Positions 1-64,000 of a DNA stretch of 64,000 nt are shown here, piece by piece (the stretch's first letter is position 1; every line of letters begins with the position of its first letter). The stretch covers positions 79,863,243-79,927,242 of the forward strand of contig NC_060248.1 in NCBI RefSeq assembly GCF_921293095.1, read 5' to 3'. The translations under genes were made by a program, and so were the position numbers. Source of the DNA: Ischnura elegans. Lineage: Eukaryota; Arthropoda; Insecta; Odonata; Coenagrionidae. Below the pieces are notes generated by a model. That model did not search any database. It saw nothing but the letters and a program-made list of their open reading frames with translations, and was not told the origin of the DNA.

Positions 1-1310
1 AAAATGCATTTTACGGTACATCGCATTAAAAAGAGATATAAATATGGTTAACATCAATTCAGCAAAATAATATGCACTATTAAGGTATGGAAACGGATCA
101 TATTAGTAACGGAGAAACATCTGAAATACATGATGGGAACGGGAATCTCATATATAGATGCAAAAATCAATTTAGTAGGATTTGGATACTTTTCTTTGTG
201 TTTTTTGGTAGCTTACGCGCAAAAAATCCTAATGCAACACCAACTACGATCTATCATTATCTTCTCAGGTATTCTAATGCTCGGAAGGGCAAGAAAAAAA
301 ACATTTGCCGCATACAGTAGAAATAATTTTTAATACAAAAAAATACAATTCTTCAAGTTTTTTCGATTTTTTTTATAAAAGTGGCTATTCTTAATCATGA
401 AAGAGACGCAATTCACATATGCGCGAGTGGTGATCGCGTTATCTTCTATATTATTTCTACTGTATAGATACCTTTTTCTCAACTTATACGCCTCCAAACT
501 CTACAAATGGGATACCAAAATGCACAGAATTTATCAGAGAACATGCGACGGCATATCTTACTTCCTAAATATTGCTATTGTTTCCAAAAATTGGTTTTTA
601 AATAATAAAAAAAAAAACAAAAAAAAAACAAAAACCTGTAAATATTCCTGACGTTAACGGCGCACAAACTGATACATTTGTTCATTTGGAGCAATATCTC
701 GCATTCTTTAAATAACTTTTATCAAAATGCGGCTGATTCCACATTCAAGTCTCGTGTTGATACGTAAGTATAAGTCATCGTGTGCTTTTAACAGAGGATA
801 GTGTAATTACTTCCAGTGTTGTGTTTAAAGAGGTCCTCTGACCTCAATTTGTAAATCAACATTCCAATTAAATTTGTACATAAGACCCTGCCTTTTTAGT
901 ACATTTTAAAATTAGAAACGCGCCTATCCCTTTGTGGACCTGCATTGAAAAGAGCGGGGGAAGCCCGCTGGGAGCGGGCGCAGCACGCTCGTAATTCTTC
1001 AATGACGGGAAGGCGGCGATTGGTTATACGGGAACCCTTCAGACCCGACATACCAAACATTTCTGCGACTGATTCTGCCCCTCCGTTCGCGACATAAGTC
1101 TTCCCCGCCCGATGAAAGATCAGATCACGACGAAGGATGAGCCGAAGAGAAGTTCAGCGATCTCTCCCGCAACGAGCGGCACCAGCAACACCATCGGCGA
1201 AGATAAGAACTTCGTCGTGAGAGCTTCGCCATCCAGGCGCGCATTTACAAATTGGGATAGTGAGGGGATTTAGACAGCCAGGCCAAGAAGGGCGTATTCA
1301 GCGGGGTGCG
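1..1310. other. Intergenic DNA with a GC-rich island at about 930-1240
   Basis: AT-rich sequence without a recognisable gene. A block at about 930-1240 is clearly richer in G and C than its surroundings and contains only short open frames. It has no family motif that I recognise and could be an untranslated leader or the edge of an old retroelement. A short frame at 727-765 starts with a good ATG context and ends in a consensus-like splice donor, but no partner exon was found, so it is not called as a gene. Confidence 0.4.
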
Positions 1311-1973
1311 AATAGGGTGGTTTCCTTCATCAAAGGAAACCAAAGGCATTGATTGCGATTCGTTACCCACCGTAAGTGTATTCATAATATACAAATTATT
1401 TGGTTTTAGAAATACCTTTTTAGACGAATGGGCATGGTCAATTTTATCCACATTTGAAAAAGGCCAGATTGGCGCCCATACGATGCCACTCCTCGTGACG
1501 TCACAGGGACCTAGTTTCTATACGAGTAGATAGGAGGTTTACATCGTCTGAGATTACCAATGCATGCATGAGGCAGAGCTCAGGGAAACATCTCATAATA
1601 ATCACCTATTAAAACTGCCTAGGGTCGGAAAGTTTCCTTCGTTTGATAAGGTATTAATAATCCTTATTTAAGCCAAGCGCTACAAGCTAGCAAGGTACTC
1701 AGCTACCCTCTAGCATCCTGCGTCCTATCAGCGCTCAGAGCCTCGATCAAGGTCACCTCACTTGTGGCAGCAGGAACCAGAAGGACGTCACACGGGTTTT
1801 ACCCAAGATTCATACTTAGCCTTCGAGTTTTCGAGCCCTTGAAAATTTTCACTTTTCATTTAATCGCGAAAAATAGATATCGTCATTTAAAAATCAAAAA
1901 AGTGAAATACATACTCCAGGAGTAATAATCTTTCGATTTAGACAATAAAAAAATAATAGGAAACCACCCTATT
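1311..1973. mobile_element. Non-autonomous DNA transposon with 16-bp TIRs
   Basis: The left end AATAGGGTGGTTTCCT (1311-1326) is the reverse complement of the right end AGGAAACCACCCTATT (1958-1973). The enclosed 663 bp have no meaningful coding capacity. This is the structure of a MITE-like element. The superfamily is not clear because no unambiguous target-site duplication is visible. Confidence 0.65.
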
Positions 1974-2742
1974 GAATGAAAAGTAAATTGTTCTATAAAG
2001 ATGATACATATATTCTATCAGTGGCAAATATGGATGATATTTTTATTGGGGGTTATTAAGTTATTAACATATATTCACAAAAAATGTTATACAATAGTGT
2101 TTGGTGGCTAAATTCAGAAAATAAATAACAGGTTGGTTGATTCTCAAAATACGATTGTTTATAAATGGTTTTACTTAATTTCACTATTTTCTCATGCGTA
2201 TTATGTTTAAATTTATTCAGATTCATTTTTTTATATTTTGCAGGTGGGGGGCCGTGCCCTCAGGCCCCCTCCTTAATATTCACCCATCCCACATTCTATA
2301 TTGCAACCATCCGTCCAAAGGGCCCCCTCTTCCCACACCAACTTCGCCCCAAGGAGGTAGTTATTATTTTAAAAAGGGGAAATATTAACCAAATGACAAA
2401 TCTCCAGTAGGTGTTGGGGCTTGAAGGATTTGCACATGTGACTGCGATAAATAAGAGACAGATAGCCACCTTACATTATAACAAAACAATTTATTGAATC
2501 AACAAGATCAGCCAATTGGGCTGGACAAAGCAAAAAAAAAACTTGACTTGGAAAAAACAAATTAAATGAATTAAGCACACTCTTCCGTCTATGGCAGAGA
2601 AAAGTATAAAAACCACACCCAATAGTACACACGTGCCTATAACACATCCACTGGGATGGGGAATTTCACTTCGGAGAGGAACAGTAGGGGACAGTAGTAT
2701 TTCACTTCTGGGGGAACAGTAGAGGACAGTACTTAACACAGC
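1974..2742. other. Intergenic DNA with a G/C-tract patch and a short tandem repeat
   Basis: No gene recognised. At 2244-2360 there is a patch of alternating G and C tracts that looks like the edge of a transposon. At about 2665-2735 a segment of about 37 bp containing GGAACAGTAG and GGACAGTA occurs twice in tandem, directly upstream of the RNase H-like scrap. Confidence 0.4.
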
Positions 2743-2960
2743 CAGGTGACCGACAATATGGCGGTGATGTATACCCTGATTAAGGGAAAAGGGTTAGCAT
2801 TTAAAAGTAACTATGTAAGGAAACTGTATTTGAAAATAATAAAGGATAAGTCGCGTGTAGTGACCTGGTGCTATGTTCCTACCGCTCAGAATCCGGCCGA
2901 CTGTCCGTCCCGGACCGTCCTACCTCCCTATGCCAAGTCGGCGGCTCATTCGCGAGCTGC
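2743..2960 (+). pseudogene. Retroelement RNase H-like fragment
   Basis: The translated frame begins with TDNMAVMYTL and ends with VPTAQNPADCPSR, followed by degenerate sequence. A DN acid pair near the start and a W..VPT..NPAD.PSR ending are typical of the C-terminal half of RNase H-like domains in LTR (BEL/Pao-type) and DIRS-like retroelements. No polymerase or integrase is attached, so this is an isolated relic of about 70 codons. The exact clade cannot be set from this piece. Confidence 0.5.
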
Positions 2961-3125
2961 TGGCTGGGTATATAGTTGGGACGAAGCCTGGAACGGGCAG
3001 TCGTTCGAGAATTCTCAGAGTGGGAGGGCATAGCGCCAGATCTCTCTGCGGTACCGATTCTTCCTCCTCTGGTCTCCTTCCATTTCCTCTGCTGCCACTT
3101 TTTTCCCACTGCATTATCCCTCTTA

Positions 3126-4083
3126 TACGAGGGTTGTACCAAAAGTAAGGTTCCCATATTTTTTACAAATAAAAAAACTTTTTAATGACATAAATTTTCA
3201 CATTGTTGAATGGCTTACACTTTAGCCTACTTTTTAACGTAGTCTCAATTTTTTCGACACACTTTTAAAGACAGCACTCCAGCTTTTTTATCCCTAAGTT
3301 GAAGAAGTCTCCCACCAACCCGTTGAGGAAGTGTGTGACCTCTGCTGGGACTTCATCGTCGCTCTTGAAGTGTTTGCCACCTAAGAGTTTTGTTTCGGAG
3401 ATATAATGAAATACCCATGCTTCATCTCCGGTTACAGTAGAGACCAAAAAACTTCTCCTTGTTGCCCCCCACCTTAAAATTGTTGAAGAAATTTGCAAGC
3501 AGTTTCAAGACGTTGCTCCATGAGTCCGTCAGTCAGCATCCGGGGGACCCAGCAAGCACACATCTTGCGATAACCCAAATTTTCTGTTAAAGTTCTTTCT
3601 ATTGTGCCATGAGAAGCTTCAGAAATGCATTCAACAAATTCACGGACAGTGACCCTCCGATCTTTGAGCAGCTCACTGTTAATCTTCTGGACAATCCAAA
3701 ACCGGCGGTCTTCCACTCCGTTCTTCATCGTGAACTTCTGCGCGGCCCTCAGCAAAAGCCCTGCAACATTTACGGACGTGCTGAATGGACATGCACTCTT
3801 CACCATAAAGTTCAGTCAGTTGCTGATGAATCTCCAATGGCGGTAACTTCCTTTAAAGGAGAAATCGGATTACTGCTCGATCCTCACACTTGGCAGTAAC
3901 GTGGATCATCACTTTCATTGTTGATGGTTGCTAAGCCAATAATGAGCGACAAAGTGAATCCCGGACTGGCGGACTCTGAGAGTAGGGGAACCACTGCGCA
4001 CGGCAATGTTGTGGAATTTAGCCTAGCACCTCCGCTCAACATTGTAGCTCATTGGGAACCTTACTTTTGGTACAACCCTCGTA
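3126..4083 (-). mobile_element. Degenerate mariner (Tc1/mariner) element
   Basis: Two 31-bp terminal inverted repeats (3126-3156 and 4053-4083, beginning TACGAGGGTTGTACC) enclose about 958 bp and include the TA target at both ends. The minus strand carries transposase remnants in two frames. One (about 3806-3474) contains LGYRKMCACWVPRMLTD. The next (about 3498-3265) contains TVTGDEAWVFHY, followed almost at once by the C-terminal LGGKHFKSDDEV motif. In intact mariner transposases roughly 100 residues holding the second and third catalytic acids lie between those two motifs. Here they are missing and there is a frameshift, so the element is dead. Confidence 0.9.
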
Positions 4084-4889
4084 CACTTGTCCACTTTTCT
4101 ACTCTGTCTCTCTCTTCACTCACACGTCTGTCCCTCTTATACCCTCTCTAAGGTTCGGCAGCGTGCGGAGCTCAAAATTTGAAGCGAATTCCGACTCATC
4201 GGAATTCGACAGTGCCGGCGAATTAAAAAAAACATAATATACATGTGCACTAAGCGGGTAGTGGCTATCCGTTACAATATGTGTACATACCTGGTTTGCC
4301 GCAAGGCATCAATTTCAACATTACTCCCTCCCCTCCCTCTGAATCTGAAGCCCTGCATTACATTTTTATCTCATCACCAAAAATATAATTTCTTCTTCCT
4401 TCACAAAGGGGAGAGGTATACATGCATCTTTATTTCTATTCTTGAACATACATTTTGTTTCCTTGAAATCAACTATTACAAGTGTTGTACCACTATTTTT
4501 TGACTACGTCTCTACAAAACTAAAGCTAAGTTCTTTAGTCCATTCGCTTAGTCACTTAGAGTTCCATGAGGACTCAAGATCCATAAAGATCGGTGATATA
4601 GTTTTTTATAAAAATTCCAGTTTCCGAAATCTTGCAATTTTGGTAGGAAAGTACTTGCCCAGTCACACAAGTGTGTATCAAAAGGCAATTTTCTGCAGGC
4701 AGTAATACTGTAACATGGAGACATCAAAACCTGCTGGCTGAGCATGAGCATGTTGCTTTTTCTGCTTGAGAATTTGAAAAGGCCAAATATTACATGATTC
4801 ATAAACATAGTATTTAATCTTTATTATAACTGTGAATTCGACTATACTCAGGGCTCTCCCTTGTAGTTATGAGTGATATTTTTCTTGGA
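4084..4889. other. Intergenic DNA, nothing recognised
   Basis: AT-rich sequence with only short open frames on both strands and no domain or repeat structure that I recognise. Confidence 0.4.
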
Positions 4890-5007
4890 GCCAATGGCGT
4901 CAGAATCGATGGAATCGGTATCGGTAGAATCGGTATCGGTAGAATCGGAATCGAAATGTCAGAATCGGAATCGGAATCGATAAAATTTTGGAATCGACCC
5001 ATCACTA
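4890..5007. repeat. hAT-like transposon end with GAATCGG-type short repeats
   Basis: The stretch has repeated GAATCGG/TATCGG words and ends in TCGACCCATCACTA, whose reverse complement TAGTGATGGGTCGA resembles hAT-type terminal repeats. No matching left end was found, so it is a fragment or the left end has decayed. Confidence 0.4.
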
Positions 5008-5439
5008 CATTAAACCCATTAAGACCTATTGGTACCATATGATACCTACTGTTAATATATTCAAAACATTCAATTTTATGGTATTTTTCAACATTTAATT
5101 CATTTTTTATGAATGTTGCATCAAAAAGCATAAGTTGAAGGACAGGGAGGTGAAAATTTTGCTTTGCTAAAACGTTTTTCATTAAGTATTATATTTTAAG
5201 TTGCAATTAAGTTTAAAATGAAGCATGGCATGTCAATGAAGGCCAATGGTCTGATGTGGATGGGATGTAGTCACAGAATTTATACTATTTTATGTAACCA
5301 TGTTACAACTGAGTGCTTGCACTGCCATACTTTCTCAGGCAGGGCGGGATCAAAAAAAAAAAACCAGAATTTGCACTCCTTTGATTCTCTGCCATTTCTT
5401 AGTTTTGCATTACTGCTTCTTTATTGAGTAATTTATTTT

Positions 5440-5628
5440 ACATTCATTTTTCCCACAGCACCCATACGTGGCCTTTAAAGGCAGAGAGTATTAAATTAAT
5501 AATGAATTAAGAGAAAGATTCATGTCCTGGATAGGGTCTACTAACCTAGGCAGGACTCAAACGCATGAACGTCAGTTTGGCAGTCGAGCACTTCAGACAG
5601 CCACCGCCGTGGCAGACTAGGCTGAAGT
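5440..5628 (-). repeat. tRNA-derived SINE, old copy
   Basis: Read on the minus strand, the 5' part looks like a tRNA with a decayed B box (GCGTTTGAGTCCTGCC, 5549-5564). The following body, TATCCAGGACATGAAT, corresponds to ATCCAGGGCATGGATA in the better preserved SINE at 61739-61935. The A box is poorly conserved. The copy is too diverged for a functional tRNA. Confidence 0.5.
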
Positions 5629-5815
5629 TACTCCAGTTTGGAAGTACATAGTATAACATAATTGCGCATTGAAGACAAGCACATGAATTGTATCTATAAA
5701 TATTAAAGATGGTATCCACAAATAAGGCAAAAAATAAATAGGAATATGGAATAAGAAAATAATGAGAATAAAAAATGGCCATTGAGCATCTAGTCGAACC
5801 TGACTACCTAAAATA

Positions 5816-5952
5816 ATGATGCACAAAGGTTAAGAAAAGACTTCGCTGTTTCACAAAATATTTTGTTTTTAAATAAATTAAGAAAAGACTTCGCTGTTTC
5901 ACAAAATATTTTGTGAAACAGCGAAGTCTTTTCTTATCCTTCGTGCATCATG
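5816..5952. repeat. 58-bp perfect palindrome within a larger inverted repeat
   Basis: Positions 5879-5936 form a loop-less perfect palindrome with 29-bp arms centred on AAAATATTTT. Its left half is also present as a direct copy at 5831-5866. The right flank (ATCCTTCGTGCATCAT) is the reverse complement of the left flank of that direct copy with two differences, so an outer inverted repeat spans about 5816-5952. This looks like a fold-back element or a local inverted duplication. Confidence 0.85.
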
Positions 5953-6034
5953 AAGGAGTTTCACCATGTTACGCCAACCACCATCGCATTAACCCAAAAT
6001 AAATTTAAAAATTTGCCTCAAACATTGCTCTGCA

Positions 6035-6600
6035 TTAACCCTCCATCGGGGGCAATGGATCTGACAGGCACAGCACCAGTGCTTTTTCATTTCTTCACAC
6101 TATCAGGCAGAATAGGCCCTTGACACTCATATTAGCTATTTGTTTTGGAACGCTCTATGCAGCCTTCTTGCTTAGTTTGACTTCGGCCGTTCCCACAGGA
6201 AGTTGCTTAAGTTTGGGTCAGAATAGCTCACTTCACCTGAACTCGTCACAATTTTAAAGGTATGTATTTTTGATAGGCAGAATATTTTTTTAGGCATTTT
6301 CACTCGATGTCTCCACAATGTTTACTAATCGATGCTTGAATACATTTAGTGAAACATAATTACCTAAAGAGCATGTTAAATCACACCTAGCTGGATCAGT
6401 TTGGAGCCATATATTGGGATGTATATATTACACGTAAGACATCGTTTAAGTGCTAGACTACACTGATAATAGTGCATTAACGTTTCAAGTTGCAGCTCTG
6501 AGCCATGCTTTGACTTAATAATGTCTTTTCGTATGTGTGCCTATCAGGCACATTGCGCCTGATCTCGGAAGTTCAAATATTGCGCCTCAGGGAAGGTTAA
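6035..6600. mobile_element. piggyBac-like MITE, copy 1
   Basis: A 566-bp element is bounded by TTAA at 6035-6038 and 6597-6600. The ends are imperfect inverted repeats (left CCCTCCATCGGGGGCAATGG; right, inverted, CCTTCCCTGAGGCGCAAT). A second copy of 565 bp in opposite orientation lies at 51799-52363. TTAA targets and CC-starting TIRs are the hallmark of piggyBac-type elements. There is no transposase frame. Confidence 0.8.
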
Positions 6601-8761
6601 AACAGGCACCAGCTTATCAGGTTAAAAAGACTTGAAAAAGTTGGACATTATTGAAAGGAAACAAGTTGTATGCATTGCAAACTTGCAATACATTATGCTA
6701 ATTAAGACATTCAGAGCAGAACATGTGAGTCTAATTGAATGACATGGTCATTCCTGCTGCTTTTTCTCAAATTTTCTTTCACTGTTCTGTGCATCCCATA
6801 AACTCTCTTAGCTACTTTCTTTTCATGTTCATTACTTTCAGTGGGCTACCATTTCCATACTATGCAGATCACTAAGGGACTAAAATCGCACTCAATTTCC
6901 GACCCATTGTAAGTTAAAAAAAAAGTTAAAACCAATTCTAGAAGAAGCTCTGAATACCTGCTCACATTGAATGTTCTAAGTTCCAATACAGAAATTAGCA
7001 TATGCTACTCATTACCTCAAATCTATGAAGAGTTATCCATATTTATTCACTATTTCAAGTGCATAAAAATTCCACATACATCCAATATTCCTTTGTAATA
7101 TCCCTGTATCATGCTTAGCCTGGCATTAACATAACAATGACCTAATTAACAAAATATAGAAGCATTTGCACAGATTTACTGTCTGCCTAAGGAAGGTATC
7201 AATAGATATCGCAACGTCTGCTAGCATATGCTATCAACGAAAGCTATTGAGCATGAAGAAAAATAAGTATTCATTGCTAGTTCTCATCAAGAATTAAGCA
7301 TGTATAGCTTATGCTGTGGAAGCTATGGTCATGATTTCACGACTTATACAGCAAGTTTTTGCCTCCTTCATTGTAGTGCACTTCAATCCATCTCAGGCGA
7401 CGAATGTTCTTTTAGGGGTTGTTTGACAGACCATACACACATTCACATGTAGCTAGACCCCTGCTCCTTTTACACTGCGGAGAGGATTGAGACTGTATAT
7501 TTGCTACCCATCAGTTGCGTACTTTAGTTGTGAGGTGTACAGTGAATATTTCACAATTTATGACTGACAGACCAGAAACCCTTTGGTCCCAAGCTTTCCA
7601 AATTTTAGGTCCCCAACAGTAATGAATGTGACTCTCTTTATGACACGAGCTCAGTTAACGATATTGATTATATTCTCACAAATTCCAGTCAGAATATGTT
7701 CTAATCCTGCCTCCATGGTGTGTAAAACGAGAAATTTCATCTAAGATAATTATGCAGCATGCAACAAAGAAGAAATTATTTCGATTCTGTTGTCTTGTCA
7801 GGCATGAAATGTTTTGATGCCGCTTTAAAAATTCCACCAAACTAATACACTTAAAATGACAACAAACACATTTTAGGGCATAAAATGAAGGCAAGCTATG
7901 TGAAATGAATGTGGAATAAAAGATTTTTAAATTCCATACCAGAGCAAATATTCATGAGTAATTCCTGGGACTAAAAAATTAACTCAAAATTCCAGATTCT
8001 ATAGTCATCCTGAACAATGAACTTTTACAGAGGGGCATCTGAATGGCTTGGAATGAAGATAAGAGAGAATGAGATTCTCAAACAGATTGCTTATAAATAA
8101 ATAAAAATAATGCCTAGACTTACATAAGACACAGAATAAATTCTATGAAAGAACAATTTATGTAATTACATAAAACCCTAAGTTGAAATTCAAGACTAAA
8201 GGAACATGAAACGGAAGAAAACTAGTTCCATCAAAAGAACCATTTTCGAATAGACGATAAGTGATAGCAAGTTGACACTTTGAGAAAATAGCAAAACTGT
8301 TATAAATGTTTTCATATGTGTTAGAACCTTGGACTATGCATGCAGAGGATTTTTAGGCTGAAGAGGCTTTTGATCTATGCATATATGCATTCACCTATTG
8401 GTTTCAAAAATTATACATAAACAGGATTTATGGCAAATGAAACAGGGAACATGTACGCAAATTCTGCAGGTAAGGAAGTAGATAGAACTAAGGCTTTGAG
8501 GAAAACAAAAAAGGATTCAGAAGATGAATCACAGGAAATATGCCATCCGTGACTTACTAGTCAAGCATGCTCTCTGTTAGCACACTTGCCTGTGATGCAG
8601 CAGCAACCATAGTTAAAGAATTCTTGGATGACTTGAGAACTTGTTTTTGGACATACTCCTTTTAGTGGCCACAACATCACAATCGATCAATTAAATACAT
8701 ATGTATTTGGTTATCAGTAGGAGATTTCCATACCATATGCATTTTTTCAGTCAATTATTGA
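6601..8761. other. Intergenic DNA, nothing recognised
   Basis: AT-rich, with stop codons spread through all frames and no recognisable repeat ends or coding segments. Confidence 0.4.
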
Positions 8762-8977
8762 GGCTGGTATACATGGTAAATGATCATGTGAATGATCATG
8801 CTGAATGATCTTGCCATCATTTACGGGACAATTAGAGCAAAATAGAACATGTTTCACCGAAAGACCATGCGCATGACGGTTCATTCACGAATTTTTCCGT
8901 TATACACGTCAAATGATTTCATTCGCTTGATCATTCAGCATGATAAATCACATGATCACTCACTGTGTATAGTGGCC
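8762..8977. mobile_element. MITE with long TIRs (ATGATCATG type)
   Basis: The left end (GGCTGGTATACATGG...) and the inverted right end (GGCCACTATACACAG...) match over about 50 bp with some decay, and both contain TGATCATGTGA. It is related to the element at 46870-47104, which shares the TGAATGATCATGC block. No coding capacity. Confidence 0.65.
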
Positions 8978-11945
8978 ATTAGACTTAGAAGGGTTTTGAG
9001 AACAACCTGGCACAAATAATTAAAATATTGCATCATATTGTTGATTTGGTTAAACTACCCAAATCAAATTATCTGTCAGCAATCTTCATTATGTTTATTT
9101 GATAATTTGGTTAATAACTTTTTAGCTATGGTTTTTTTTACATCCCTGTAGCCTTTTTTAAATGTCACATAGTGCAAAATATTTCACTCGTCATTCAGCC
9201 ATTAATTATACATGCATACCTCATTATAACTACATATGCATACCTCACTAATGGTGCATAATTTAGGAATCTGCCAACCCCGAGAACTGAAACGTTCTTC
9301 CAGCCTGCTGCAATGGTTGCTGCATGCTTAGGCTAATGGCTTTAACATTTGGACGGGCTTCAGGTGTATTTGGAAATAACTGAGCAGTGTCACACCCAAG
9401 GTTGAGGCATGCTAGCAATGTATATCACACAATTCAAACACAACTGTTGAGATTTTGCGCACAAAAATATTTAAAAGGGGAAGGAACAGAAAGAACTTAT
9501 CTATGATTACTTCATGAGAGTAAAATTCAGTAAAAATGATAAAATTATTCATAACCACAGGGGGTAGGAACAGTCTAAAACTTACCTTCAGCTATGTAAT
9601 AGAAATAATATGATGATGAAGTAAAAAATTCAAGCATTTTTCCTTCCTTTGCACTGAAGGAACTAAATATTAATACATACTTATATAAGAAATATACCTT
9701 GGTTACACACATTTTTTTATACCACATGTTTCTTAATATGAGTTAAATACATCCCCAATTCACTGAATGGGGTGCACATAACTTTCTTCAACATTACAAT
9801 TTACATCCATATGGTATAGACATATGACTAAAATAACTTGGAGTTGTGATAGGAAAACCATTAACAGATAATATTCAGAAAAGAAATTAAAGCAAATATT
9901 TTATTTCAAATAAGATAAACATGAAACAGTAATCTCAAAATGAACAATCAGAATTTATTGTAAAAATAAACTTTGACTCAACAGACATTAAGTTTGATTG
10001 AATAAGCAAGTGAGCTTCTTGTAACAATGAAATATGCAAAATGTACAACAAGAATCAAAATTAAAGTACACAAACGATTAACCAGGGCCAATACTCTGGC
10101 CATGATGAGGAATATATTTAACCCCTGACACTCTACCCATAACTTTTTTTGGCACCCTTTCGCTGATGGATCAAATAGGACAAAATTACTCCACAAAGTG
10201 ATACAGAAGTAACATAACTGCATAATTTTGAGCTCAGAAGAGCCAAATAGGAATTCCAATTAGAGAAAGTTCACTTGACGGACAGCATTGCATTGAAACA
10301 GCAAAAACATGCATGACTAGAACTTAAGTTTCCAGAATAACACATTGATTTCAAGATAAAAATATCCATTTAAAACCTCCAAGGAGTAGCAGCATTGAAA
10401 AGAGTACATATAAACAATTAAAATGGATCATATATTAACATGGCATTTGTTTCCAGCAATAAGCTGGAACTTGGTTCAGTAGAGCTATTTTTTAGGTTCT
10501 CGACCAAATGAACCATATGCACTTATATCTTTGAAGTGAGGAGTCTAAATCTCCAAAGGGCACATTTTCCTAAATCCAATTACCTAGGAATAACTTCACG
10601 GGTAGAATCTTTCATACGAATAAATAAAGAAAAAAATCTCTACTGAATAAATAGTAGGTATCTTTGATTTCTCATATAAGAAAGGTTACACTGAATTTGC
10701 AACAACATGATTAAGGATTAATAATTAAAGTTTGAATCAATGAAGCAGGTTTTGCAGAGCCTAAAGGTGTTAATATAAGAAGCAACAATATCTTCTAGGG
10801 AAAGATGATGTGAACTTCCATTTTTTCCACATTAAAGGTAAACTCGTTCCCCTTAATAAGCATTCTTCTCTCCTTTCTCATTTATGCCACTTAACTCCTT
10901 CATTATGTATTTCCATTTAAGATGAAATTTCCCATGAAAGTGAATTACACTGAATGAAGGCTTACCAAGGTTGACGGTTCTATTTCTGTTCTGAACAAAA
11001 CACTGAGTGTGAGTAAGTAATGCATTTCTGGCATTATCTTAACTTCAATACACATCAATAACCCTCATTCATAAATGAAGTATTTATCTTTCAATCATTT
11101 AATAGTGATCTCCAAAAGCTTTAGATATTTGTCAATTTTCTTCTCTCACAAGCATGCAGCAAGAACATACTATTTCACAAAATAAGACCTTTTAAAAAAA
11201 AATTCAAACTTCAGCTCTAGATGGCATTAGACAATTATCATGGTGGCATTAACAAGTGAAACAAATACAAAAAGGCTACTACTTTTAATCCAGTAACTAT
11301 GAGTCCATTAAATTCCACAGTTTACTTGAAGTATAAATTATGTAGTATTGCTCTAGTAATAAAATATTGTGACTAGTTAAAATTCTCTCAAGGAACAAAT
11401 GGTCCACAGACTGACTGCATTGAGTTTGAGAGACTCTACCTACCAACTTGTCAAGCAATGATCCAACATTATTAAAATAGTATGACTACCTCTTACCATC
11501 AATTAATTCTCATCAGCTCCAAATACTACGAATCACAGAGACGAGCTGGTCTTAGTTACTATTGTATTTTCTAATATTTAGGAATGTCCACCAATACCAG
11601 TGATGGTCCAATCACAATCACACCAAAAATAAATATAAAAATACTATTGATATTCAGCTCAGAGAGCAACACTTTTTTGAAGGACATAGAACTCTTCAAA
11701 TGACCTTAATATGTAACCGAAATGCTATTGACACTACAAATGGACACTGAGAATGAATTTCAAACCCTGTAAGTCTTCAAATGTACTCTCAAAAGAATTG
11801 CACATAAAATTCAATAAACTTGAACATATTTTCTCGTTAAGATAAAGTATATTTAGTTCCTACTGGAATATATCAGCCTTGATAAAGATAGGAACGGAAA
11901 AATAAAAAATGATAAAACAAAAACCTACTCTTTCCTGCCACATTA
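8978..11945. other. Downstream flank and possible 3' UTR of KXD1
   Basis: No coding region recognised. On the minus strand the first candidate polyadenylation signals that I noted lie near 9900-9957, so a long 3' UTR of the KXD1 gene is possible but not demonstrated. Confidence 0.3.
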
Positions 11946-14719
11946 TCATCCAGTGTCTGAGGTGCACGGGGAAGTGTCATTGGCACTAGTTCCATTTGCA
12001 CTCTCGGTTGAAGAACTACTCCTTTTCTGTCTCCTCCGCACACAGTTATCTCCTTCCTCATCGCCTCCTCCATCTTCTCTGTCATCATCACCATCGAGTT
12101 CTTCGTCAGTCTGTTTCAAATCATCACTTTGCAAACTCTTTGTATCCTTGTCAGACATACTTGCGCTCTCTTTGCATTTCTCATCCCTGGTTGCTGCAGC
12201 TACCTCCTCAGCATCGCTATCCTCTTTCAGAGCAGCACTGGTACTGGCGGCTAAAAATACACAAAAAAAAACTCTGATTAACTTCAAAGATGCAATTCCT
12301 CTATCCACGGTAACCAATCACAAGCTACGGCAAAACTTTTCCAAACACCTTATATTATTTTCACAATTTTCCAAAAATTTAAGAGAAAATATGCATTATT
12401 ACCTAATATTCACCTTTTCAAGAGTCAAAATTATGGGTATGTGTAAAATAAATTACCTTAAAACAAATAAAGTAAGCTAACAATATAAAAATGAATTTTT
12501 AGCACCACCTGCAACACACCTGCAAATACATATGATTTTCAGATATCATGTATAAACCCATACTGAAGGAAATGAGGAAACATAGCCGCTCGACTTTTAA
12601 GCAAATGTGATTTTTTTCATCATTTTCCCCGGAATTTCATGACCATCCACACACATTAGAATTCCAAGGCTTTTCTTAACTTTCTCAGAGGTACTCCAGA
12701 ATAGAGACCAACCGACCAATTGTTCATAAGATCCAACAAAGGGTACAATCGATAACTAATATTATTGGAGGAGTAAAATATAAAATGTACATATATAATT
12801 GCATGAAACAAAATAATTAAATTCACTGAAGCATCATAATTCAAAATGTGAAAACAATGTACAAACCAGGCCCACATGCAGGCAAATCCAATTTCTGTGT
12901 ACATTCACACGCAAGAGTGTTGAAGTGAATTGCACAGATAATGGATTTTTTAAAGACAATTTCTTAGAGGCTTTATATTTCATTTACACTTATAAAGTAT
13001 TAACCAATAAGGCAAGAGGCTCCATGTCTAACATTTGTCAAGCCATATTTATGATATTTGTCTAGTAGTTAATGCTAAAAAAAAAAATGATCAAAATGTG
13101 TTATGCTCACATCTGAGAAACCTAAGAACAAGTCCATCAAAATTACAGTGACTGTGCAGTTATATTGGCGATTTAAAATAGGCTTTACGAGTTCCACTAT
13201 TGTTATTACTCTTGACACAACAAAATTCAGCCCTTCTAAACATTCAAAAAAGATATTTTGTCTCATCTGCAACAGATACATTTTAATGGAATTAAAGAAT
13301 GGGTGTCAGCTACAGAAATGACTCCATAAACAACATCAAACAGCTCAGTGCTTCAAAAATAAATTTCAGAAAGTAGTTATAAAGCAAGTTCACTAAACAA
13401 AGATCACTATTTTATGAAGCAGATTATGAAATGCATTCAATCTCATGTTTGAAGATTTTTGAGGGACCAGCACTATCATAGTCACAGAAAATAATTGCAA
13501 TTGAAATTGCCGAAATGATTCATTACAACGAAGATGCATAAACATCCTCCTTCTTAAGGTGCATTGTTAAGCATATCATATAAAATATTTTTCAGACATC
13601 ATTTACAGAATTAATTGAGGATAGAAACAAGAGAGAGATCGAAACTGAATTTTCATTTATTTGTGGGTACCACGTAGTGAGATGGTACCATATTAGCAAG
13701 ACATTATCATGACCTATGGCAATAACATAAGCATTATCAACAAAATAAGAAGTTGGTCATCCTGGAATATCTACAACAACGAAACACTACTAAAAGTAAT
13801 TGCCTTGCATCTAATACAATCGATGCCTATAGTACTAAGCCTAAGGATTTAAATTATTGACTTTTAGATTATTAGGGGAAGGAAAAAATATGATACCATT
13901 CATTTGAAATAGTATAAATATAGGTTAGGAGTATTTGAGTAAATTCCTTACGTATTAATACGTTTTACAAACAGTCTACATTTGGAAAATTTTAAAGATA
14001 ATATAGTGATTGGGCCAACCATAACAACTAAAAGAACTGGCAATAAGAAAAATGCACGTTTAAGCCCAGGTAAAAAAAACCAAAGCTAAAAACCGGCGTG
14101 CTTGAACTATCCCTGCCCCCTCAAGTTCTCATTTGGTGAAATCTCATCAGATGTGCATGATATATAGAGCATTTGCGTTCGTTTCTAGTTTATACCGTAA
14201 CAATTTCACCTTACCGATGCACAGAGTGATGTCTATTCTTATAAAAGAAATCAAAGTACTCCGCAGATAAATCAGAAAATAATCTGATTATTTACAACTC
14301 ACCAGCAAATCCTTGTGGATACTGTGCAGCTAGTTTCGTCTTCAATATACGGATTCGTTTAAATATATGATCGAGATCCTTCTTCATCTCCAACAGCAGG
14401 GCAGTATGTTTCTTAAATTCTGACCCAGCCGTTTTCAATCGATTCACAGACAGGGCATTGCAGTTAATTAGCATTTCATTGGTCTTCTCGAATCTTTGTA
14501 ACCTGTATAAAACAAAAATCATGAGAAACGTCCTTCTCAACACATACCACCTTAGCCATAAAAATAACAAAATTACATTTGTTTTTGAGCTCTGATCATT
14601 GCCTCGACATCCTGTTGGTTAACTATTCCAGCTAAACCTTGAATAAATACTTCCGGAGCCGTATAATTCTGAAAACATTCTATACTGCCTAGATCACTCT
14701 CGGGTGTACTCTCCGCCAT
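11946..14719 (-). CDS. KXD1: KxDL motif-containing protein 1 (BORC subunit), three exons
   Basis: The coding exons on the minus strand are 14719-14577, 14502-14303 and 12250-11946, with introns of 74 bp and 2,052 bp. All four junctions obey GT-AG and the joined frame is exactly 216 codons including the stop. The predicted 215-aa protein has an acidic N-terminus, a helical KXD region at about residues 35-113, and an acidic Ser/Asp/Glu-rich tail. Diagnostic segments are RFEKTNEML (51-59), LEMKKDLDHIFKRIR (85-99), which holds the KxDL motif at 88-91, and LKTKLAAQYP. In animals KXD1 is a small coiled-coil subunit of the BORC complex, which acts in lysosome positioning, and is linked to BLOC-1. 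The start is supported by an in-frame stop upstream and by the family-like length of the N-terminus. The tail beyond residue 114 is low in complexity and not conserved in the family. Confidence 0.93.
12251..14302 (-). other. KXD1 intron 2
   Basis: A 2,052-bp AT-rich intron with donor GTGAGT just after the codon for residue 114 and acceptor TTTTTAG before the acidic-tail exon. I see no transposon ends or nested gene in it. Confidence 0.85.
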
Positions 14720-15069
14720 AATGGCAATGACTGATTATCGTTCCTCAGTTGTTTGAGCGGGACATTCAAAAGTTAGGATGCCGCAAACGCCGCAAACGGA
14801 AGTTATATTAGATTATACCATAGAGTAAGGGATTTACTCTATCATTATACTTATTTATTTATAATAATAGCATCATTTTTCTGCGTGAGGAAGTTCAAAA
14901 TTTTTAATTTAGTCACCTCTTGAAATTTTGGTATTTGTTTCAAGCTCTTTGGCCTAAACAAGAGGAATATATATCGGCATCCATCGATGACATACCACCA
15001 ATGGGCATCCCTGGTTCAAAGCAGAATAATAACCACAAAATAGACGTAAGTACCTCTCATGGCCAAACT
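14720..15069. other. KXD1 upstream region
   Basis: The region just 5' of the KXD1 start codon. A more GC-rich stretch of about 60 bp sits at 14750-14810. I could not recognise a TATA box at a typical distance, so no promoter is called. Confidence 0.3.
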
Positions 15070-15116
15070 CATGGCCACCTTTAATACTTTGCATGCACGT
15101 ATTAAAGGAGGCCATG
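15070..15116. repeat. Short hairpin with 18-nt arms
   Basis: The left arm CATGGCCACCTTTAATAC (15070-15087) pairs with GTATTAAAGGAGGCCATG (15099-15116), apart from one mismatch, across an 11-nt loop. The origin is unknown. Confidence 0.6.
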
Positions 15117-15793
15117 ACAAGACACCTTGTGGGGGAGGTCAGAGCTCAGTTGATGTTGCAATGGTATAAATATATTCCTTCATTTACACCAGTATGCTTC
15201 ATAGATGGCAGCATACTTTTACAGTATCCATTCCTATCGCTCCTTAATCAATATAACTCGGGCACAAGTCCCGGAATTCGTGTTTAAATCCCTGTCAAGG
15301 CATATGTTTTTTCTTCAAGGAATATTTACACTTATTAAGAATTTGTGTGTAAATCTGTAAAGGTATGGTGTTTGGTAGTTCTGCGGTCATGCAATTACAT
15401 AATGCGTTGACTACATAAAATATTGTTATTGATATAAAATTTGATAAATGTAATCTTCTCCGATTATTACTCAAAAATGACATGATCCTTTTATCTCTTT
15501 AATGTAAGTACGGTCATAATAAAGGTGTATGGAAAGAGGACACACCTTAAATAATAATAATCCTGTGTAAGCTTCTGAATAATTTTGGGACTGTTTATTT
15601 TGCCAGCCTTTCCCTTGGGCTACAACCTTGTCGCGGTGGAAAGGCTTGCGCGCTCCTATGACCCCTAGAGCTGCACTGGCGGGATTAATTCTAAATTATT
15701 CCCGGTAGGGCCACCCATGCCAGATAGGTCGAAGGGTAGGAGCCAGACGAAAGGTAGTCCGCGTGATGGTGTCACGTAAAAAACACTGTTGGA

Positions 15794-18670
15794 ATGGAAG
15801 TGGGAAACCCTACCAACTATCTCTTCCCTGAACACATGGAGTACAACCAAATGAGCCTCGGAATCTCATCGCCCGGGAACCGTCCGCAAAGGGCGGGTGT
15901 CGGGCACGGCAACGAGGTCGGTAAGGTCCTCGGGGTCGCCAACATGCGAAATCCTTGCAGAGACTTATCATCATCAACATCAGTGGCAGCAGCAATGAAG
16001 AAAGAAGAAAAGAAGACCAAGAAGATGGAGAAGAAGAAGTCTGCTATAAATGTGGGGACGTGGAATGTGAGGACTATGATGAGGGCGGGAAAGTTAGAAA
16101 ATATCAAAAGGGAAATGGATAAAGGGAGGATAGATATCTTAGGATTATGCGAGGTGAGGTGGAGGGATGGGGGGGACTATTGGAGTGATGGGTATAGGGT
16201 TATATATAGTGGAGGGGAAGAAAGCCAGCGAGGGGTAGCTTTAGTATTAAACGGGAAGATGGGTAAGCGTGTGGTAGGTATAGACCAGGTAAGCGATAGG
16301 ATTCTGGTGGTAGAAATTGAGGCGCGGCCCACCAACCTTGTGGTGGTCCAGGTTTACATGCCCACTAGCAATCATAGGGAGGAAGAAGTAGACGAGGTGT
16401 ATGAACAGCTCGAGGAAATAATTAGAGACACACCGGGTAAGAAAAATCTGGTAGTGATGGGGGACTGGAACGCCTCAGTCGGGGAAGGGAGGGATGGAAA
16501 CGAAATAGGAGATTTTGGTCTAGGAATACGGAACGACAGGGGAGAGAAAGCAGCAGAATTTTGTAGGAGAAACAAATTATTCATCACAAACACGTGGTTC
16601 AATCATCATAAAGGGCGAATGTACACGTGGAAAAGTCCAGGGGATGCGGGGAGATATCAAATAGACTACATTATGGTAAGACAGAGGTTTAGGAACAGTG
16701 TGAAAAACTCGCGCAGCTTCCCTGCAGCGGATGCGGATTCGGACCACAATCTAGTGCTCATGAAATGCAACGTAAGATTCAAAAGACTTATGAAAGTTAG
16801 GAAGGCGAAGAAATGGAACGTAGAAGCCCTGAAGGGGAATATGAGGAGAGAATATCAGGAGCTAGTGGACATTAGTATACGGGAGATTGAAAGTACCAAG
16901 ACGGTAGAGGAAAGATGGGATAATATAAAAACGGGAATAGTCAAAGCGGCGGAGAAGTCAATTGGTTACGTTGACAGTAGAAGGATAAAGAAGCCGTGGA
17001 TAACGGAGGCAATGGTAAATGAAATGGAGGAGAGGAGGAAGTGGAAGAACGTGGACACAGAACAGGGCAAAAGAATGTATAGGGAATTGAATAATCGATT
17101 ACGACGTGAAACTAAGAGGGCAAGGGAGGCTTGGTGGAAAAGACAGTGCGAGGAAATGGAAAAGTTCCAGAAGGATGGAGAAGTAGGCGCGTTGTACGCC
17201 AAAGTTAAGTCGCTATCGGGCGGCAAAAGAGGACAAGCCATGTCTAAAATTAAGGCTAAAGATGGGAGGATGCTAACCGAGCGAGAAGAGGTACAGGGTA
17301 GGTGGAAGGAATACGTGGAGGACCTGTATGACGGAACGAACAGACCAGAGAGATTGACTCTAGAGGAGGAAAGTGCAGTGGAGGAGGATAATCTTGGGCC
17401 GGAGATATTAGATTCAGAAATAGAGAGATCACTCCGTGATATGAAGGCTAGGAAAGCAGTAGGCGTGGACAATATCCCGTGTGAGCTTCTGAAGAATCTA
17501 GGGAAGGAAGGTAAGAAAAGGTTTTTCGAACTAGTGCGCAAGATCTATGAGGAGGGATGTTGGCCGGAGGATTTCGTGAAGACGGTTCTAATTCCGCTTC
17601 CGAAAAAGAAGAAAGCTGTGGAATGCGGAGATTATAGGACTATCAGCCTAATATCCCATGCGGCTAAAGTAGTGCTGAGGATATTGAACAGACGAATGGA
17701 GGCGAGGGCCAACGAGTATTTGGGCGAAGATCAGTTTGGTTTCAGAAAAGGGAAGTCAACTCGTGATGCAATAGCAATAATGAGGGCCCTCGTGGAGAGG
17801 AACCTAGAATATGAGCAGGACGTATATGTGTGTTTCGTGGATTTTGAAAAAGCGTTTGATAGGGTGAACTGGGTAAAGTTAATGGATATTCTCAAGAGAA
17901 TAGGTGTAGACTGGAGGGATAGACGACTGATTTGTAATATGTATATGGCCCAGACTGCGCAAGTGAGGATAGCGGACGGAGAATCTGGGTGGGCAAGCAT
18001 TGGCCGAGGTGTGAGGCAAGGCTGTCCTCTATCGCCACTGCTCTTTAACGTGTATGCTGAAGAGATGGTAAGGGAAGCGTGGGATGAGTTAGAAGCTGGG
18101 ATAAAAGTGGGAGGAATGATGTTCAAATCAGTGAGATTCGCGGATGACCAGGCGTTGATCAGTCAGTCAGCAAGGGGGCTTCAGGCCCTAGTGGATGCGT
18201 TATACGAACGTTGCGAGGAGTTTGGGATGAGGATTAATCACAAGAAAACTAAGGTAATGCGGTTTTGTAAAGCATCACGAGCGAGGAATGTGAGACTCAA
18301 GATAAAGGTGGGTGGTGAAAAACTTGAGCAGGTTGAGCAATTCAACTATTTAGGCAGTACGTTAGAGGAAAACGGATACAGTAGTAAGGACATCAGGAAG
18401 AGAATAGCATTAGCGAAGGAGGCGTTTATGAGCAGGAAGGAGCTTCTGAGAGGATCGTTGTGTAAGAGTTTAAAGAAAAGGTTAGTGAAGAGTTTGGTTT
18501 GGAGTGTAGCTCTCTACGGTGCGGAAACGTGGACTCTGAGGAAAGAAGACGAGAGAAGATTGGAGGCGTTCGAGATGTGGGTGTGGAGAAGAATGGAGAG
18601 GGTGAAATGGACGGAGAGGAAAAGGAAAGACGAAGTGCTGGATATGGTTGGCGAGGAGAGAAGGTTTTAG
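15794..18670 (+). CDS. Endonuclease/reverse transcriptase of the non-LTR element
   Basis: A 958-codon frame. Residues 1-84 are a basic, Lys-rich leader. The EEP (apurinic-like) endonuclease spans about 85-330, with TWNVRT (89-94), CEVRW (119-123), GDWNASVG (223-230), QIDYIMV and SDHNL (316-320). The reverse transcriptase spans about 540-850, with DFEKAFD (682-688), GVRQGCPLSPLLFN (738-751) and catalytic FADD (781-784). A thumb-like region with LYGAETWTL follows. The protein nicks the target and copies its own RNA there. The frame closes at 18668-18670 just after a single-base shift. Homologous C-terminal sequence (DEIRRRQKVWMELVLSGEG) continues in another frame to about 18905, so the true protein would be about 80 residues longer. 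Confidence 0.9.
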   Translation: MEVGNPTNYLFPEHMEYNQMSLGISSPGNRPQRAGVGHGNEVGKVLGVANMRNPCRDLSSSTSVAAAMKKEEKKTKKMEKKKSAINVGTWNVRTMMRAGKLENIKREMDKGRIDILGLCEVRWRDGGDYWSDGYRVIYSGGEESQRGVALVLNGKMGKRVVGIDQVSDRILVVEIEARPTNLVVVQVYMPTSNHREEEVDEVYEQLEEIIRDTPGKKNLVVMGDWNASVGEGRDGNEIGDFGLGIRNDRGEKAAEFCRRNKLFITNTWFNHHKGRMYTWKSPGDAGRYQIDYIMVRQRFRNSVKNSRSFPAADADSDHNLVLMKCNVRFKRLMKVRKAKKWNVEALKGNMRREYQELVDISIREIESTKTVEERWDNIKTGIVKAAEKSIGYVDSRRIKKPWITEAMVNEMEERRKWKNVDTEQGKRMYRELNNRLRRETKRAREAWWKRQCEEMEKFQKDGEVGALYAKVKSLSGGKRGQAMSKIKAKDGRMLTEREEVQGRWKEYVEDLYDGTNRPERLTLEEESAVEEDNLGPEILDSEIERSLRDMKARKAVGVDNIPCELLKNLGKEGKKRFFELVRKIYEEGCWPEDFVKTVLIPLPKKKKAVECGDYRTISLISHAAKVVLRILNRRMEARANEYLGEDQFGFRKGKSTRDAIAIMRALVERNLEYEQDVYVCFVDFEKAFDRVNWVKLMDILKRIGVDWRDRRLICNMYMAQTAQVRIADGESGWASIGRGVRQGCPLSPLLFNVYAEEMVREAWDELEAGIKVGGMMFKSVRFADDQALISQSARGLQALVDALYERCEEFGMRINHKKTKVMRFCKASRARNVRLKIKVGGEKLEQVEQFNYLGSTLEENGYSSKDIRKRIALAKEAFMSRKELLRGSLCKSLKKRLVKSLVWSVALYGAETWTLRKEDERRLEAFEMWVWRRMERVKWTERKRKDEVLDMVGEERRF

Positions 18671-18905
18671 ATGAGATACGCAGGAGACAGAAGGTTTGGA
18701 TGGAGTTAGTGCTTAGCGGTGAGGGGATGTTGAAAATGGTGTTGGAGGGTAGAATGTTGGGGAAACGAGGGAGGGGAAGGAAAAGAATGGGATTTTTAGA
18801 TGGATTGAAGGAGAGTAGGCCTTACAGTGAATTAAAGAAGGCAGTGCTGGAAGGAAAGGGAGGCTCCCAGATCACCTCTTTAGTACTCCATGGAAACCTA
18901 CCTTA
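18660..18905 (+). pseudogene. Out-of-frame C-terminus of the non-LTR ORF
   Basis: After the stop at 18668 the next frame reads EKVLDEIRRRQKVW and later LGKRGRGRKRMGFLDGL, the usual end of this polymerase family. A one-base indel near 18655 separates it from the main ORF. The shift could be a real inactivating mutation or a sequencing error. Confidence 0.8.
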
Positions 18906-18989
18906 ATCGGTAGAATACTAATAATAATAATATTTTGCCAGGCCCAGGTGAGGCCACAATCCGGCCCTCTCTTCCCCTAGGCCTGGGAT

Positions 18990-19258
18990 GGGCAGTGTGA
19001 GGAAGTTTTTCGAACTAGTACACAGCATCTATGAGGAGGGGTCTTAGTCGGAGGATTTCGTGAAAACAGCTACCAAAATTCTTCTACCGACAAAGATGAA
19101 ATCTTTAGAATTCTGAGACAATATAACGACTATTACCCTAATGTCGCATATGGCGAAAGTGATACTGAGGTTTGTAAAGAGATCAAAGGAGGTGAGGGCA
19201 AATGAGTATTTGGACAACGACCAGTTTGGTTTCAGAAAAGGAAAGTTAAATATGGATT
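18990..19258 (+). pseudogene. Decayed fragment of a related non-LTR reverse transcriptase
   Basis: The sequence matches 17505-17760 of the neighbouring element. Translated pieces such as FFELVHSIYEEG, EDFVKT and ANEYLDNDQFGFRKGK correspond to residues about 574-653 of the intact ORF. It contains in-frame stops and small indels and ends abruptly on both sides. It is an older insertion than the intact element next to it. Confidence 0.85.
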
Positions 19259-19280
19259 GAATTTCATTTCACTATTATTA

Positions 19281-19404
19281 GTCGAGGAAAGATACGCAAA
19301 AATAAAGAAATGTTTGCGCCCTGGACGGATCGGAATGCGGTTTTTTGCATTCCCTTGCAAAAATTATTTGTAAAAAAGTTACCATATTTTCATTTGGGAG
19401 AAAC
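19281..19404. repeat. 124-bp inverted match to 24253-24386
   Basis: This segment, from GTCGAGGAAAGATACGC to TTTGGGAGAAAC, is the reverse complement of 24253-24386 (and of 42809-42942) with small differences. It abuts exactly the point where the truncated rolling-circle-like unit begins. Confidence 0.8.
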
Positions 19405-20372
19405 AATTCCGAGGAATAAACGATTTCGATTTTACACTGTCGTGATGGGCGAATTTTCAAATTCGGATTTCGGCCTTGAGACATGTGCTATATGAAAATG
19501 TGGAATCTCCTAGAAAAACAGTTTAGGGTTCTTCGAACCCTAACGTTTCAGCCTGCTTTCCCCGTAACCTTCTTGGTTAATTCATAATTAAATTCCGAAA
19601 AATATCCTGCACGCGAAAAATCATTGTCGCCATTTTTTTGTGGGGCATACAATCTTGAATATCTTAGCAACCGTTCAAGCTAGATTAATGAAATTTTTAG
19701 GGTAATACTTTAATCAAAAAGGTCCACTTTTGAAATTATGTCCATTCCGCTCGATCAATTCATGTGCGAGCTATATCGATACTAATCTCCTTAGTTACGC
19801 TTTAATCGCTAATAACTTTTTTGTTAATCGAGTTTTGAATATGAAAGTCAGATATATAAAAGCTGATAATGTGTTTTATCCAACAAAAGTTAAATCAAGC
19901 GGATCGAATGATTAGGGCCGAAGTTATTATCGATCCAAGTGTGCATTCGATGGATCCCTTTTTTATACTTATTTACATAGTTACGGACATATAAATTTTA
20001 ATATTTTGTTAAGATAGAAAAGCTCTATGCACACATGCAAATAATGTTGATGGGTAACGATTCCTAATGAAAATATATCGATAGGACTCATTTTCTCCTT
20101 TGCTATTGACCGTACCTCTCCGATATTTTCAGGGTAGTACCTGATCGGTAATATAGATGTTTCGTTATAATAAGGGCTCCATGGCAACCATAGTTTTCAT
20201 TTTATATCGACATTTAATTTCAATGTAAAGTAAATGGCGATACACTCATATCGTTTTTACGTACGATTTGATTCAGGATTTCGAAGTGGTTGCTAAGGCT
20301 GGAAGTGATTGTTGATGTCTGGTAAACTAACTCTACTACACGTAAGCGTAACCAATTCATTATTTTGGTTTA
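19405..20372 (+). mobile_element. Truncated rolling-circle-like unit (A0)
   Basis: From AATTCCGAGGAATAAACG to about 20260 the sequence parallels the head of unit B (27685-28446) with many substitutions, including the shared CATAATTAAATTCCGAAAAA block. It has no 315-bp array and no 3' hairpin. It is therefore a remnant lying directly before the complete unit A. Confidence 0.65.
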
Positions 20373-23300
20373 TTATATATTTAAAGCTGGAAATTCATTA
20401 AAATTGCGTGATTGACCATAATTAGTAGCCCAAACTACCGGGCCGATCGAGCTGAGATTTTTTGTGGTAAAACTAAAAAAATATTCATCGGGAGAAAAAA
20501 TCTGAAAATGCCAAAAAGTGCGATACTTTTCGAGATATATCGATCTACTTTAACATGGGCTCTTATGGAAAAAAAACAAATTCGCGATATGACCCACTTT
20601 AAATCGCCGCACGCGGACGAGATCCAAATGGGAAACATTAGTTTTTTGGCCGATTTTTTTGGCATGGGTTAGAAGCTTCCAAGTCGAGCCGATTTCGAGA
20701 TATCGATTTACACGCGTTCTTATGTGATTTCGATTTGAGAGCTGGCGAACGAAACTTAAGCTATGTAGCTCGCGAAGTTGTTGGCACAAGCCTAACTATT
20801 CGTTAGACTTTGGGTTTTCTTTTTTAATTAGGTATCGTAATAGTTAATGAATTATTTCATTTTGAAATTTTCCCAAATTATTTTTTTGGCTTCCCGGCGA
20901 TCGCCGCCATTCCTCCCCGCCAAACGGCTTGAGGTCGGACTCGGTAAGAAAAACGCGCATCGCCTTATAGGAGGGAGCATGGCAGTAGACGGGAGAAATA
21001 CGATAAGTATGGGACGATACCCAATCAACCATCGCGGTCCATTCTTCGAAATGCATTGCTCTTTTGTTTTCAAATTATTATCTTAGGCCTCATGCACCAT
21101 TGGTGGGTATATGATTTTTTGATATAAGGGCCGCCATTGCCTGTTCGCCTAACCTATGCTGCCATTGAAAAACGCGAATTTGCACTACTTGGTTGGTATT
21201 ACAGGTAGACCAATGAAATTTGCAGGAATGGTACATCTTGGTATTCTTCACGGAGCAATGTTAAACATACTACTGCTGGTGGGCTAACCTTCGATATATA
21301 TCGAATCTACGTTTTATTGTATTTTATCGAATGCTAATAAGTACTTGGAATATTCATAAATGGGGGCAGATGTGCCGGCCTAACATTGAGAAAGACCAAG
21401 AAATGGAATATCAACCAATGAAATTGCGTATTTCAGAGTTCCGGGGTCAGCATAATCGAAAGTTCGATACGATTATTATACCAAATACGTAAAGTAGCAT
21501 AACTTCTTAAATATTTTTCATAGACCGATAAAATTTGGTTATTTGGTTCATCATAGTATTCCTCATAATTCACTGTAAAAACATAATTTGTATGTAGTCT
21601 CATATTCGATATATATCGATTCTGCGTTTTCTTAAAATGTATCGAATTGCTATACCACATAGTATGTAGTATCGAAGGGGTAAGTTGAGGTGGTATTAAA
21701 TAGTTGATGAGCATAAAAAGAATTCTGAATCATTAGAATTGCGCATTTCACCATACAGGTGTCAGTGTAATCGAAAGTTCGATTCGATTATTATACCAAA
21801 TAAGTAAATTGGCATAACTTGATAAGTATTTTCGTTACACCAACGAAATTTGGTAAATGAGTACATCTTGGTATTTCTCATGAAGTACACTGGGAATACG
21901 TACTGTATGTAGTCTCACATTCGATATATATCGAATCTGCGTTTTCCAAAAATATATCGAATTGCAATAATACTTAGGATTTAACATCCACAGGCATAGT
22001 TGACAAGGTAATAGATAGTGTACGACCATAGAATGAAATTCTAATCAATAGCTATGCGCATTTTACTGTACAGGTGTCAGAATAATCGAATGTTCGATTC
22101 GATTATAATAACAAATACGAATATTGACATAACTTGATAAGTATTAGAGTTAGTTGAATGAAATTTGGTAAATGAGTACATATTGGTATTCCTCATAATG
22201 TACAGGGAAAATATGTTTCCTATGTAGTCTAACATTCGATATATATCGAATCTGCCTTTCCTTAAAATATATCGAATTGCTATAACACATAGAATTTAGC
22301 ATCCACGGTCATAGTTGAGAAGGTAGTAGATAGTGTACGACCATAGAATGAAATTCTAATCAATAGTTATGAGCATTTTACTGTGCAGATGTCAGTATAA
22401 TCGAAAGATCGATTCGATTATTTTACCAAATACGTAAATTGCCATAACGTAATAAGTATTACTCTTAGAGCAATGAAATTTGGTGAATTGATACATCATG
22501 GTATTACACATAATGTGTTTTGTAAATATGTTTACTATGTTGTCTCATATTCGATATATATCGAATCTGCGTTTTCTTAAAATATATCGAATCGCTATAA
22601 TACATTGGATTTAACATCCACGGGCAAAGTTGAGGGGGAATATTATAGTGTAAGACCACAGATGGAAATTTGAATCAGTAGCATTGCGAATTTTACTGTA
22701 CAGGTGTCAGTATAATCGAAAGTTCGATTCGATTATTACATTAAATACGAATATTGACATAACATGATAAGTATTTGAGGTAGATGAATGATATTTGGTA
22801 AATGAGTACATATTAGTATTCCTCATAATGCAAAGGGGAAATATATTCTGTATGCTGTCTCACATTCGATATATATCGAATCTGCTTTTACCTAAAATAT
22901 ATCGAATTGCCATACCACATAGAATTTAGCATCCACGGGCAACGTTGTGAAGGTAATAGATAGTGGATGACCATATAATTAAATGCTTATCTATAGCTGT
23001 GAGTATTTTACTGTAAAGATGTCAGTTTAATCGAAACTTCGATTTGATTATTATTAGAAATACGAATATTAATATTACTTAATAAGTATTTGAGGTTGAT
23101 GAATGTAATTTGGATTATGGGTACATATTGGTATTCGTCATAATGCGCAGCGGAAATGCGTTTTTTATGTAGTCTCACATTCGATATATATCGAATCTGC
23201 GTTTCCTTAAAATGTATCGAATTGCTATATGACGTAGAATTTAGCATCCACGGGCATGGTTGAGAAGGTAATAGATAGTGGATGAATATAATGAATAGAA

Positions 23301-23688
23301 ATGGGTAACATAATAAAATTATGAATAGATTTTCGTATTTTTCAAAACAGATGTCACTTTTTTAAAGTTCGATTCGATTACTGTAGAAAATATTCAAAAT
23401 GACATATCTTCATAACTATTTCAGTTAGACCAATGAAATTTGAAGTGTGTGTGTACATTAGTATTCCTCTTACTTCCCAGTAGAAATTAATGAAGAGAAT
23501 GGACTACCTTTAGATTTATATCGCATATGCGTTTTCATACAATATGTCGAATTGCTTTAACATTACGTGGTGAAATTGTCGAACTTTTTACCAACTTAAG
23601 AACCCAGGACTAGGCTACAATTGACACCTCCATATCTTCTACCCTTTACACACCCGCTTGAAGAATTCAAGCACCCAATCGACTCGTT
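20373..23688 (+). mobile_element. Rolling-circle-like (Helitron/Helentron-type) unit A
   Basis: The unit has three parts. The head (20373-21289) starts TATATTTAAAGCTGGAA, contains CAAACTACCGGGCCGATCGAG and has a GC-rich block at about 20898-20950. The middle is seven 315-bp monomers (21290-23500). The tail contains the hairpin word CGCTTGAAGAATTCAAGC (23655-23672) followed by ACTCGTT. A hairpin 10-15 nt from the 3' end, no TIRs and an internal minisatellite are the architecture of non-autonomous Helitron/Helentron elements. No Rep/helicase is present. The class is inferred; the repeat structure is seen directly. Confidence 0.6.
21290..23600. repeat. 315-bp tandem array of unit A
   Basis: The palindrome TTCGATATATATCGAA (one copy with a final T) starts at 21290, 21605, 21920, 22235, 22550, 22865 and 23180, exactly 315 bp apart each time. 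A decayed eighth copy lies near 23513. Other monomer landmarks are AATCGAAAGTTCGATTCGAT, TGAAATTTGGTAAATG and GTACATATTGGTATTCCTC. The monomers differ from each other at many positions, so the array is not newly expanded. Confidence 0.95.
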
Positions 23689-24250
23689 TTTTGTAATGGT
23701 TGGTTTATTATTTGGTTTGGTGTAAAATTACATACTACATTATGCATCATTGAAATACGAAAAAATTCAATATTCAAGGCGCATCCTTACCCATTGAATC
23801 ATAGTAACCGGTAATACTGACCATTATATACCAGGGTTGCTTTTTCCCGTGGTTATTTAACCACACGAAATTACGGATAGTTTGCTATTAAAGAGAGTTC
23901 TTGGGGATGACGTCCAGGTCCAGGTTCTGGTGCACCAGGTGTCCGGGGGAGGTTCGCCGATGCCATATTTGAATTCAGCGACCCAAAAAACCCCCGGATG
24001 CCGCTTGTTTTTCCTTTCCCGCATGAACTCTGGGACAGTTCCTCGGAGATGACGTTCGACGGTGTTCCTGAGCCCCAGGTGGTCCGGGTGTCAATTTGAA
24101 CATCATAATCGTGATCAGCGACCCCAAAAACCCCCGAGTACCCGTTCCGGGCCAGTTCTGACTCTTTTCTACAAAGTTATTACGTTTTCCAAAGGGCGTC
24201 TCAGAAATTGCATTTTCCGAGTGCATTTTGGCCTGCAGCAATGCAACTAA
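23689..24250. repeat. DNA downstream of unit A with a two-copy GC-rich repeat
   Basis: No gene seen. At about 23910-24000 and 24047-24145 two diverged copies share GATGACGT, a CAGGTG..CCGG segment and CAGCGACCC.AAAAACCCCC. The region is GC-rich compared with its surroundings. The ORFs across it are on opposite strands and look incidental. Confidence 0.6.
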
Positions 24251-24252
24251 AG

Positions 24253-24386
24253 GTTTCTCCCAAATGAAAATATGGTAACTTTTTTACAAATAATTTTTGC
24301 AAGCGAATGCAAAAAACCGCATTCCGATCCGTCCAGGACGCAAAAATTTCTTTATTATGGCCTTTTTTCGCGTATCTTTCCTCGAC
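24253..24386. repeat. Inverted partner of 19281-19404
   Basis: GTTTCTCCCAAATGAAAATA through TTTCCTCGAC is the reverse complement of 19281-19404. The two arms lie about 5 kb apart and unit A is between them. Confidence 0.8.
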
Positions 24387-24783
24387 TATATATGAGATTT
24401 ATTAATGTTTACTTAAATTTTTATTAACAAAATACATGCCTAGATATTAGTGTCTAAATCAACTTGGTGCTCTTAATCCAAAGCGTGACCAGAAAGAAAC
24501 GTATCCATATAAGGTAATCTCACTAATCTCGCCTCGCCTCGCGGCAATTCTACAGGAAGTGAATACACGCAATGATTTAATTGCTCGAAGGAATCTAAAT
24601 AGGTATTTTTCTATTGGTAGAATTTGATATATTTTTCAATTGGGGGTGTAAGTTTCAATTAGAATATTTCGTTTACTCAGGCTAGTGATGATTTTTACAT
24701 GAAACTTTCCATCGGTCTGATTTATTACAAAATGATGAATGATTGCGATTTTAAAATACCTCCCAGCTACAATGAACGCACAA

Positions 24784-25075
24784 GGGTGGATTAAGGTCGT
24801 TATTTTTGGGGTTATTTAACACTTTCCGCAACTGTTTCGTGGTATTTATTACCCCTTAGAATTAAAGCGTTTTTAGGTCTCATATGCGCAGGCAAGTTTC
24901 CTTCAGATGTTCATATTTTATTTTTAAACAGTACTTCATACTAGTGAATTAAAAATTTTAATGGGAGAGTCACCTCATAGATTGCCTCTATATTTCTGCC
25001 TTATAGATTGCATTTACTAATTTTTCCAGAAATCACGGGGGGGGGGGCTGTTTCCTCCCCCTCTTAATCCACCCC
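24784..25075. mobile_element. MITE with GGGTGGATTAAG ends
   Basis: GGGTGGATTAAG (24784-24795) and its reverse complement CTTAATCCACCC (25063-25074) enclose about 290 bp with an 11-G tract near the right end. A related copy in opposite orientation is at about 54727-54993, where CGACCTTAATCCGCCCTTG mirrors the left end. No coding capacity. Confidence 0.6.
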
Positions 25076-25299
25076 TGAAGGGTGGTGTAAAGCAATGATA
25101 GCGGAAATATTTTTGATACTCTCTTCAATTAGGGTGCAGTTCTGATTCGTAGTCCCTGTTAACATATTATTTATAATTCCTTAAATCAATTATCTAAAAT
25201 TGTGTCTGGAGGTCACTGAATTCAAAGGAAATGTAAGAAGGGCGCAAAACCATTCATTTGTTTCCTTTGGCTCATGAAAAATAATGAATTTATATGGCA

Positions 25300-25385
25300 T
25301 TTACCAATTTTGTCATTTGAAAACGGGTTATATCCGAGTTTTAGCGAGTTATATCCGAGTGTAAACGGGTTATAACTTCTAGCAA
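25300..25385. repeat. Short repeated word GTTATATCCGAGT
   Basis: GGGTTATATCCGAGT, GAGTTATATCCGAGT and GGGTTATAACTT lie in tandem. Such stacked words occur at the ends of pogo/Tigger-like elements, but no partner end was found. Confidence 0.35.
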
Positions 25386-26260
25386 TTAAAAATAGGGTCA
25401 CCTCACTCAACCAGGTTAAAGTATAAAAATTAATTGAATAGACAATGAAACGCCACACCTGGAAACATAATGACAATTTTTATAACGGCGCACATGACTA
25501 CTGTTCATCGTTAAAACTAATCGCGACGGTCGGCATTATCACTGAAGAAAATTTAATGAGGGAAGAGAAAAATAATAATTTTTTACTTGTTCCAATGACG
25601 TTACCGATTTCGAAATAATTGCGCTGAGTCGTGAAACTTAAAATTTAAAAATAAAATAAAACTAAACCTTTCTCCTCTCCCTATTCTGTAAAATATAACG
25701 ATCGATTATAATTCTACATATCCCTCAGAGTTACCTCCAAGGTAAAAGGAACTAGAACATGTTCCTCCTGGTTTTCCATCGGAAAAGCTGATGTCAATGA
25801 CCACAGAACGAGCTTTCGTGAAGGCCATTCTCCAAACAATCTGACCAATGGTAGAGCTTAAACAGCTCCGCTTCACACTAATGAACCTGGCTATACGACT
25901 TATCAGCCATTAATCACAAGATTCTAATTTTTTAACCAGAGGAAACGGCGACATATTTTTTAACCAGTTTTGGCCATTGCCTCTTCAGAATCACTCTTTC
26001 TAATTCCACTTTTTTGTAATAACAGTTCCCACCATTATCAAATCAAGAGGTTTTAGAGCTGGTTTTTGGCTTCTATCTTACAGTGTTATGAACTTCTAAT
26101 CCTGCGGCAGAAAACAGGTTAAGCAGGGCCCGGACGATCGTCATGCTCGAGGCACCAAAATATAGATTCTACGGACTGGTTTTGATTTAAAATCACTGAA
26201 TAGCTATCCAGGAGGTTTCACAAAGCCTCTCGCAGAAGGAATCCAGGTTTGCTTCCTTAT

Positions 26261-26556
26261 CAGGGCCGATTTAAGCGGCAAGCAAAGTCCACAGCCACGT
26301 AGGTCGCCAAGCAAAAGGGGGCGCCTTAGCCCTCGTTCCAATTGGTTTTAAAGCTCTAAAATATCAAATTCAATACATGGCAGCAAGCACGTTATAAGTT
26401 CACGCTGATATTTAAGTATCGACCATTGGTCCTTCGGTACTTGTATTTATTTTAAAATTTATCCAGAGAGTATCCTTTCTATCTCTCTGGTTATTTTTGT
26501 GGGGGCCGCTGGAATTTTGTTCACTTACACTATAAAAATGTCTAGTACCGGCCCTG
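26261..26556. mobile_element. hAT-type MITE with 8-bp TSD
   Basis: The left end CAGGGCCGATTTA and the right end, inverted, CAGGGCCGGTACTA bound 296 bp. The flanking octamers TTCCTTAT (26253-26260) and TTCCTCAT (26557-26564) match at 7 of 8 positions. CAGGGCC ends and an 8-bp target duplication are typical of hAT elements. No transposase is present. Confidence 0.8.
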
Positions 26557-26583
26557 TTCCTCATGTAGGCGTACGCTGTTTTG

Positions 26584-26790
26584 AGGCCTTATTACACGGT
26601 ATATTAAACAGTTGGAGTTAATTTCTAAATGCATGAATGATTTTGGTGGGCCGGAACAGAACATGTTCTATTTTCTGTACATGCTTTCGCAAAAGTTGGA
26701 TGGTTACACGGTGGATTTTGCCGTTCATTCTCGCGTTCAGACATCGAGACATTAATTCATACGTTTTAATTTATCATGTAACACAGGCCT
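26584..26790. mobile_element. MITE related to the 49100-49334 element
   Basis: The ends AGGCCTTATTACACGG and, inverted, AGGCCTGTGTTACATG bound 207 bp. The interior is similar to the reverse complement of 49100-49334 (shared ACAGAAAATAGAAC and GAACGCGAGAATGAACG-type words). The termini are more decayed than in that copy. Confidence 0.65.
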
Positions 26791-27194
26791 TTAAAAAGCT
26801 AACTTTAATAACTTCCGCGTAAACCTAAACGTCCAGTAATCTTCCTCTGAGATTTTAATTTGTCACAAAAATTCAAATTTTACACTAATTTTAAGAAATG
26901 CTTAGCTTAAAAATTAATTATTGAAAGGATGTCAATGACATCTATTTAAAAGGTAGAATTCAAATAAATCGATGAATTGAAAAGCTGTTAACCATCAATA
27001 TAAAATAGGATAGCACTATGTCTGATGAAACAGGATGCTGGATTAAATGAAGTGAGAGAAAAAGGAGACGATTATGGATATTTTGGAGGTAAGCAAACTG
27101 AACGACAAGCTGGAAAGTGAAATGCAACTAAAATATTCATACGTGCAAAAATCAAGGTCAAATAAAAACTCTAGCTCAATTTTACCTTAAAAAT

Positions 27195-30100
27195 CCCTAT
27201 TAAAGCTGGAAAGTAATTCATTGATTGGGTGATTGACACAAATTAGTAGCCCAAACTGTGATATTTGTGGGTATATGGAATATTGGACGTAAAAGTAAAA
27301 AAAAATTCATCGGGAGGAAAAATCTGAAAAGTTGAAAAAGTCGATTAGTTTTCGAGATATATCGACTTGAATTAACATGGGAGCCTTATGGGACTACGAC
27401 TTTTTCGCATTTATTTTGTACTTTTAAACGCCCGAGGAACATGATATTCAATGGACATGGACTAGATTTTTTGGTCTATTTTTTGGTGTGGTTGCCATAG
27501 CGACGAATTGATATTTAGTATTTTTTATTACTGTTTGAACGCTCTCAATGCTTTTCTTATGGGAAAACTTTAGGAATTTTTTTGACCTACTTGCAATAAT
27601 CGTACGACAAATTCCTTTGCCAAAAAGTTAGATAATTTTTTGGTTGATTTTTTGGCTATCTCGAAATTTTCATATGTCGAAACAATTCCGAGGAATAAAC
27701 GATTTCGACTTTCCATTGTAGAGGTGGTCGAATTTTCAATCTTGGATTTCGGCGTTGAGACATGTGCCATATGAAAATTTGGAATCTCCAAGAAAAACCG
27801 TTAGAGGGTTCTCCGAACCCTCACGTTTGAGCTTACTTTCGCCGTATCCCTTTTGGTTAATTCATAATTAAATTCCGAAAAATGTCCTGCAAGCGAAAAA
27901 TCATTGTCGCCATTTTTTTGTGGAGCATGCAATCTTGAATATCTTAGCAACCGTTTAAGCTAGAGGAATGAAATTTTCAGAGTAATAATATTATTAAAAT
28001 GGTCAACTTTTGCAATGATGACCATTCCGCTCGATCGATTCATGTGCGAGTTATATCGATACGAATCTCCTTGGATACGCTTTAATCGCTAATAACTTTT
28101 TTATTAATCAAGTTTTGAACATGAATGTCATACAAAATACGACTGAAAATGTCATTCATCCGACAAAAGTTAAATCAGGCGAATCGATTGATTAGACTCG
28201 AAGTTATGATCGATACAAGGTTGTATTCGATTGAGCCATTTTTTGGGGCTTATTTACATAGTTACGGAAATAAAAATTTTAACAGTATGTAGGGAAAAAA
28301 ATGAATTATGCGCACACACAAATTATTTAGATGAATTATGTTTCCTACTGAAGATACATCGATTTGAATTTATATCTTTTTGTATTAGGCCCCCCGTAAG
28401 AAATACACGCATCCCGTCCAATTACGTCACCAATATAAGAACATAGGCTAAATTTTGAAAGCGGGGATATTAGAGATGGCAGGGATAAGGGAGTGACCAT
28501 AGAAGGGATATCAATAGGATTGCGGATTTTACAGTACAGATGTCAGCAGTGTCTAAAGTACGATTCGATTAGTATAGCAAATACGCAAATTGGCATAACT
28601 TGATAAGTGTGTACGTTGGACCAATGAAACTTGGTAAACAGGTACATCTTGGAATTCCTCACGATACTCTATGGTAGTATGTTTTGTATTCAGTCTCACG
28701 TTCGATATATATCGAATCTACTTTTTCTTAAAATATATCGAATTGCTATAACATGTAGGATTTAACATTCAAGGACATAGTGTACTAGGGATTAAATAGT
28801 AGATACCCATAGACTGGATTTAAAACCAATAGCATTGCGGATTTTACAGTACAGATGTCAGTATGATCGAAAAATCGATTCGATTATTATAGCAAATACG
28901 TAAATGGGCATAACTTCCATAGATTTACCGTTGGATCAATGAAATTTGGTGATTGGGTGCATATTGGTATTCCTCACGATGCCCAATGAAAATTTGTTTG
29001 GTACGTAGTCTCACATTCGATATATATCGAATCTACTTTTTCTTAAAATGTATCGAATTGCTATAACATGTAGGATTTTACATCCAAGGACATAGTTTAC
29101 TAGGGATTAAATAGTAGATACCCATTGACTGGATTTTAAACCAATAGCCTTGCGGATTTTACAGTACAGATGTCAGTATGATCGAAAAATCGATTCGATT
29201 ATTATAGCAAATACGTAAATGGGCATAACTTCAATAGATTTACCGTTGGATCAATGAAATTTGGCGATTGGGTACATATTGGTATTCCTCACGATGCCAA
29301 TCGAAAATTTGTTTTGTATGTAGTCTCACATTCGATATATATCGAATCTACTTTTTCTTAAAATGTATCGAATTGCTATAACATGTAGGATTTTACATCC
29401 AAGGACATAGATTACTAGGGATTAAATAGTAGATACCCATTGACTGGATTTTAAACCAATAGCCTTGCGGATTTTACAGTACAGATGTCAGTATGATCGA
29501 AAAATCGATACGATTATTATAACAAATACGTTAATGGGCATAACTTCAATAGATTTACCGTTGGATCAATGAAATTTGGTGAATGGGTACATATTGGTAT
29601 TCCTCACAATGCCCAATGAAAATTTGTTCTGTACGTAGTCTCACATTCGATATATATCGAATCTACTTTTTCTTAAAGTATATCGAATTGCTATAACATG
29701 TAGGATTTTACATCCACAGGCATAGTTGACCAGGTATTAAATAGTAGATACCCATTGACTGGATTTTAAACCAATAGCCTTGCCGATTTTACAGTACAGA
29801 TGTCAGTATGATCGAAAAATCGATTCGATTATTATAGCAAATACGTAAATGGGCATAACTTCAATAGATTTACCGTTGGATCAATGAAATTTGGTGAATG
29901 GGTACATATTGGTATTCCTCACAATGCCCAATGAAAATTTGTTCTGTACGTAGTCTCACATTCGATATATATCGAATCTACTTTTTCTTAAAGTATATCG
30001 AATTGCTATAACATGTAGGATTTTACATCCACAGGCATAGTTGACCAGGTATTAAATAGTAGATACCCATAGACTGACAATTAACCAATGGGATTGCGGA

Positions 30101-31604
30101 CTTTACCGTACAGATGTCAGTATGATCGAAAAATCGATTCGATTATTATAGCATATACACAAATTGGTATAACTTGAAAAGTATACCCGTTGGACCAATG
30201 AAATTTGGCGAATGTGCACATTTTGGTAATCCTCACACTGCCCAACAGAAATATGCTTTGTATGTTGTCTAACGTGCGATATATATCGAATATGCTTTTT
30301 CTTCAAATATATCGAACCGCTATAACATATAGGATTTTACATCCAAGGGCATAGTTGGCCAGGTATTGTATAGTAGATACACAGACTGAAAACTAAACCA
30401 ATAGCATTGCGGATTTTACAGTACAGATGGCAGTGTAATCGCAAGATCGATTCGATTATTCTATCAAATACGCAAATTTGCAAAACTTGATTAGTTTATA
30501 CGTTGGTCCAATGTAATTTGGCAAATGGGTACATCTTGGTATTCCTCACAATGCCCAAATGAAACATATTTTGTGTATAGAGTCACGTTCGGTATTAATC
30601 GAATCTACTTTTTCTTAAAATATATCGTATTGCTATAACATATAGGATTTTACATCCAAGGACATAGTTGACCAATATAATTATGTGGAAGATAGCCATA
30701 GACTGTAAGTTAAATCAATAGCATTGCGGATTCAACGATACAAATGCCAGTATAATCGAAGAATGGATTCGATTATTATAACAAATACATAACATTGGCA
30801 CAAGTTGAATAGTGTATCCGTTGGACCAATTAAATTTGGTGCTTGGTACATCTTGGTATTCCTCACAATTCCCAAAGGTAATATGTTTTGCATGTAGTCT
30901 CACGATTGATGCATATCGAATATGCTTTTTCTTAAAATATATCGAATCGTTATAACATAGGATTTTGCATGCACGTACATAGTCGACCAGGAATTTTAGG
31001 GTTGATGATCAAAGATTGGAAGGTATATCAATCGGATTGCGTATTTTCAATGCACGTGTCAGTATACTTGATAATTCGATACGATTATGATATCAAATAT
31101 GCCAAATCTTTTTTGCAATATGGAATATCTTGAGAATAACTATTTTTTAAGACCAAAGAAATTAGAGGAATCGTTACAATTCAGTATTTTACAAACTGCA
31201 TTATGGAAATTCGTTTTGCAAGTGGAATATCTTTATATATTTATCTAAAGAATCTGCGTTGTATTTTCAAGAGTGGCTTATCGCAATGCTTATGAACTTT
31301 AACAGTTGAAAAATAACCACATAATCAACACTCTCCTGAAATTTTTAAAACCTTATTCCGATTATGTGTCAATGGTTAACTTAATGGATCAAAGAATCAA
31401 TTATCCGTCAAATAAAATCACATTGAAAATAACAAATATTTCTAACAGTGAAAAATTTAGTTCCTTACCCTTTCAAAAAACGGCGGGGAAATTTTTGAAT
31501 ATTAAACCACTTATGGGCACATGACTCGAAAATATGTGACACAAATATGTTTCCACCACCCCTAATTACCCGCTTGATGAATTCAAGCGCCCAATCGACT
31601 CGTT
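27195..31604 (+). mobile_element. Rolling-circle-like unit B
   Basis: The head starts TATTAAAGCTGGAAAGT and shares ATTCATCGGGAGGAAAAATC and CGAGATATATCGAC with units A, C and D. It is the longest head (about 1.5 kb). The array runs from 28701 and the tail hairpin CGCTTGATGAATTCAAGCG is at 31571-31589, followed by ACTCGTT. Unit C begins immediately after. Its 5' side touches the end of the 6.8-kb duplicated block. Confidence 0.6.
28701..31220. repeat. 315-bp tandem array of unit B
   Basis: The palindrome occurs at 28701, 29016, 29331, 29646 and 29961 with exact 315-bp spacing, then in decayed forms at about 30275, 30588 and 30906. Monomers 2-5 are very similar to each other (shared CCGTTGGATCAATGAAATTT and ATCGAAAAATCGATTCGAT), which indicates local homogenisation inside this array. 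Confidence 0.95.
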
Positions 31605-34600
31605 ACATATATAAAAGCTGCAAATTGGTTTATCACTGACTGATTGATACAAATTCACAGCCCAAACTGCCGGGTCGATCGAGTTGAAATTTTCGGTGGT
31701 TAAACTAAAAAATAATTCATTGGGAGGAAAAATCTCAAAATTCCGAAAAGTGCGATACTTTTCGATATATATCGAGTTGAATTAACATGGCAGCCTTATG
31801 GGACTAAAACTCTTTCCTTAATTACGACATAACTAGGCGTCTCAGGGTAATCGTCTCCCATTGACGTAAACTAGATTTTTTGGTCGATTTTTTGGTACCT
31901 TCGTTTTTCGTCGAACTCTTTCGATCACTGTCGAAATAATTTTTGAAAATCGACAATGCTTTTCTTATGGACCAACTTTGGAATTTTTTTTGACCCACTT
32001 GCAAAAGTAGTAGGACCGTCGCCGCCTAATACAATTTATCTTATTTTTTACCTGATTTTTTTATTATCTCGGAATTTTCGTATGTCGAATAGATTCCGAG
32101 TTATTAGCATTATCGAAATAACATTGTCGAGATAGGACGATCGATAAATATCGATTTGAGAGCTGGCGCTTCAAAATTAGGCTATTCAGCTCAAAAAAGC
32201 ATGCCTACAAACGTACCTCCGGTACGTCCAGGTTTTCATTTTTATTTAGATTTCGTAATATATAACGAGTTATTTCATTCCGAATTTTTCCCAAATTATT
32301 TTCTTGAGCCCGCGGCAATCGCCGCCATTCCTCTCCGCCAAGCGGGCGGTGGTCGGTGCCCGTAAGATATACACGCATTTCCCTATCTCATACGTGCATT
32401 TACAAGGGTGAAATTTGAAGACGGCTAACATAGGACTATTCCCAGTAAAGCCTCACCTCCTAACATTTTAAGTATTGATTTTTTCATTACGTAAACGGTA
32501 TCGCATATGCAACAGTCATTTGTTATGTATACGGATTTCCCATTGACATTGGCCATAGGCTTAGAAGGTGACTTCTACTGCAATGGTGAAACGGAAATGA
32601 GCATACCTTCTAAAGTATTTCACCTAGGCCTATGAAATTTGCCCAGTAGGTACATCATTGTATTCCTAATATGCATATATAAAAGTTTATCCACTAATGG
32701 CCATTACTTTCGATATATATCGAAACTACGTTTTCTTGAATTTTATCGAATGCTAATAACTTATTGGAATACTTATCTCCGGGGATAGTTGTGCTGGCAT
32801 AACATGTGAAGCGAACAACCAATGGAAAAAAAACGATTGACATGCGTATTTCAGACCACCGATGTCAGTATAATCGAATTTTCGATTCGATTACAATAAC
32901 TAAAATGACTATTGACATAACTTGAAAAGTATTTGAGGTAGATGAATGAAATTTGGTACATTGGTACATATTGGTATTCCTCATAATACAATGGGGAAAT
33001 ATGTTTTGCATGTAGTCCCATGTCGATATATATCGAATCTGCGTTTTCTTAAAATATATCGAATTTCTATAACACATAGGATTTAACACCCACGTGCAAA
33101 GTTGAGGCGGAATTTAACTGTGAGTGACAATAAAATTAATTTTGAACGATTACAATTGCGCTTTTTACCATAAATGCGTCCGTTTAATCGAAAGTTCGAT
33201 TCGATTATTATAACAAATGCGAATATTGGCATAACTTGAAAAGTATTTGAGGTGGATGAATGAAATTTGGTAAATGGGTATATATTGGTATTCCTCATAA
33301 TGCGATGGGGAAATATGTTTTGTATGTAGTCTCACATTCGATATATATCGAATCTGCGTTTTCTTCAAATGTATCGAATTGCTATAGTACGTAAAAATTA
33401 AGCATTTGAGGGCATAATTGTGTTGGTAATAGATAGTGGATGACCATAGAATGTAATTCGCATCAATAGGTATGATATTTTTACCATACAGATGTCAGTA
33501 TAATCGAAGTTCAATTCGATTATTATATGAAATACGAATATTGACATAACTTGAGAAGTATTTCAGGTAGATGAATGAAATTTGGTAAATGGGTACATAT
33601 TGGTATTTGGCATAATGCAAAGGGTATATACGTTTTGTATGTCATCTCTAATTCGATATATATCGAATCTGCGTTTTCTTCAAAAGTATCGAATATCTAT
33701 ACTAGGTAAAAATTAAGCATCCACGGTCATTGTTGTGATGGTAATAGATAGTGGATGACATTGAATGAAATTCGAATCACTAGCTATGAGATTGTTACCA
33801 TACAGATGTCAGTATAATCGAAGTTCGATTCGAGTATTATATGAAATACGAATATTGACATAATTTGAAAATTATTTGAGGTAGATGAATGAAATTTGGA
33901 AAATGGGTACATATTGGTATTCACATAACGCACAGCGGAAATACGTTTTGTATGTCGTCTCACATTCGATATATATCGAATCCGCTTTTCATTAAAATAT
34001 ATCGAATTGCTATATCACATAGTATTTAGCATCCACGGGCATAGTTGTGATGGTAATAGATATTTGAGGACCATAGAACGCAACTTTAATCAATAGCAAT
34101 GAGTATTTCACTGTACCGATGTCAGTATAATCGTAAGTTCGATTCGATTAATATCGCAAATACGAATATTGATATAACTTGATAAGTATTTCAGGTAGAT
34201 CAAAGAAATTTGGTATACGGGTACATATTGGTATTTCTCATTATGCCAAGGGGAAATACGTTTTGTATGTAGCCTCACATTCGATATATATCGAAGCTTC
34301 GTTTCCTTAAAATGTATCAATTTGCTATACCACGTAGGTTTTTGCATCCACGGGCATAGTTGAGAAGGTGAGAGATAGTGGGTGACCATAGAATGAATAT
34401 TAATCAATATCTCTGAGGATTTTACTTTATGTATGTTAGTATATTCGAAATATCGATTCGAATATTATAACAAATACGAATATTGACATAACTTGAAAAG
34501 TATTTGAGGTATATGAATGAAATTTGGTAAATGACTAAATATTGGTATTCTTCAAAATGCACATAGGACATATGTTTTGTATTTAGTCTGTCATTCGATA

Positions 34601-35108
34601 TATATCGAAAATGCGATTACTTAAGGTGTATCACATTGCTTTACAACATAATATGTTGTATCCACGGGCATATTCGAGAAGGTTTATAGATAATGGATGA
34701 ATAGAATGAATTTGTATGGATATTTTGATGAAAGTATGAATAGAATTTGTGTATTTTTCAATACAGATGTCACTTTATTCATAAGTTCGATTCGATTATT
34801 GTAGCAAATATGCAAATTGACATATCTTAGTAACTATTTCAGTAAGAGGTATGAAATTTCGTGTGTGAGTACATATTAGTATTCCACTTGCTGTCAAATA
34901 GAAATTAATGAAGACTATGGGCTAAGTTCCAATTAATATCAAATATGAGTTTTCATAAAATTAATCGACTGGCTTTACCTTTGACATGGTGAATTTCTCA
35001 TACTTTTCAACAACTTATGGACCCAAGACACAACTACTTATGACACAACGATACACACTATACCCTTCACTAACACGCTTGAAGAATTCAAGCGACAATA
35101 TACTCGTT
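31605..35108 (+). mobile_element. Rolling-circle-like unit C
   Basis: Head about 31605-32708, array 32709-34980, tail hairpin CGCTTGAAGAATTCAAGCG at 35076-35094 and terminal ACTCGTT. The head is nearly the same as that of unit D over about 950 bp and carries the GC-rich block GCAATCGCCGCCATTCCT at about 32316. It abuts unit B upstream and unit D downstream without spacer. Confidence 0.6.
32709..34980. repeat. 315-bp tandem array of unit C
   Basis: Palindromes start at 32709, 33022 (decayed), 33337, 33652, 33965, 34280 and 34594, with spacings of 313-315 bp. The final segment before the tail is diverged, as in the other units. Confidence 0.93.
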
Positions 35109-38100
35109 AGATATATTAAAGCTGCAATCGGATTGATCACTGACTGATTCATCATAATTCCCAGCCCAAACTGCCGAGTCGATCGAGTTGAAATTTTCGG
35201 TGGTAAAAGTAAAAAAAAATTCATCGGGAGGAAAAATCTCAAAATCCCGAAAAGTTCGATACTTTTCGATATATATCGAGTTGAATTAACATGGCAGCCT
35301 TATGGGACTAAAACTCTTTCCTTAATTACGACTAAACTTGGCGTCTCAGGGTAATCGTCTCCCATTGACGTAAACTAGATTTTTTTGTCTATTTTTTGGT
35401 ACCTTTGCTTTTCGTCGAACTCTTTCGATCACTGTCGAAATAATTTTTGAAAATCGACAATGCTTTTCTTATGGACCAATTTTGGAATTTTTTTTGACCC
35501 ACTTGCAAAAGTAGTAGGACCGTCGCCGCCTAATACAATTTATCTAATTTTTTACCTGATTTTTAGGCTATCTCGGAATTTTCGTATGTCGAATAGATTC
35601 CGAGTTATTAGCATTATCGAAATAACATTGTCGAGATAGGACGATAAATAAATATCGATTTGAGAGCTGGCGCTTCAAAATTAGGCTATTCAGCTCAAAA
35701 AAGCATGCCTACAAACGTACCTTCGGTACGTCCAGGTTTTCATTTTTAATTAGGTTTCGTAATATTTAATGAATTATTTCGTTCCGAAATTTTCCCAAAT
35801 TATTTTCTTGAACCCCCGGCAATCGCCGCCATTCCTAGCCGCCAAACGGGCGGTGGTCGGTGCCCGTAAGTAATACACGCATTTCCCTATCCCATTAATG
35901 TATTTAGACGGGTGAAATTTGCGGAGGGCTAACATAGGTCTATACCCAGTAAAGCCTCACGGAAAAACTTTTTAAAGTATTGATTTTTTCATTACGTATT
36001 CGGTATCGCATATGCAACAGTCATTTGTTATATATACGGATTTCCCATTGACATTGGCCATAGGCTTAGAAGGTGAATTTACTGCAATGGTGTAATGGAA
36101 AAGAGCATAACTTCCAAAGTATTTCACCTAGGCCTATGAAATTTGGCAGGTAGGTACATCATTGTATTTTTATTATGACTATATAAAATTTAGTCCAATA
36201 ATGGCCATAATTTTCGATATATATCGAACCTACGTTTTCTTAAATTCTATCGAATGTTAATAACTTATTGGAATACTCATCTCCGGGAGAAAGTTGTGCC
36301 GGTTTACATGTAAAAACGACCAATCAATTGAAAAAAAAACAAATGACATGGATATTTCAGAGAGCCGGTGTCAGTATAATCGAATTTTCGATTCGATTAT
36401 TATAACTAAAATGAATATTGAGATAACTTTATAAGTATTTGCGGTAGATGAATGAAATTTGGTAAATTGGTACTATTTGGTATTGCTCATAATTCAATGG
36501 GGAAATTTGTTTTGTATGTAGTCCCATATTCGATATATATCGAATCTGCGTTTTCTTAAAATATATCGAATTGCTATAACACATACGATTTGGCATCCAC
36601 GGGCATATGTGCGATGGTAATAGATAGTGGATGACCATAGAACGATTTTCGAATCAATAGCTATGAGCATTTTGCCGTACAGATTTCAGTGTTATCGAAC
36701 GTTCGATTCGATTATAATAAGAAATAGGAATATTGACATAACTTGGGAAGTATTTGAGGTAGATGAATGAAATTTGGTAAATGGGTAGATATTGGTATTT
36801 GGCATCATGCACAGGGGATATACGTTTTGTATTTTGTTTTACATTCGATATATATCGAATCTGCGTTTTCTTAAAATATATCGAATTGCTATAATACATA
36901 CGATTTGACATCCACGGGCATATGCGCGATGGTAATAGATAATGCATGACCATAGATTGAATTTCGAATCAATAGCTTTGAGTATTTTGCCGCACATATG
37001 TCAGTGTAATCGAACGTTCGATTCGATTATAATAAGAAATAGGAATATTGACATAACATGAGAAGTGTTTGAGGTAGATGAATGAAATTTGGTAAATGGA
37101 TACATATTGGTATTTGTCATAATGAACAGGGGATAAACGTTTTGTATGTCGTCTCACATTCGATATATATCGAACCTACGTTTTCTTCAAATGTATCGAA
37201 TTGCTATACTACGTAAAAATTAAGCATCCACGGGCATAGTTGTGATTGAAATAGATAGTGGATCACCATAGAATGAAATTCGAAGAAATAAATATGAGAA
37301 TTTTACCATACAGATGTCATTATAATCGAAGTTCGATTCGAATATTATATGAAATACGAATATTGACATAACTTGAGAATTATTTGAGATACATGAATGA
37401 AATTTGGTGAATGGGTACATATTGGTATTCCTCATAACGCACAGGGGAAATACGTTTTGTATGTCGTCTCACATTCCATATATATCGAACCTACGTTTTC
37501 TTCAAATGTATCGAATTGCTATACTACGTAAAAATTAAGCATCCACGGGCATAGTTGTGATTGAAATAGATAGTGGATCACCATAGAATGAAATTCGAAG
37601 AAATAAATATGAGAATTTTACCATACAGATGTCATTATAATCGAAGTTCGATTCGAATATTATATGAAATACGAATATTGACATAACTTGAGAATTATTT
37701 GAGATACATGAATGAAATTTGGTGAATGGGTACATATTGGTATTCCTCATAACGCACAGGGGAAATACGTTTTGTATGTCGTCTCACATTCCATATATAT
37801 CGAATACGCTTTTCATTAAAATATATCGAATTGCTATATCACATAGTATTTAGCATCCACGGGCATAGTTGTAATGGTAATAGATATTTGATGACCATAG
37901 AACGCAACTTCAATCAATAGCAATGAGTATTTCACTGTACCGATGTCAGTATAATCGTAAGTTCGATTCGATTATTACGGCAAATACGTTAATTGATATA
38001 ACTTGATAAGTATTTCAGGTAGATCAAAGAAATTTGGTACATGGGTACATATTGGTATTCTTCTTAATCCAATAGTGAAATATGTTTTGTATGTAGTCTA

Positions 38101-38930
38101 ACATTCGATATATATCGAATCTGCGTTTCCTTAAAATGTATCGATTTGCTATACCACGTAGGTTTTTGCATCCACGGGCATAGTTGAGAAGGTGAGAGAT
38201 AGTGGATGACCATAGAATGAATATTAATCAATATCTATGAGCATTTTACATTATATATGTAAGTGTTTTCGAAATATCGATTCGATTACTATAACAAATA
38301 CGAATATTGACATAACTTGAAAAGTATTTGAAGTAGATGAATGAAATTTGGTAAATGAGTAAATATTGGTATTCCTCATAATGCAATTAGGAATGATGTT
38401 TTGTATTTAGTCTCACATTCGATATATATCGAATCTGCGATTACTTAAAATGTATCAAATTGCTTTATATCATAATATTTAGTATCCAAGGGCATATTTG
38501 AGAAGGATTATAGATAACGGATGAATGTGATGAATCCGTATGGATATAATGATGAAAGTTTGAATAGATTTGCGTATTTTTCAACACAGATGTCGCATTA
38601 AGCATAAGTTCGATTCGATTATTGTAGCAAATATGCAAATTGACATATCTTAGTAACTTTTTCAGTTAGAGGTATGAAATTTCGTGTGTGAGTACATATT
38701 AGTATTCCACTTGCTGTCAAATAGAAAATAATGAAGACAATGGGATAAGTTACAATTAATATCAAATAAGAGTTTTCATAAAATTAATCGAACGGCTTTA
38801 CCTTTGACATGGTGAATTTTTCGAACTTTTCAACAACTTATGGACCCAAGACCAAACTACTTAGGACACAACGATACACACTATACCCACCACGACACGC
38901 TTGAAGAATTCAAGCGATAAAATACTCGTT
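35109..38930 (+). mobile_element. Rolling-circle-like unit D
   Basis: Head about 35109-36212, array 36213-38800, tail hairpin CGCTTGAAGAATTCAAGCG at 38898-38916 followed by ATACTCGTT. The terminal TT merges with the start of the second copy of unit A. The tail is nearly identical to that of unit C. Confidence 0.6.
36213..38800. repeat. 315-bp tandem array of unit D
   Basis: Palindromes or close variants start at 36213, 36529, 36844, 37159, 37474, 37789, 38104 and 38419. The monomers at about 37176-37490 and 37491-37805 appear identical, so this array has the most recent internal duplication. Confidence 0.95.
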
Positions 38931-41900
38931 ATATATTTAAAGCTGGAAATTCATTAAAATTGCGTGATTGACCATAATTAGTAGCCCAAACTACCGGGCC
39001 GATCGAGCTGAGATTTTTTGTGGTAAAACTAAAAAAATATTCATCGGGAGAAAAAATCTGAAAATGCCAAAAAGTGCGATACTTTTCGAGATATATCGAT
39101 CTACTTTAACATGGGCTCTTATGGAAAAAAAACAAATTCGCGATATGACCCACTTTAAATCGCCGCACGCGGACGAGATCCAAATGGGAAACATTAGTTT
39201 TTTGGCCGATTTTTTTGGCATGGGTTAGAAGCTTCCAAGTCGAGCCGATTTCGAGATATCGATTTACACGCGTTCTTATGTGATTTCGATTTGAGAGCTG
39301 GCGAACGAAACTTAAGCTATGTAGCTCGCGAAGTTGTTGGCACAAGCCTAACTATTCGTTAGACTTTGGGTTTTCTTTTTTAATTAGGTATCGTAATAGT
39401 TAATGAATTATTTCATTTTGAAATTTTCCCAAATTATTTTTTTGGCTTCCCGGCGATCGCCGCCATTCCTCCCCGCCAAACGGCTTGAGGTCGGACTCGG
39501 TAAGAAAAACGCGCATCGCCTTATAGGAGGGAGCATGGCAGTAGACGGGAGAAATACGATAAGTATGGGACGATACCCAATCAACCATCGCGGTCCATTC
39601 TTCGAAATGCATTGCTCTTTTGTTTTCAAATTATTATCTTAGGCCTCATGCACCATTGGTGGGTATATGATTTTTTGATATAAGGGCCGCCATTGCCTGT
39701 TCGCCTAACCTATGCTGCCATTGAAAAACGCGAATTTGCACTACTTGGTTGGTATTACAGGTAGACCAATGAAATTTGCAGGAATGGTACATCTTGGTAT
39801 TCTTCACGGAGCAATGTTAAACATACTACTGCTGGTGGGCTAACCTTCGATATATATCGAATCTACGTTTTATTGTATTTTATCGAATGCTAATAAGTAC
39901 TTGGAATATTCATAAATGGGGGCAGATGTGCCGGCCTAACATTGAGAAAGACCAAGAAATGGAATATCAACCAATGAAATTGCGTATTTCAGAGTTCCGG
40001 GGTCAGCATAATCGAAAGTTCGATACGATTATTATACCAAATACGTAAAGTAGCATAACTTCTTAAATATTTTTCATAGACCGATAAAATTTGGTTATTT
40101 GGTTCATCATAGTATTCCTCATAATTCACTGTAAAAACATAATTTGTATGTAGTCTCATATTCGATATATATCGATTCTGCGTTTTCTTAAAATGTATCG
40201 AATTGCTATACCACATAGTATGTAGTATCGAAGGGGTAAGTTGAGGTGGTATTAAATAGTTGATGAGCATAAAAAGAATTCTGAATCATTAGAATTGCGC
40301 ATTTCACCATACAGGTGTCAGTGTAATCGAAAGTTCGATTCGATTATTATACCAAATAAGTAAATTGGCATAACTTGATAAGTATTTTCGTTACACCAAC
40401 GAAATTTGGTAAATGAGTACATCTTGGTATTTCTCATGAAGTACACTGGGAATACGTACTGTATGTAGTCTCACATTCGATATATATCGAATCTGCGTTT
40501 TCCAAAAATATATCGAATTGCAATAATACTTAGGATTTAACATCCACAGGCATAGTTGACAAGGTAATAGATAGTGTACGACCATAGAATGAAATTCTAA
40601 TCAATAGCTATGCGCATTTTACTGTACAGGTGTCAGAATAATCGAATGTTCGATTCGATTATAATAACAAATACGAATATTGACATAACTTGATAAGTAT
40701 TAGAGTTAGTTGAATGAAATTTGGTAAATGAGTACATATTGGTATTCCTCATAATGTACAGGGAAAATATGTTTCCTATGTAGTCTAACATTCGATATAT
40801 ATCGAATCTGCCTTTCCTTAAAATATATCGAATTGCTATAACACATAGAATTTAGCATCCACGGTCATAGTTGAGAAGGTAGTAGATAGTGTACGACCAT
40901 AGAATGAAATTCTAATCAATAGTTATGAGCATTTTACTGTGCAGATGTCAGTATAATCGAAAGATCGATTCGATTATTTTACCAAATACGTAAATTGCCA
41001 TAACGTAATAAGTATTACTCTTAGAGCAATGAAATTTGGTGAATTGATACATCATGGTATTACACATAATGTGTTTTGTAAATATGTTTACTATGTTGTC
41101 TCATATTCGATATATATCGAATCTGCGTTTTCTTAAAATATATCGAATCGCTATAATACATTGGATTTAACATCCACGGGCAAAGTTGAGGGGGAATATT
41201 ATAGTGTAAGACCACAGATGGAAATTTGAATCAGTAGCATTGCGAATTTTACTGTACAGGTGTCAGTATAATCGAAAGTTCGATTCGATTATTACATTAA
41301 ATACGAATATTGACATAACATGATAAGTATTTGAGGTAGATGAATGATATTTGGTAAATGAGTACATATTAGTATTCCTCATAATGCAAAGGGGAAATAT
41401 ATTCTGTATGCTGTCTCACATTCGATATATATCGAATCTGCTTTTACCTAAAATATATCGAATTGCCATACCACATAGAATTTAGCATCCACGGGCAACG
41501 TTGTGAAGGTAATAGATAGTGGATGACCATATAATTAAATGCTTATCTATAGCTGTGAGTATTTTACTGTAAAGATGTCAGTTTAATCGAAACTTCGATT
41601 TGATTATTATTAGAAATACGAATATTAATATTACTTAATAAGTATTTGAGGTTGATGAATGTAATTTGGATTATGGGTACATATTGGTATTCGTCATAAT
41701 GCGCAGCGGAAATGCGTTTTTTATGTAGTCTCACATTCGATATATATCGAATCTGCGTTTCCTTAAAATGTATCGAATTGCTATATGACGTAGAATTTAG
41801 CATCCACGGGCATGGTTGAGAAGGTAATAGATAGTGGATGAATATAATGAATAGAAATGGGTAACATAATAAAATTATGAATAGATTTTCGTATTTTTCA

Positions 41901-42244
41901 AAACAGATGTCACTTTTTTAAAGTTCGATTCGATTACTGTAGAAAATATTCAAAATGACATATCTTCATAACTATTTCAGTTAGACCAATGAAATTTGAA
42001 GTGTGTGTGTACATTAGTATTCCTCTTACTTCCCAGTAGAAATTAATGAAGAGAATGGACTACCTTTAGATTTATATCGCATATGCGTTTTCATACAATA
42101 TGTCGAATTGCTTTAACATTACGTGGTGAAATTGTCGAACTTTTTACCAACTTAAGAACCCAGGACTAGGCTACAATTGACACCTCCATATCTTCTACCC
42201 TTTACACACCCGCTTGAAGAATTCAAGCACCCAATCGACTCGTT
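38929..42244 (+). mobile_element. Rolling-circle-like unit A, second copy
   Basis: Identical to 20373-23688 as far as I can read. It follows unit D directly, sharing the TT at 38929-38930, so B-C-D-A' form a contiguous run of four units. Confidence 0.6.
39846..42156. repeat. 315-bp tandem array, second copy of array A
   Basis: Same seven 315-bp monomers as at 21290-23600, shifted by 18,556 bp. Confidence 0.95.
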
Positions 42245-43339
42245 TTTTGTAATGGTTGGTTTATTATTTGGTTTGGTGTAAAATTACATACTACATTATG
42301 CATCATTGAAATACGAAAAAATTCAATATTCAAGGCGCATCCTTACCCATTGAATCATAGTAACCGGTAATACTGACCATTATATACCAGGGTTGCTTTT
42401 TCCCGTGGTTATTTAACCACACGAAATTACGGATAGTTTGCTATTAAAGAGAGTTCTTGGGGATGACGTCCAGGTCCAGGTTCTGGTGCACCAGGTGTCC
42501 GGGGGAGGTTCGCCGATGCCATATTTGAATTCAGCGACCCAAAAAACCCCCGGATGCCGCTTGTTTTTCCTTTCCCGCATGAACTCTGGGACAGTTCCTC
42601 GGAGATGACGTTCGACGGTGTTCCTGAGCCCCAGGTGGTCCGGGTGTCAATTTGAACATCATAATCGTGATCAGCGACCCCAAAAACCCCCGAGTACCCG
42701 TTCCGGGCCAGTTCTGACTCTTTTCTACAAAGTTATTACGTTTTCCAAAGGGCGTCTCAGAAATTGCATTTTCCGAGTGCATTTTGGCCTGCAGCAATGC
42801 AACTAAAGGTTTCTCCCAAATGAAAATATGGTAACTTTTTTACAAATAATTTTTGCAAGCGAATGCAAAAAACCGCATTCCGATCCGTCCAGGACGCAAA
42901 AATTTCTTTATTATGGCCTTTTTTCGCGTATCTTTCCTCGACTATATATGAGATTTATTAATGTTTACTTAAATTTTTATTAACAAAATACATGCCTAGA
43001 TATTAGTGTCTAAATCAACTTGGTGCTCTTAATCCAAAGCGTGACCAGAAAGAAACGTATCCATATAAGGTAATCTCACTAATCTCGCCTCGCCTCGCGG
43101 CAATTCTACAGGAAGTGAATACACGCAATGATTTAATTGCTCGAAGGAATCTAAATAGGTATTTTTCTATTGGTAGAATTTGATATATTTTTCAATTGGG
43201 GGTGTAAGTTTCAATTAGAATATTTCGTTTACTCAGGCTAGTGATGATTTTTACATGAAACTTTCCATCGGTCTGATTTATTACAAAATGATGAATGATT
43301 GCGATTTTAAAATACCTCCCAGCTACAATGAACGCACAA

Positions 43340-43631
43340 GGGTGGATTAAGGTCGTTATTTTTGGGGTTATTTAACACTTTCCGCAACTGTTTCGTGGTA
43401 TTTATTACCCCTTAGAATTAAAGCGTTTTTAGGTCTCATATGCGCAGGCAAGTTTCCTTCAGATGTTCATATTTTATTTTTAAACAGTACTTCATACTAG
43501 TGAATTAAAAATTTTAATGGGAGAGTCACCTCATAGATTGCCTCTATATTTCTGCCTTATAGATTGCATTTACTAATTTTTCCAGAAATCACGGGGGGGG
43601 GGGCTGTTTCCTCCCCCTCTTAATCCACCCC
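43340..43631. mobile_element. MITE with GGGTGGATTAAG ends, duplicate
   Basis: Copy of 24784-25075 carried by the second large block. The ends and the 11-G tract are unchanged. Confidence 0.6.
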
Positions 43632-44816
43632 TGAAGGGTGGTGTAAAGCAATGATAGCGGAAATATTTTTGATACTCTCTTCAATTAGGGTGCAGTTCTG
43701 ATTCGTAGTCCCTGTTAACATATTATTTATAATTCCTTAAATCAATTATCTAAAATTGTGTCTGGAGGTCACTGAATTCAAAGGAAATGTAAGAAGGGCG
43801 CAAAACCATTCATTTGTTTCCTTTGGCTCATGAAAAATAATGAATTTATATGGCATTTACCAATTTTGTCATTTGAAAACGGGTTATATCCGAGTTTTAG
43901 CGAGTTATATCCGAGTGTAAACGGGTTATAACTTCTAGCAATTAAAAATAGGGTCACCTCACTCAACCAGGTTAAAGTATAAAAATTAATTGAATAGACA
44001 ATGAAACGCCACACCTGGAAACATAATGACAATTTTTATAACGGCGCACATGACTACTGTTCATCGTTAAAACTAATCGCGACGGTCGGCATTATCACTG
44101 AAGAAAATTTAATGAGGGAAGAGAAAAATAATAATTTTTTACTTGTTCCAATGACGTTACCGATTTCGAAATAATTGCGCTGAGTCGTGAAACTTAAAAT
44201 TTAAAAATAAAATAAAACTAAACCTTTCTCCTCTCCCTATTCTGTAAAATATAACGATCGATTATAATTCTACATATCCCTCAGAGTTACCTCCAAGGTA
44301 AAAGGAACTAGAACATGTTCCTCCTGGTTTTCCATCGGAAAAGCTGATGTCAATGACCACAGAACGAGCTTTCGTGAAGGCCATTCTCCAAACAATCTGA
44401 CCAATGGTAGAGCTTAAACAGCTCCGCTTCACACTAATGAACCTGGCTATACGACTTATCAGCCATTAATCACAAGATTCTAATTTTTTAACCAGAGGAA
44501 ACGGCGACATATTTTTTAACCAGTTTTGGCCATTGCCTCTTCAGAATCACTCTTTCTAATTCCACTTTTTTGTAATAACAGTTCCCACCATTATCAAATC
44601 AAGAGGTTTTAGAGCTGGTTTTTGGCTTCTATCTTACAGTGTTATGAACTTCTAATCCTGCGGCAGAAAACAGGTTAAGCAGGGCCCGGACGATCGTCAT
44701 GCTCGAGGCACCAAAATATAGATTCTACGGACTGGTTTTGATTTAAAATCACTGAATAGCTATCCAGGAGGTTTCACAAAGCCTCTCGCAGAAGGAATCC
44801 AGGTTTGCTTCCTTAT

Positions 44817-45112
44817 CAGGGCCGATTTAAGCGGCAAGCAAAGTCCACAGCCACGTAGGTCGCCAAGCAAAAGGGGGCGCCTTAGCCCTCGTTCCAATTG
44901 GTTTTAAAGCTCTAAAATATCAAATTCAATACATGGCAGCAAGCACGTTATAAGTTCACGCTGATATTTAAGTATCGACCATTGGTCCTTCGGTACTTGT
45001 ATTTATTTTAAAATTTATCCAGAGAGTATCCTTTCTATCTCTCTGGTTATTTTTGTGGGGGCCGCTGGAATTTTGTTCACTTACACTATAAAAATGTCTA
45101 GTACCGGCCCTG
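44817..45112. mobile_element. hAT-type MITE, duplicate
   Basis: Copy of 26261-26556 inside the second large block, with the same TTCCTTAT/TTCCTCAT flanks. Confidence 0.8.
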
Positions 45113-45139
45113 TTCCTCATGTAGGCGTACGCTGTTTTG

Positions 45140-45346
45140 AGGCCTTATTACACGGTATATTAAACAGTTGGAGTTAATTTCTAAATGCATGAATGATTTT
45201 GGTGGGCCGGAACAGAACATGTTCTATTTTCTGTACATGCTTTCGCAAAAGTTGGATGGTTACACGGTGGATTTTGCCGTTCATTCTCGCGTTCAGACAT
45301 CGAGACATTAATTCATACGTTTTAATTTATCATGTAACACAGGCCT
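45140..45346. mobile_element. AGGCCT-ended MITE, duplicate
   Basis: Copy of 26584-26790 inside the second large block. Confidence 0.65.
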
Positions 45347-45750
45347 TTAAAAAGCTAACTTTAATAACTTCCGCGTAAACCTAAACGTCCAGTAATCTTC
45401 CTCTGAGATTTTAATTTGTCACAAAAATTCAAATTTTACACTAATTTTAAGAAATGCTTAGCTTAAAAATTAATTATTGAAAGGATGTCAATGACATCTA
45501 TTTAAAAGGTAGAATTCAAATAAATCGATGAATTGAAAAGCTGTTAACCATCAATATAAAATAGGATAGCACTATGTCTGATGAAACAGGATGCTGGATT
45601 AAATGAAGTGAGAGAAAAAGGAGACGATTATGGATATTTTGGAGGTAAGCAAACTGAACGACAAGCTGGAAAGTGAAATGCAACTAAAATATTCATACGT
45701 GCAAAAATCAAGGTCAAATAAAAACTCTAGCTCAATTTTACCTTAAAAAT

Positions 45751-46869
45751 GGGCCTCTTCTCAATTATTGTATCCTACAAAGAAGTTCACTCTGGAAAAT
45801 TATAAAACGTGAACAATTACTATGAAATCAAGATGCACGTACATTATAGGTCTCCATCAGCTTCGCGCCGTCGCGTCGCGTCGTTCAGTAGTCAGCTTTT
45901 CAACCAAAGTTTACGAGACCATCGACAACAATTTCGTTAAACAACAATTTTATCTTATGCGGAGAAACATTTTCAGGGTATCACCTCTGAGTAGCACCCC
46001 AGTAGGCGTTCATTATCAGAAAATATTGCTATATATTGCTATGTATTAAAAAGTATATAAATTTAGCAAATAAAAGCTATAGATGAGGTGATATTGATTC
46101 ATATATTGCACTTAACGCTGGCCCTTATAGCGATTGAACATCAAACATGCTTATAATGAGAGCTCGAAACCAATATGGAAAGAGTATAATTACTACCATT
46201 TAAATGATAACCAAGGGTTACCTACTAGCATTTTAAAACTAGTTAAATGTGAGCGTTGATATATGTTGGAGTAAAAAATAGGATTAATTAATATTCAAAA
46301 ATTAAATTTCATGGATTCGTTATGTGATATTATCAACGAATCCTGAATTTTCCTCCATTTTTTTTCTTTTTAATGGAACAGTGGGACACCTAAAGCCCAG
46401 CGCCGAAAATGAGTAGTATCGAAAATAAATGCATTTGAAATGTGGGACATTCCAGCTGAATTCCACTTGGTACTTGCCCCTTGGGTCACCAATTTTGACC
46501 AAATTTCTCGTTATCGTTTTCATTTTATTACAAAATGAAAACCCCAAAGTCTTTTTGCAATGCACGCAACGGTTTACGAGATATTATAGTGTTGCGTAAC
46601 TCAATTTTACGAAACGGTCTTCGCATTAGACGTCATATTTCCTAAAATAAGGAGAATATAAAATCAGGGAATCACCTCTGAGTAACTCCCCCGGAATGCC
46701 TTAATTATGATACAATATTATTCAAATATATAATTTAATTTTTGGGGGAAATTCAAGAGTTCATGATTTCAATGAATCAGTGAAAGTTAATAATTCATGC
46801 ATTACCTCAAGTTGGAAAACTTTGTTGATTGATTTTAATTATATATAATCTATTTAAAACTCTTTATAA
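45751..46869. repeat. Intergenic DNA with dispersed low-copy repeats
   Basis: No gene recognised. Two segments about 690 bp apart share TCACCTCTGAGTA (about 45980 and 46670). The segment 46470-46605 (TTTTGACCAAAT..TTTTTGCAATGCA..ACGAGATATT) is repeated inverted at about 49356-49500. TCTTCGCATTAGACG recurs near 46618 and 47175. Confidence 0.5.
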
Positions 46870-47104
46870 AGCCCGCTATACTCATTGTCAGTGAATGATC
46901 ATGCGAATGAAATAATTCGTCGTGTATTACGGAAAAATTCGAGAATGGACCGTCGCGTCATGTGCAATGCACATTGTGCATGATCATTCAATGAATGTGG
47001 AAACATGCTCTATTTTTTCTCGCATGATCCCGTGAATGATGGCATTGCGAACGATTTAATTCCCATTGCCCTTCAGCATGATCATTCACTGAGTATGGCG
47101 ACCT
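46870..47104. mobile_element. MITE with TAA target duplication (ATGATCATGC type)
   Basis: A 235-bp element flanked by TAA (46867-46869 and 47105-47107). The ends are imperfect TIRs (AGCCCGCTATACTCA and, inverted, AGGTCGCCATACTCA), and TGAATGATCATGC lies near both ends. The 3-bp TAA target suggests a PIF/Harbinger-type element. No coding capacity. Confidence 0.75.
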
Positions 47105-47107
47105 TAA

Positions 47108-48675
47108 GTTATTTAAATTTTCAAATCTATTGTTAACGATGCGAAGATCCCCCCGTCGCGTTACAGTGGTGTCTGCTCTTCGCATTAGACGACATTTCTC
47201 AATAAATAAAGAAGATAAAGAAGTATGAAATTGCTCGTTACAATGGTATATAATTAAAAATATAATTAATGTGTTATTTTAAAGATTTAAACAATGATAA
47301 AGTTTACAACAAATAAAAATTTCAAATCAATTTTTGACGATGTAGTTACCCCTTCGATTTTTTTTTCATCGTATTGCACACTCTCAAGTATGATCCGAGA
47401 TATATCTTTACATTAATTACATCAAACAGTGGCCGCGGGGTCTGCCTTCTGCGCAGAACTTCCAGGAGTCGGTTCTCCAGATCTTACCTCAGTGCGTCTT
47501 TTTCCTCCTTTTCGTCACATTTTTTATTACGAGCCCATGGGATTCAGAATAGCAAATAAATTTGTTAACAATTGAATAAAGAGTCATAACTTCTAGAATC
47601 AACACATGTGACCATAATAAACTTTCAAAGATCAAGCGAATACCCGGAAAATAAACTTAAACTAGTCGCCACTGCCTTGAGATCATCTCCTCAAAAGGTT
47701 ATCTACCTCTAGGTAGCTCATAAATCAAGAATAGACCATCCTATATCAATCTGCAAGGATATAATGATGTATTTGAAGAACAAATCCCTCAAGCGAAGGA
47801 AATGGGCCGTAGTTATGCAGAAAAAATTAATCTAATATATATTTGAGGGAAATATATGAAGCCAGTGAAGAAAGAAATGCTAACTTTATAGGAATGGTAT
47901 CTCCAAATTATCCACTTCAGGCTTCCGTAGTTCATGTAGGCTGGAACGAACATTAGTGAGTCTGTATGATCCAAAAATTGTGCAAGCTATAAACTTTGGT
48001 CGCAAACTTTTCTTTTCTTAACCGATGAGCAGTTAAAGCGCTGCATTTTCTTGCAGGCATAAATTTGTCAACATGAATACTTTTATAAAATTTTCATATA
48101 CCGTTATTATCGTAGAGAACACAACGTAAGTGCATTCCATCCGTTTCAAGGGGAAATTCCTTCAAAGGAAAGGTCGCAATTTAAGTGAAATAATTCACTT
48201 TTCCGACAACGCTGGGGCTCGATATTAAATCCATTATAGTACCTACCCTTAATTCTGCAGTACCACGAAATGGGATTTCCTAGTTGACACTGAATGGCAT
48301 TCCCAGGCAACAAAAGAAGAGCTGATGGTAGGATTCCGTGAAGAAACTAGGTGCCTCCCTAGTAGCTGATATGTGAGTGATATCCGTTCCTTTCATGCAA
48401 ATATTCCACAATCCAGGAAAGTTATTAGCTAAGCATTCGAAGTAATTACTTTTCACTTCTCTTGTGCTGATTTGATGAGTTCTGAGGAAGCTACTACTGT
48501 AATTCAAGGTCCTTGACTGAGAATATGAGCTAACTTTGTATCTGCTAGACACCTCCGCTGAAAAGGGAAATCTGAATTGCTCGTTGAAACTAAATATTTG
48601 TATTTTATGTCTGCAGCCAAGAGAGAATCATCCTCCGTAATAAAACGGCTAGCATGAACAAAATGCCGTAAGAGG
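47108..48675. other. Intergenic DNA, nothing recognised
   Basis: Short ORFs only. A minus-strand frame at 48280-48552 reads without obvious low complexity but has no motif that I recognise, no clear splice partners and no start context that sets it apart. Confidence 0.35.
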
Positions 48676-48723
48676 AAACGGAAGCAAACATGGATGTTCA
48701 AGCATCTATGTTTGCTTCCGTTT
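48676..48723. repeat. miRNA-like hairpin, 21-nt arms
   Basis: The arms AAACGGAAGCAAACATGGATG (48676-48696) and the segment 48703-48723 pair over all 21 nt, with one G-U pair, across a 6-nt loop. The loop and total length are shorter than in usual animal pre-miRNAs, so a small inverted duplication is equally possible. Confidence 0.6.
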
Positions 48724-49099
48724 GCTTGCTTTGTTGTGCCTAATTATTACTGTAACAATACCTACTACATTTCTACTGGAGTAAAGGAAAAAAAACTGAT
48801 TAAGGAAATGATTACGAGCTATAAACTCGATCATATCTCATTCTAATTAAATTTCCATTAATTCTAACGGAGTGGATCCTATGGAAAAGTCAGCACCTCA
48901 AGCAACAGGGATATTTAAAAAAATCAGAATATTTAAGGGGTAGTGAAAATCGATTTGAAAACTTAAATTTGTTATGAAAAAATTAAATTGGTTAAATATT
49001 TCATTTAAAATATCAGTGAACATTTTTTTCGATCAAAGACCTTTAAGATTACATGCTTTTAATATCTTCCTTCTTTACGGAAATAGGTTTGACGCCTAA

Positions 49100-49334
49100 A
49101 GGCCTGTTTACACGGTACATTAACACGTACGGGTTAATGTCTAAATGTATGAACGCGAGAATGAACGCCAAAATGCACCGTGTAACCACCCAACTTGTGC
49201 GAATGCATGCACAGAAAATAGAACCTGTTCTAATTTGGTTCATGCATTCGTACATGTTCCGTTCCGGTCCACAAAAATCATTCACGCAAACGTACATTAA
49301 CTCGTACGTGTTAATGTATCGTGTAAACAGGCCT
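49100..49334. mobile_element. MITE with TAA target duplication (AGGCCTGTTTACAC type)
   Basis: A 235-bp element flanked by TAA (49097-49099 and 49335-49337). The TIRs begin AGGCCTGTTTACACG and match over about 45 bp with few differences. It is the best preserved member of the family that includes 26584-26790. ORFs on both strands here are by-products of the inverted ends. Confidence 0.85.
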
Positions 49335-50164
49335 TAAAACGAGGACGCTTTCCTAAAATTGCAGTTATACGAAATAACAATATCTTGTAAACCATTGTAT
49401 GCATTGCAAAAATACCACGGGATTTTCATTTTCTAAGCAAATGAAGACAATTCGATGCATTTGGTCAAAATCGGTGGCCCGAGGGGAAAACACCCGGTCG
49501 ATTTTGGGTGATATGACCCATGTATATTTTTGATACTTTTGCTTTTTGTATTTTTTATCCGAAGTACAATTTCTGAAATTATTTTGTAACTAAATTATGT
49601 ATTTATCTAGATATTATTTTGTAATATCAGAATAAATGTATTATCCAAATACATATTTTAAACCAGTTCCGATTACACTATCGTTTCCGTAGGCTGCCTG
49701 AATATTTTGGATACAAGTATTTTGTCGTCTATTTTAGTGATTTCTTTAAGCTCTCAGCCAATGAGAACTCAACAAATCCATGAGAGGTTCACCTCTTTGT
49801 ATCGGGCAGGCGAGGTGTGAATGCTCACTGCCTCGTGACCTCCGTTCGAGATACCGCTCTGTATAACATATGTCAATTGAAAACTGCATACCACTAAGGA
49901 TGAGCTAGCACGAGCGTTGCCGCCACGTGTGCAATAGCGGTATTCGGAGCGATAATGTCTGCTTTACGTCAAATTTCACGTGAGAAACGGAACCAGACTT
50001 GAAAGGCCAAAATCTTCCAAAGCCATGGAAAATATGAGAAAATCACGCTACGCAAAAATAATCTACAACCCGATCGTAGTTGAATGCTACACGTCACAGG
50101 ATCACAGGAGCAACGCATCTTAATCGATTTTTTTCATTTTGCCGTGCTCGCTGTTTTTGTGTTT

Positions 50165-50300
50165 ATTTGATTTGATTGTTGAAAGTAGCGATTGCTGATA
50201 AGTTTCTAATATTATTGATTAATAATAAACATTAACATAAATTATACCTATCACACATAAATTAATAGTAATTATTGTTTATAACCATTCTGTTAAGCTT
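50165..50300. repeat. Left arm of a 2.3-kb inverted duplication
   Basis: The segment from ATTTGATTTGATTGTTG to TTCTGTTAAGCTT reads as the reverse complement of 52363-52485 with small indels. The arms are separated by about 2.06 kb that contains two MITEs. Confidence 0.8.
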
Positions 50301-50404
50301 CGATTTCCTAATTACTGCGCAAATATGACAGAAGCGGTGATACCTTCGGTGAACTATTACCGATGAAGCGGTAATTGGTACATCGTCTTTTCAAATATGC
50401 ATAA

Positions 50405-50643
50405 AGGACGTTTTACACGGGGAAAATCATTGCTAAATCAAATCATTGCAGGTTAGTATTGAAAACATTTATTAAAATTGCGAGAATCTGAGCCTGCAAT
50501 TAGAGTAGGGGCTATTTTGCCATCTCGCAACAGTGCATTCTCTCGTGCGATGCAGCAATTCACCGCTTTACACGACGCAATTTTTACTGCACCTTCGTAC
50601 ATACGTAAGATTGCGTAATGATGTGCCCCGAGTAAAACGGCCT
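50405..50643. mobile_element. MITE with AGGACGTTTTACACGGGG ends
   Basis: The left end AGGACGTTTTACACGGGG and the inverted right end AGGCCGTTTTACTCGGGG bound 239 bp. TAA precedes the left end and a TAA overlaps the right boundary. Size and end type fit the same TAA-target group as 46870-47104 and 49100-49334. Confidence 0.7.
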
Positions 50644-51798
50644 AAGTCACACCAGTACAGCATTTACGGCACAAAATATCATTAACCAAGACCACGTCAT
50701 TAATTTCCTTAGAAATTATTTCATAAACTAAGCTGTGTCAAGAAACTTTTTGTGTCCGAGTATTTCCTTGCAGTGCTTCCCACGCCTTACAAATTTTTAT
50801 CCACACTCTATCTCCTTGCAGACATGACTGTCCATTAGAACGGATACATTGGCTGTAATGTAATAATATACCGATGAAGTTAAAAATGGTCCCTATTTGA
50901 AAAGCACAGAAATACAATGGGTTTGCAATTTAAAAATGAATTCATTTGTTACAGTTGCTAAGCTTTATCGAAAAATAATTTTTTAGGTTACATTTAAAAA
51001 ATAATTTTATGCAATATCTCCATTATATAAAACCATTCATAGAAAAGAGCAATTTTTTATTCGAAAAAACTCTCTTGATGTATTGTTACTAAAAAGTTTC
51101 GTTATACTATCGTTAACATCACAATCTCTAATCCTGTCAGTTATTTACTATAGGGAAACACATCTATTCGCGTTCCTCAACATTTAAATGGAACCCTTTA
51201 TAACTCGCAACTTCGTGTGGCATAGGGAAGCTACCTGGTTCCTTTGGAGCACAATAATTGCACATTTCTCCAGCTCAAATGCCACCAATGCTCCTTCAGA
51301 ATGTGGAGTCTCTGGTTCCTTTTCCGTCTCAGTGAATACCAGGTGTCAACGGACGAGATCCTTAGACCGCCCCACTTATTTCCACTAATTGGACTAACCC
51401 TTACGATGTACACGCATGTAGACTTCTAGATGCAGCGGAATATTCATGGAAATTATAACATTCATGGAAAACAGCCTCTCATTTAGCTATTTATCCGATA
51501 ATAATAATTAATTAAATATTAATAATTTTCTCTCTCGGTGCTGCACGTGACTCGTCTGCATTGTTTAACATTCACCGATTGAGGAATTAAGCATCAGAGA
51601 AAGCCTATTGTACTGGCATCAACATTGATGAAGTGTCATCGCTTTGTCGAAAACTGGTCACCAAATATTCAGTCATATTCTCGCATTATTAGGAAGTTTG
51701 CTCAGATGTAGGCGATAACTTCATGATTAATTAGAGTCACGAGATATGAAAAAACTATTTTCGGCAGACGTTGCATTTCTCGAAGCTTGAATACTAAC
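50644..51798. other. Intergenic DNA, nothing recognised
   Basis: AT-rich with short overlapping ORFs at 51188-51429 on both strands. No family motif or repeat end that I can identify. Confidence 0.35.
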
Positions 51799-52363
51799 TT
51801 AACCTTTCGTCAGGCGCAATGTTGGAATTACTGAGTTCAGGCGCAAAGTGTCTAAAAGGCACAGATGTAAAATAACATAAGTAACTCTTAGCACGGCTCA
51901 TGTCACCTTTGAGTACACCTTTAGACTCTAAACCACCATTATTAGTGTAGTCTAACACATAAATTATTTCTTATTTGCTATGTATATACCCCTATACACA
52001 CCGTCATACGGCCCCGGACCGATCCAGCAAGGTGCGATTTAATCTGCTCTTTCCTATTAAGTATTATTATATATAATGTATTTTAGCATGTGAATTCTAT
52101 ATAATTAGGGTTTTTTATTTTTCTATATTATATATCCAATAATGCTTTTATTTCCCTTTATTTTAACATCATTTTGCTTAATTATGCTAAATAATCCGCC
52201 ACTGATCTGTCGGCATAAATGCGAAAAGCGAAAGGCTGTATATAATGTGCCAAAAGAAACAGCTACAATGAGTATAAAGGGTCTATGCCACCTATTGGCA
52301 CAGAGAAGTGAAAAAACACTTGCGCTGAGCCTGTCAGATCCATTGCGCCCGACGGAAGGTTAA
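51799..52363. mobile_element. piggyBac-like MITE, copy 2
   Basis: A 565-bp element between TTAA 51799-51802 and TTAA 52360-52363, in opposite orientation to 6035-6600. The ends are CCTTTCGTCAGGCGCAATG and, inverted, CCTTCCGTCGGGCGCAATGG. Sequence similarity to copy 1 is clearest in the terminal 100 bp. Confidence 0.8.
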
Positions 52364-52485
52364 AGCTTAACAGCATGGTTATAAACAATAATTACGATTA
52401 ATTTATGTGTGATAATCATTGTTTATGTTAATGTTTATAATCTGAAACTTATCAACAATCGTTGCTCTCAACAATCAAATCAAAT
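52363..52485. repeat. Right arm of the 2.3-kb inverted duplication
   Basis: AAGCTTAACAGCATGG through CAATCAAATCAAAT mirrors 50165-50300. It starts right at the TTAA border of the piggyBac-like MITE. Confidence 0.8.
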
Positions 52486-54726
52486 ATCCTCCTGGCAAAC
52501 ATAGATGCAAACGGCGCAAAGCAGTTATTCGTGTTTTCGACCTTGTTCCACCAATTTTAAAAATCTGGAAAAAATCAGGACTATACGTCAAGGTAGGGGT
52601 AAAAACATTTAATTTTTTCGGCGTATCTATTGTTTCCTAAAATTTTTAATTAAATTTTGAAATTTTCAAACTTATGTAAAAGTTTAGTTTTTGGTCAAAA
52701 TATTTTGAAAAAAATCATGATCGTAGAGCGTAATAGTATATACCTACATTGTAAAATCAAGAAAACTATTTTACAAACCGAAAAATTGGAGATATGGTTA
52801 AAAAACTAAAAATCGCGTTTCAATTTTTTTTTTGGGTTATTTTCCACTGTTGATGCCTGAAACTTTGAGGAAACATATGATTTTGGAAGCACTTTAAATA
52901 TATATTTTTATATTTTTTAATATCTGGGGGCAATTTTTACCATCTTAACCTGATAGACCCTTTCCGAGTTTTTATGATTTTTATTTCAAAATTTACCGTA
53001 AATTATGTAGAAAACTAAAATAAATTGAGAGAATAAGAATGTATAAATATATTCCTTTCCAATGATATTTGCTCCAACTATACTTGACCATTATCACTAA
53101 TTTAAGTATGCAAAAGCAAAACGGCCTGCGTCCTTTATATTAATGAGTATTTTTACTGAGTATTATATCTATATCTCATAAAAAGGCTTACTGAACGTTT
53201 GTCCGGTTTTCTTTGCAATTTTGGACCACTATTTGCCGAACAGAATCAGTCAGTGCCGGATCCAAGGAACCAAGGGGGGCCTAGGGTAACCTCCCAGCAG
53301 TGGTATCTCATCTTGTGCAAATTGAATATCCACACTTTCAGTAATACTCAGCCCAAGTGACTTTGCTACTTACGGCGTGCTAACCCCGCGTTTTGTTCTA
53401 CTTTCTTCTTGCCTACGCAAAATTAAGAAGGCGATCCCCGCCCTATAGTAGGTAAGCTCTATATTGCACTTCCTTTTTCCAACTCTCGGGTATTTTCTCC
53501 TGTAAAGTGGGTAGAATAAATTTTCTCATGTTTATATCAAATGGGTTCACGAATTTTTAGCGATCCACAGAAGTTTTCCTTTTTCCTCTGCGTTAAAATC
53601 TAATACAAGGTGACGTTCACCGACTATACCGTCGGGGTCATCAGGCCGGTATAGAAATTGAAAAGTCATGGGACTTATATCACGATGCAAATACTGTAAC
53701 TACAGTTCTTGAATGAAAATCTGAGTGGTATTAATCTGAAGCTTTGGAAATTAATACAGAGTACGGTAGACTAGTGACTCTATTGCATCGTTGCCAACTC
53801 TGAAATCCCACTCCGAAATTCTCGAAGTGCGAGGTGGAAAAGGAAAAGTAACCAGTCCTTAGAGCCTAATAAGGTGTGGCTTTAACAGGCCTGTAATTAA
53901 TTCCGGAGTGAGATATATCTTACACCATGTCGTATACCATCACTTATCCAAATCAATCCATGGGTTGGATCAATGCAAAAGTGCGTAGGAAAGTGGACAT
54001 GACCAAGAAGTACTTGTAAATAAAGTTAATTTTTATTTGGCCGTCGCAGGAATAAATCCTTTCAAAAGACAAACTTTATGGTAGCTGTGTGCGACAGGGC
54101 CACGAATTTCCCTTCCTACCCGCTGATACCCCATATCACCAGTCACGTGCGTCCAATTGTCCTAGCGGTCATGAATGGTTATTTGTTATCTGTCAACGGT
54201 GTAGGTCCTCCTGCTCTTCTACAGCCGATTCAATGCTAAAGTGTCCCTTAACAGGGTAAGCGCATTGTATTATGCGGTCTCGCGCCACAACCTTGAACAA
54301 ATTTTTTTATTAAAATATTTTTTTGCGGTGCTGGCCGGCTGTTCTATGGAATAACAAACAATTCGCAATGCTGAACTTGTCATTAGAACATAGACCAAGA
54401 TTTCACCGAATGATCAATACCTTTTTACTGGCATAAAATGATTTTTGAAGAATTCAAGATTTTCAAATAGCTGCACAAAAGAATTTACTTAATTTTTTTA
54501 CTTGGTCTCAATGAGGGCAGCACAGGCGTCATTGAGGGATCACTGGCCTAATAAGGTCAATAACATTTCGGGGGCTCAAATTTTTCAGTCTTCTTAAGTA
54601 GGACAACTGATAACTCAATAATTTCGCCGCTAAAATTCGGAAAATACACAATTGTCATATATTTGTATTTTTTACGTAGCCTTACACGTTACCATAGCCA
54701 AATTATATGTATACTTATTAGAATCA
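52486..54726. other. Intergenic DNA with one hAT-like end fragment
   Basis: No gene recognised. Near 53253 the sequence CAGTGCCGGATCCAAGG resembles the tip of a hAT-type element without a visible partner. Confidence 0.35.
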
Positions 54727-54993
54727 GTAGAGGGTTAAGGGGAAGGGCGGGGAGTGACCGCCCCAAATACTTAGAAAAATGGAAGAGATGATTTTTAAGG
54801 TGCTCTGTAATACAAGTTTTTATTTCACCAGCTTAACAAATATTGTTCAAAAATATTGATGAATGCCTAACAGCCATTTTCTCCGCATATCAGGCCTCAC
54901 AATCACACGCATTATCTCTGGGAGGCACTGCATATCACCAAAGTGCCGCTATAAGTAATGAACCCCTCCCCAAAAACAACGACCTTAATCCGC
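54727..54993. mobile_element. Second member of the GGGTGGATTAAG MITE family
   Basis: The right end CGACCTTAATCCGCCCTTG (54975-54993) is the reverse complement of the left end of 24784-25075. The left end GAGGGTTAAGGGG mirrors its right end. It is more diverged and lies in opposite orientation. Confidence 0.55.
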
Positions 54994-56102
54994 CCTTGAA
55001 AGGAAGGCTAAAACTATCACAGCGAGAAAAAACTTCTAAATCGTGGCCTTGTAAATTTTGTCTCACCAGTGGAAAAAAATCGACTAATTAATTCATCTCA
55101 CTTTAGGATTGAGAGACATTGAACTGATAGCTCTTTCAGTAAAACCTCCCGGAGTCATTTTATGCCTACGTTGTTGCCTAAGGTCGATGAAATTTCCAAT
55201 TTCACGTAATTGGGCACAAATTGATTTTATCGCTTCACTGAACACCGTTATCCTTAAAGCAAAGCACAATCGTGAAGAAAAGAAAAATAGTGTTATACAT
55301 TCGTCATATCACTCCAAAGAGGGGTCGTGCGAATATTTTTTAGGAGTCCATTTCGAACTGGTACGACGGATATACCGACTTAAAATGCTTTGATGCCATA
55401 AACAGATAAAATAACACATTAGTATAAGGACAAACCCGATTTAATAATATAAATACGTTTATTCAAAGTTTAAATAAATCACTAGAAAATCAATGCAAAA
55501 TGAACTCTCCAAGAAAGCCACAATGAAATCATTAAGAACCATGGCGACCGAGTGGAAATGGAAAATGACTACATACTTGAATATTCAGAGGCTTCGAGTT
55601 CACCTTAAGGGAAGATGAGAAGTGTATCATAGCGATATGGAAATTTCAGCTAAGGTATAGCGCTACAGAAGCTAAAATTTTCCCAAGGATTTTATAACAG
55701 CTTACGGATTATGTTTTATATTTTTAGGATTTTCGAATTCAACATCTTTCAATGTGTTATAGGGAGTCCAATCTATATGAAAAAAATCACGTTAATTGTT
55801 TCAAATAAAGAAAGCGCAAAATTCAAAATCAATTAATATTCTCAAACCGAAAAAAAACGTCGTATATATGGGTAAAATCGGTAAATATAAAGTTGTGGTG
55901 AGAGGTGCATTCATGTCTTCCGAAATAAGGCTCAACAGTTTTTGCAAGATTTTAGATTACGTTTATCCGAAATGTTCATCCGAACGCACTCTGTCCGAAG
56001 TTCTTCCGCTATGGTGTCGATAAAAATAACAGCAATAATAATAATTAGGCTAAACATGAATATAAACAAAATAAATTCAACTTGAGGTTAATGAGGCATT
56101 TT
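54994..56102. other. Intergenic DNA, nothing recognised
   Basis: Short plus-strand frames at 54843-55091, 55109-55393 and 55796-56023 show no motif that I recognise and are not joined by convincing splice sites. Confidence 0.35.
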
Positions 56103-56793
56103 TCAGAAACCATATGTGCTATGTTTAAATTTATTGATGTTTGTAGTGCCTCTTATTAGGGCTGGGAGAGGGTTCCATATTCGTGAGGCGGTAACTATGA
56201 ACGATTTTTTCATATGAGGCGTGTGATGTTTTGGGATATGGGGGTCAATGGTATGATTTCGGGTAGGTATATTATGTACTTCAGATTTTCTTATGAAGTT
56301 CTCGTACAGGTATGGCGGGTAACCGGTCGTTAAGACACTGAAGGCTAGAGTTATTATCAGAAGGGTGCGACGCTCTTTATACTTAAGTCAGTTAAGGCGG
56401 TCGTAAGAGTTACTGATATGGTCCCATTTTTTTAGGTCGTAAATAAATCTTACAGCTGAATTCATAGTCACTTGGAGTCTATTATTGTTTTCGTCGTCTA
56501 ATTTTGCGAATAAGGCTGCACAATAATCCAGGTGAGGGAAGACTAATGTCTTTTCTAAAGAAATTCGTACATCGGGTGTAAGTATTTCTCTGGCTCTGAA
56601 AAGTTAATGAAGTAATCCCAAGAATTTACGCCTCGCATAATGGGTTTGAGTCTTCCAGCTAAGGGTTCGATTAAATATAACTCCGAGGTTTTTTACCGTT
56701 TCCTCATAAGGTATATTGTGGCAACCGATTCTAATTTTTGGTAGATTTTCAGGGTCTAATTCGGAAAAGAAGTAGTTGCTCCCGATAATTATT
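56103..56793 (-). pseudogene. C-terminal relic of a non-LTR reverse transcriptase
   Basis: Read on the minus strand, one frame runs for about 230 codons with two in-frame stops. Diagnostic pieces are KNLGVIFNRTLSWKTQ, KTLVFPHLDYC, KYKERRTLLI and a final WNPLPALIRG, the thumb and C-terminal pattern of Jockey/CR1-like non-LTR polymerases. This is a different lineage from the element at 15.6 kb. The 5' part is missing before about 56793. There is no A-rich tail. Confidence 0.8.
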
Positions 56794-58923
56794 TACATAG
56801 AACTTGCAACAGTTTACTCTCAGCATATGTTCTATCCATGGTCTCTTTCAGTCGAGAGAATGTGATAACCAACAAAATATCTTCTTTTATTGTCTTGAAA
56901 CCATATTCAAGAGCTGACAGCAGAGAGTTTCTAATCAATGGTCACAGAAATTTAATAAAAATGAACCACTTTGAAAAAACACACCATGTAAGTTTTTAAC
57001 CCATTATAACCCAATGTTGCCTCTAAGCAACATCAAAAGTGTATACACTTTTTTATATTTATATTCAGGAAACATTTAAACTACGTGTACTTTCGTGTTG
57101 TAAAGGTTAATGGGGAAATATGTAGCTGCCACAATAATCATGATTGAGTAGAAAAACTTCACAATTTTAAAATTAAAAGCCTTGAAATTTAATTTCTTCC
57201 AGAATCAGCCTTGGATTAGAAAGGGTTAACGATACTTAAAATTTTCATTCAAGAAAATAAGTATAAAAAGCCTATATCAAAGCCTATATAAAAATCGGCT
57301 TTTGTCATTGGGACTCGAATTGCAGGACTATAACTACAAACCATAATTAAAAATCATCAACAATTTAAAGCCGGAGGTATATCAATGATGCGGGAAGCAA
57401 ATATTGTTTATTATATGCATGTTAAGTACCACGAGCATTTCTTATTTAATTTCCATACTTTCTATCATTGAGCAAATTAATATTTTCAGTTAGGATATGA
57501 AATCTTGCACATTTACTTAGTATGAAATAGCTCAAAATTCTTACCTAACGTCTCCAAAAATCTCTTGAATTGAACCACTGTGAAAGTACCTACCTTAGAA
57601 CTTACCAATGGTAGGAATTCAGAATTCACAATTACGGCATCGGAGGAATACAGAGGATTTCATTTTCATTAATGTATTCTGGCATTGTTTACTTTCATAG
57701 ATGAGCCGAGACAACCTTCATGCTCCTAACGTCCAAAGGGTGCACCTAATGAAAACCTACTATAGAAGTAACTTCGGATTATTGAGGAATTATAAGGGAT
57801 CAATGAGGATTTGGTAAAATAAGGGAGCAGATAATTTTGAGATGACACTTGACGGCCCGTTGTCAGTTAAAAATTACACCTATCACCCTTGGCTTCTTAG
57901 GCCTTCAAAGAGAGGTGACAAGTGGCGAGAGGTCGAACGTTGAAATGATAATTAGATATAATTTGATGGCAAACCATTTTTATTCCATTCACAACAGAAA
58001 ATCATGCATACAAAATCACGAACCCTATTCAATTGTCACTACTACTGGAAAAATAAATACGTGCAGTCAATAAAAAAGTATTCCAAGCTAAACTGGAACT
58101 GCAATAATAAACCTTATCCAGTTGGTGGCGAAAGGAAATATAGTGGCCTCAAAATTTCGATTCTCTCGGTGATTCGACTTGAAGATTGGTTTGCATTAAT
58201 TCTACATAAAGATTGGAAACTGAAACTTGATTACTTGACATTTTATTGCGAAGCTTATGGTGTATTTTAAAGCGACTAAGGAACTTAATTTTTATAGCAA
58301 TAAAATTTGGACGAATCTTTGGAGTGATTAAATAAGATGGCTCACGCTTTAACACTGCCAGACCTTTAATAGAACATCAAACATTAATATTTATTCTGGT
58401 AGTGTGGAATAAGTTCAACTCTTTTTTGCGTAATGAACTAGGTCTTAATCATTAATGAGAGCAATCAGAACAGAGAAGTCAAAAAAAAAACATATTTATG
58501 AGTTACATACGGCTTTCTGGGTAAAAATGCATGTGTTCTCCTTACAGACTAACTGCCACACAGCGAGCATATTGTTCTCTACCGATATTCCACATGGAAT
58601 AAACGCACAACAGTTTCATTTCTTATGGAAGGTTTACTTCATGGCATATATTATTACCACGAGGGTGCTTTAATGTTAAAAACCATATCCTCATTTGAGA
58701 GGAGTGAATGATAACTAGGCGACAAGTTATGTGACGCACATCTCGTTATTAATTGTGATGACATTGAGAAATCGAGTAGAAAATTCGGAGAAATATCCCA
58801 GGCGAGATAAATAGGAACAGGTTTCCCTCTTTCATGGGAACCACTTGGACATTAATACTTGCGCGAGTACGATAAGCAAAACAAAAAGCATATCAACACT
58901 GACCCCGATAGTGAGCATGTGCC
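56794..58923. other. Intergenic DNA, nothing recognised
   Basis: AT-rich DNA upstream of the secreted-peptide gene. The short ORFs at 57849-58673 have no supporting features. Confidence 0.35.
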
Positions 58924-58987
58924 TATATATACCAAAAAAGAGAGCCCAAATTCATCAGTTCACACTCAGAGAGGAAGACGCGAAGAG
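58924..58987 (+). promoter_or_regulatory. Probable TATA/Initiator promoter and 5' UTR exon
   Basis: TATATATA (58924-58931) lies 33 bp before the A of an arthropod-type Initiator TCAGTT (58955-58960). The putative first exon ends at 58987, directly before a strong donor GTGAGT. The next good acceptor on this strand before the secreted-peptide start is at 61416-61417 (polypyrimidine tract then CCCACAG). I infer that this is the promoter of that gene, with a 2,430-bp 5' UTR intron. No transcript evidence is available. Confidence 0.55.
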
Positions 58988-59711
58988 GTGAGTACAGTCA
59001 TATCATTTTCCGTACAAAAACAAAAATTTCCACTCCAGCAATAATCTGCTCAACAAGTATGTATTCCCTCTCGGTGAAGTTTTGGTAAAGGACGCTATAT
59101 CTTCAACATAACACTGTACGAAAAGCACGTGTTGCATAATTTAACGAAAACTTTCGTTTGGTATGGCAGCGACCAGCAATAGCAGTTGGAATACTAGCCG
59201 TCCATGTCATAAAGGCAGCGACGAATTTTTCTCCATTTTCAAATAAATTTACAGTCACGGGTCATTCTACTTGTCCATTTCGCCGCTCCAAAAACTCGGT
59301 TATTCTAAAGTCTCCCATAAACACTATAATTATGTCATTTTTCAGTAACACAAATTTCTTTTTCAATACCTGCATCCTAAAACCAATCGTTATTCATAAC
59401 CTTTACTTATGTAAGGTATCCCATAAGATTCTATTAAATATCTCCATCTAATTAAATTTCAAAGGATAGAATAATGACCTCCTCAGCGACAGTTTTTAAG
59501 ACAAGTTCATGCTTTGCACAATCGAACATTTATTTTCGAAAAATTAATAATTAGGTACTGTCAAATAATTTCGATAAGAGTGAAAAAAAAACATTAGCAC
59601 ACTAATCGATAGAAAACTTCAGCCAGCTACTCAGAGCTACATACCAGATCGGTTGGATACATCATTCTGTCAACATGGTAATAGCTAAAGATGTGGTAGC
59701 GGTAGAAAATA

Positions 59712-59925
59712 GTTAAACATCTACGCAATATGTGATATAAGAATTTTCAGTTTTCTTCCAAGGAAAATTAGCAGATGGTATGAAGAAGTAGCCTTTCAAT
59801 ATTTCGTATCCATTTTCAGATTTTAATTCACTCATTGGTTCACTATTTAGCCTCTATGGACCGCAAGAAATTAGCAGGCGGGTCGCATGCAGCCTTGAGC
59901 CCGCGGTTTGAGGACCCTTGCTCTA
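59712..59925. repeat. hAT-like MITE fragment
   Basis: The right end, inverted, reads CAAGGGTCCTCAAACCGCGG, a well-known type of hAT terminus. The left part (AACATCTACGCAATATGTGAT) and the end of the segment are similar to 62970-63125, so a diverged relative flanks the gene on the other side. Confidence 0.5.
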
Positions 59926-59956
59926 GATGGCGATCTTCTTCATAAGGAAATTCGAA

Positions 59957-60545
59957 ATTGAAATTAAAATATACAACCTTGGTAACTTTTCACTGTAAAA
60001 TTTATTGGTACGACGCGTTTCGACGCTGAGGCGTCATTATCAAGTACCTGTCAAGTAACTTTGCAAAGCACCTGTGGGAAGAGGGACATTATAGTGACTT
60101 CGAACCGGACATTCTACACAAAGTCAAGAAGGGGAGGAAGATGGACGTCCTGGAGGAGTTGGAGATAAAAAGAAATTTGAGTTTGGGACATGTCCTTAAT
60201 GACATCGTATTCCTAAGAAATTCACCTCTCATTACCACTGCACTTAACCTTCACAATTTACCCCTCTCCAAACCGACCCTTTCCCCCGGCACAGGAACCT
60301 TACCTGCCTCTCCTAGCGTGGGCTTAGTTACGCTTCCCATTCCCTCACCAACCCTCCCACTCCTCCCCAAATTTCCCCCTCCGTATAACCCTTCTCCCTC
60401 CCCCCGCCAAAATTTGGGTGTATATTGGATTGTCGATATTATGCAGAGTGTACTTAATAATGACGCCTCAGCGTCGAAATGCGTCGTACCAATAAATTTT
60501 TCAATGAAAAGTTACCAAGGTTGTATACTTTCATTTCAACATGGA
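59957..60545 (+). mobile_element. Penelope-like element relic with inverted terminal arms
   Basis: Arms of about 85 bp (59957-60042 and 60457-60545) are inverted copies that include GTACGACGC..TTTCGACGC and TACAACCTTGGTAACTTTTCA. Between them lies coding sequence for the C-terminal end of a GIY-YIG-type region (60060-60240). An inverted terminal segment in front of a truncated 3' coding part is a structure known from Penelope-like elements. The element sits in the proposed 5' UTR intron of the secreted-peptide gene. Confidence 0.7.
60007..60048 (-). ncRNA. Hammerhead-like motif, degenerate core
   Basis: On the minus strand stem I is GGTAC/GTACC, stem II is GACGC/GCGTC with loop CTCA, then GAAAC, a tiny stem III and a GTC cleavage triplet. 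The order fits a type I hammerhead ribozyme, which Penelope-like elements are known to carry. The core reads TTGATAA where CUGANGA is expected, so the C3 and catalytic G8 positions are altered, and one extra base precedes stem II. It is probably inactive. A second, weaker version is at 60449-60490 on the plus strand. Confidence 0.5.
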
Positions 60546-60560
60546 TTTTCACAAAGTTAA
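60060..60560 (+). pseudogene. C-terminal GIY-YIG-like fragment of a Penelope-like element
   Basis: The frame starts FAKHLWEEGHYSDFEPDILH and continues KGRKMDVLEELEI and LNDIVFLRNSPLI. This matches the pattern (HL..GH, KGR.MDVLEELEI, LN....NSPL) at the end of the endonuclease of Penelope-like retroelements. It then becomes Pro/Ser-rich and runs through the right terminal arm to a stop at 60558-60560. No reverse transcriptase is present. Confidence 0.7.
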
Positions 60561-61417
60561 AGCCGAATCAATTGAATTCAAATTCGAAATTACTTAAATT
60601 TATCTTTTAATGTAATGTCTTATCGCATTACTTAAAAAAATGATACTTTGTATGCATATCAAAATATATCTACGAAAAATTATGTCCTACTCGGCACAAA
60701 AACATTACCTGCATAACATTACCATTCCGAATAGGTTCTAACTAACGTTATTGCGCTCTTGCTTGATTTTACCCGGCGTTTCGCATTTATGTTTATGCAT
60801 TAAAGACTAACGCGTTAATGCGGCGCTGTTTTCAACAAAATTCGAGTTGATAATTCATTTTTTTTGTGTTCTTTGATTTCTCTAAAACGTTGAAACAAAA
60901 TCTGTCTAATGGGATATTTTTGAGATGATAGGTCCTAGTCATATTTGCGGCCGACAAAATTCTACTCTTAAATAGATTATTACTTCCAATAAAAATATTT
61001 TGTTTTTTGATTGGTATATGCGTCATTGGTTTAATTTTGTATATCGCAGTCCATATCTCTCGCGACTTTGTCAAACGTGGAGGACCTATCTCAGTTTCAT
61101 AAATGGTGAACGCGACACACCAGTTAAAAAATCGGGTTGATTCATTCGAATTTTTAACTAATAAAGACTATTGCACTTTGAAATCATGTATTTATATTTA
61201 ATTGATATGGTGGTAAAGTTACGTGGAGCATTGTGGCCCTCGGGACGACGAAGATGAAGACTCATGATGTAGTGATGTAGAGTATAAAGATCAAAGAAAA
61301 TCTCATAACACAAGAAGTGCAAGAAGTACATTCCATTTTCTTCTCTTTCAATTCCTATCTTAATATGCTGAGAAACATTAGCACTGGCTCAAATAACATG
61401 AATATTTCTTCCCACAG

Positions 61418-61459
61418 CTGACCAATAAATCCGTTTCCGGTTGCATAAAATAATACAAA
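61418..61459 (+). other. 5' UTR part of the coding exon 1
   Basis: A pyrimidine-rich run and CCCACAG at 61411-61417 mark a splice acceptor 42 bp before the start codon. The ATG context is ACAAAATGA. Confidence 0.55.
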
Positions 61460-62661
61460 ATGAAGGCGTACGCTGCAGCTTTGATTCTCTCAGTGTTACT
61501 TGCAGGTGAGTAGCTAATGGTAAAATTGTTAATGTTTACATCGCATAATGACATGCAAGAATTGTAAAAAAAAATAACTAATGCCATGCTAAATTACTTA
61601 TATTTTCCCATAACTATTTGCAGGTGCACTCTTGGTCGAAAGCGCCCCAGCCGACTCATATAGTTCGGTAAGCTCACTATTTGTGCTCGTATATCATTTA
61701 AGGCTATGTTAATGGTGCGTACCAAATTATTTCCTGGGTCATAATAATAATGATAATTTCGTCTTTATTTCACAAGCGAATTTAGGACTAGATAGTCCTC
61801 TCTTACAATTAACTTGTTTCACTATCACATATATCCATGCCCTGGATGGTGGTCAAACCACCCAGGCGGGATTCGAACCCGCGACCTCTAGGTCGGGGGC
61901 TTTACCCCGGCGCCATCGAGGCCGACAGGCGAGGCCGATAATGGGAAGGATAATTTTCAGATTAAAGAAAAAAAATACTAGCTTTTCAAATTCAATGCAA
62001 GGTAGTGTAGCATAATTTTGGTTTATAAATGATATTTTAGACTCCAAATAGAAATATTTACTTCATCATCTCAATTGCAAATTTTGTCGCAAAGGGTTTA
62101 CTCTCTCCATTGCCATTAGTCCGTCGGCTGCGGCGGATGGATGGTAAGAGATCCGAGTATGCCTTTCTGATCTCTTCCTCGTGCGACAGTGATCAAAAGA
62201 TGAATGACCTGAGGGTCACATCGATTTCTGAATTGCGTCAAAAATTCATAGTTTATGTCTTTCAATGTCTTTTTTATACTATCCAAATAACCGATACCTG
62301 CAGTTAAGCGAAGGGCTTCAGATAGGATGTACGAATCCACAAGTCATAAGTGCAGCTTAGAATGTTATTAAATATTCAGGGTTCTGCTGAGGAATTCATT
62401 AGTCAATCATAAATATATTAAAGATGCGAGAATGTGTGTGGGTAAAATAATTTACCTATGTTCTTCTTTCCAAACTACCTCCGCACCTTGACTCCTCTCC
62501 TGGAATAGAATGACGGACAAGCAGACCAGACGGCCAACGTGTATGCAGATGGAATAATTGACCAATTACCACCTCAGGTGAAGGAAGTGGTTAACAACAT
62601 GATGAATATGTTTAGCCAAATGATGCAAGCTTCGCAAAATCAACAAGGTGCTACTAAATAA
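61460..62661 (+). CDS. Small secreted cysteine-free peptide, three coding exons
   Basis: The exons 61460-61505, 61624-61667 and 62509-62661 join in frame to 80 codons plus stop. All junctions are GT-AG with good donors (GTGAGT, GTAAGC). Residues 1-23 form a typical signal peptide (MKAYAAALILSVLLAGALL), and an AXA-type site at 23-25 suggests a mature peptide of 55 residues from Asp26. The mature part has no cysteine and is acidic (net about -4). Its C-terminal half (45-71) looks like an amphipathic helix with five methionines at 61-69, followed by a Gln-rich end. I do not recognise the family and propose no function beyond secretion. AATAAA lies 34 bp after the stop. A 5' UTR exon at 61418-61459 is likely because a strong acceptor precedes it. 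Confidence 0.85.
61739..61935 (-). repeat. tRNA-derived SINE in intron 2 of the secreted-peptide gene
   Basis: On the minus strand the 5' part is tRNA-like, with an A-box-like TGGCGCCGGGGTA and a perfect T arm and B box (GCGGGTTCGAATCCCGC, 61866-61882). A body with ATCCAGGGCATGGATA follows, ending in ATT repeats near 61741-61757. The family is shared with the older copy at 5440-5628. A functional tRNA is unlikely because the acceptor stem does not close and the unit extends into a SINE body. Confidence 0.75.
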
Positions 62662-62694
62662 AGATCATATAATTTGTAACCAGATTATTATGTG

Positions 62695-62700
62695 AATAAA
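62695..62700 (+). terminator. Polyadenylation signal of the secreted-peptide gene
   Basis: AATAAA 34 bp after the stop codon, followed by TG/T-rich sequence at about 62720-62735 that fits a downstream element. Confidence 0.7.
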
Positions 62701-63894
62701 TCAGAGAGTATTTTAAATTTGAATGTGTTTATTTACTCAATTTTACGAGCTGCAGTATCAAAACCTTCATCCAGCTGCATCAGAAGGATTAGATGAGTAT
62801 CCTAAAACGTCAAAGTGAGAATTTGGTCATTTGTAAAATGCCGTAGAAGTTTTTGCCGAGGAAATTAATGACAAAAAAATCACCGCTGTTCAAATTATAT
62901 TTCAAAGTAACCTCATTAGCAGCCAAGAGAGTCAAGAGATAAGTAAAATTATTCATTTCAAAAGATGAATCAGTCAAACATCTATGCAATATGTGATGTA
63001 AGCATGTTCAATTTGTTATGGAGGAAATATATTCTATTTGGATCCATGCTACTCTTGTGCAGCCATCTATGATGAACCGCGAATAAATAACATTTATCAA
63101 TGGCAATCTTCTTCCAGCTACCATGAGAATTGAAGATGCTACATGACACAGAGTTTTGCATAAGGGCTCATTTATATAATGGCACGCACCTATATTGGGT
63201 TCCAAATATGTTTGCGGATGAGAGAGGGTGGACTTAAGCAGTTAAGGGAGCATTCACTTCATGCAACCCCGAGCACTGTTAGTGGGCTCCGCCTAATTTC
63301 AATTGCACTTTCATAGTACTGATAGTGATACACAAAAATTAAATGGATACTAAACAGTGCTTATTGCTGCACAAGCTTAGAAAAAGATTAATGAGAAACA
63401 TGAGTCAATTTAAAAAGCTTTAAACACGGAACCTAGACTCCATTTTAGTAAGCAAAATTGTTCGATCCATTTAATTAATACATGTATATTCAGCGACACT
63501 AAAAACTTCCCATTGCTAATTCAAAATGCAATCATATGAAGGCACAATTTGATAGACAGTTATCTCCTCCATCATTTTCTTTCATTACATTCAAAATGGT
63601 ACTTCCACACAGGTATTTCTATGTAGGGGTGACAAGAGAAAGACATCACCTTAATGTTGCGGTATCGTATGTTTAAAAATCACATCAACTTGAATGGAGA
63701 TAATCGGGTCGCTCGATAGAGCTCTCAGCACTCTAAAACCACTGAAAAGACTCAATATTTTGTGCGCGGTAGTCGGAAAATGCATTAAAAGTAAGAAAAA
63801 TAGCAGTTGCACATTTCAAAACTTCAATTTCTTCGCAAAAATGAATTTTTTCGTAATCAATGAAAAAACTAATGAGTTAGAAAAGCATTTGAGT
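62701..63894. other. Intergenic DNA with a diverged MITE-like repeat
   Basis: No gene recognised. About 62970-63125 shares AAACATCTATGCAATATGTG and GGCAATCTTCTTC with 59712-59950, so it is probably a relative of that element. Confidence 0.4.
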
Positions 63895-63899
63895 TAATC

Positions 63900-64000
63900 A
63901 CTGGGTCCCGCGATTCTATCCGAGGCTCGTTCGATCAAACTCAATATTTTCAAGGAAGAGATAGTTGGTAGGGTTTCCCACTTCCATTTCAACAGCGATT
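63900..64000 (-). mobile_element. 5' fragment of a related non-LTR element at the window edge
   Basis: The reverse complement of 63900-64000 matches 15780-15885 of the intact element. The last 45 bp are almost the same (MEVGNPTNYLF is encoded) and the remainder is more diverged. Here the match stops at about 63900 while the element's leader continues beyond the window. Orientation is opposite to the copy at 15.6 kb. Confidence 0.85.

Follow-up and report, generated by a model that had tools for sequence, protein, structure and literature searches.

How does an element that encodes no helicase come to stand in head-to-tail chains, and do the tandem arrays inside it behave as satellite DNA? Earlier readings of head-to-tail Helitrons, drawn from few cases, took them either for tandem products of rolling-circle replication or for consecutive insertions (PMC2267711). 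Both questions arise in a 64,000-nt stretch of the Ischnura elegans genome (contig NC_060248.1, positions 79,863,243 to 79,927,242; hereafter the window), where related units with 315-bp arrays follow one another on one strand.

Layout of the window and termini of the units

An initial annotation, made from the sequence alone, described a chain of four units beginning at position 19405. Units B, C, D and A' are indeed contiguous and spacer-free over 27195–42242 (Table 1), and it is only at 27195 that the chain begins: 19405–20372 contains no unit (19386–20082 resembles the interior of B at 83%), and a further unit, A, is kept apart from B by 3.5 kb of DNA that is not a unit (X). Nor are the four units independent, as A' with its 3.5-kb right flank is a perfect copy of A with its flank (20373–27194 and 38929–45750; 6,822 bp, 100% identity). 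Four reading frames in the window reach at least 150 aa, and of the two scanned one encodes a reverse transcriptase and the other matched nothing. No known RNA or tRNA genes were found in the window, and the Helitron domain had no match there, which agrees, as far as this search reaches, with the annotated lack of a helicase.

Table 1. Units, arrays, hairpins and flanking segments in the window (slashes mark boundaries)
Feature	Positions	Strand	Details
Unit A	20373..23686	+	non-autonomous Helitron derivative, 3,314 bp; flanks GGTTTA/TTATAT ... ACTCG/TTTTTTGTAATGG
Tandem array in A	21446..23285	+	315 bp, 5.8 copies
Terminal hairpin of A	23655..23673	+	3' end
X	23687..27194	+	3.5 kb separating A from B, no unit; second copy is X'
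Unit B	27195..31602	+	4,408 bp; first letters CCCTATTAAAGCTGG, preceded by ..TTAAAAAT
Tandem array in B	28512..30995	+	315 bp, 7.9 copies
Terminal hairpin of B	31571..31589	+	3' end
Unit C	31603..35106	+	3,504 bp, abuts B
Tandem array in C	32861..34714	+	period 314, 5.9 copies
Terminal hairpin of C	35076..35094	+	3' end
Unit D	35107..38928	+	3,822 bp, abuts C
Tandem array in D	36369..38524	+	315 bp, 6.8 copies
Terminal hairpin of D	38898..38916	+	3' end
Unit A'	38929..42242	+	same sequence as A, abuts D
Tandem array in A'	40002..41841	+	315 bp, 5.8 copies
Terminal hairpin of A'	42211..42229	+	3' end
X'	42243..45750	+	same sequence as X; right end meets other DNA (AAAAAT/GGGCC)

The repeated A-X may, in this window only, be an assembly artefact, or B-C-D-A may have inserted at AAAAA^T and completed its 3' side by recombining with the A already in place, recopying A and X; we give this account an even chance. 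It would fit the 6,822 bp without a difference and the breakpoints, which lie at the 5' TT of A and at AAAAAT. Curation took 25 haplotypic duplications out of the assembly, according to the assembly paper (PMC9975421). Against an artefact, a C/D-type end joined to A also occurs at other loci, so this junction is a normal one.

The five hairpins have 0–1 mismatch and none arose in 100 shuffles; in B, C, D and A' the hairpin is followed by 12–14 nt closing in ACTCG. We read 55 3' ends, chosen by a hairpin-like pattern and at most one mismatch to ACTCG (A's end enters twice, via A'), and found a 17-nt hairpin of three types 12–14 nt before the end and CTCG in 55 of 55, a count to be read with that selection in mind. 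Of the ends proposed as common to all units, the 3' hairpin with ACTCG thus held, while the 5' sequence TATATnnAAAGCTG is confined to A and A' (at most one mismatch). C and D are one base shorter than A at this position, and B elsewhere starts TTAACGTCCC. The window's B either lacks its first 6 nt (TTAACG) or starts at TCCC, that is, possibly TC; the B unit of locus L027, 98.9% identical to it over the 5' 1 kb, has TTAACGTCCCTATTAAAGCTGG, and that of locus L025 starts TTAACG. In place of the canonical 5' TC and 3' CTRR, the family ends in 5' TT and 3' CTCG.

Unit A has 5' TTATATATTTAAAGCTGG behind a host A and, at its 3' end, ACTCG followed by T. A copies outside chains start TTATATATTT directly behind the host base, and the base ahead of TTATAT in 11 of them is A in 10, G in one and T in none, which fits the canonical A^T target. 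On the other side the base is T by selection, because the 3'-end search pattern itself contained TT. Neither an empty site nor an insertion polymorphism was seen. We dropped ACTCG as a target motif, given the A ahead of these 10 copies, although two units still favour it: a B unit (L013) lies behind ACTCG and an A unit (L113) behind CTCGTTA, neither with a hairpin. Terminal inverted repeats, which the annotation had named as evidence against a rolling-circle element, were not found in A, B, C or D, where the longest exact inverted match is 4–7 nt and does not exceed shuffles; we reject a transposon with inverted ends on this basis.

An autonomous partner and the inherited arrays

The annotation had placed an autonomous partner elsewhere and proposed a search for a RepHel element with the same termini. 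Such an element exists on contig C10, in the form of a 17.65-kb unit whose 5' end is of the C/D type and which carries 315-bp monomers, the same 3' hairpin and an intact Helraiser-like RepHel of 1,486 aa. It sits in a chain, with a B unit on one side and a C unit on the other, and unit D is 89.9% identical to it over D's first 2.67 kb. The 1,486-aa frame at locus L038 matches PF14214 and PF05970 and carries an HUH motif (HAH, 582), two tyrosines (YLFKY, 719) and a PIF1-type helicase (GPSGTGKT, 1056); an endonuclease domain is absent from the 10 Pfam families matched by the one RepHel scanned.

Twenty-nine RepHel matches scored 156–169 bits and were grouped by score only; leaving out one on C12 (191 aa, with a stop) gives 28 copies, and in this score band 25 of the 28 frames are open across 1,481–1,499 aa. 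Two copies were already known; of 20 further ones selected, one lay on too short a contig and 19 were probed and read. Six of these probes held no end, and in all 13 that caught the 3' end the start of another unit came next. The window's units belong, as non-autonomous copies, to a Helitron family whose autonomous members have a Helraiser-like RepHel and both ends as in C and D. The rolling-circle assignment is thus borne out by a RepHel partner with common ends, insertions compatible with A^T and the lack of terminal inverted repeats, and this RepHel is probably the enzyme that moves the units.

Each unit carries its own array, as annotated, with a period of 314–315 bp and 5.8–7.9 copies. 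Across 284 monomers, the nearest relative outside the own unit occupies the same ordinal position for 160 (37.8 expected), and the nearest relative lies within the own unit for only 7. Divergence is 21.8% within units and 20.7% between units of the same type, so the within-array homogenisation by which satellite DNA is recognised was not found. This positional matching speaks against the proposed seeding of satellite DNA and, judged from sequence, the arrays are inherited cargo. The array of D is about one monomer longer than that of its near twin in L013.

Chains and how they may have grown

Chains are widespread. An exact, TT-containing 3'-end pattern occurs 2,355 times genome-wide (reversed-pattern control, 0). 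Among the 100 ends listed, the first by position and all on contig C1, 86 fall into 13 same-strand runs of 2–15, and 73 of 75 neighbours less than 20 kb apart share a strand (2.5 neighbours expected by chance). Exact A-type 5' ends have ACTCG immediately ahead, forming a G/T junction, in 74 of 98 cases; all remaining 24 were read, and a unit 3' end is found immediately at, or no more than about 20 nt from, 13 of them, the other 11 showing no such end in the 40–70 nt read. On C1 below 77.93 Mb there are 25 B-type 5' ends, and 21 of them lie at a listed 3' end. Ten 20-kb loci chosen for a near-perfect B/C junction were all chains, which by that choice is no frequency estimate. Locus L025 repeats the window's order B-C-D-A. 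These long end-to-end chains suggest a tendency of new insertions to settle next to the termini of existing copies.

Chain neighbours often belong to different subfamilies. The nearest relative lies in the same chain for 3 of 33 units (2.14 on average after shuffling, with 3 or more in 727 of 2000 shuffles), and the mean distance is 0.133 within chains (36 pairs) against 0.128 between chains (492 pairs). Because neighbours are no closer than chance, unit-by-unit assembly from a dispersed pool is favoured over concatemers and over local tandem duplication, which we reject as the main route. Near twins occur as single units in different chains: a B unit on C9 and one on C3 are 99.91% identical over 4,417 bp, with both block edges at junctions, and a C unit on C10 and one on C3 are 99.86% identical over 3,503 bp, with identity falling at either junction; the fall on the right stops at about 90%, since the units that follow there resemble each other as well.

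The best explanation, which we regard as likely, is that non-autonomous and autonomous Helitron units were chained by successive single insertions at resident ends. Rolling-circle transposition of the RepHel family would make single new copies, and their successive addition at resident ends would yield same-strand chains with perfect 3'–5' (G/T) junctions. The most economical route would be canonical insertion between a host A and the T that forms the resident's first 5' base (A^T); joined ends might likewise be used both as a target and as a place to start from. Lying in the element's 5' half, the 315-bp arrays would be copied along with it. The attraction to resident ends and the direction of growth are what we infer from these patterns. 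In a stronger form, which could as well be wrong as right, the Helitron would target itself: RepHel would prefer resident 5' ends and joined ends, a junction would be end, start and target at once, and autonomous and satellite-bearing non-autonomous units would be stacked like cassettes. Identity to the nearest relative, read 5' to 3', forms an age gradient in L025 (99.9, 99.8, 95.4, 97.8, 93.9%) and none in L013 (96.7, 97.5, 94.1, 98.4%) or in the window's B-C-D-A' (98.9, 94.6, 97.5, 97.8%). Counting against the best explanation are also the non-canonical termini, the one non-chain A copy behind G, the hairpin-less motifs ahead of the L013 and L113 units, and the window's B, which is short of 6 nt and meets X where a perfect duplication ends.

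Site-specific insertion into a G^T junction, rather than at A^T ahead of the first unit, is a tentative alternative that we think somewhat less probable than not. The near-identical B and C pairs each include a copy internal to its chain (L017 and L011), so internal arrival may occur, and the motifs ahead of the hairpin-less units of L013 and L113 point the same way. Non-chain A copies indicate A^T instead of G^T, and a newcomer landing ahead of a resident would give a perfect junction without a G^T cut (PMC2267711).

It is unlikely that the chains are a higher-order satellite, in which arrays would trade units by unequal exchange and by gene conversion, spreading and mixing them long after transposition ended. 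Long same-strand chains of related units imply some exchange, and the unit order shared by L025 and the window would suit it. Among 19 blocks between units (at least 97.5% identity, at least 1.2 kb), 4 of 10 left edges lie at junctions, 5 fall within units and the remaining one is 63 nt ahead of a junction, so exchange inside units may also happen. In two blocks, however, one of them the 99.91% pair, both edges lie at junctions, as do 14 of 16 right edges away from a locus end, though the difference of the next units also ends blocks there. The 11 exact A copies with no chain ahead, 10 of them behind A, and the largely open RepHel frames likewise speak against it.

Least probable is a rolling-circle concatemer, in which a bypassed 3' terminator would yield several tandem units per event. 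The joining of circle ends would produce perfect junctions free of host bases (PMC4778049), and two adjacent units of L017 (at 13863 and 17678) share 99.5% identity, but the units diverge, neighbours are of mixed subfamilies, near twins are single units of different chains, and the units read have both ends, unlike arrays in which many 5' ends go with a single 3' end (PMC12628747).

Comparison with known systems

With so many junctions, and with units that differ enough to be recognised, the two earlier readings of head-to-tail Helitrons can be separated, and consecutive, end-directed insertion is favoured. The family also indicates that an element can carry satellite-like arrays genome-wide as fixed cargo, without the arrays behaving as satellite DNA.

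Helentron-derived HINE, DINE-1 and Cg_HINE elements are described as non-autonomous, with central satellite-like repeats and a 3' palindrome (PMC4067079, PMC7492417), features that the damselfly units share. Unlike Helentrons and HINEs, A, B, C and D showed no subterminal inverted repeats of the 11–15 bp (approximately) known from Helentron, Helitron2 and HINE, the RepHel scanned has no fused endonuclease, and A rather than T precedes most non-chain copies, which is not T-T insertion; we therefore reject a Helentron. The closer likeness is to Helraiser (Helibat1), the canonical bat Helitron: the RepHel aligns over residues 167–1484 (E 4e-206) with HUH and two tyrosines kept, the 3' hairpin lies near the end, at about the 10–12 nt usual for canonical Helitrons, A stands ahead of most non-chain copies, and terminal inverted repeats were not found in the units compared. 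Helraiser differs in its termini, reported as TC and CTAG (PMC4778049, PMC5876387) against 5' TT and 3' CTCG here, and the damselfly family bears a satellite array and lives largely in chains.

Plant centromeric Helitron arrays are likewise tandem, yet were described as truncated, often with a single 3' end for several 5' ends (Xiong et al. 2016, as cited in PMC12628747), whereas the units read here are complete at either end and their chains are found in many places. Head-to-tail Helitron pairs in maize and bat show the same perfect G/T junction of a 3' end to the next 5' end, and the maize pair joins unlike elements and was interpreted as consecutive insertions (PMC2267711). Those are one pair or several cases; in the damselfly the arrangement involves most exact A copies, extends to as many as 15 listed ends in a row, and includes the autonomous members as well.

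Arrangement of the units within the window

Self-comparison of the window gives the order left flank, A, X, B, C, D, A', X', right flank, in which A to D and A' are Helitron-like repeated units and X and X' are identical stretches of non-unit DNA. Units B, C, D and A' abut one another with no spacer, just as the initial annotation had described. It had also counted the stretch from 19405 up to A in the chain; this part proved to be non-unit DNA, some of it resembling the interior of B. Every unit ends in a hairpin of 17–19 nt followed by ACTCG and contains an array of 314–315-bp monomers. Unit A is solitary, with ...GGTTTA before it and TTTTTTGTAATGG after it.

Features in and around the units (window positions unless a locus is named)
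Feature	Position	Remarks
Non-LTR retrotransposon	15767–18670	967-aa open frame with endonuclease and reverse transcriptase domains; immediately left of the units
Retrotransposon-like stretch	19005–19249	76% like part of the element at 15767–18670
Inverted repeat flanking unit A	19279–19404 versus 24253–24388, again 42809–42944	89.7% over 136 bp
Non-unit stretch	19386–20082	83% like the interior of B
Unit A	20373–23686	followed by 3.5 kb of X; A with X makes a block of 6,822 bp
Second copy of A and X	38929–45750	zero differences
21-bp tandem repeat (AAACGAGTTATATCCGAGTGT)	25321–25374 and 43877–43930	similar to the reverse complement of a unit junction
Palindrome in a monomer	33020–33040	like TTCGATATATATCGAA
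ACTCG before B unit	4055–4059 of locus L013	no hairpin ahead; surrounding DNA otherwise non-chain

The border between X and B reads ...TTAAAAA followed by TCCCTATT, lacking the TTAACG that is present in a close relative of B at another locus (L027), and the border between X' and the right flank reads ...TTAAAAA followed by TGGGCC. One reading of this layout is that B-C-D-A inserted at AAAAA^T and was completed by recombination with the resident A, which recopied A and X; another is a fault of assembly. The inverted repeat around unit A perhaps represents the ends of another transposon, or two copies in opposite orientation, and the likeness of the 21-bp tandem repeat to a unit junction is possibly due to chance.

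Chains across the genome and their growth

The 1.7227-Gb assembly (110 contigs, with the window on contig C3) was searched with a 61-bp B/C junction, yielding 1,562 first-look candidates, of which 16 among the 40 scored matched at 100%. Ten 20-kb loci, chosen for containing a junction, hold 3–6 junctions each in varying unit orders, such as C-B-B-C-D-C (L011) and B-C-D-A-C (L025). The 3' end pattern including TT has 2,355 exact matches genome-wide, versus 0 for a reversed-pattern control. Among the 100 matches listed, all on contig C1, 86 form 13 same-strand runs of 2–15 ends (gaps of up to 20 kb permitted), 66 of 73 spacings measure 2.5–6 kb, and 73 of 75 neighbours at most 20 kb apart share a strand, with 2.5 neighbours expected by chance. 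ACTCG immediately precedes 74 of the 98 exact copies of the A-type 5' end; when the other 24 were all read, 13 coincided with a unit 3' end or were no more than about 20 nt away from one, and 11 had none in the 40–70 nt read. B-type 5' ends number 473 exact copies, and of the 25 on C1 below 77.93 Mb, 19 overlap a listed 3' end by its TT, another 2 are no more than 4 nt from one, and the last 4 have no listed end before them. By title and abstract opening, we found no open-licence paper on such chains in a damselfly.

If chains were concatemers or local duplications, a unit's closest relatives would be expected among its neighbours. Yet of 33 C-type units in 11 chains, 3 have their nearest relative within their own chain (the mean over shuffles is 2.14, and 727 of 2000 shuffles reach this count), and distances within a chain are similar to those between chains. 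This argues against rolling-circle tandem products and local duplications as the origin of the chains. One adjacent pair is 99.5% alike. Near twins are found as single units in differing surroundings: B units on C9 and C3 (99.91% identical over 4,417 bp and bounded by junctions on either side) and C units on C10 and C3 (99.86% over 3,503 bp); identity drops at both junctions of the latter, to the right only to about 90% because the next units are related. Across 19 blocks of at least 97.5% identity and at least 1.2 kb, right edges fall at a junction in 14 of 16 cases but left edges in 4 of 10, leaving aside edges at locus ends. Some blocks are interrupted by unequal monomer counts, and some exchange within units may have taken place.

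A maize study describes how a newcomer inserting at a host A^T before a resident yields a perfect G/T junction (PMC2267711). Newcomers landing at a host A^T ahead of a resident unit would extend a chain by one unit with such a junction, a route requiring no new chemistry; its novelty would lie in the strength of preference it would have to have. Growth at the 5' edge would place units with the closest relatives first. Nearest-relative identities in chain order behave as predicted in L025 (99.9, 99.8, 95.4, 97.8 and 93.9%), but not in L013 (96.7, 97.5, 94.1 and 98.4%) or in the window (98.9, 94.6, 97.5 and 97.8%).

The satellite arrays are inherited together with the element. In a set of 284 monomers from 45 units, which includes both identical A and A', the nearest relative lies inside the same unit for 7; with the own unit excluded, 160 are nearest to a monomer at the same ordinal position, versus 37.8 expected. 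Monomers of one unit diverge by 21.8%, no less than those of different units of a single type (20.7%), and unit lengths vary by one or a few monomers. A palindrome resembling TTCGATATATATCGAA recurs in many monomers and has a similar counterpart in the 5' part of the unit; the 315-bp monomer may derive from that part.

Target site and element ends

An A immediately precedes TTATATATTT in 10 of 11 non-chain A copies (as TA in 9 of the 10), a G does so in the eleventh, and the B unit of L025 follows GCATA, a pattern in keeping with insertion between A and T. Four copies (L063, L077, L090 and L114) are preceded by ACTCGTTA, the sequence expected if they had inserted at an A^T within the A-type start of a resident. 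Two units speak against A^T as the sole target: the B unit of L013 comes right after ACTCG and the A unit of L113 right after CTCGTTA, neither with a hairpin before it. After nine isolated 3' ends come TT, itself part of the search pattern, and then unrelated DNA; the tenth, which had been taken for the final end of a chain, has a B unit after it. Subterminal inverted repeats were sought in the units and not found. The element seems to start with TT and end with CTCG, a constancy due partly to search patterns containing these letters, in contrast to the TC and CTRR of canonical Helitrons.

The autonomous partner

We found no helicase in the window, in line with the initial annotation: we detected 0 Helitron-domain matches there, and of its four open frames of at least 150 aa, two were scanned, one encoding a reverse transcriptase and one lacking any domain. 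The autonomous partner that it had expected elsewhere unless the class was different, to be sought as a Rep/helicase element with the same termini, has a counterpart on C10. The Helitron N-terminal domain has 119 matches genome-wide, including 28 of 156–169 bits that mark copies of a Rep/helicase (RepHel) protein; 25 of the 28 have open frames of 1,481–1,499 aa, and several lie less than 80 kb from B/C junctions. The complete RepHel unit on C10 spans 17,650 bp, with a B end directly before it and a C unit after it. Its 5' end is 91.7% identical to C and 95.0% to D over 1.09 kb, and it contains C-type monomers, a 2.5-kb direct repeat, a 1,486-aa RepHel and the common 3' end. D is 89.9% identical to this unit over 2.67 kb, which suggests that C and D derive from an autonomous unit by internal deletion.

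RepHel units also stand in chains. One on C8 (1,481 aa), which ends with the common hairpin plus ACTCG, leads straight into B, C, a C-like unit and A. Among 19 of the 28 copies read at their predicted 3' side, the end is present in 13, and in all 13 the next unit begins there or one base on; the other 6 are uninformative on chaining either way. Upstream of the C8 frame (L037, L039), a 1,039-bp block in about five head-to-tail copies (99.6–99.8% alike) forms a second kind of tandem repeat within the autonomous element. The genome also holds RepHel groups with distinct scores and frames of about 1,120 aa and about 1,800–1,900 aa, some of the latter occurring on C13 and C5 in the same orientation at distances of about 40–80 kb.

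A protein-collection search with RepHel residues 230–800 returned two uncharacterised I. elegans proteins first, followed by one from Planococcus citri and by unnamed sequences. A domain scan of one RepHel found no endonuclease domain; a nucleotide-binding loop is present. The protein aligns to Helraiser over residues 167–1484 (E 4e-206), retaining the HAH motif and two tyrosines.
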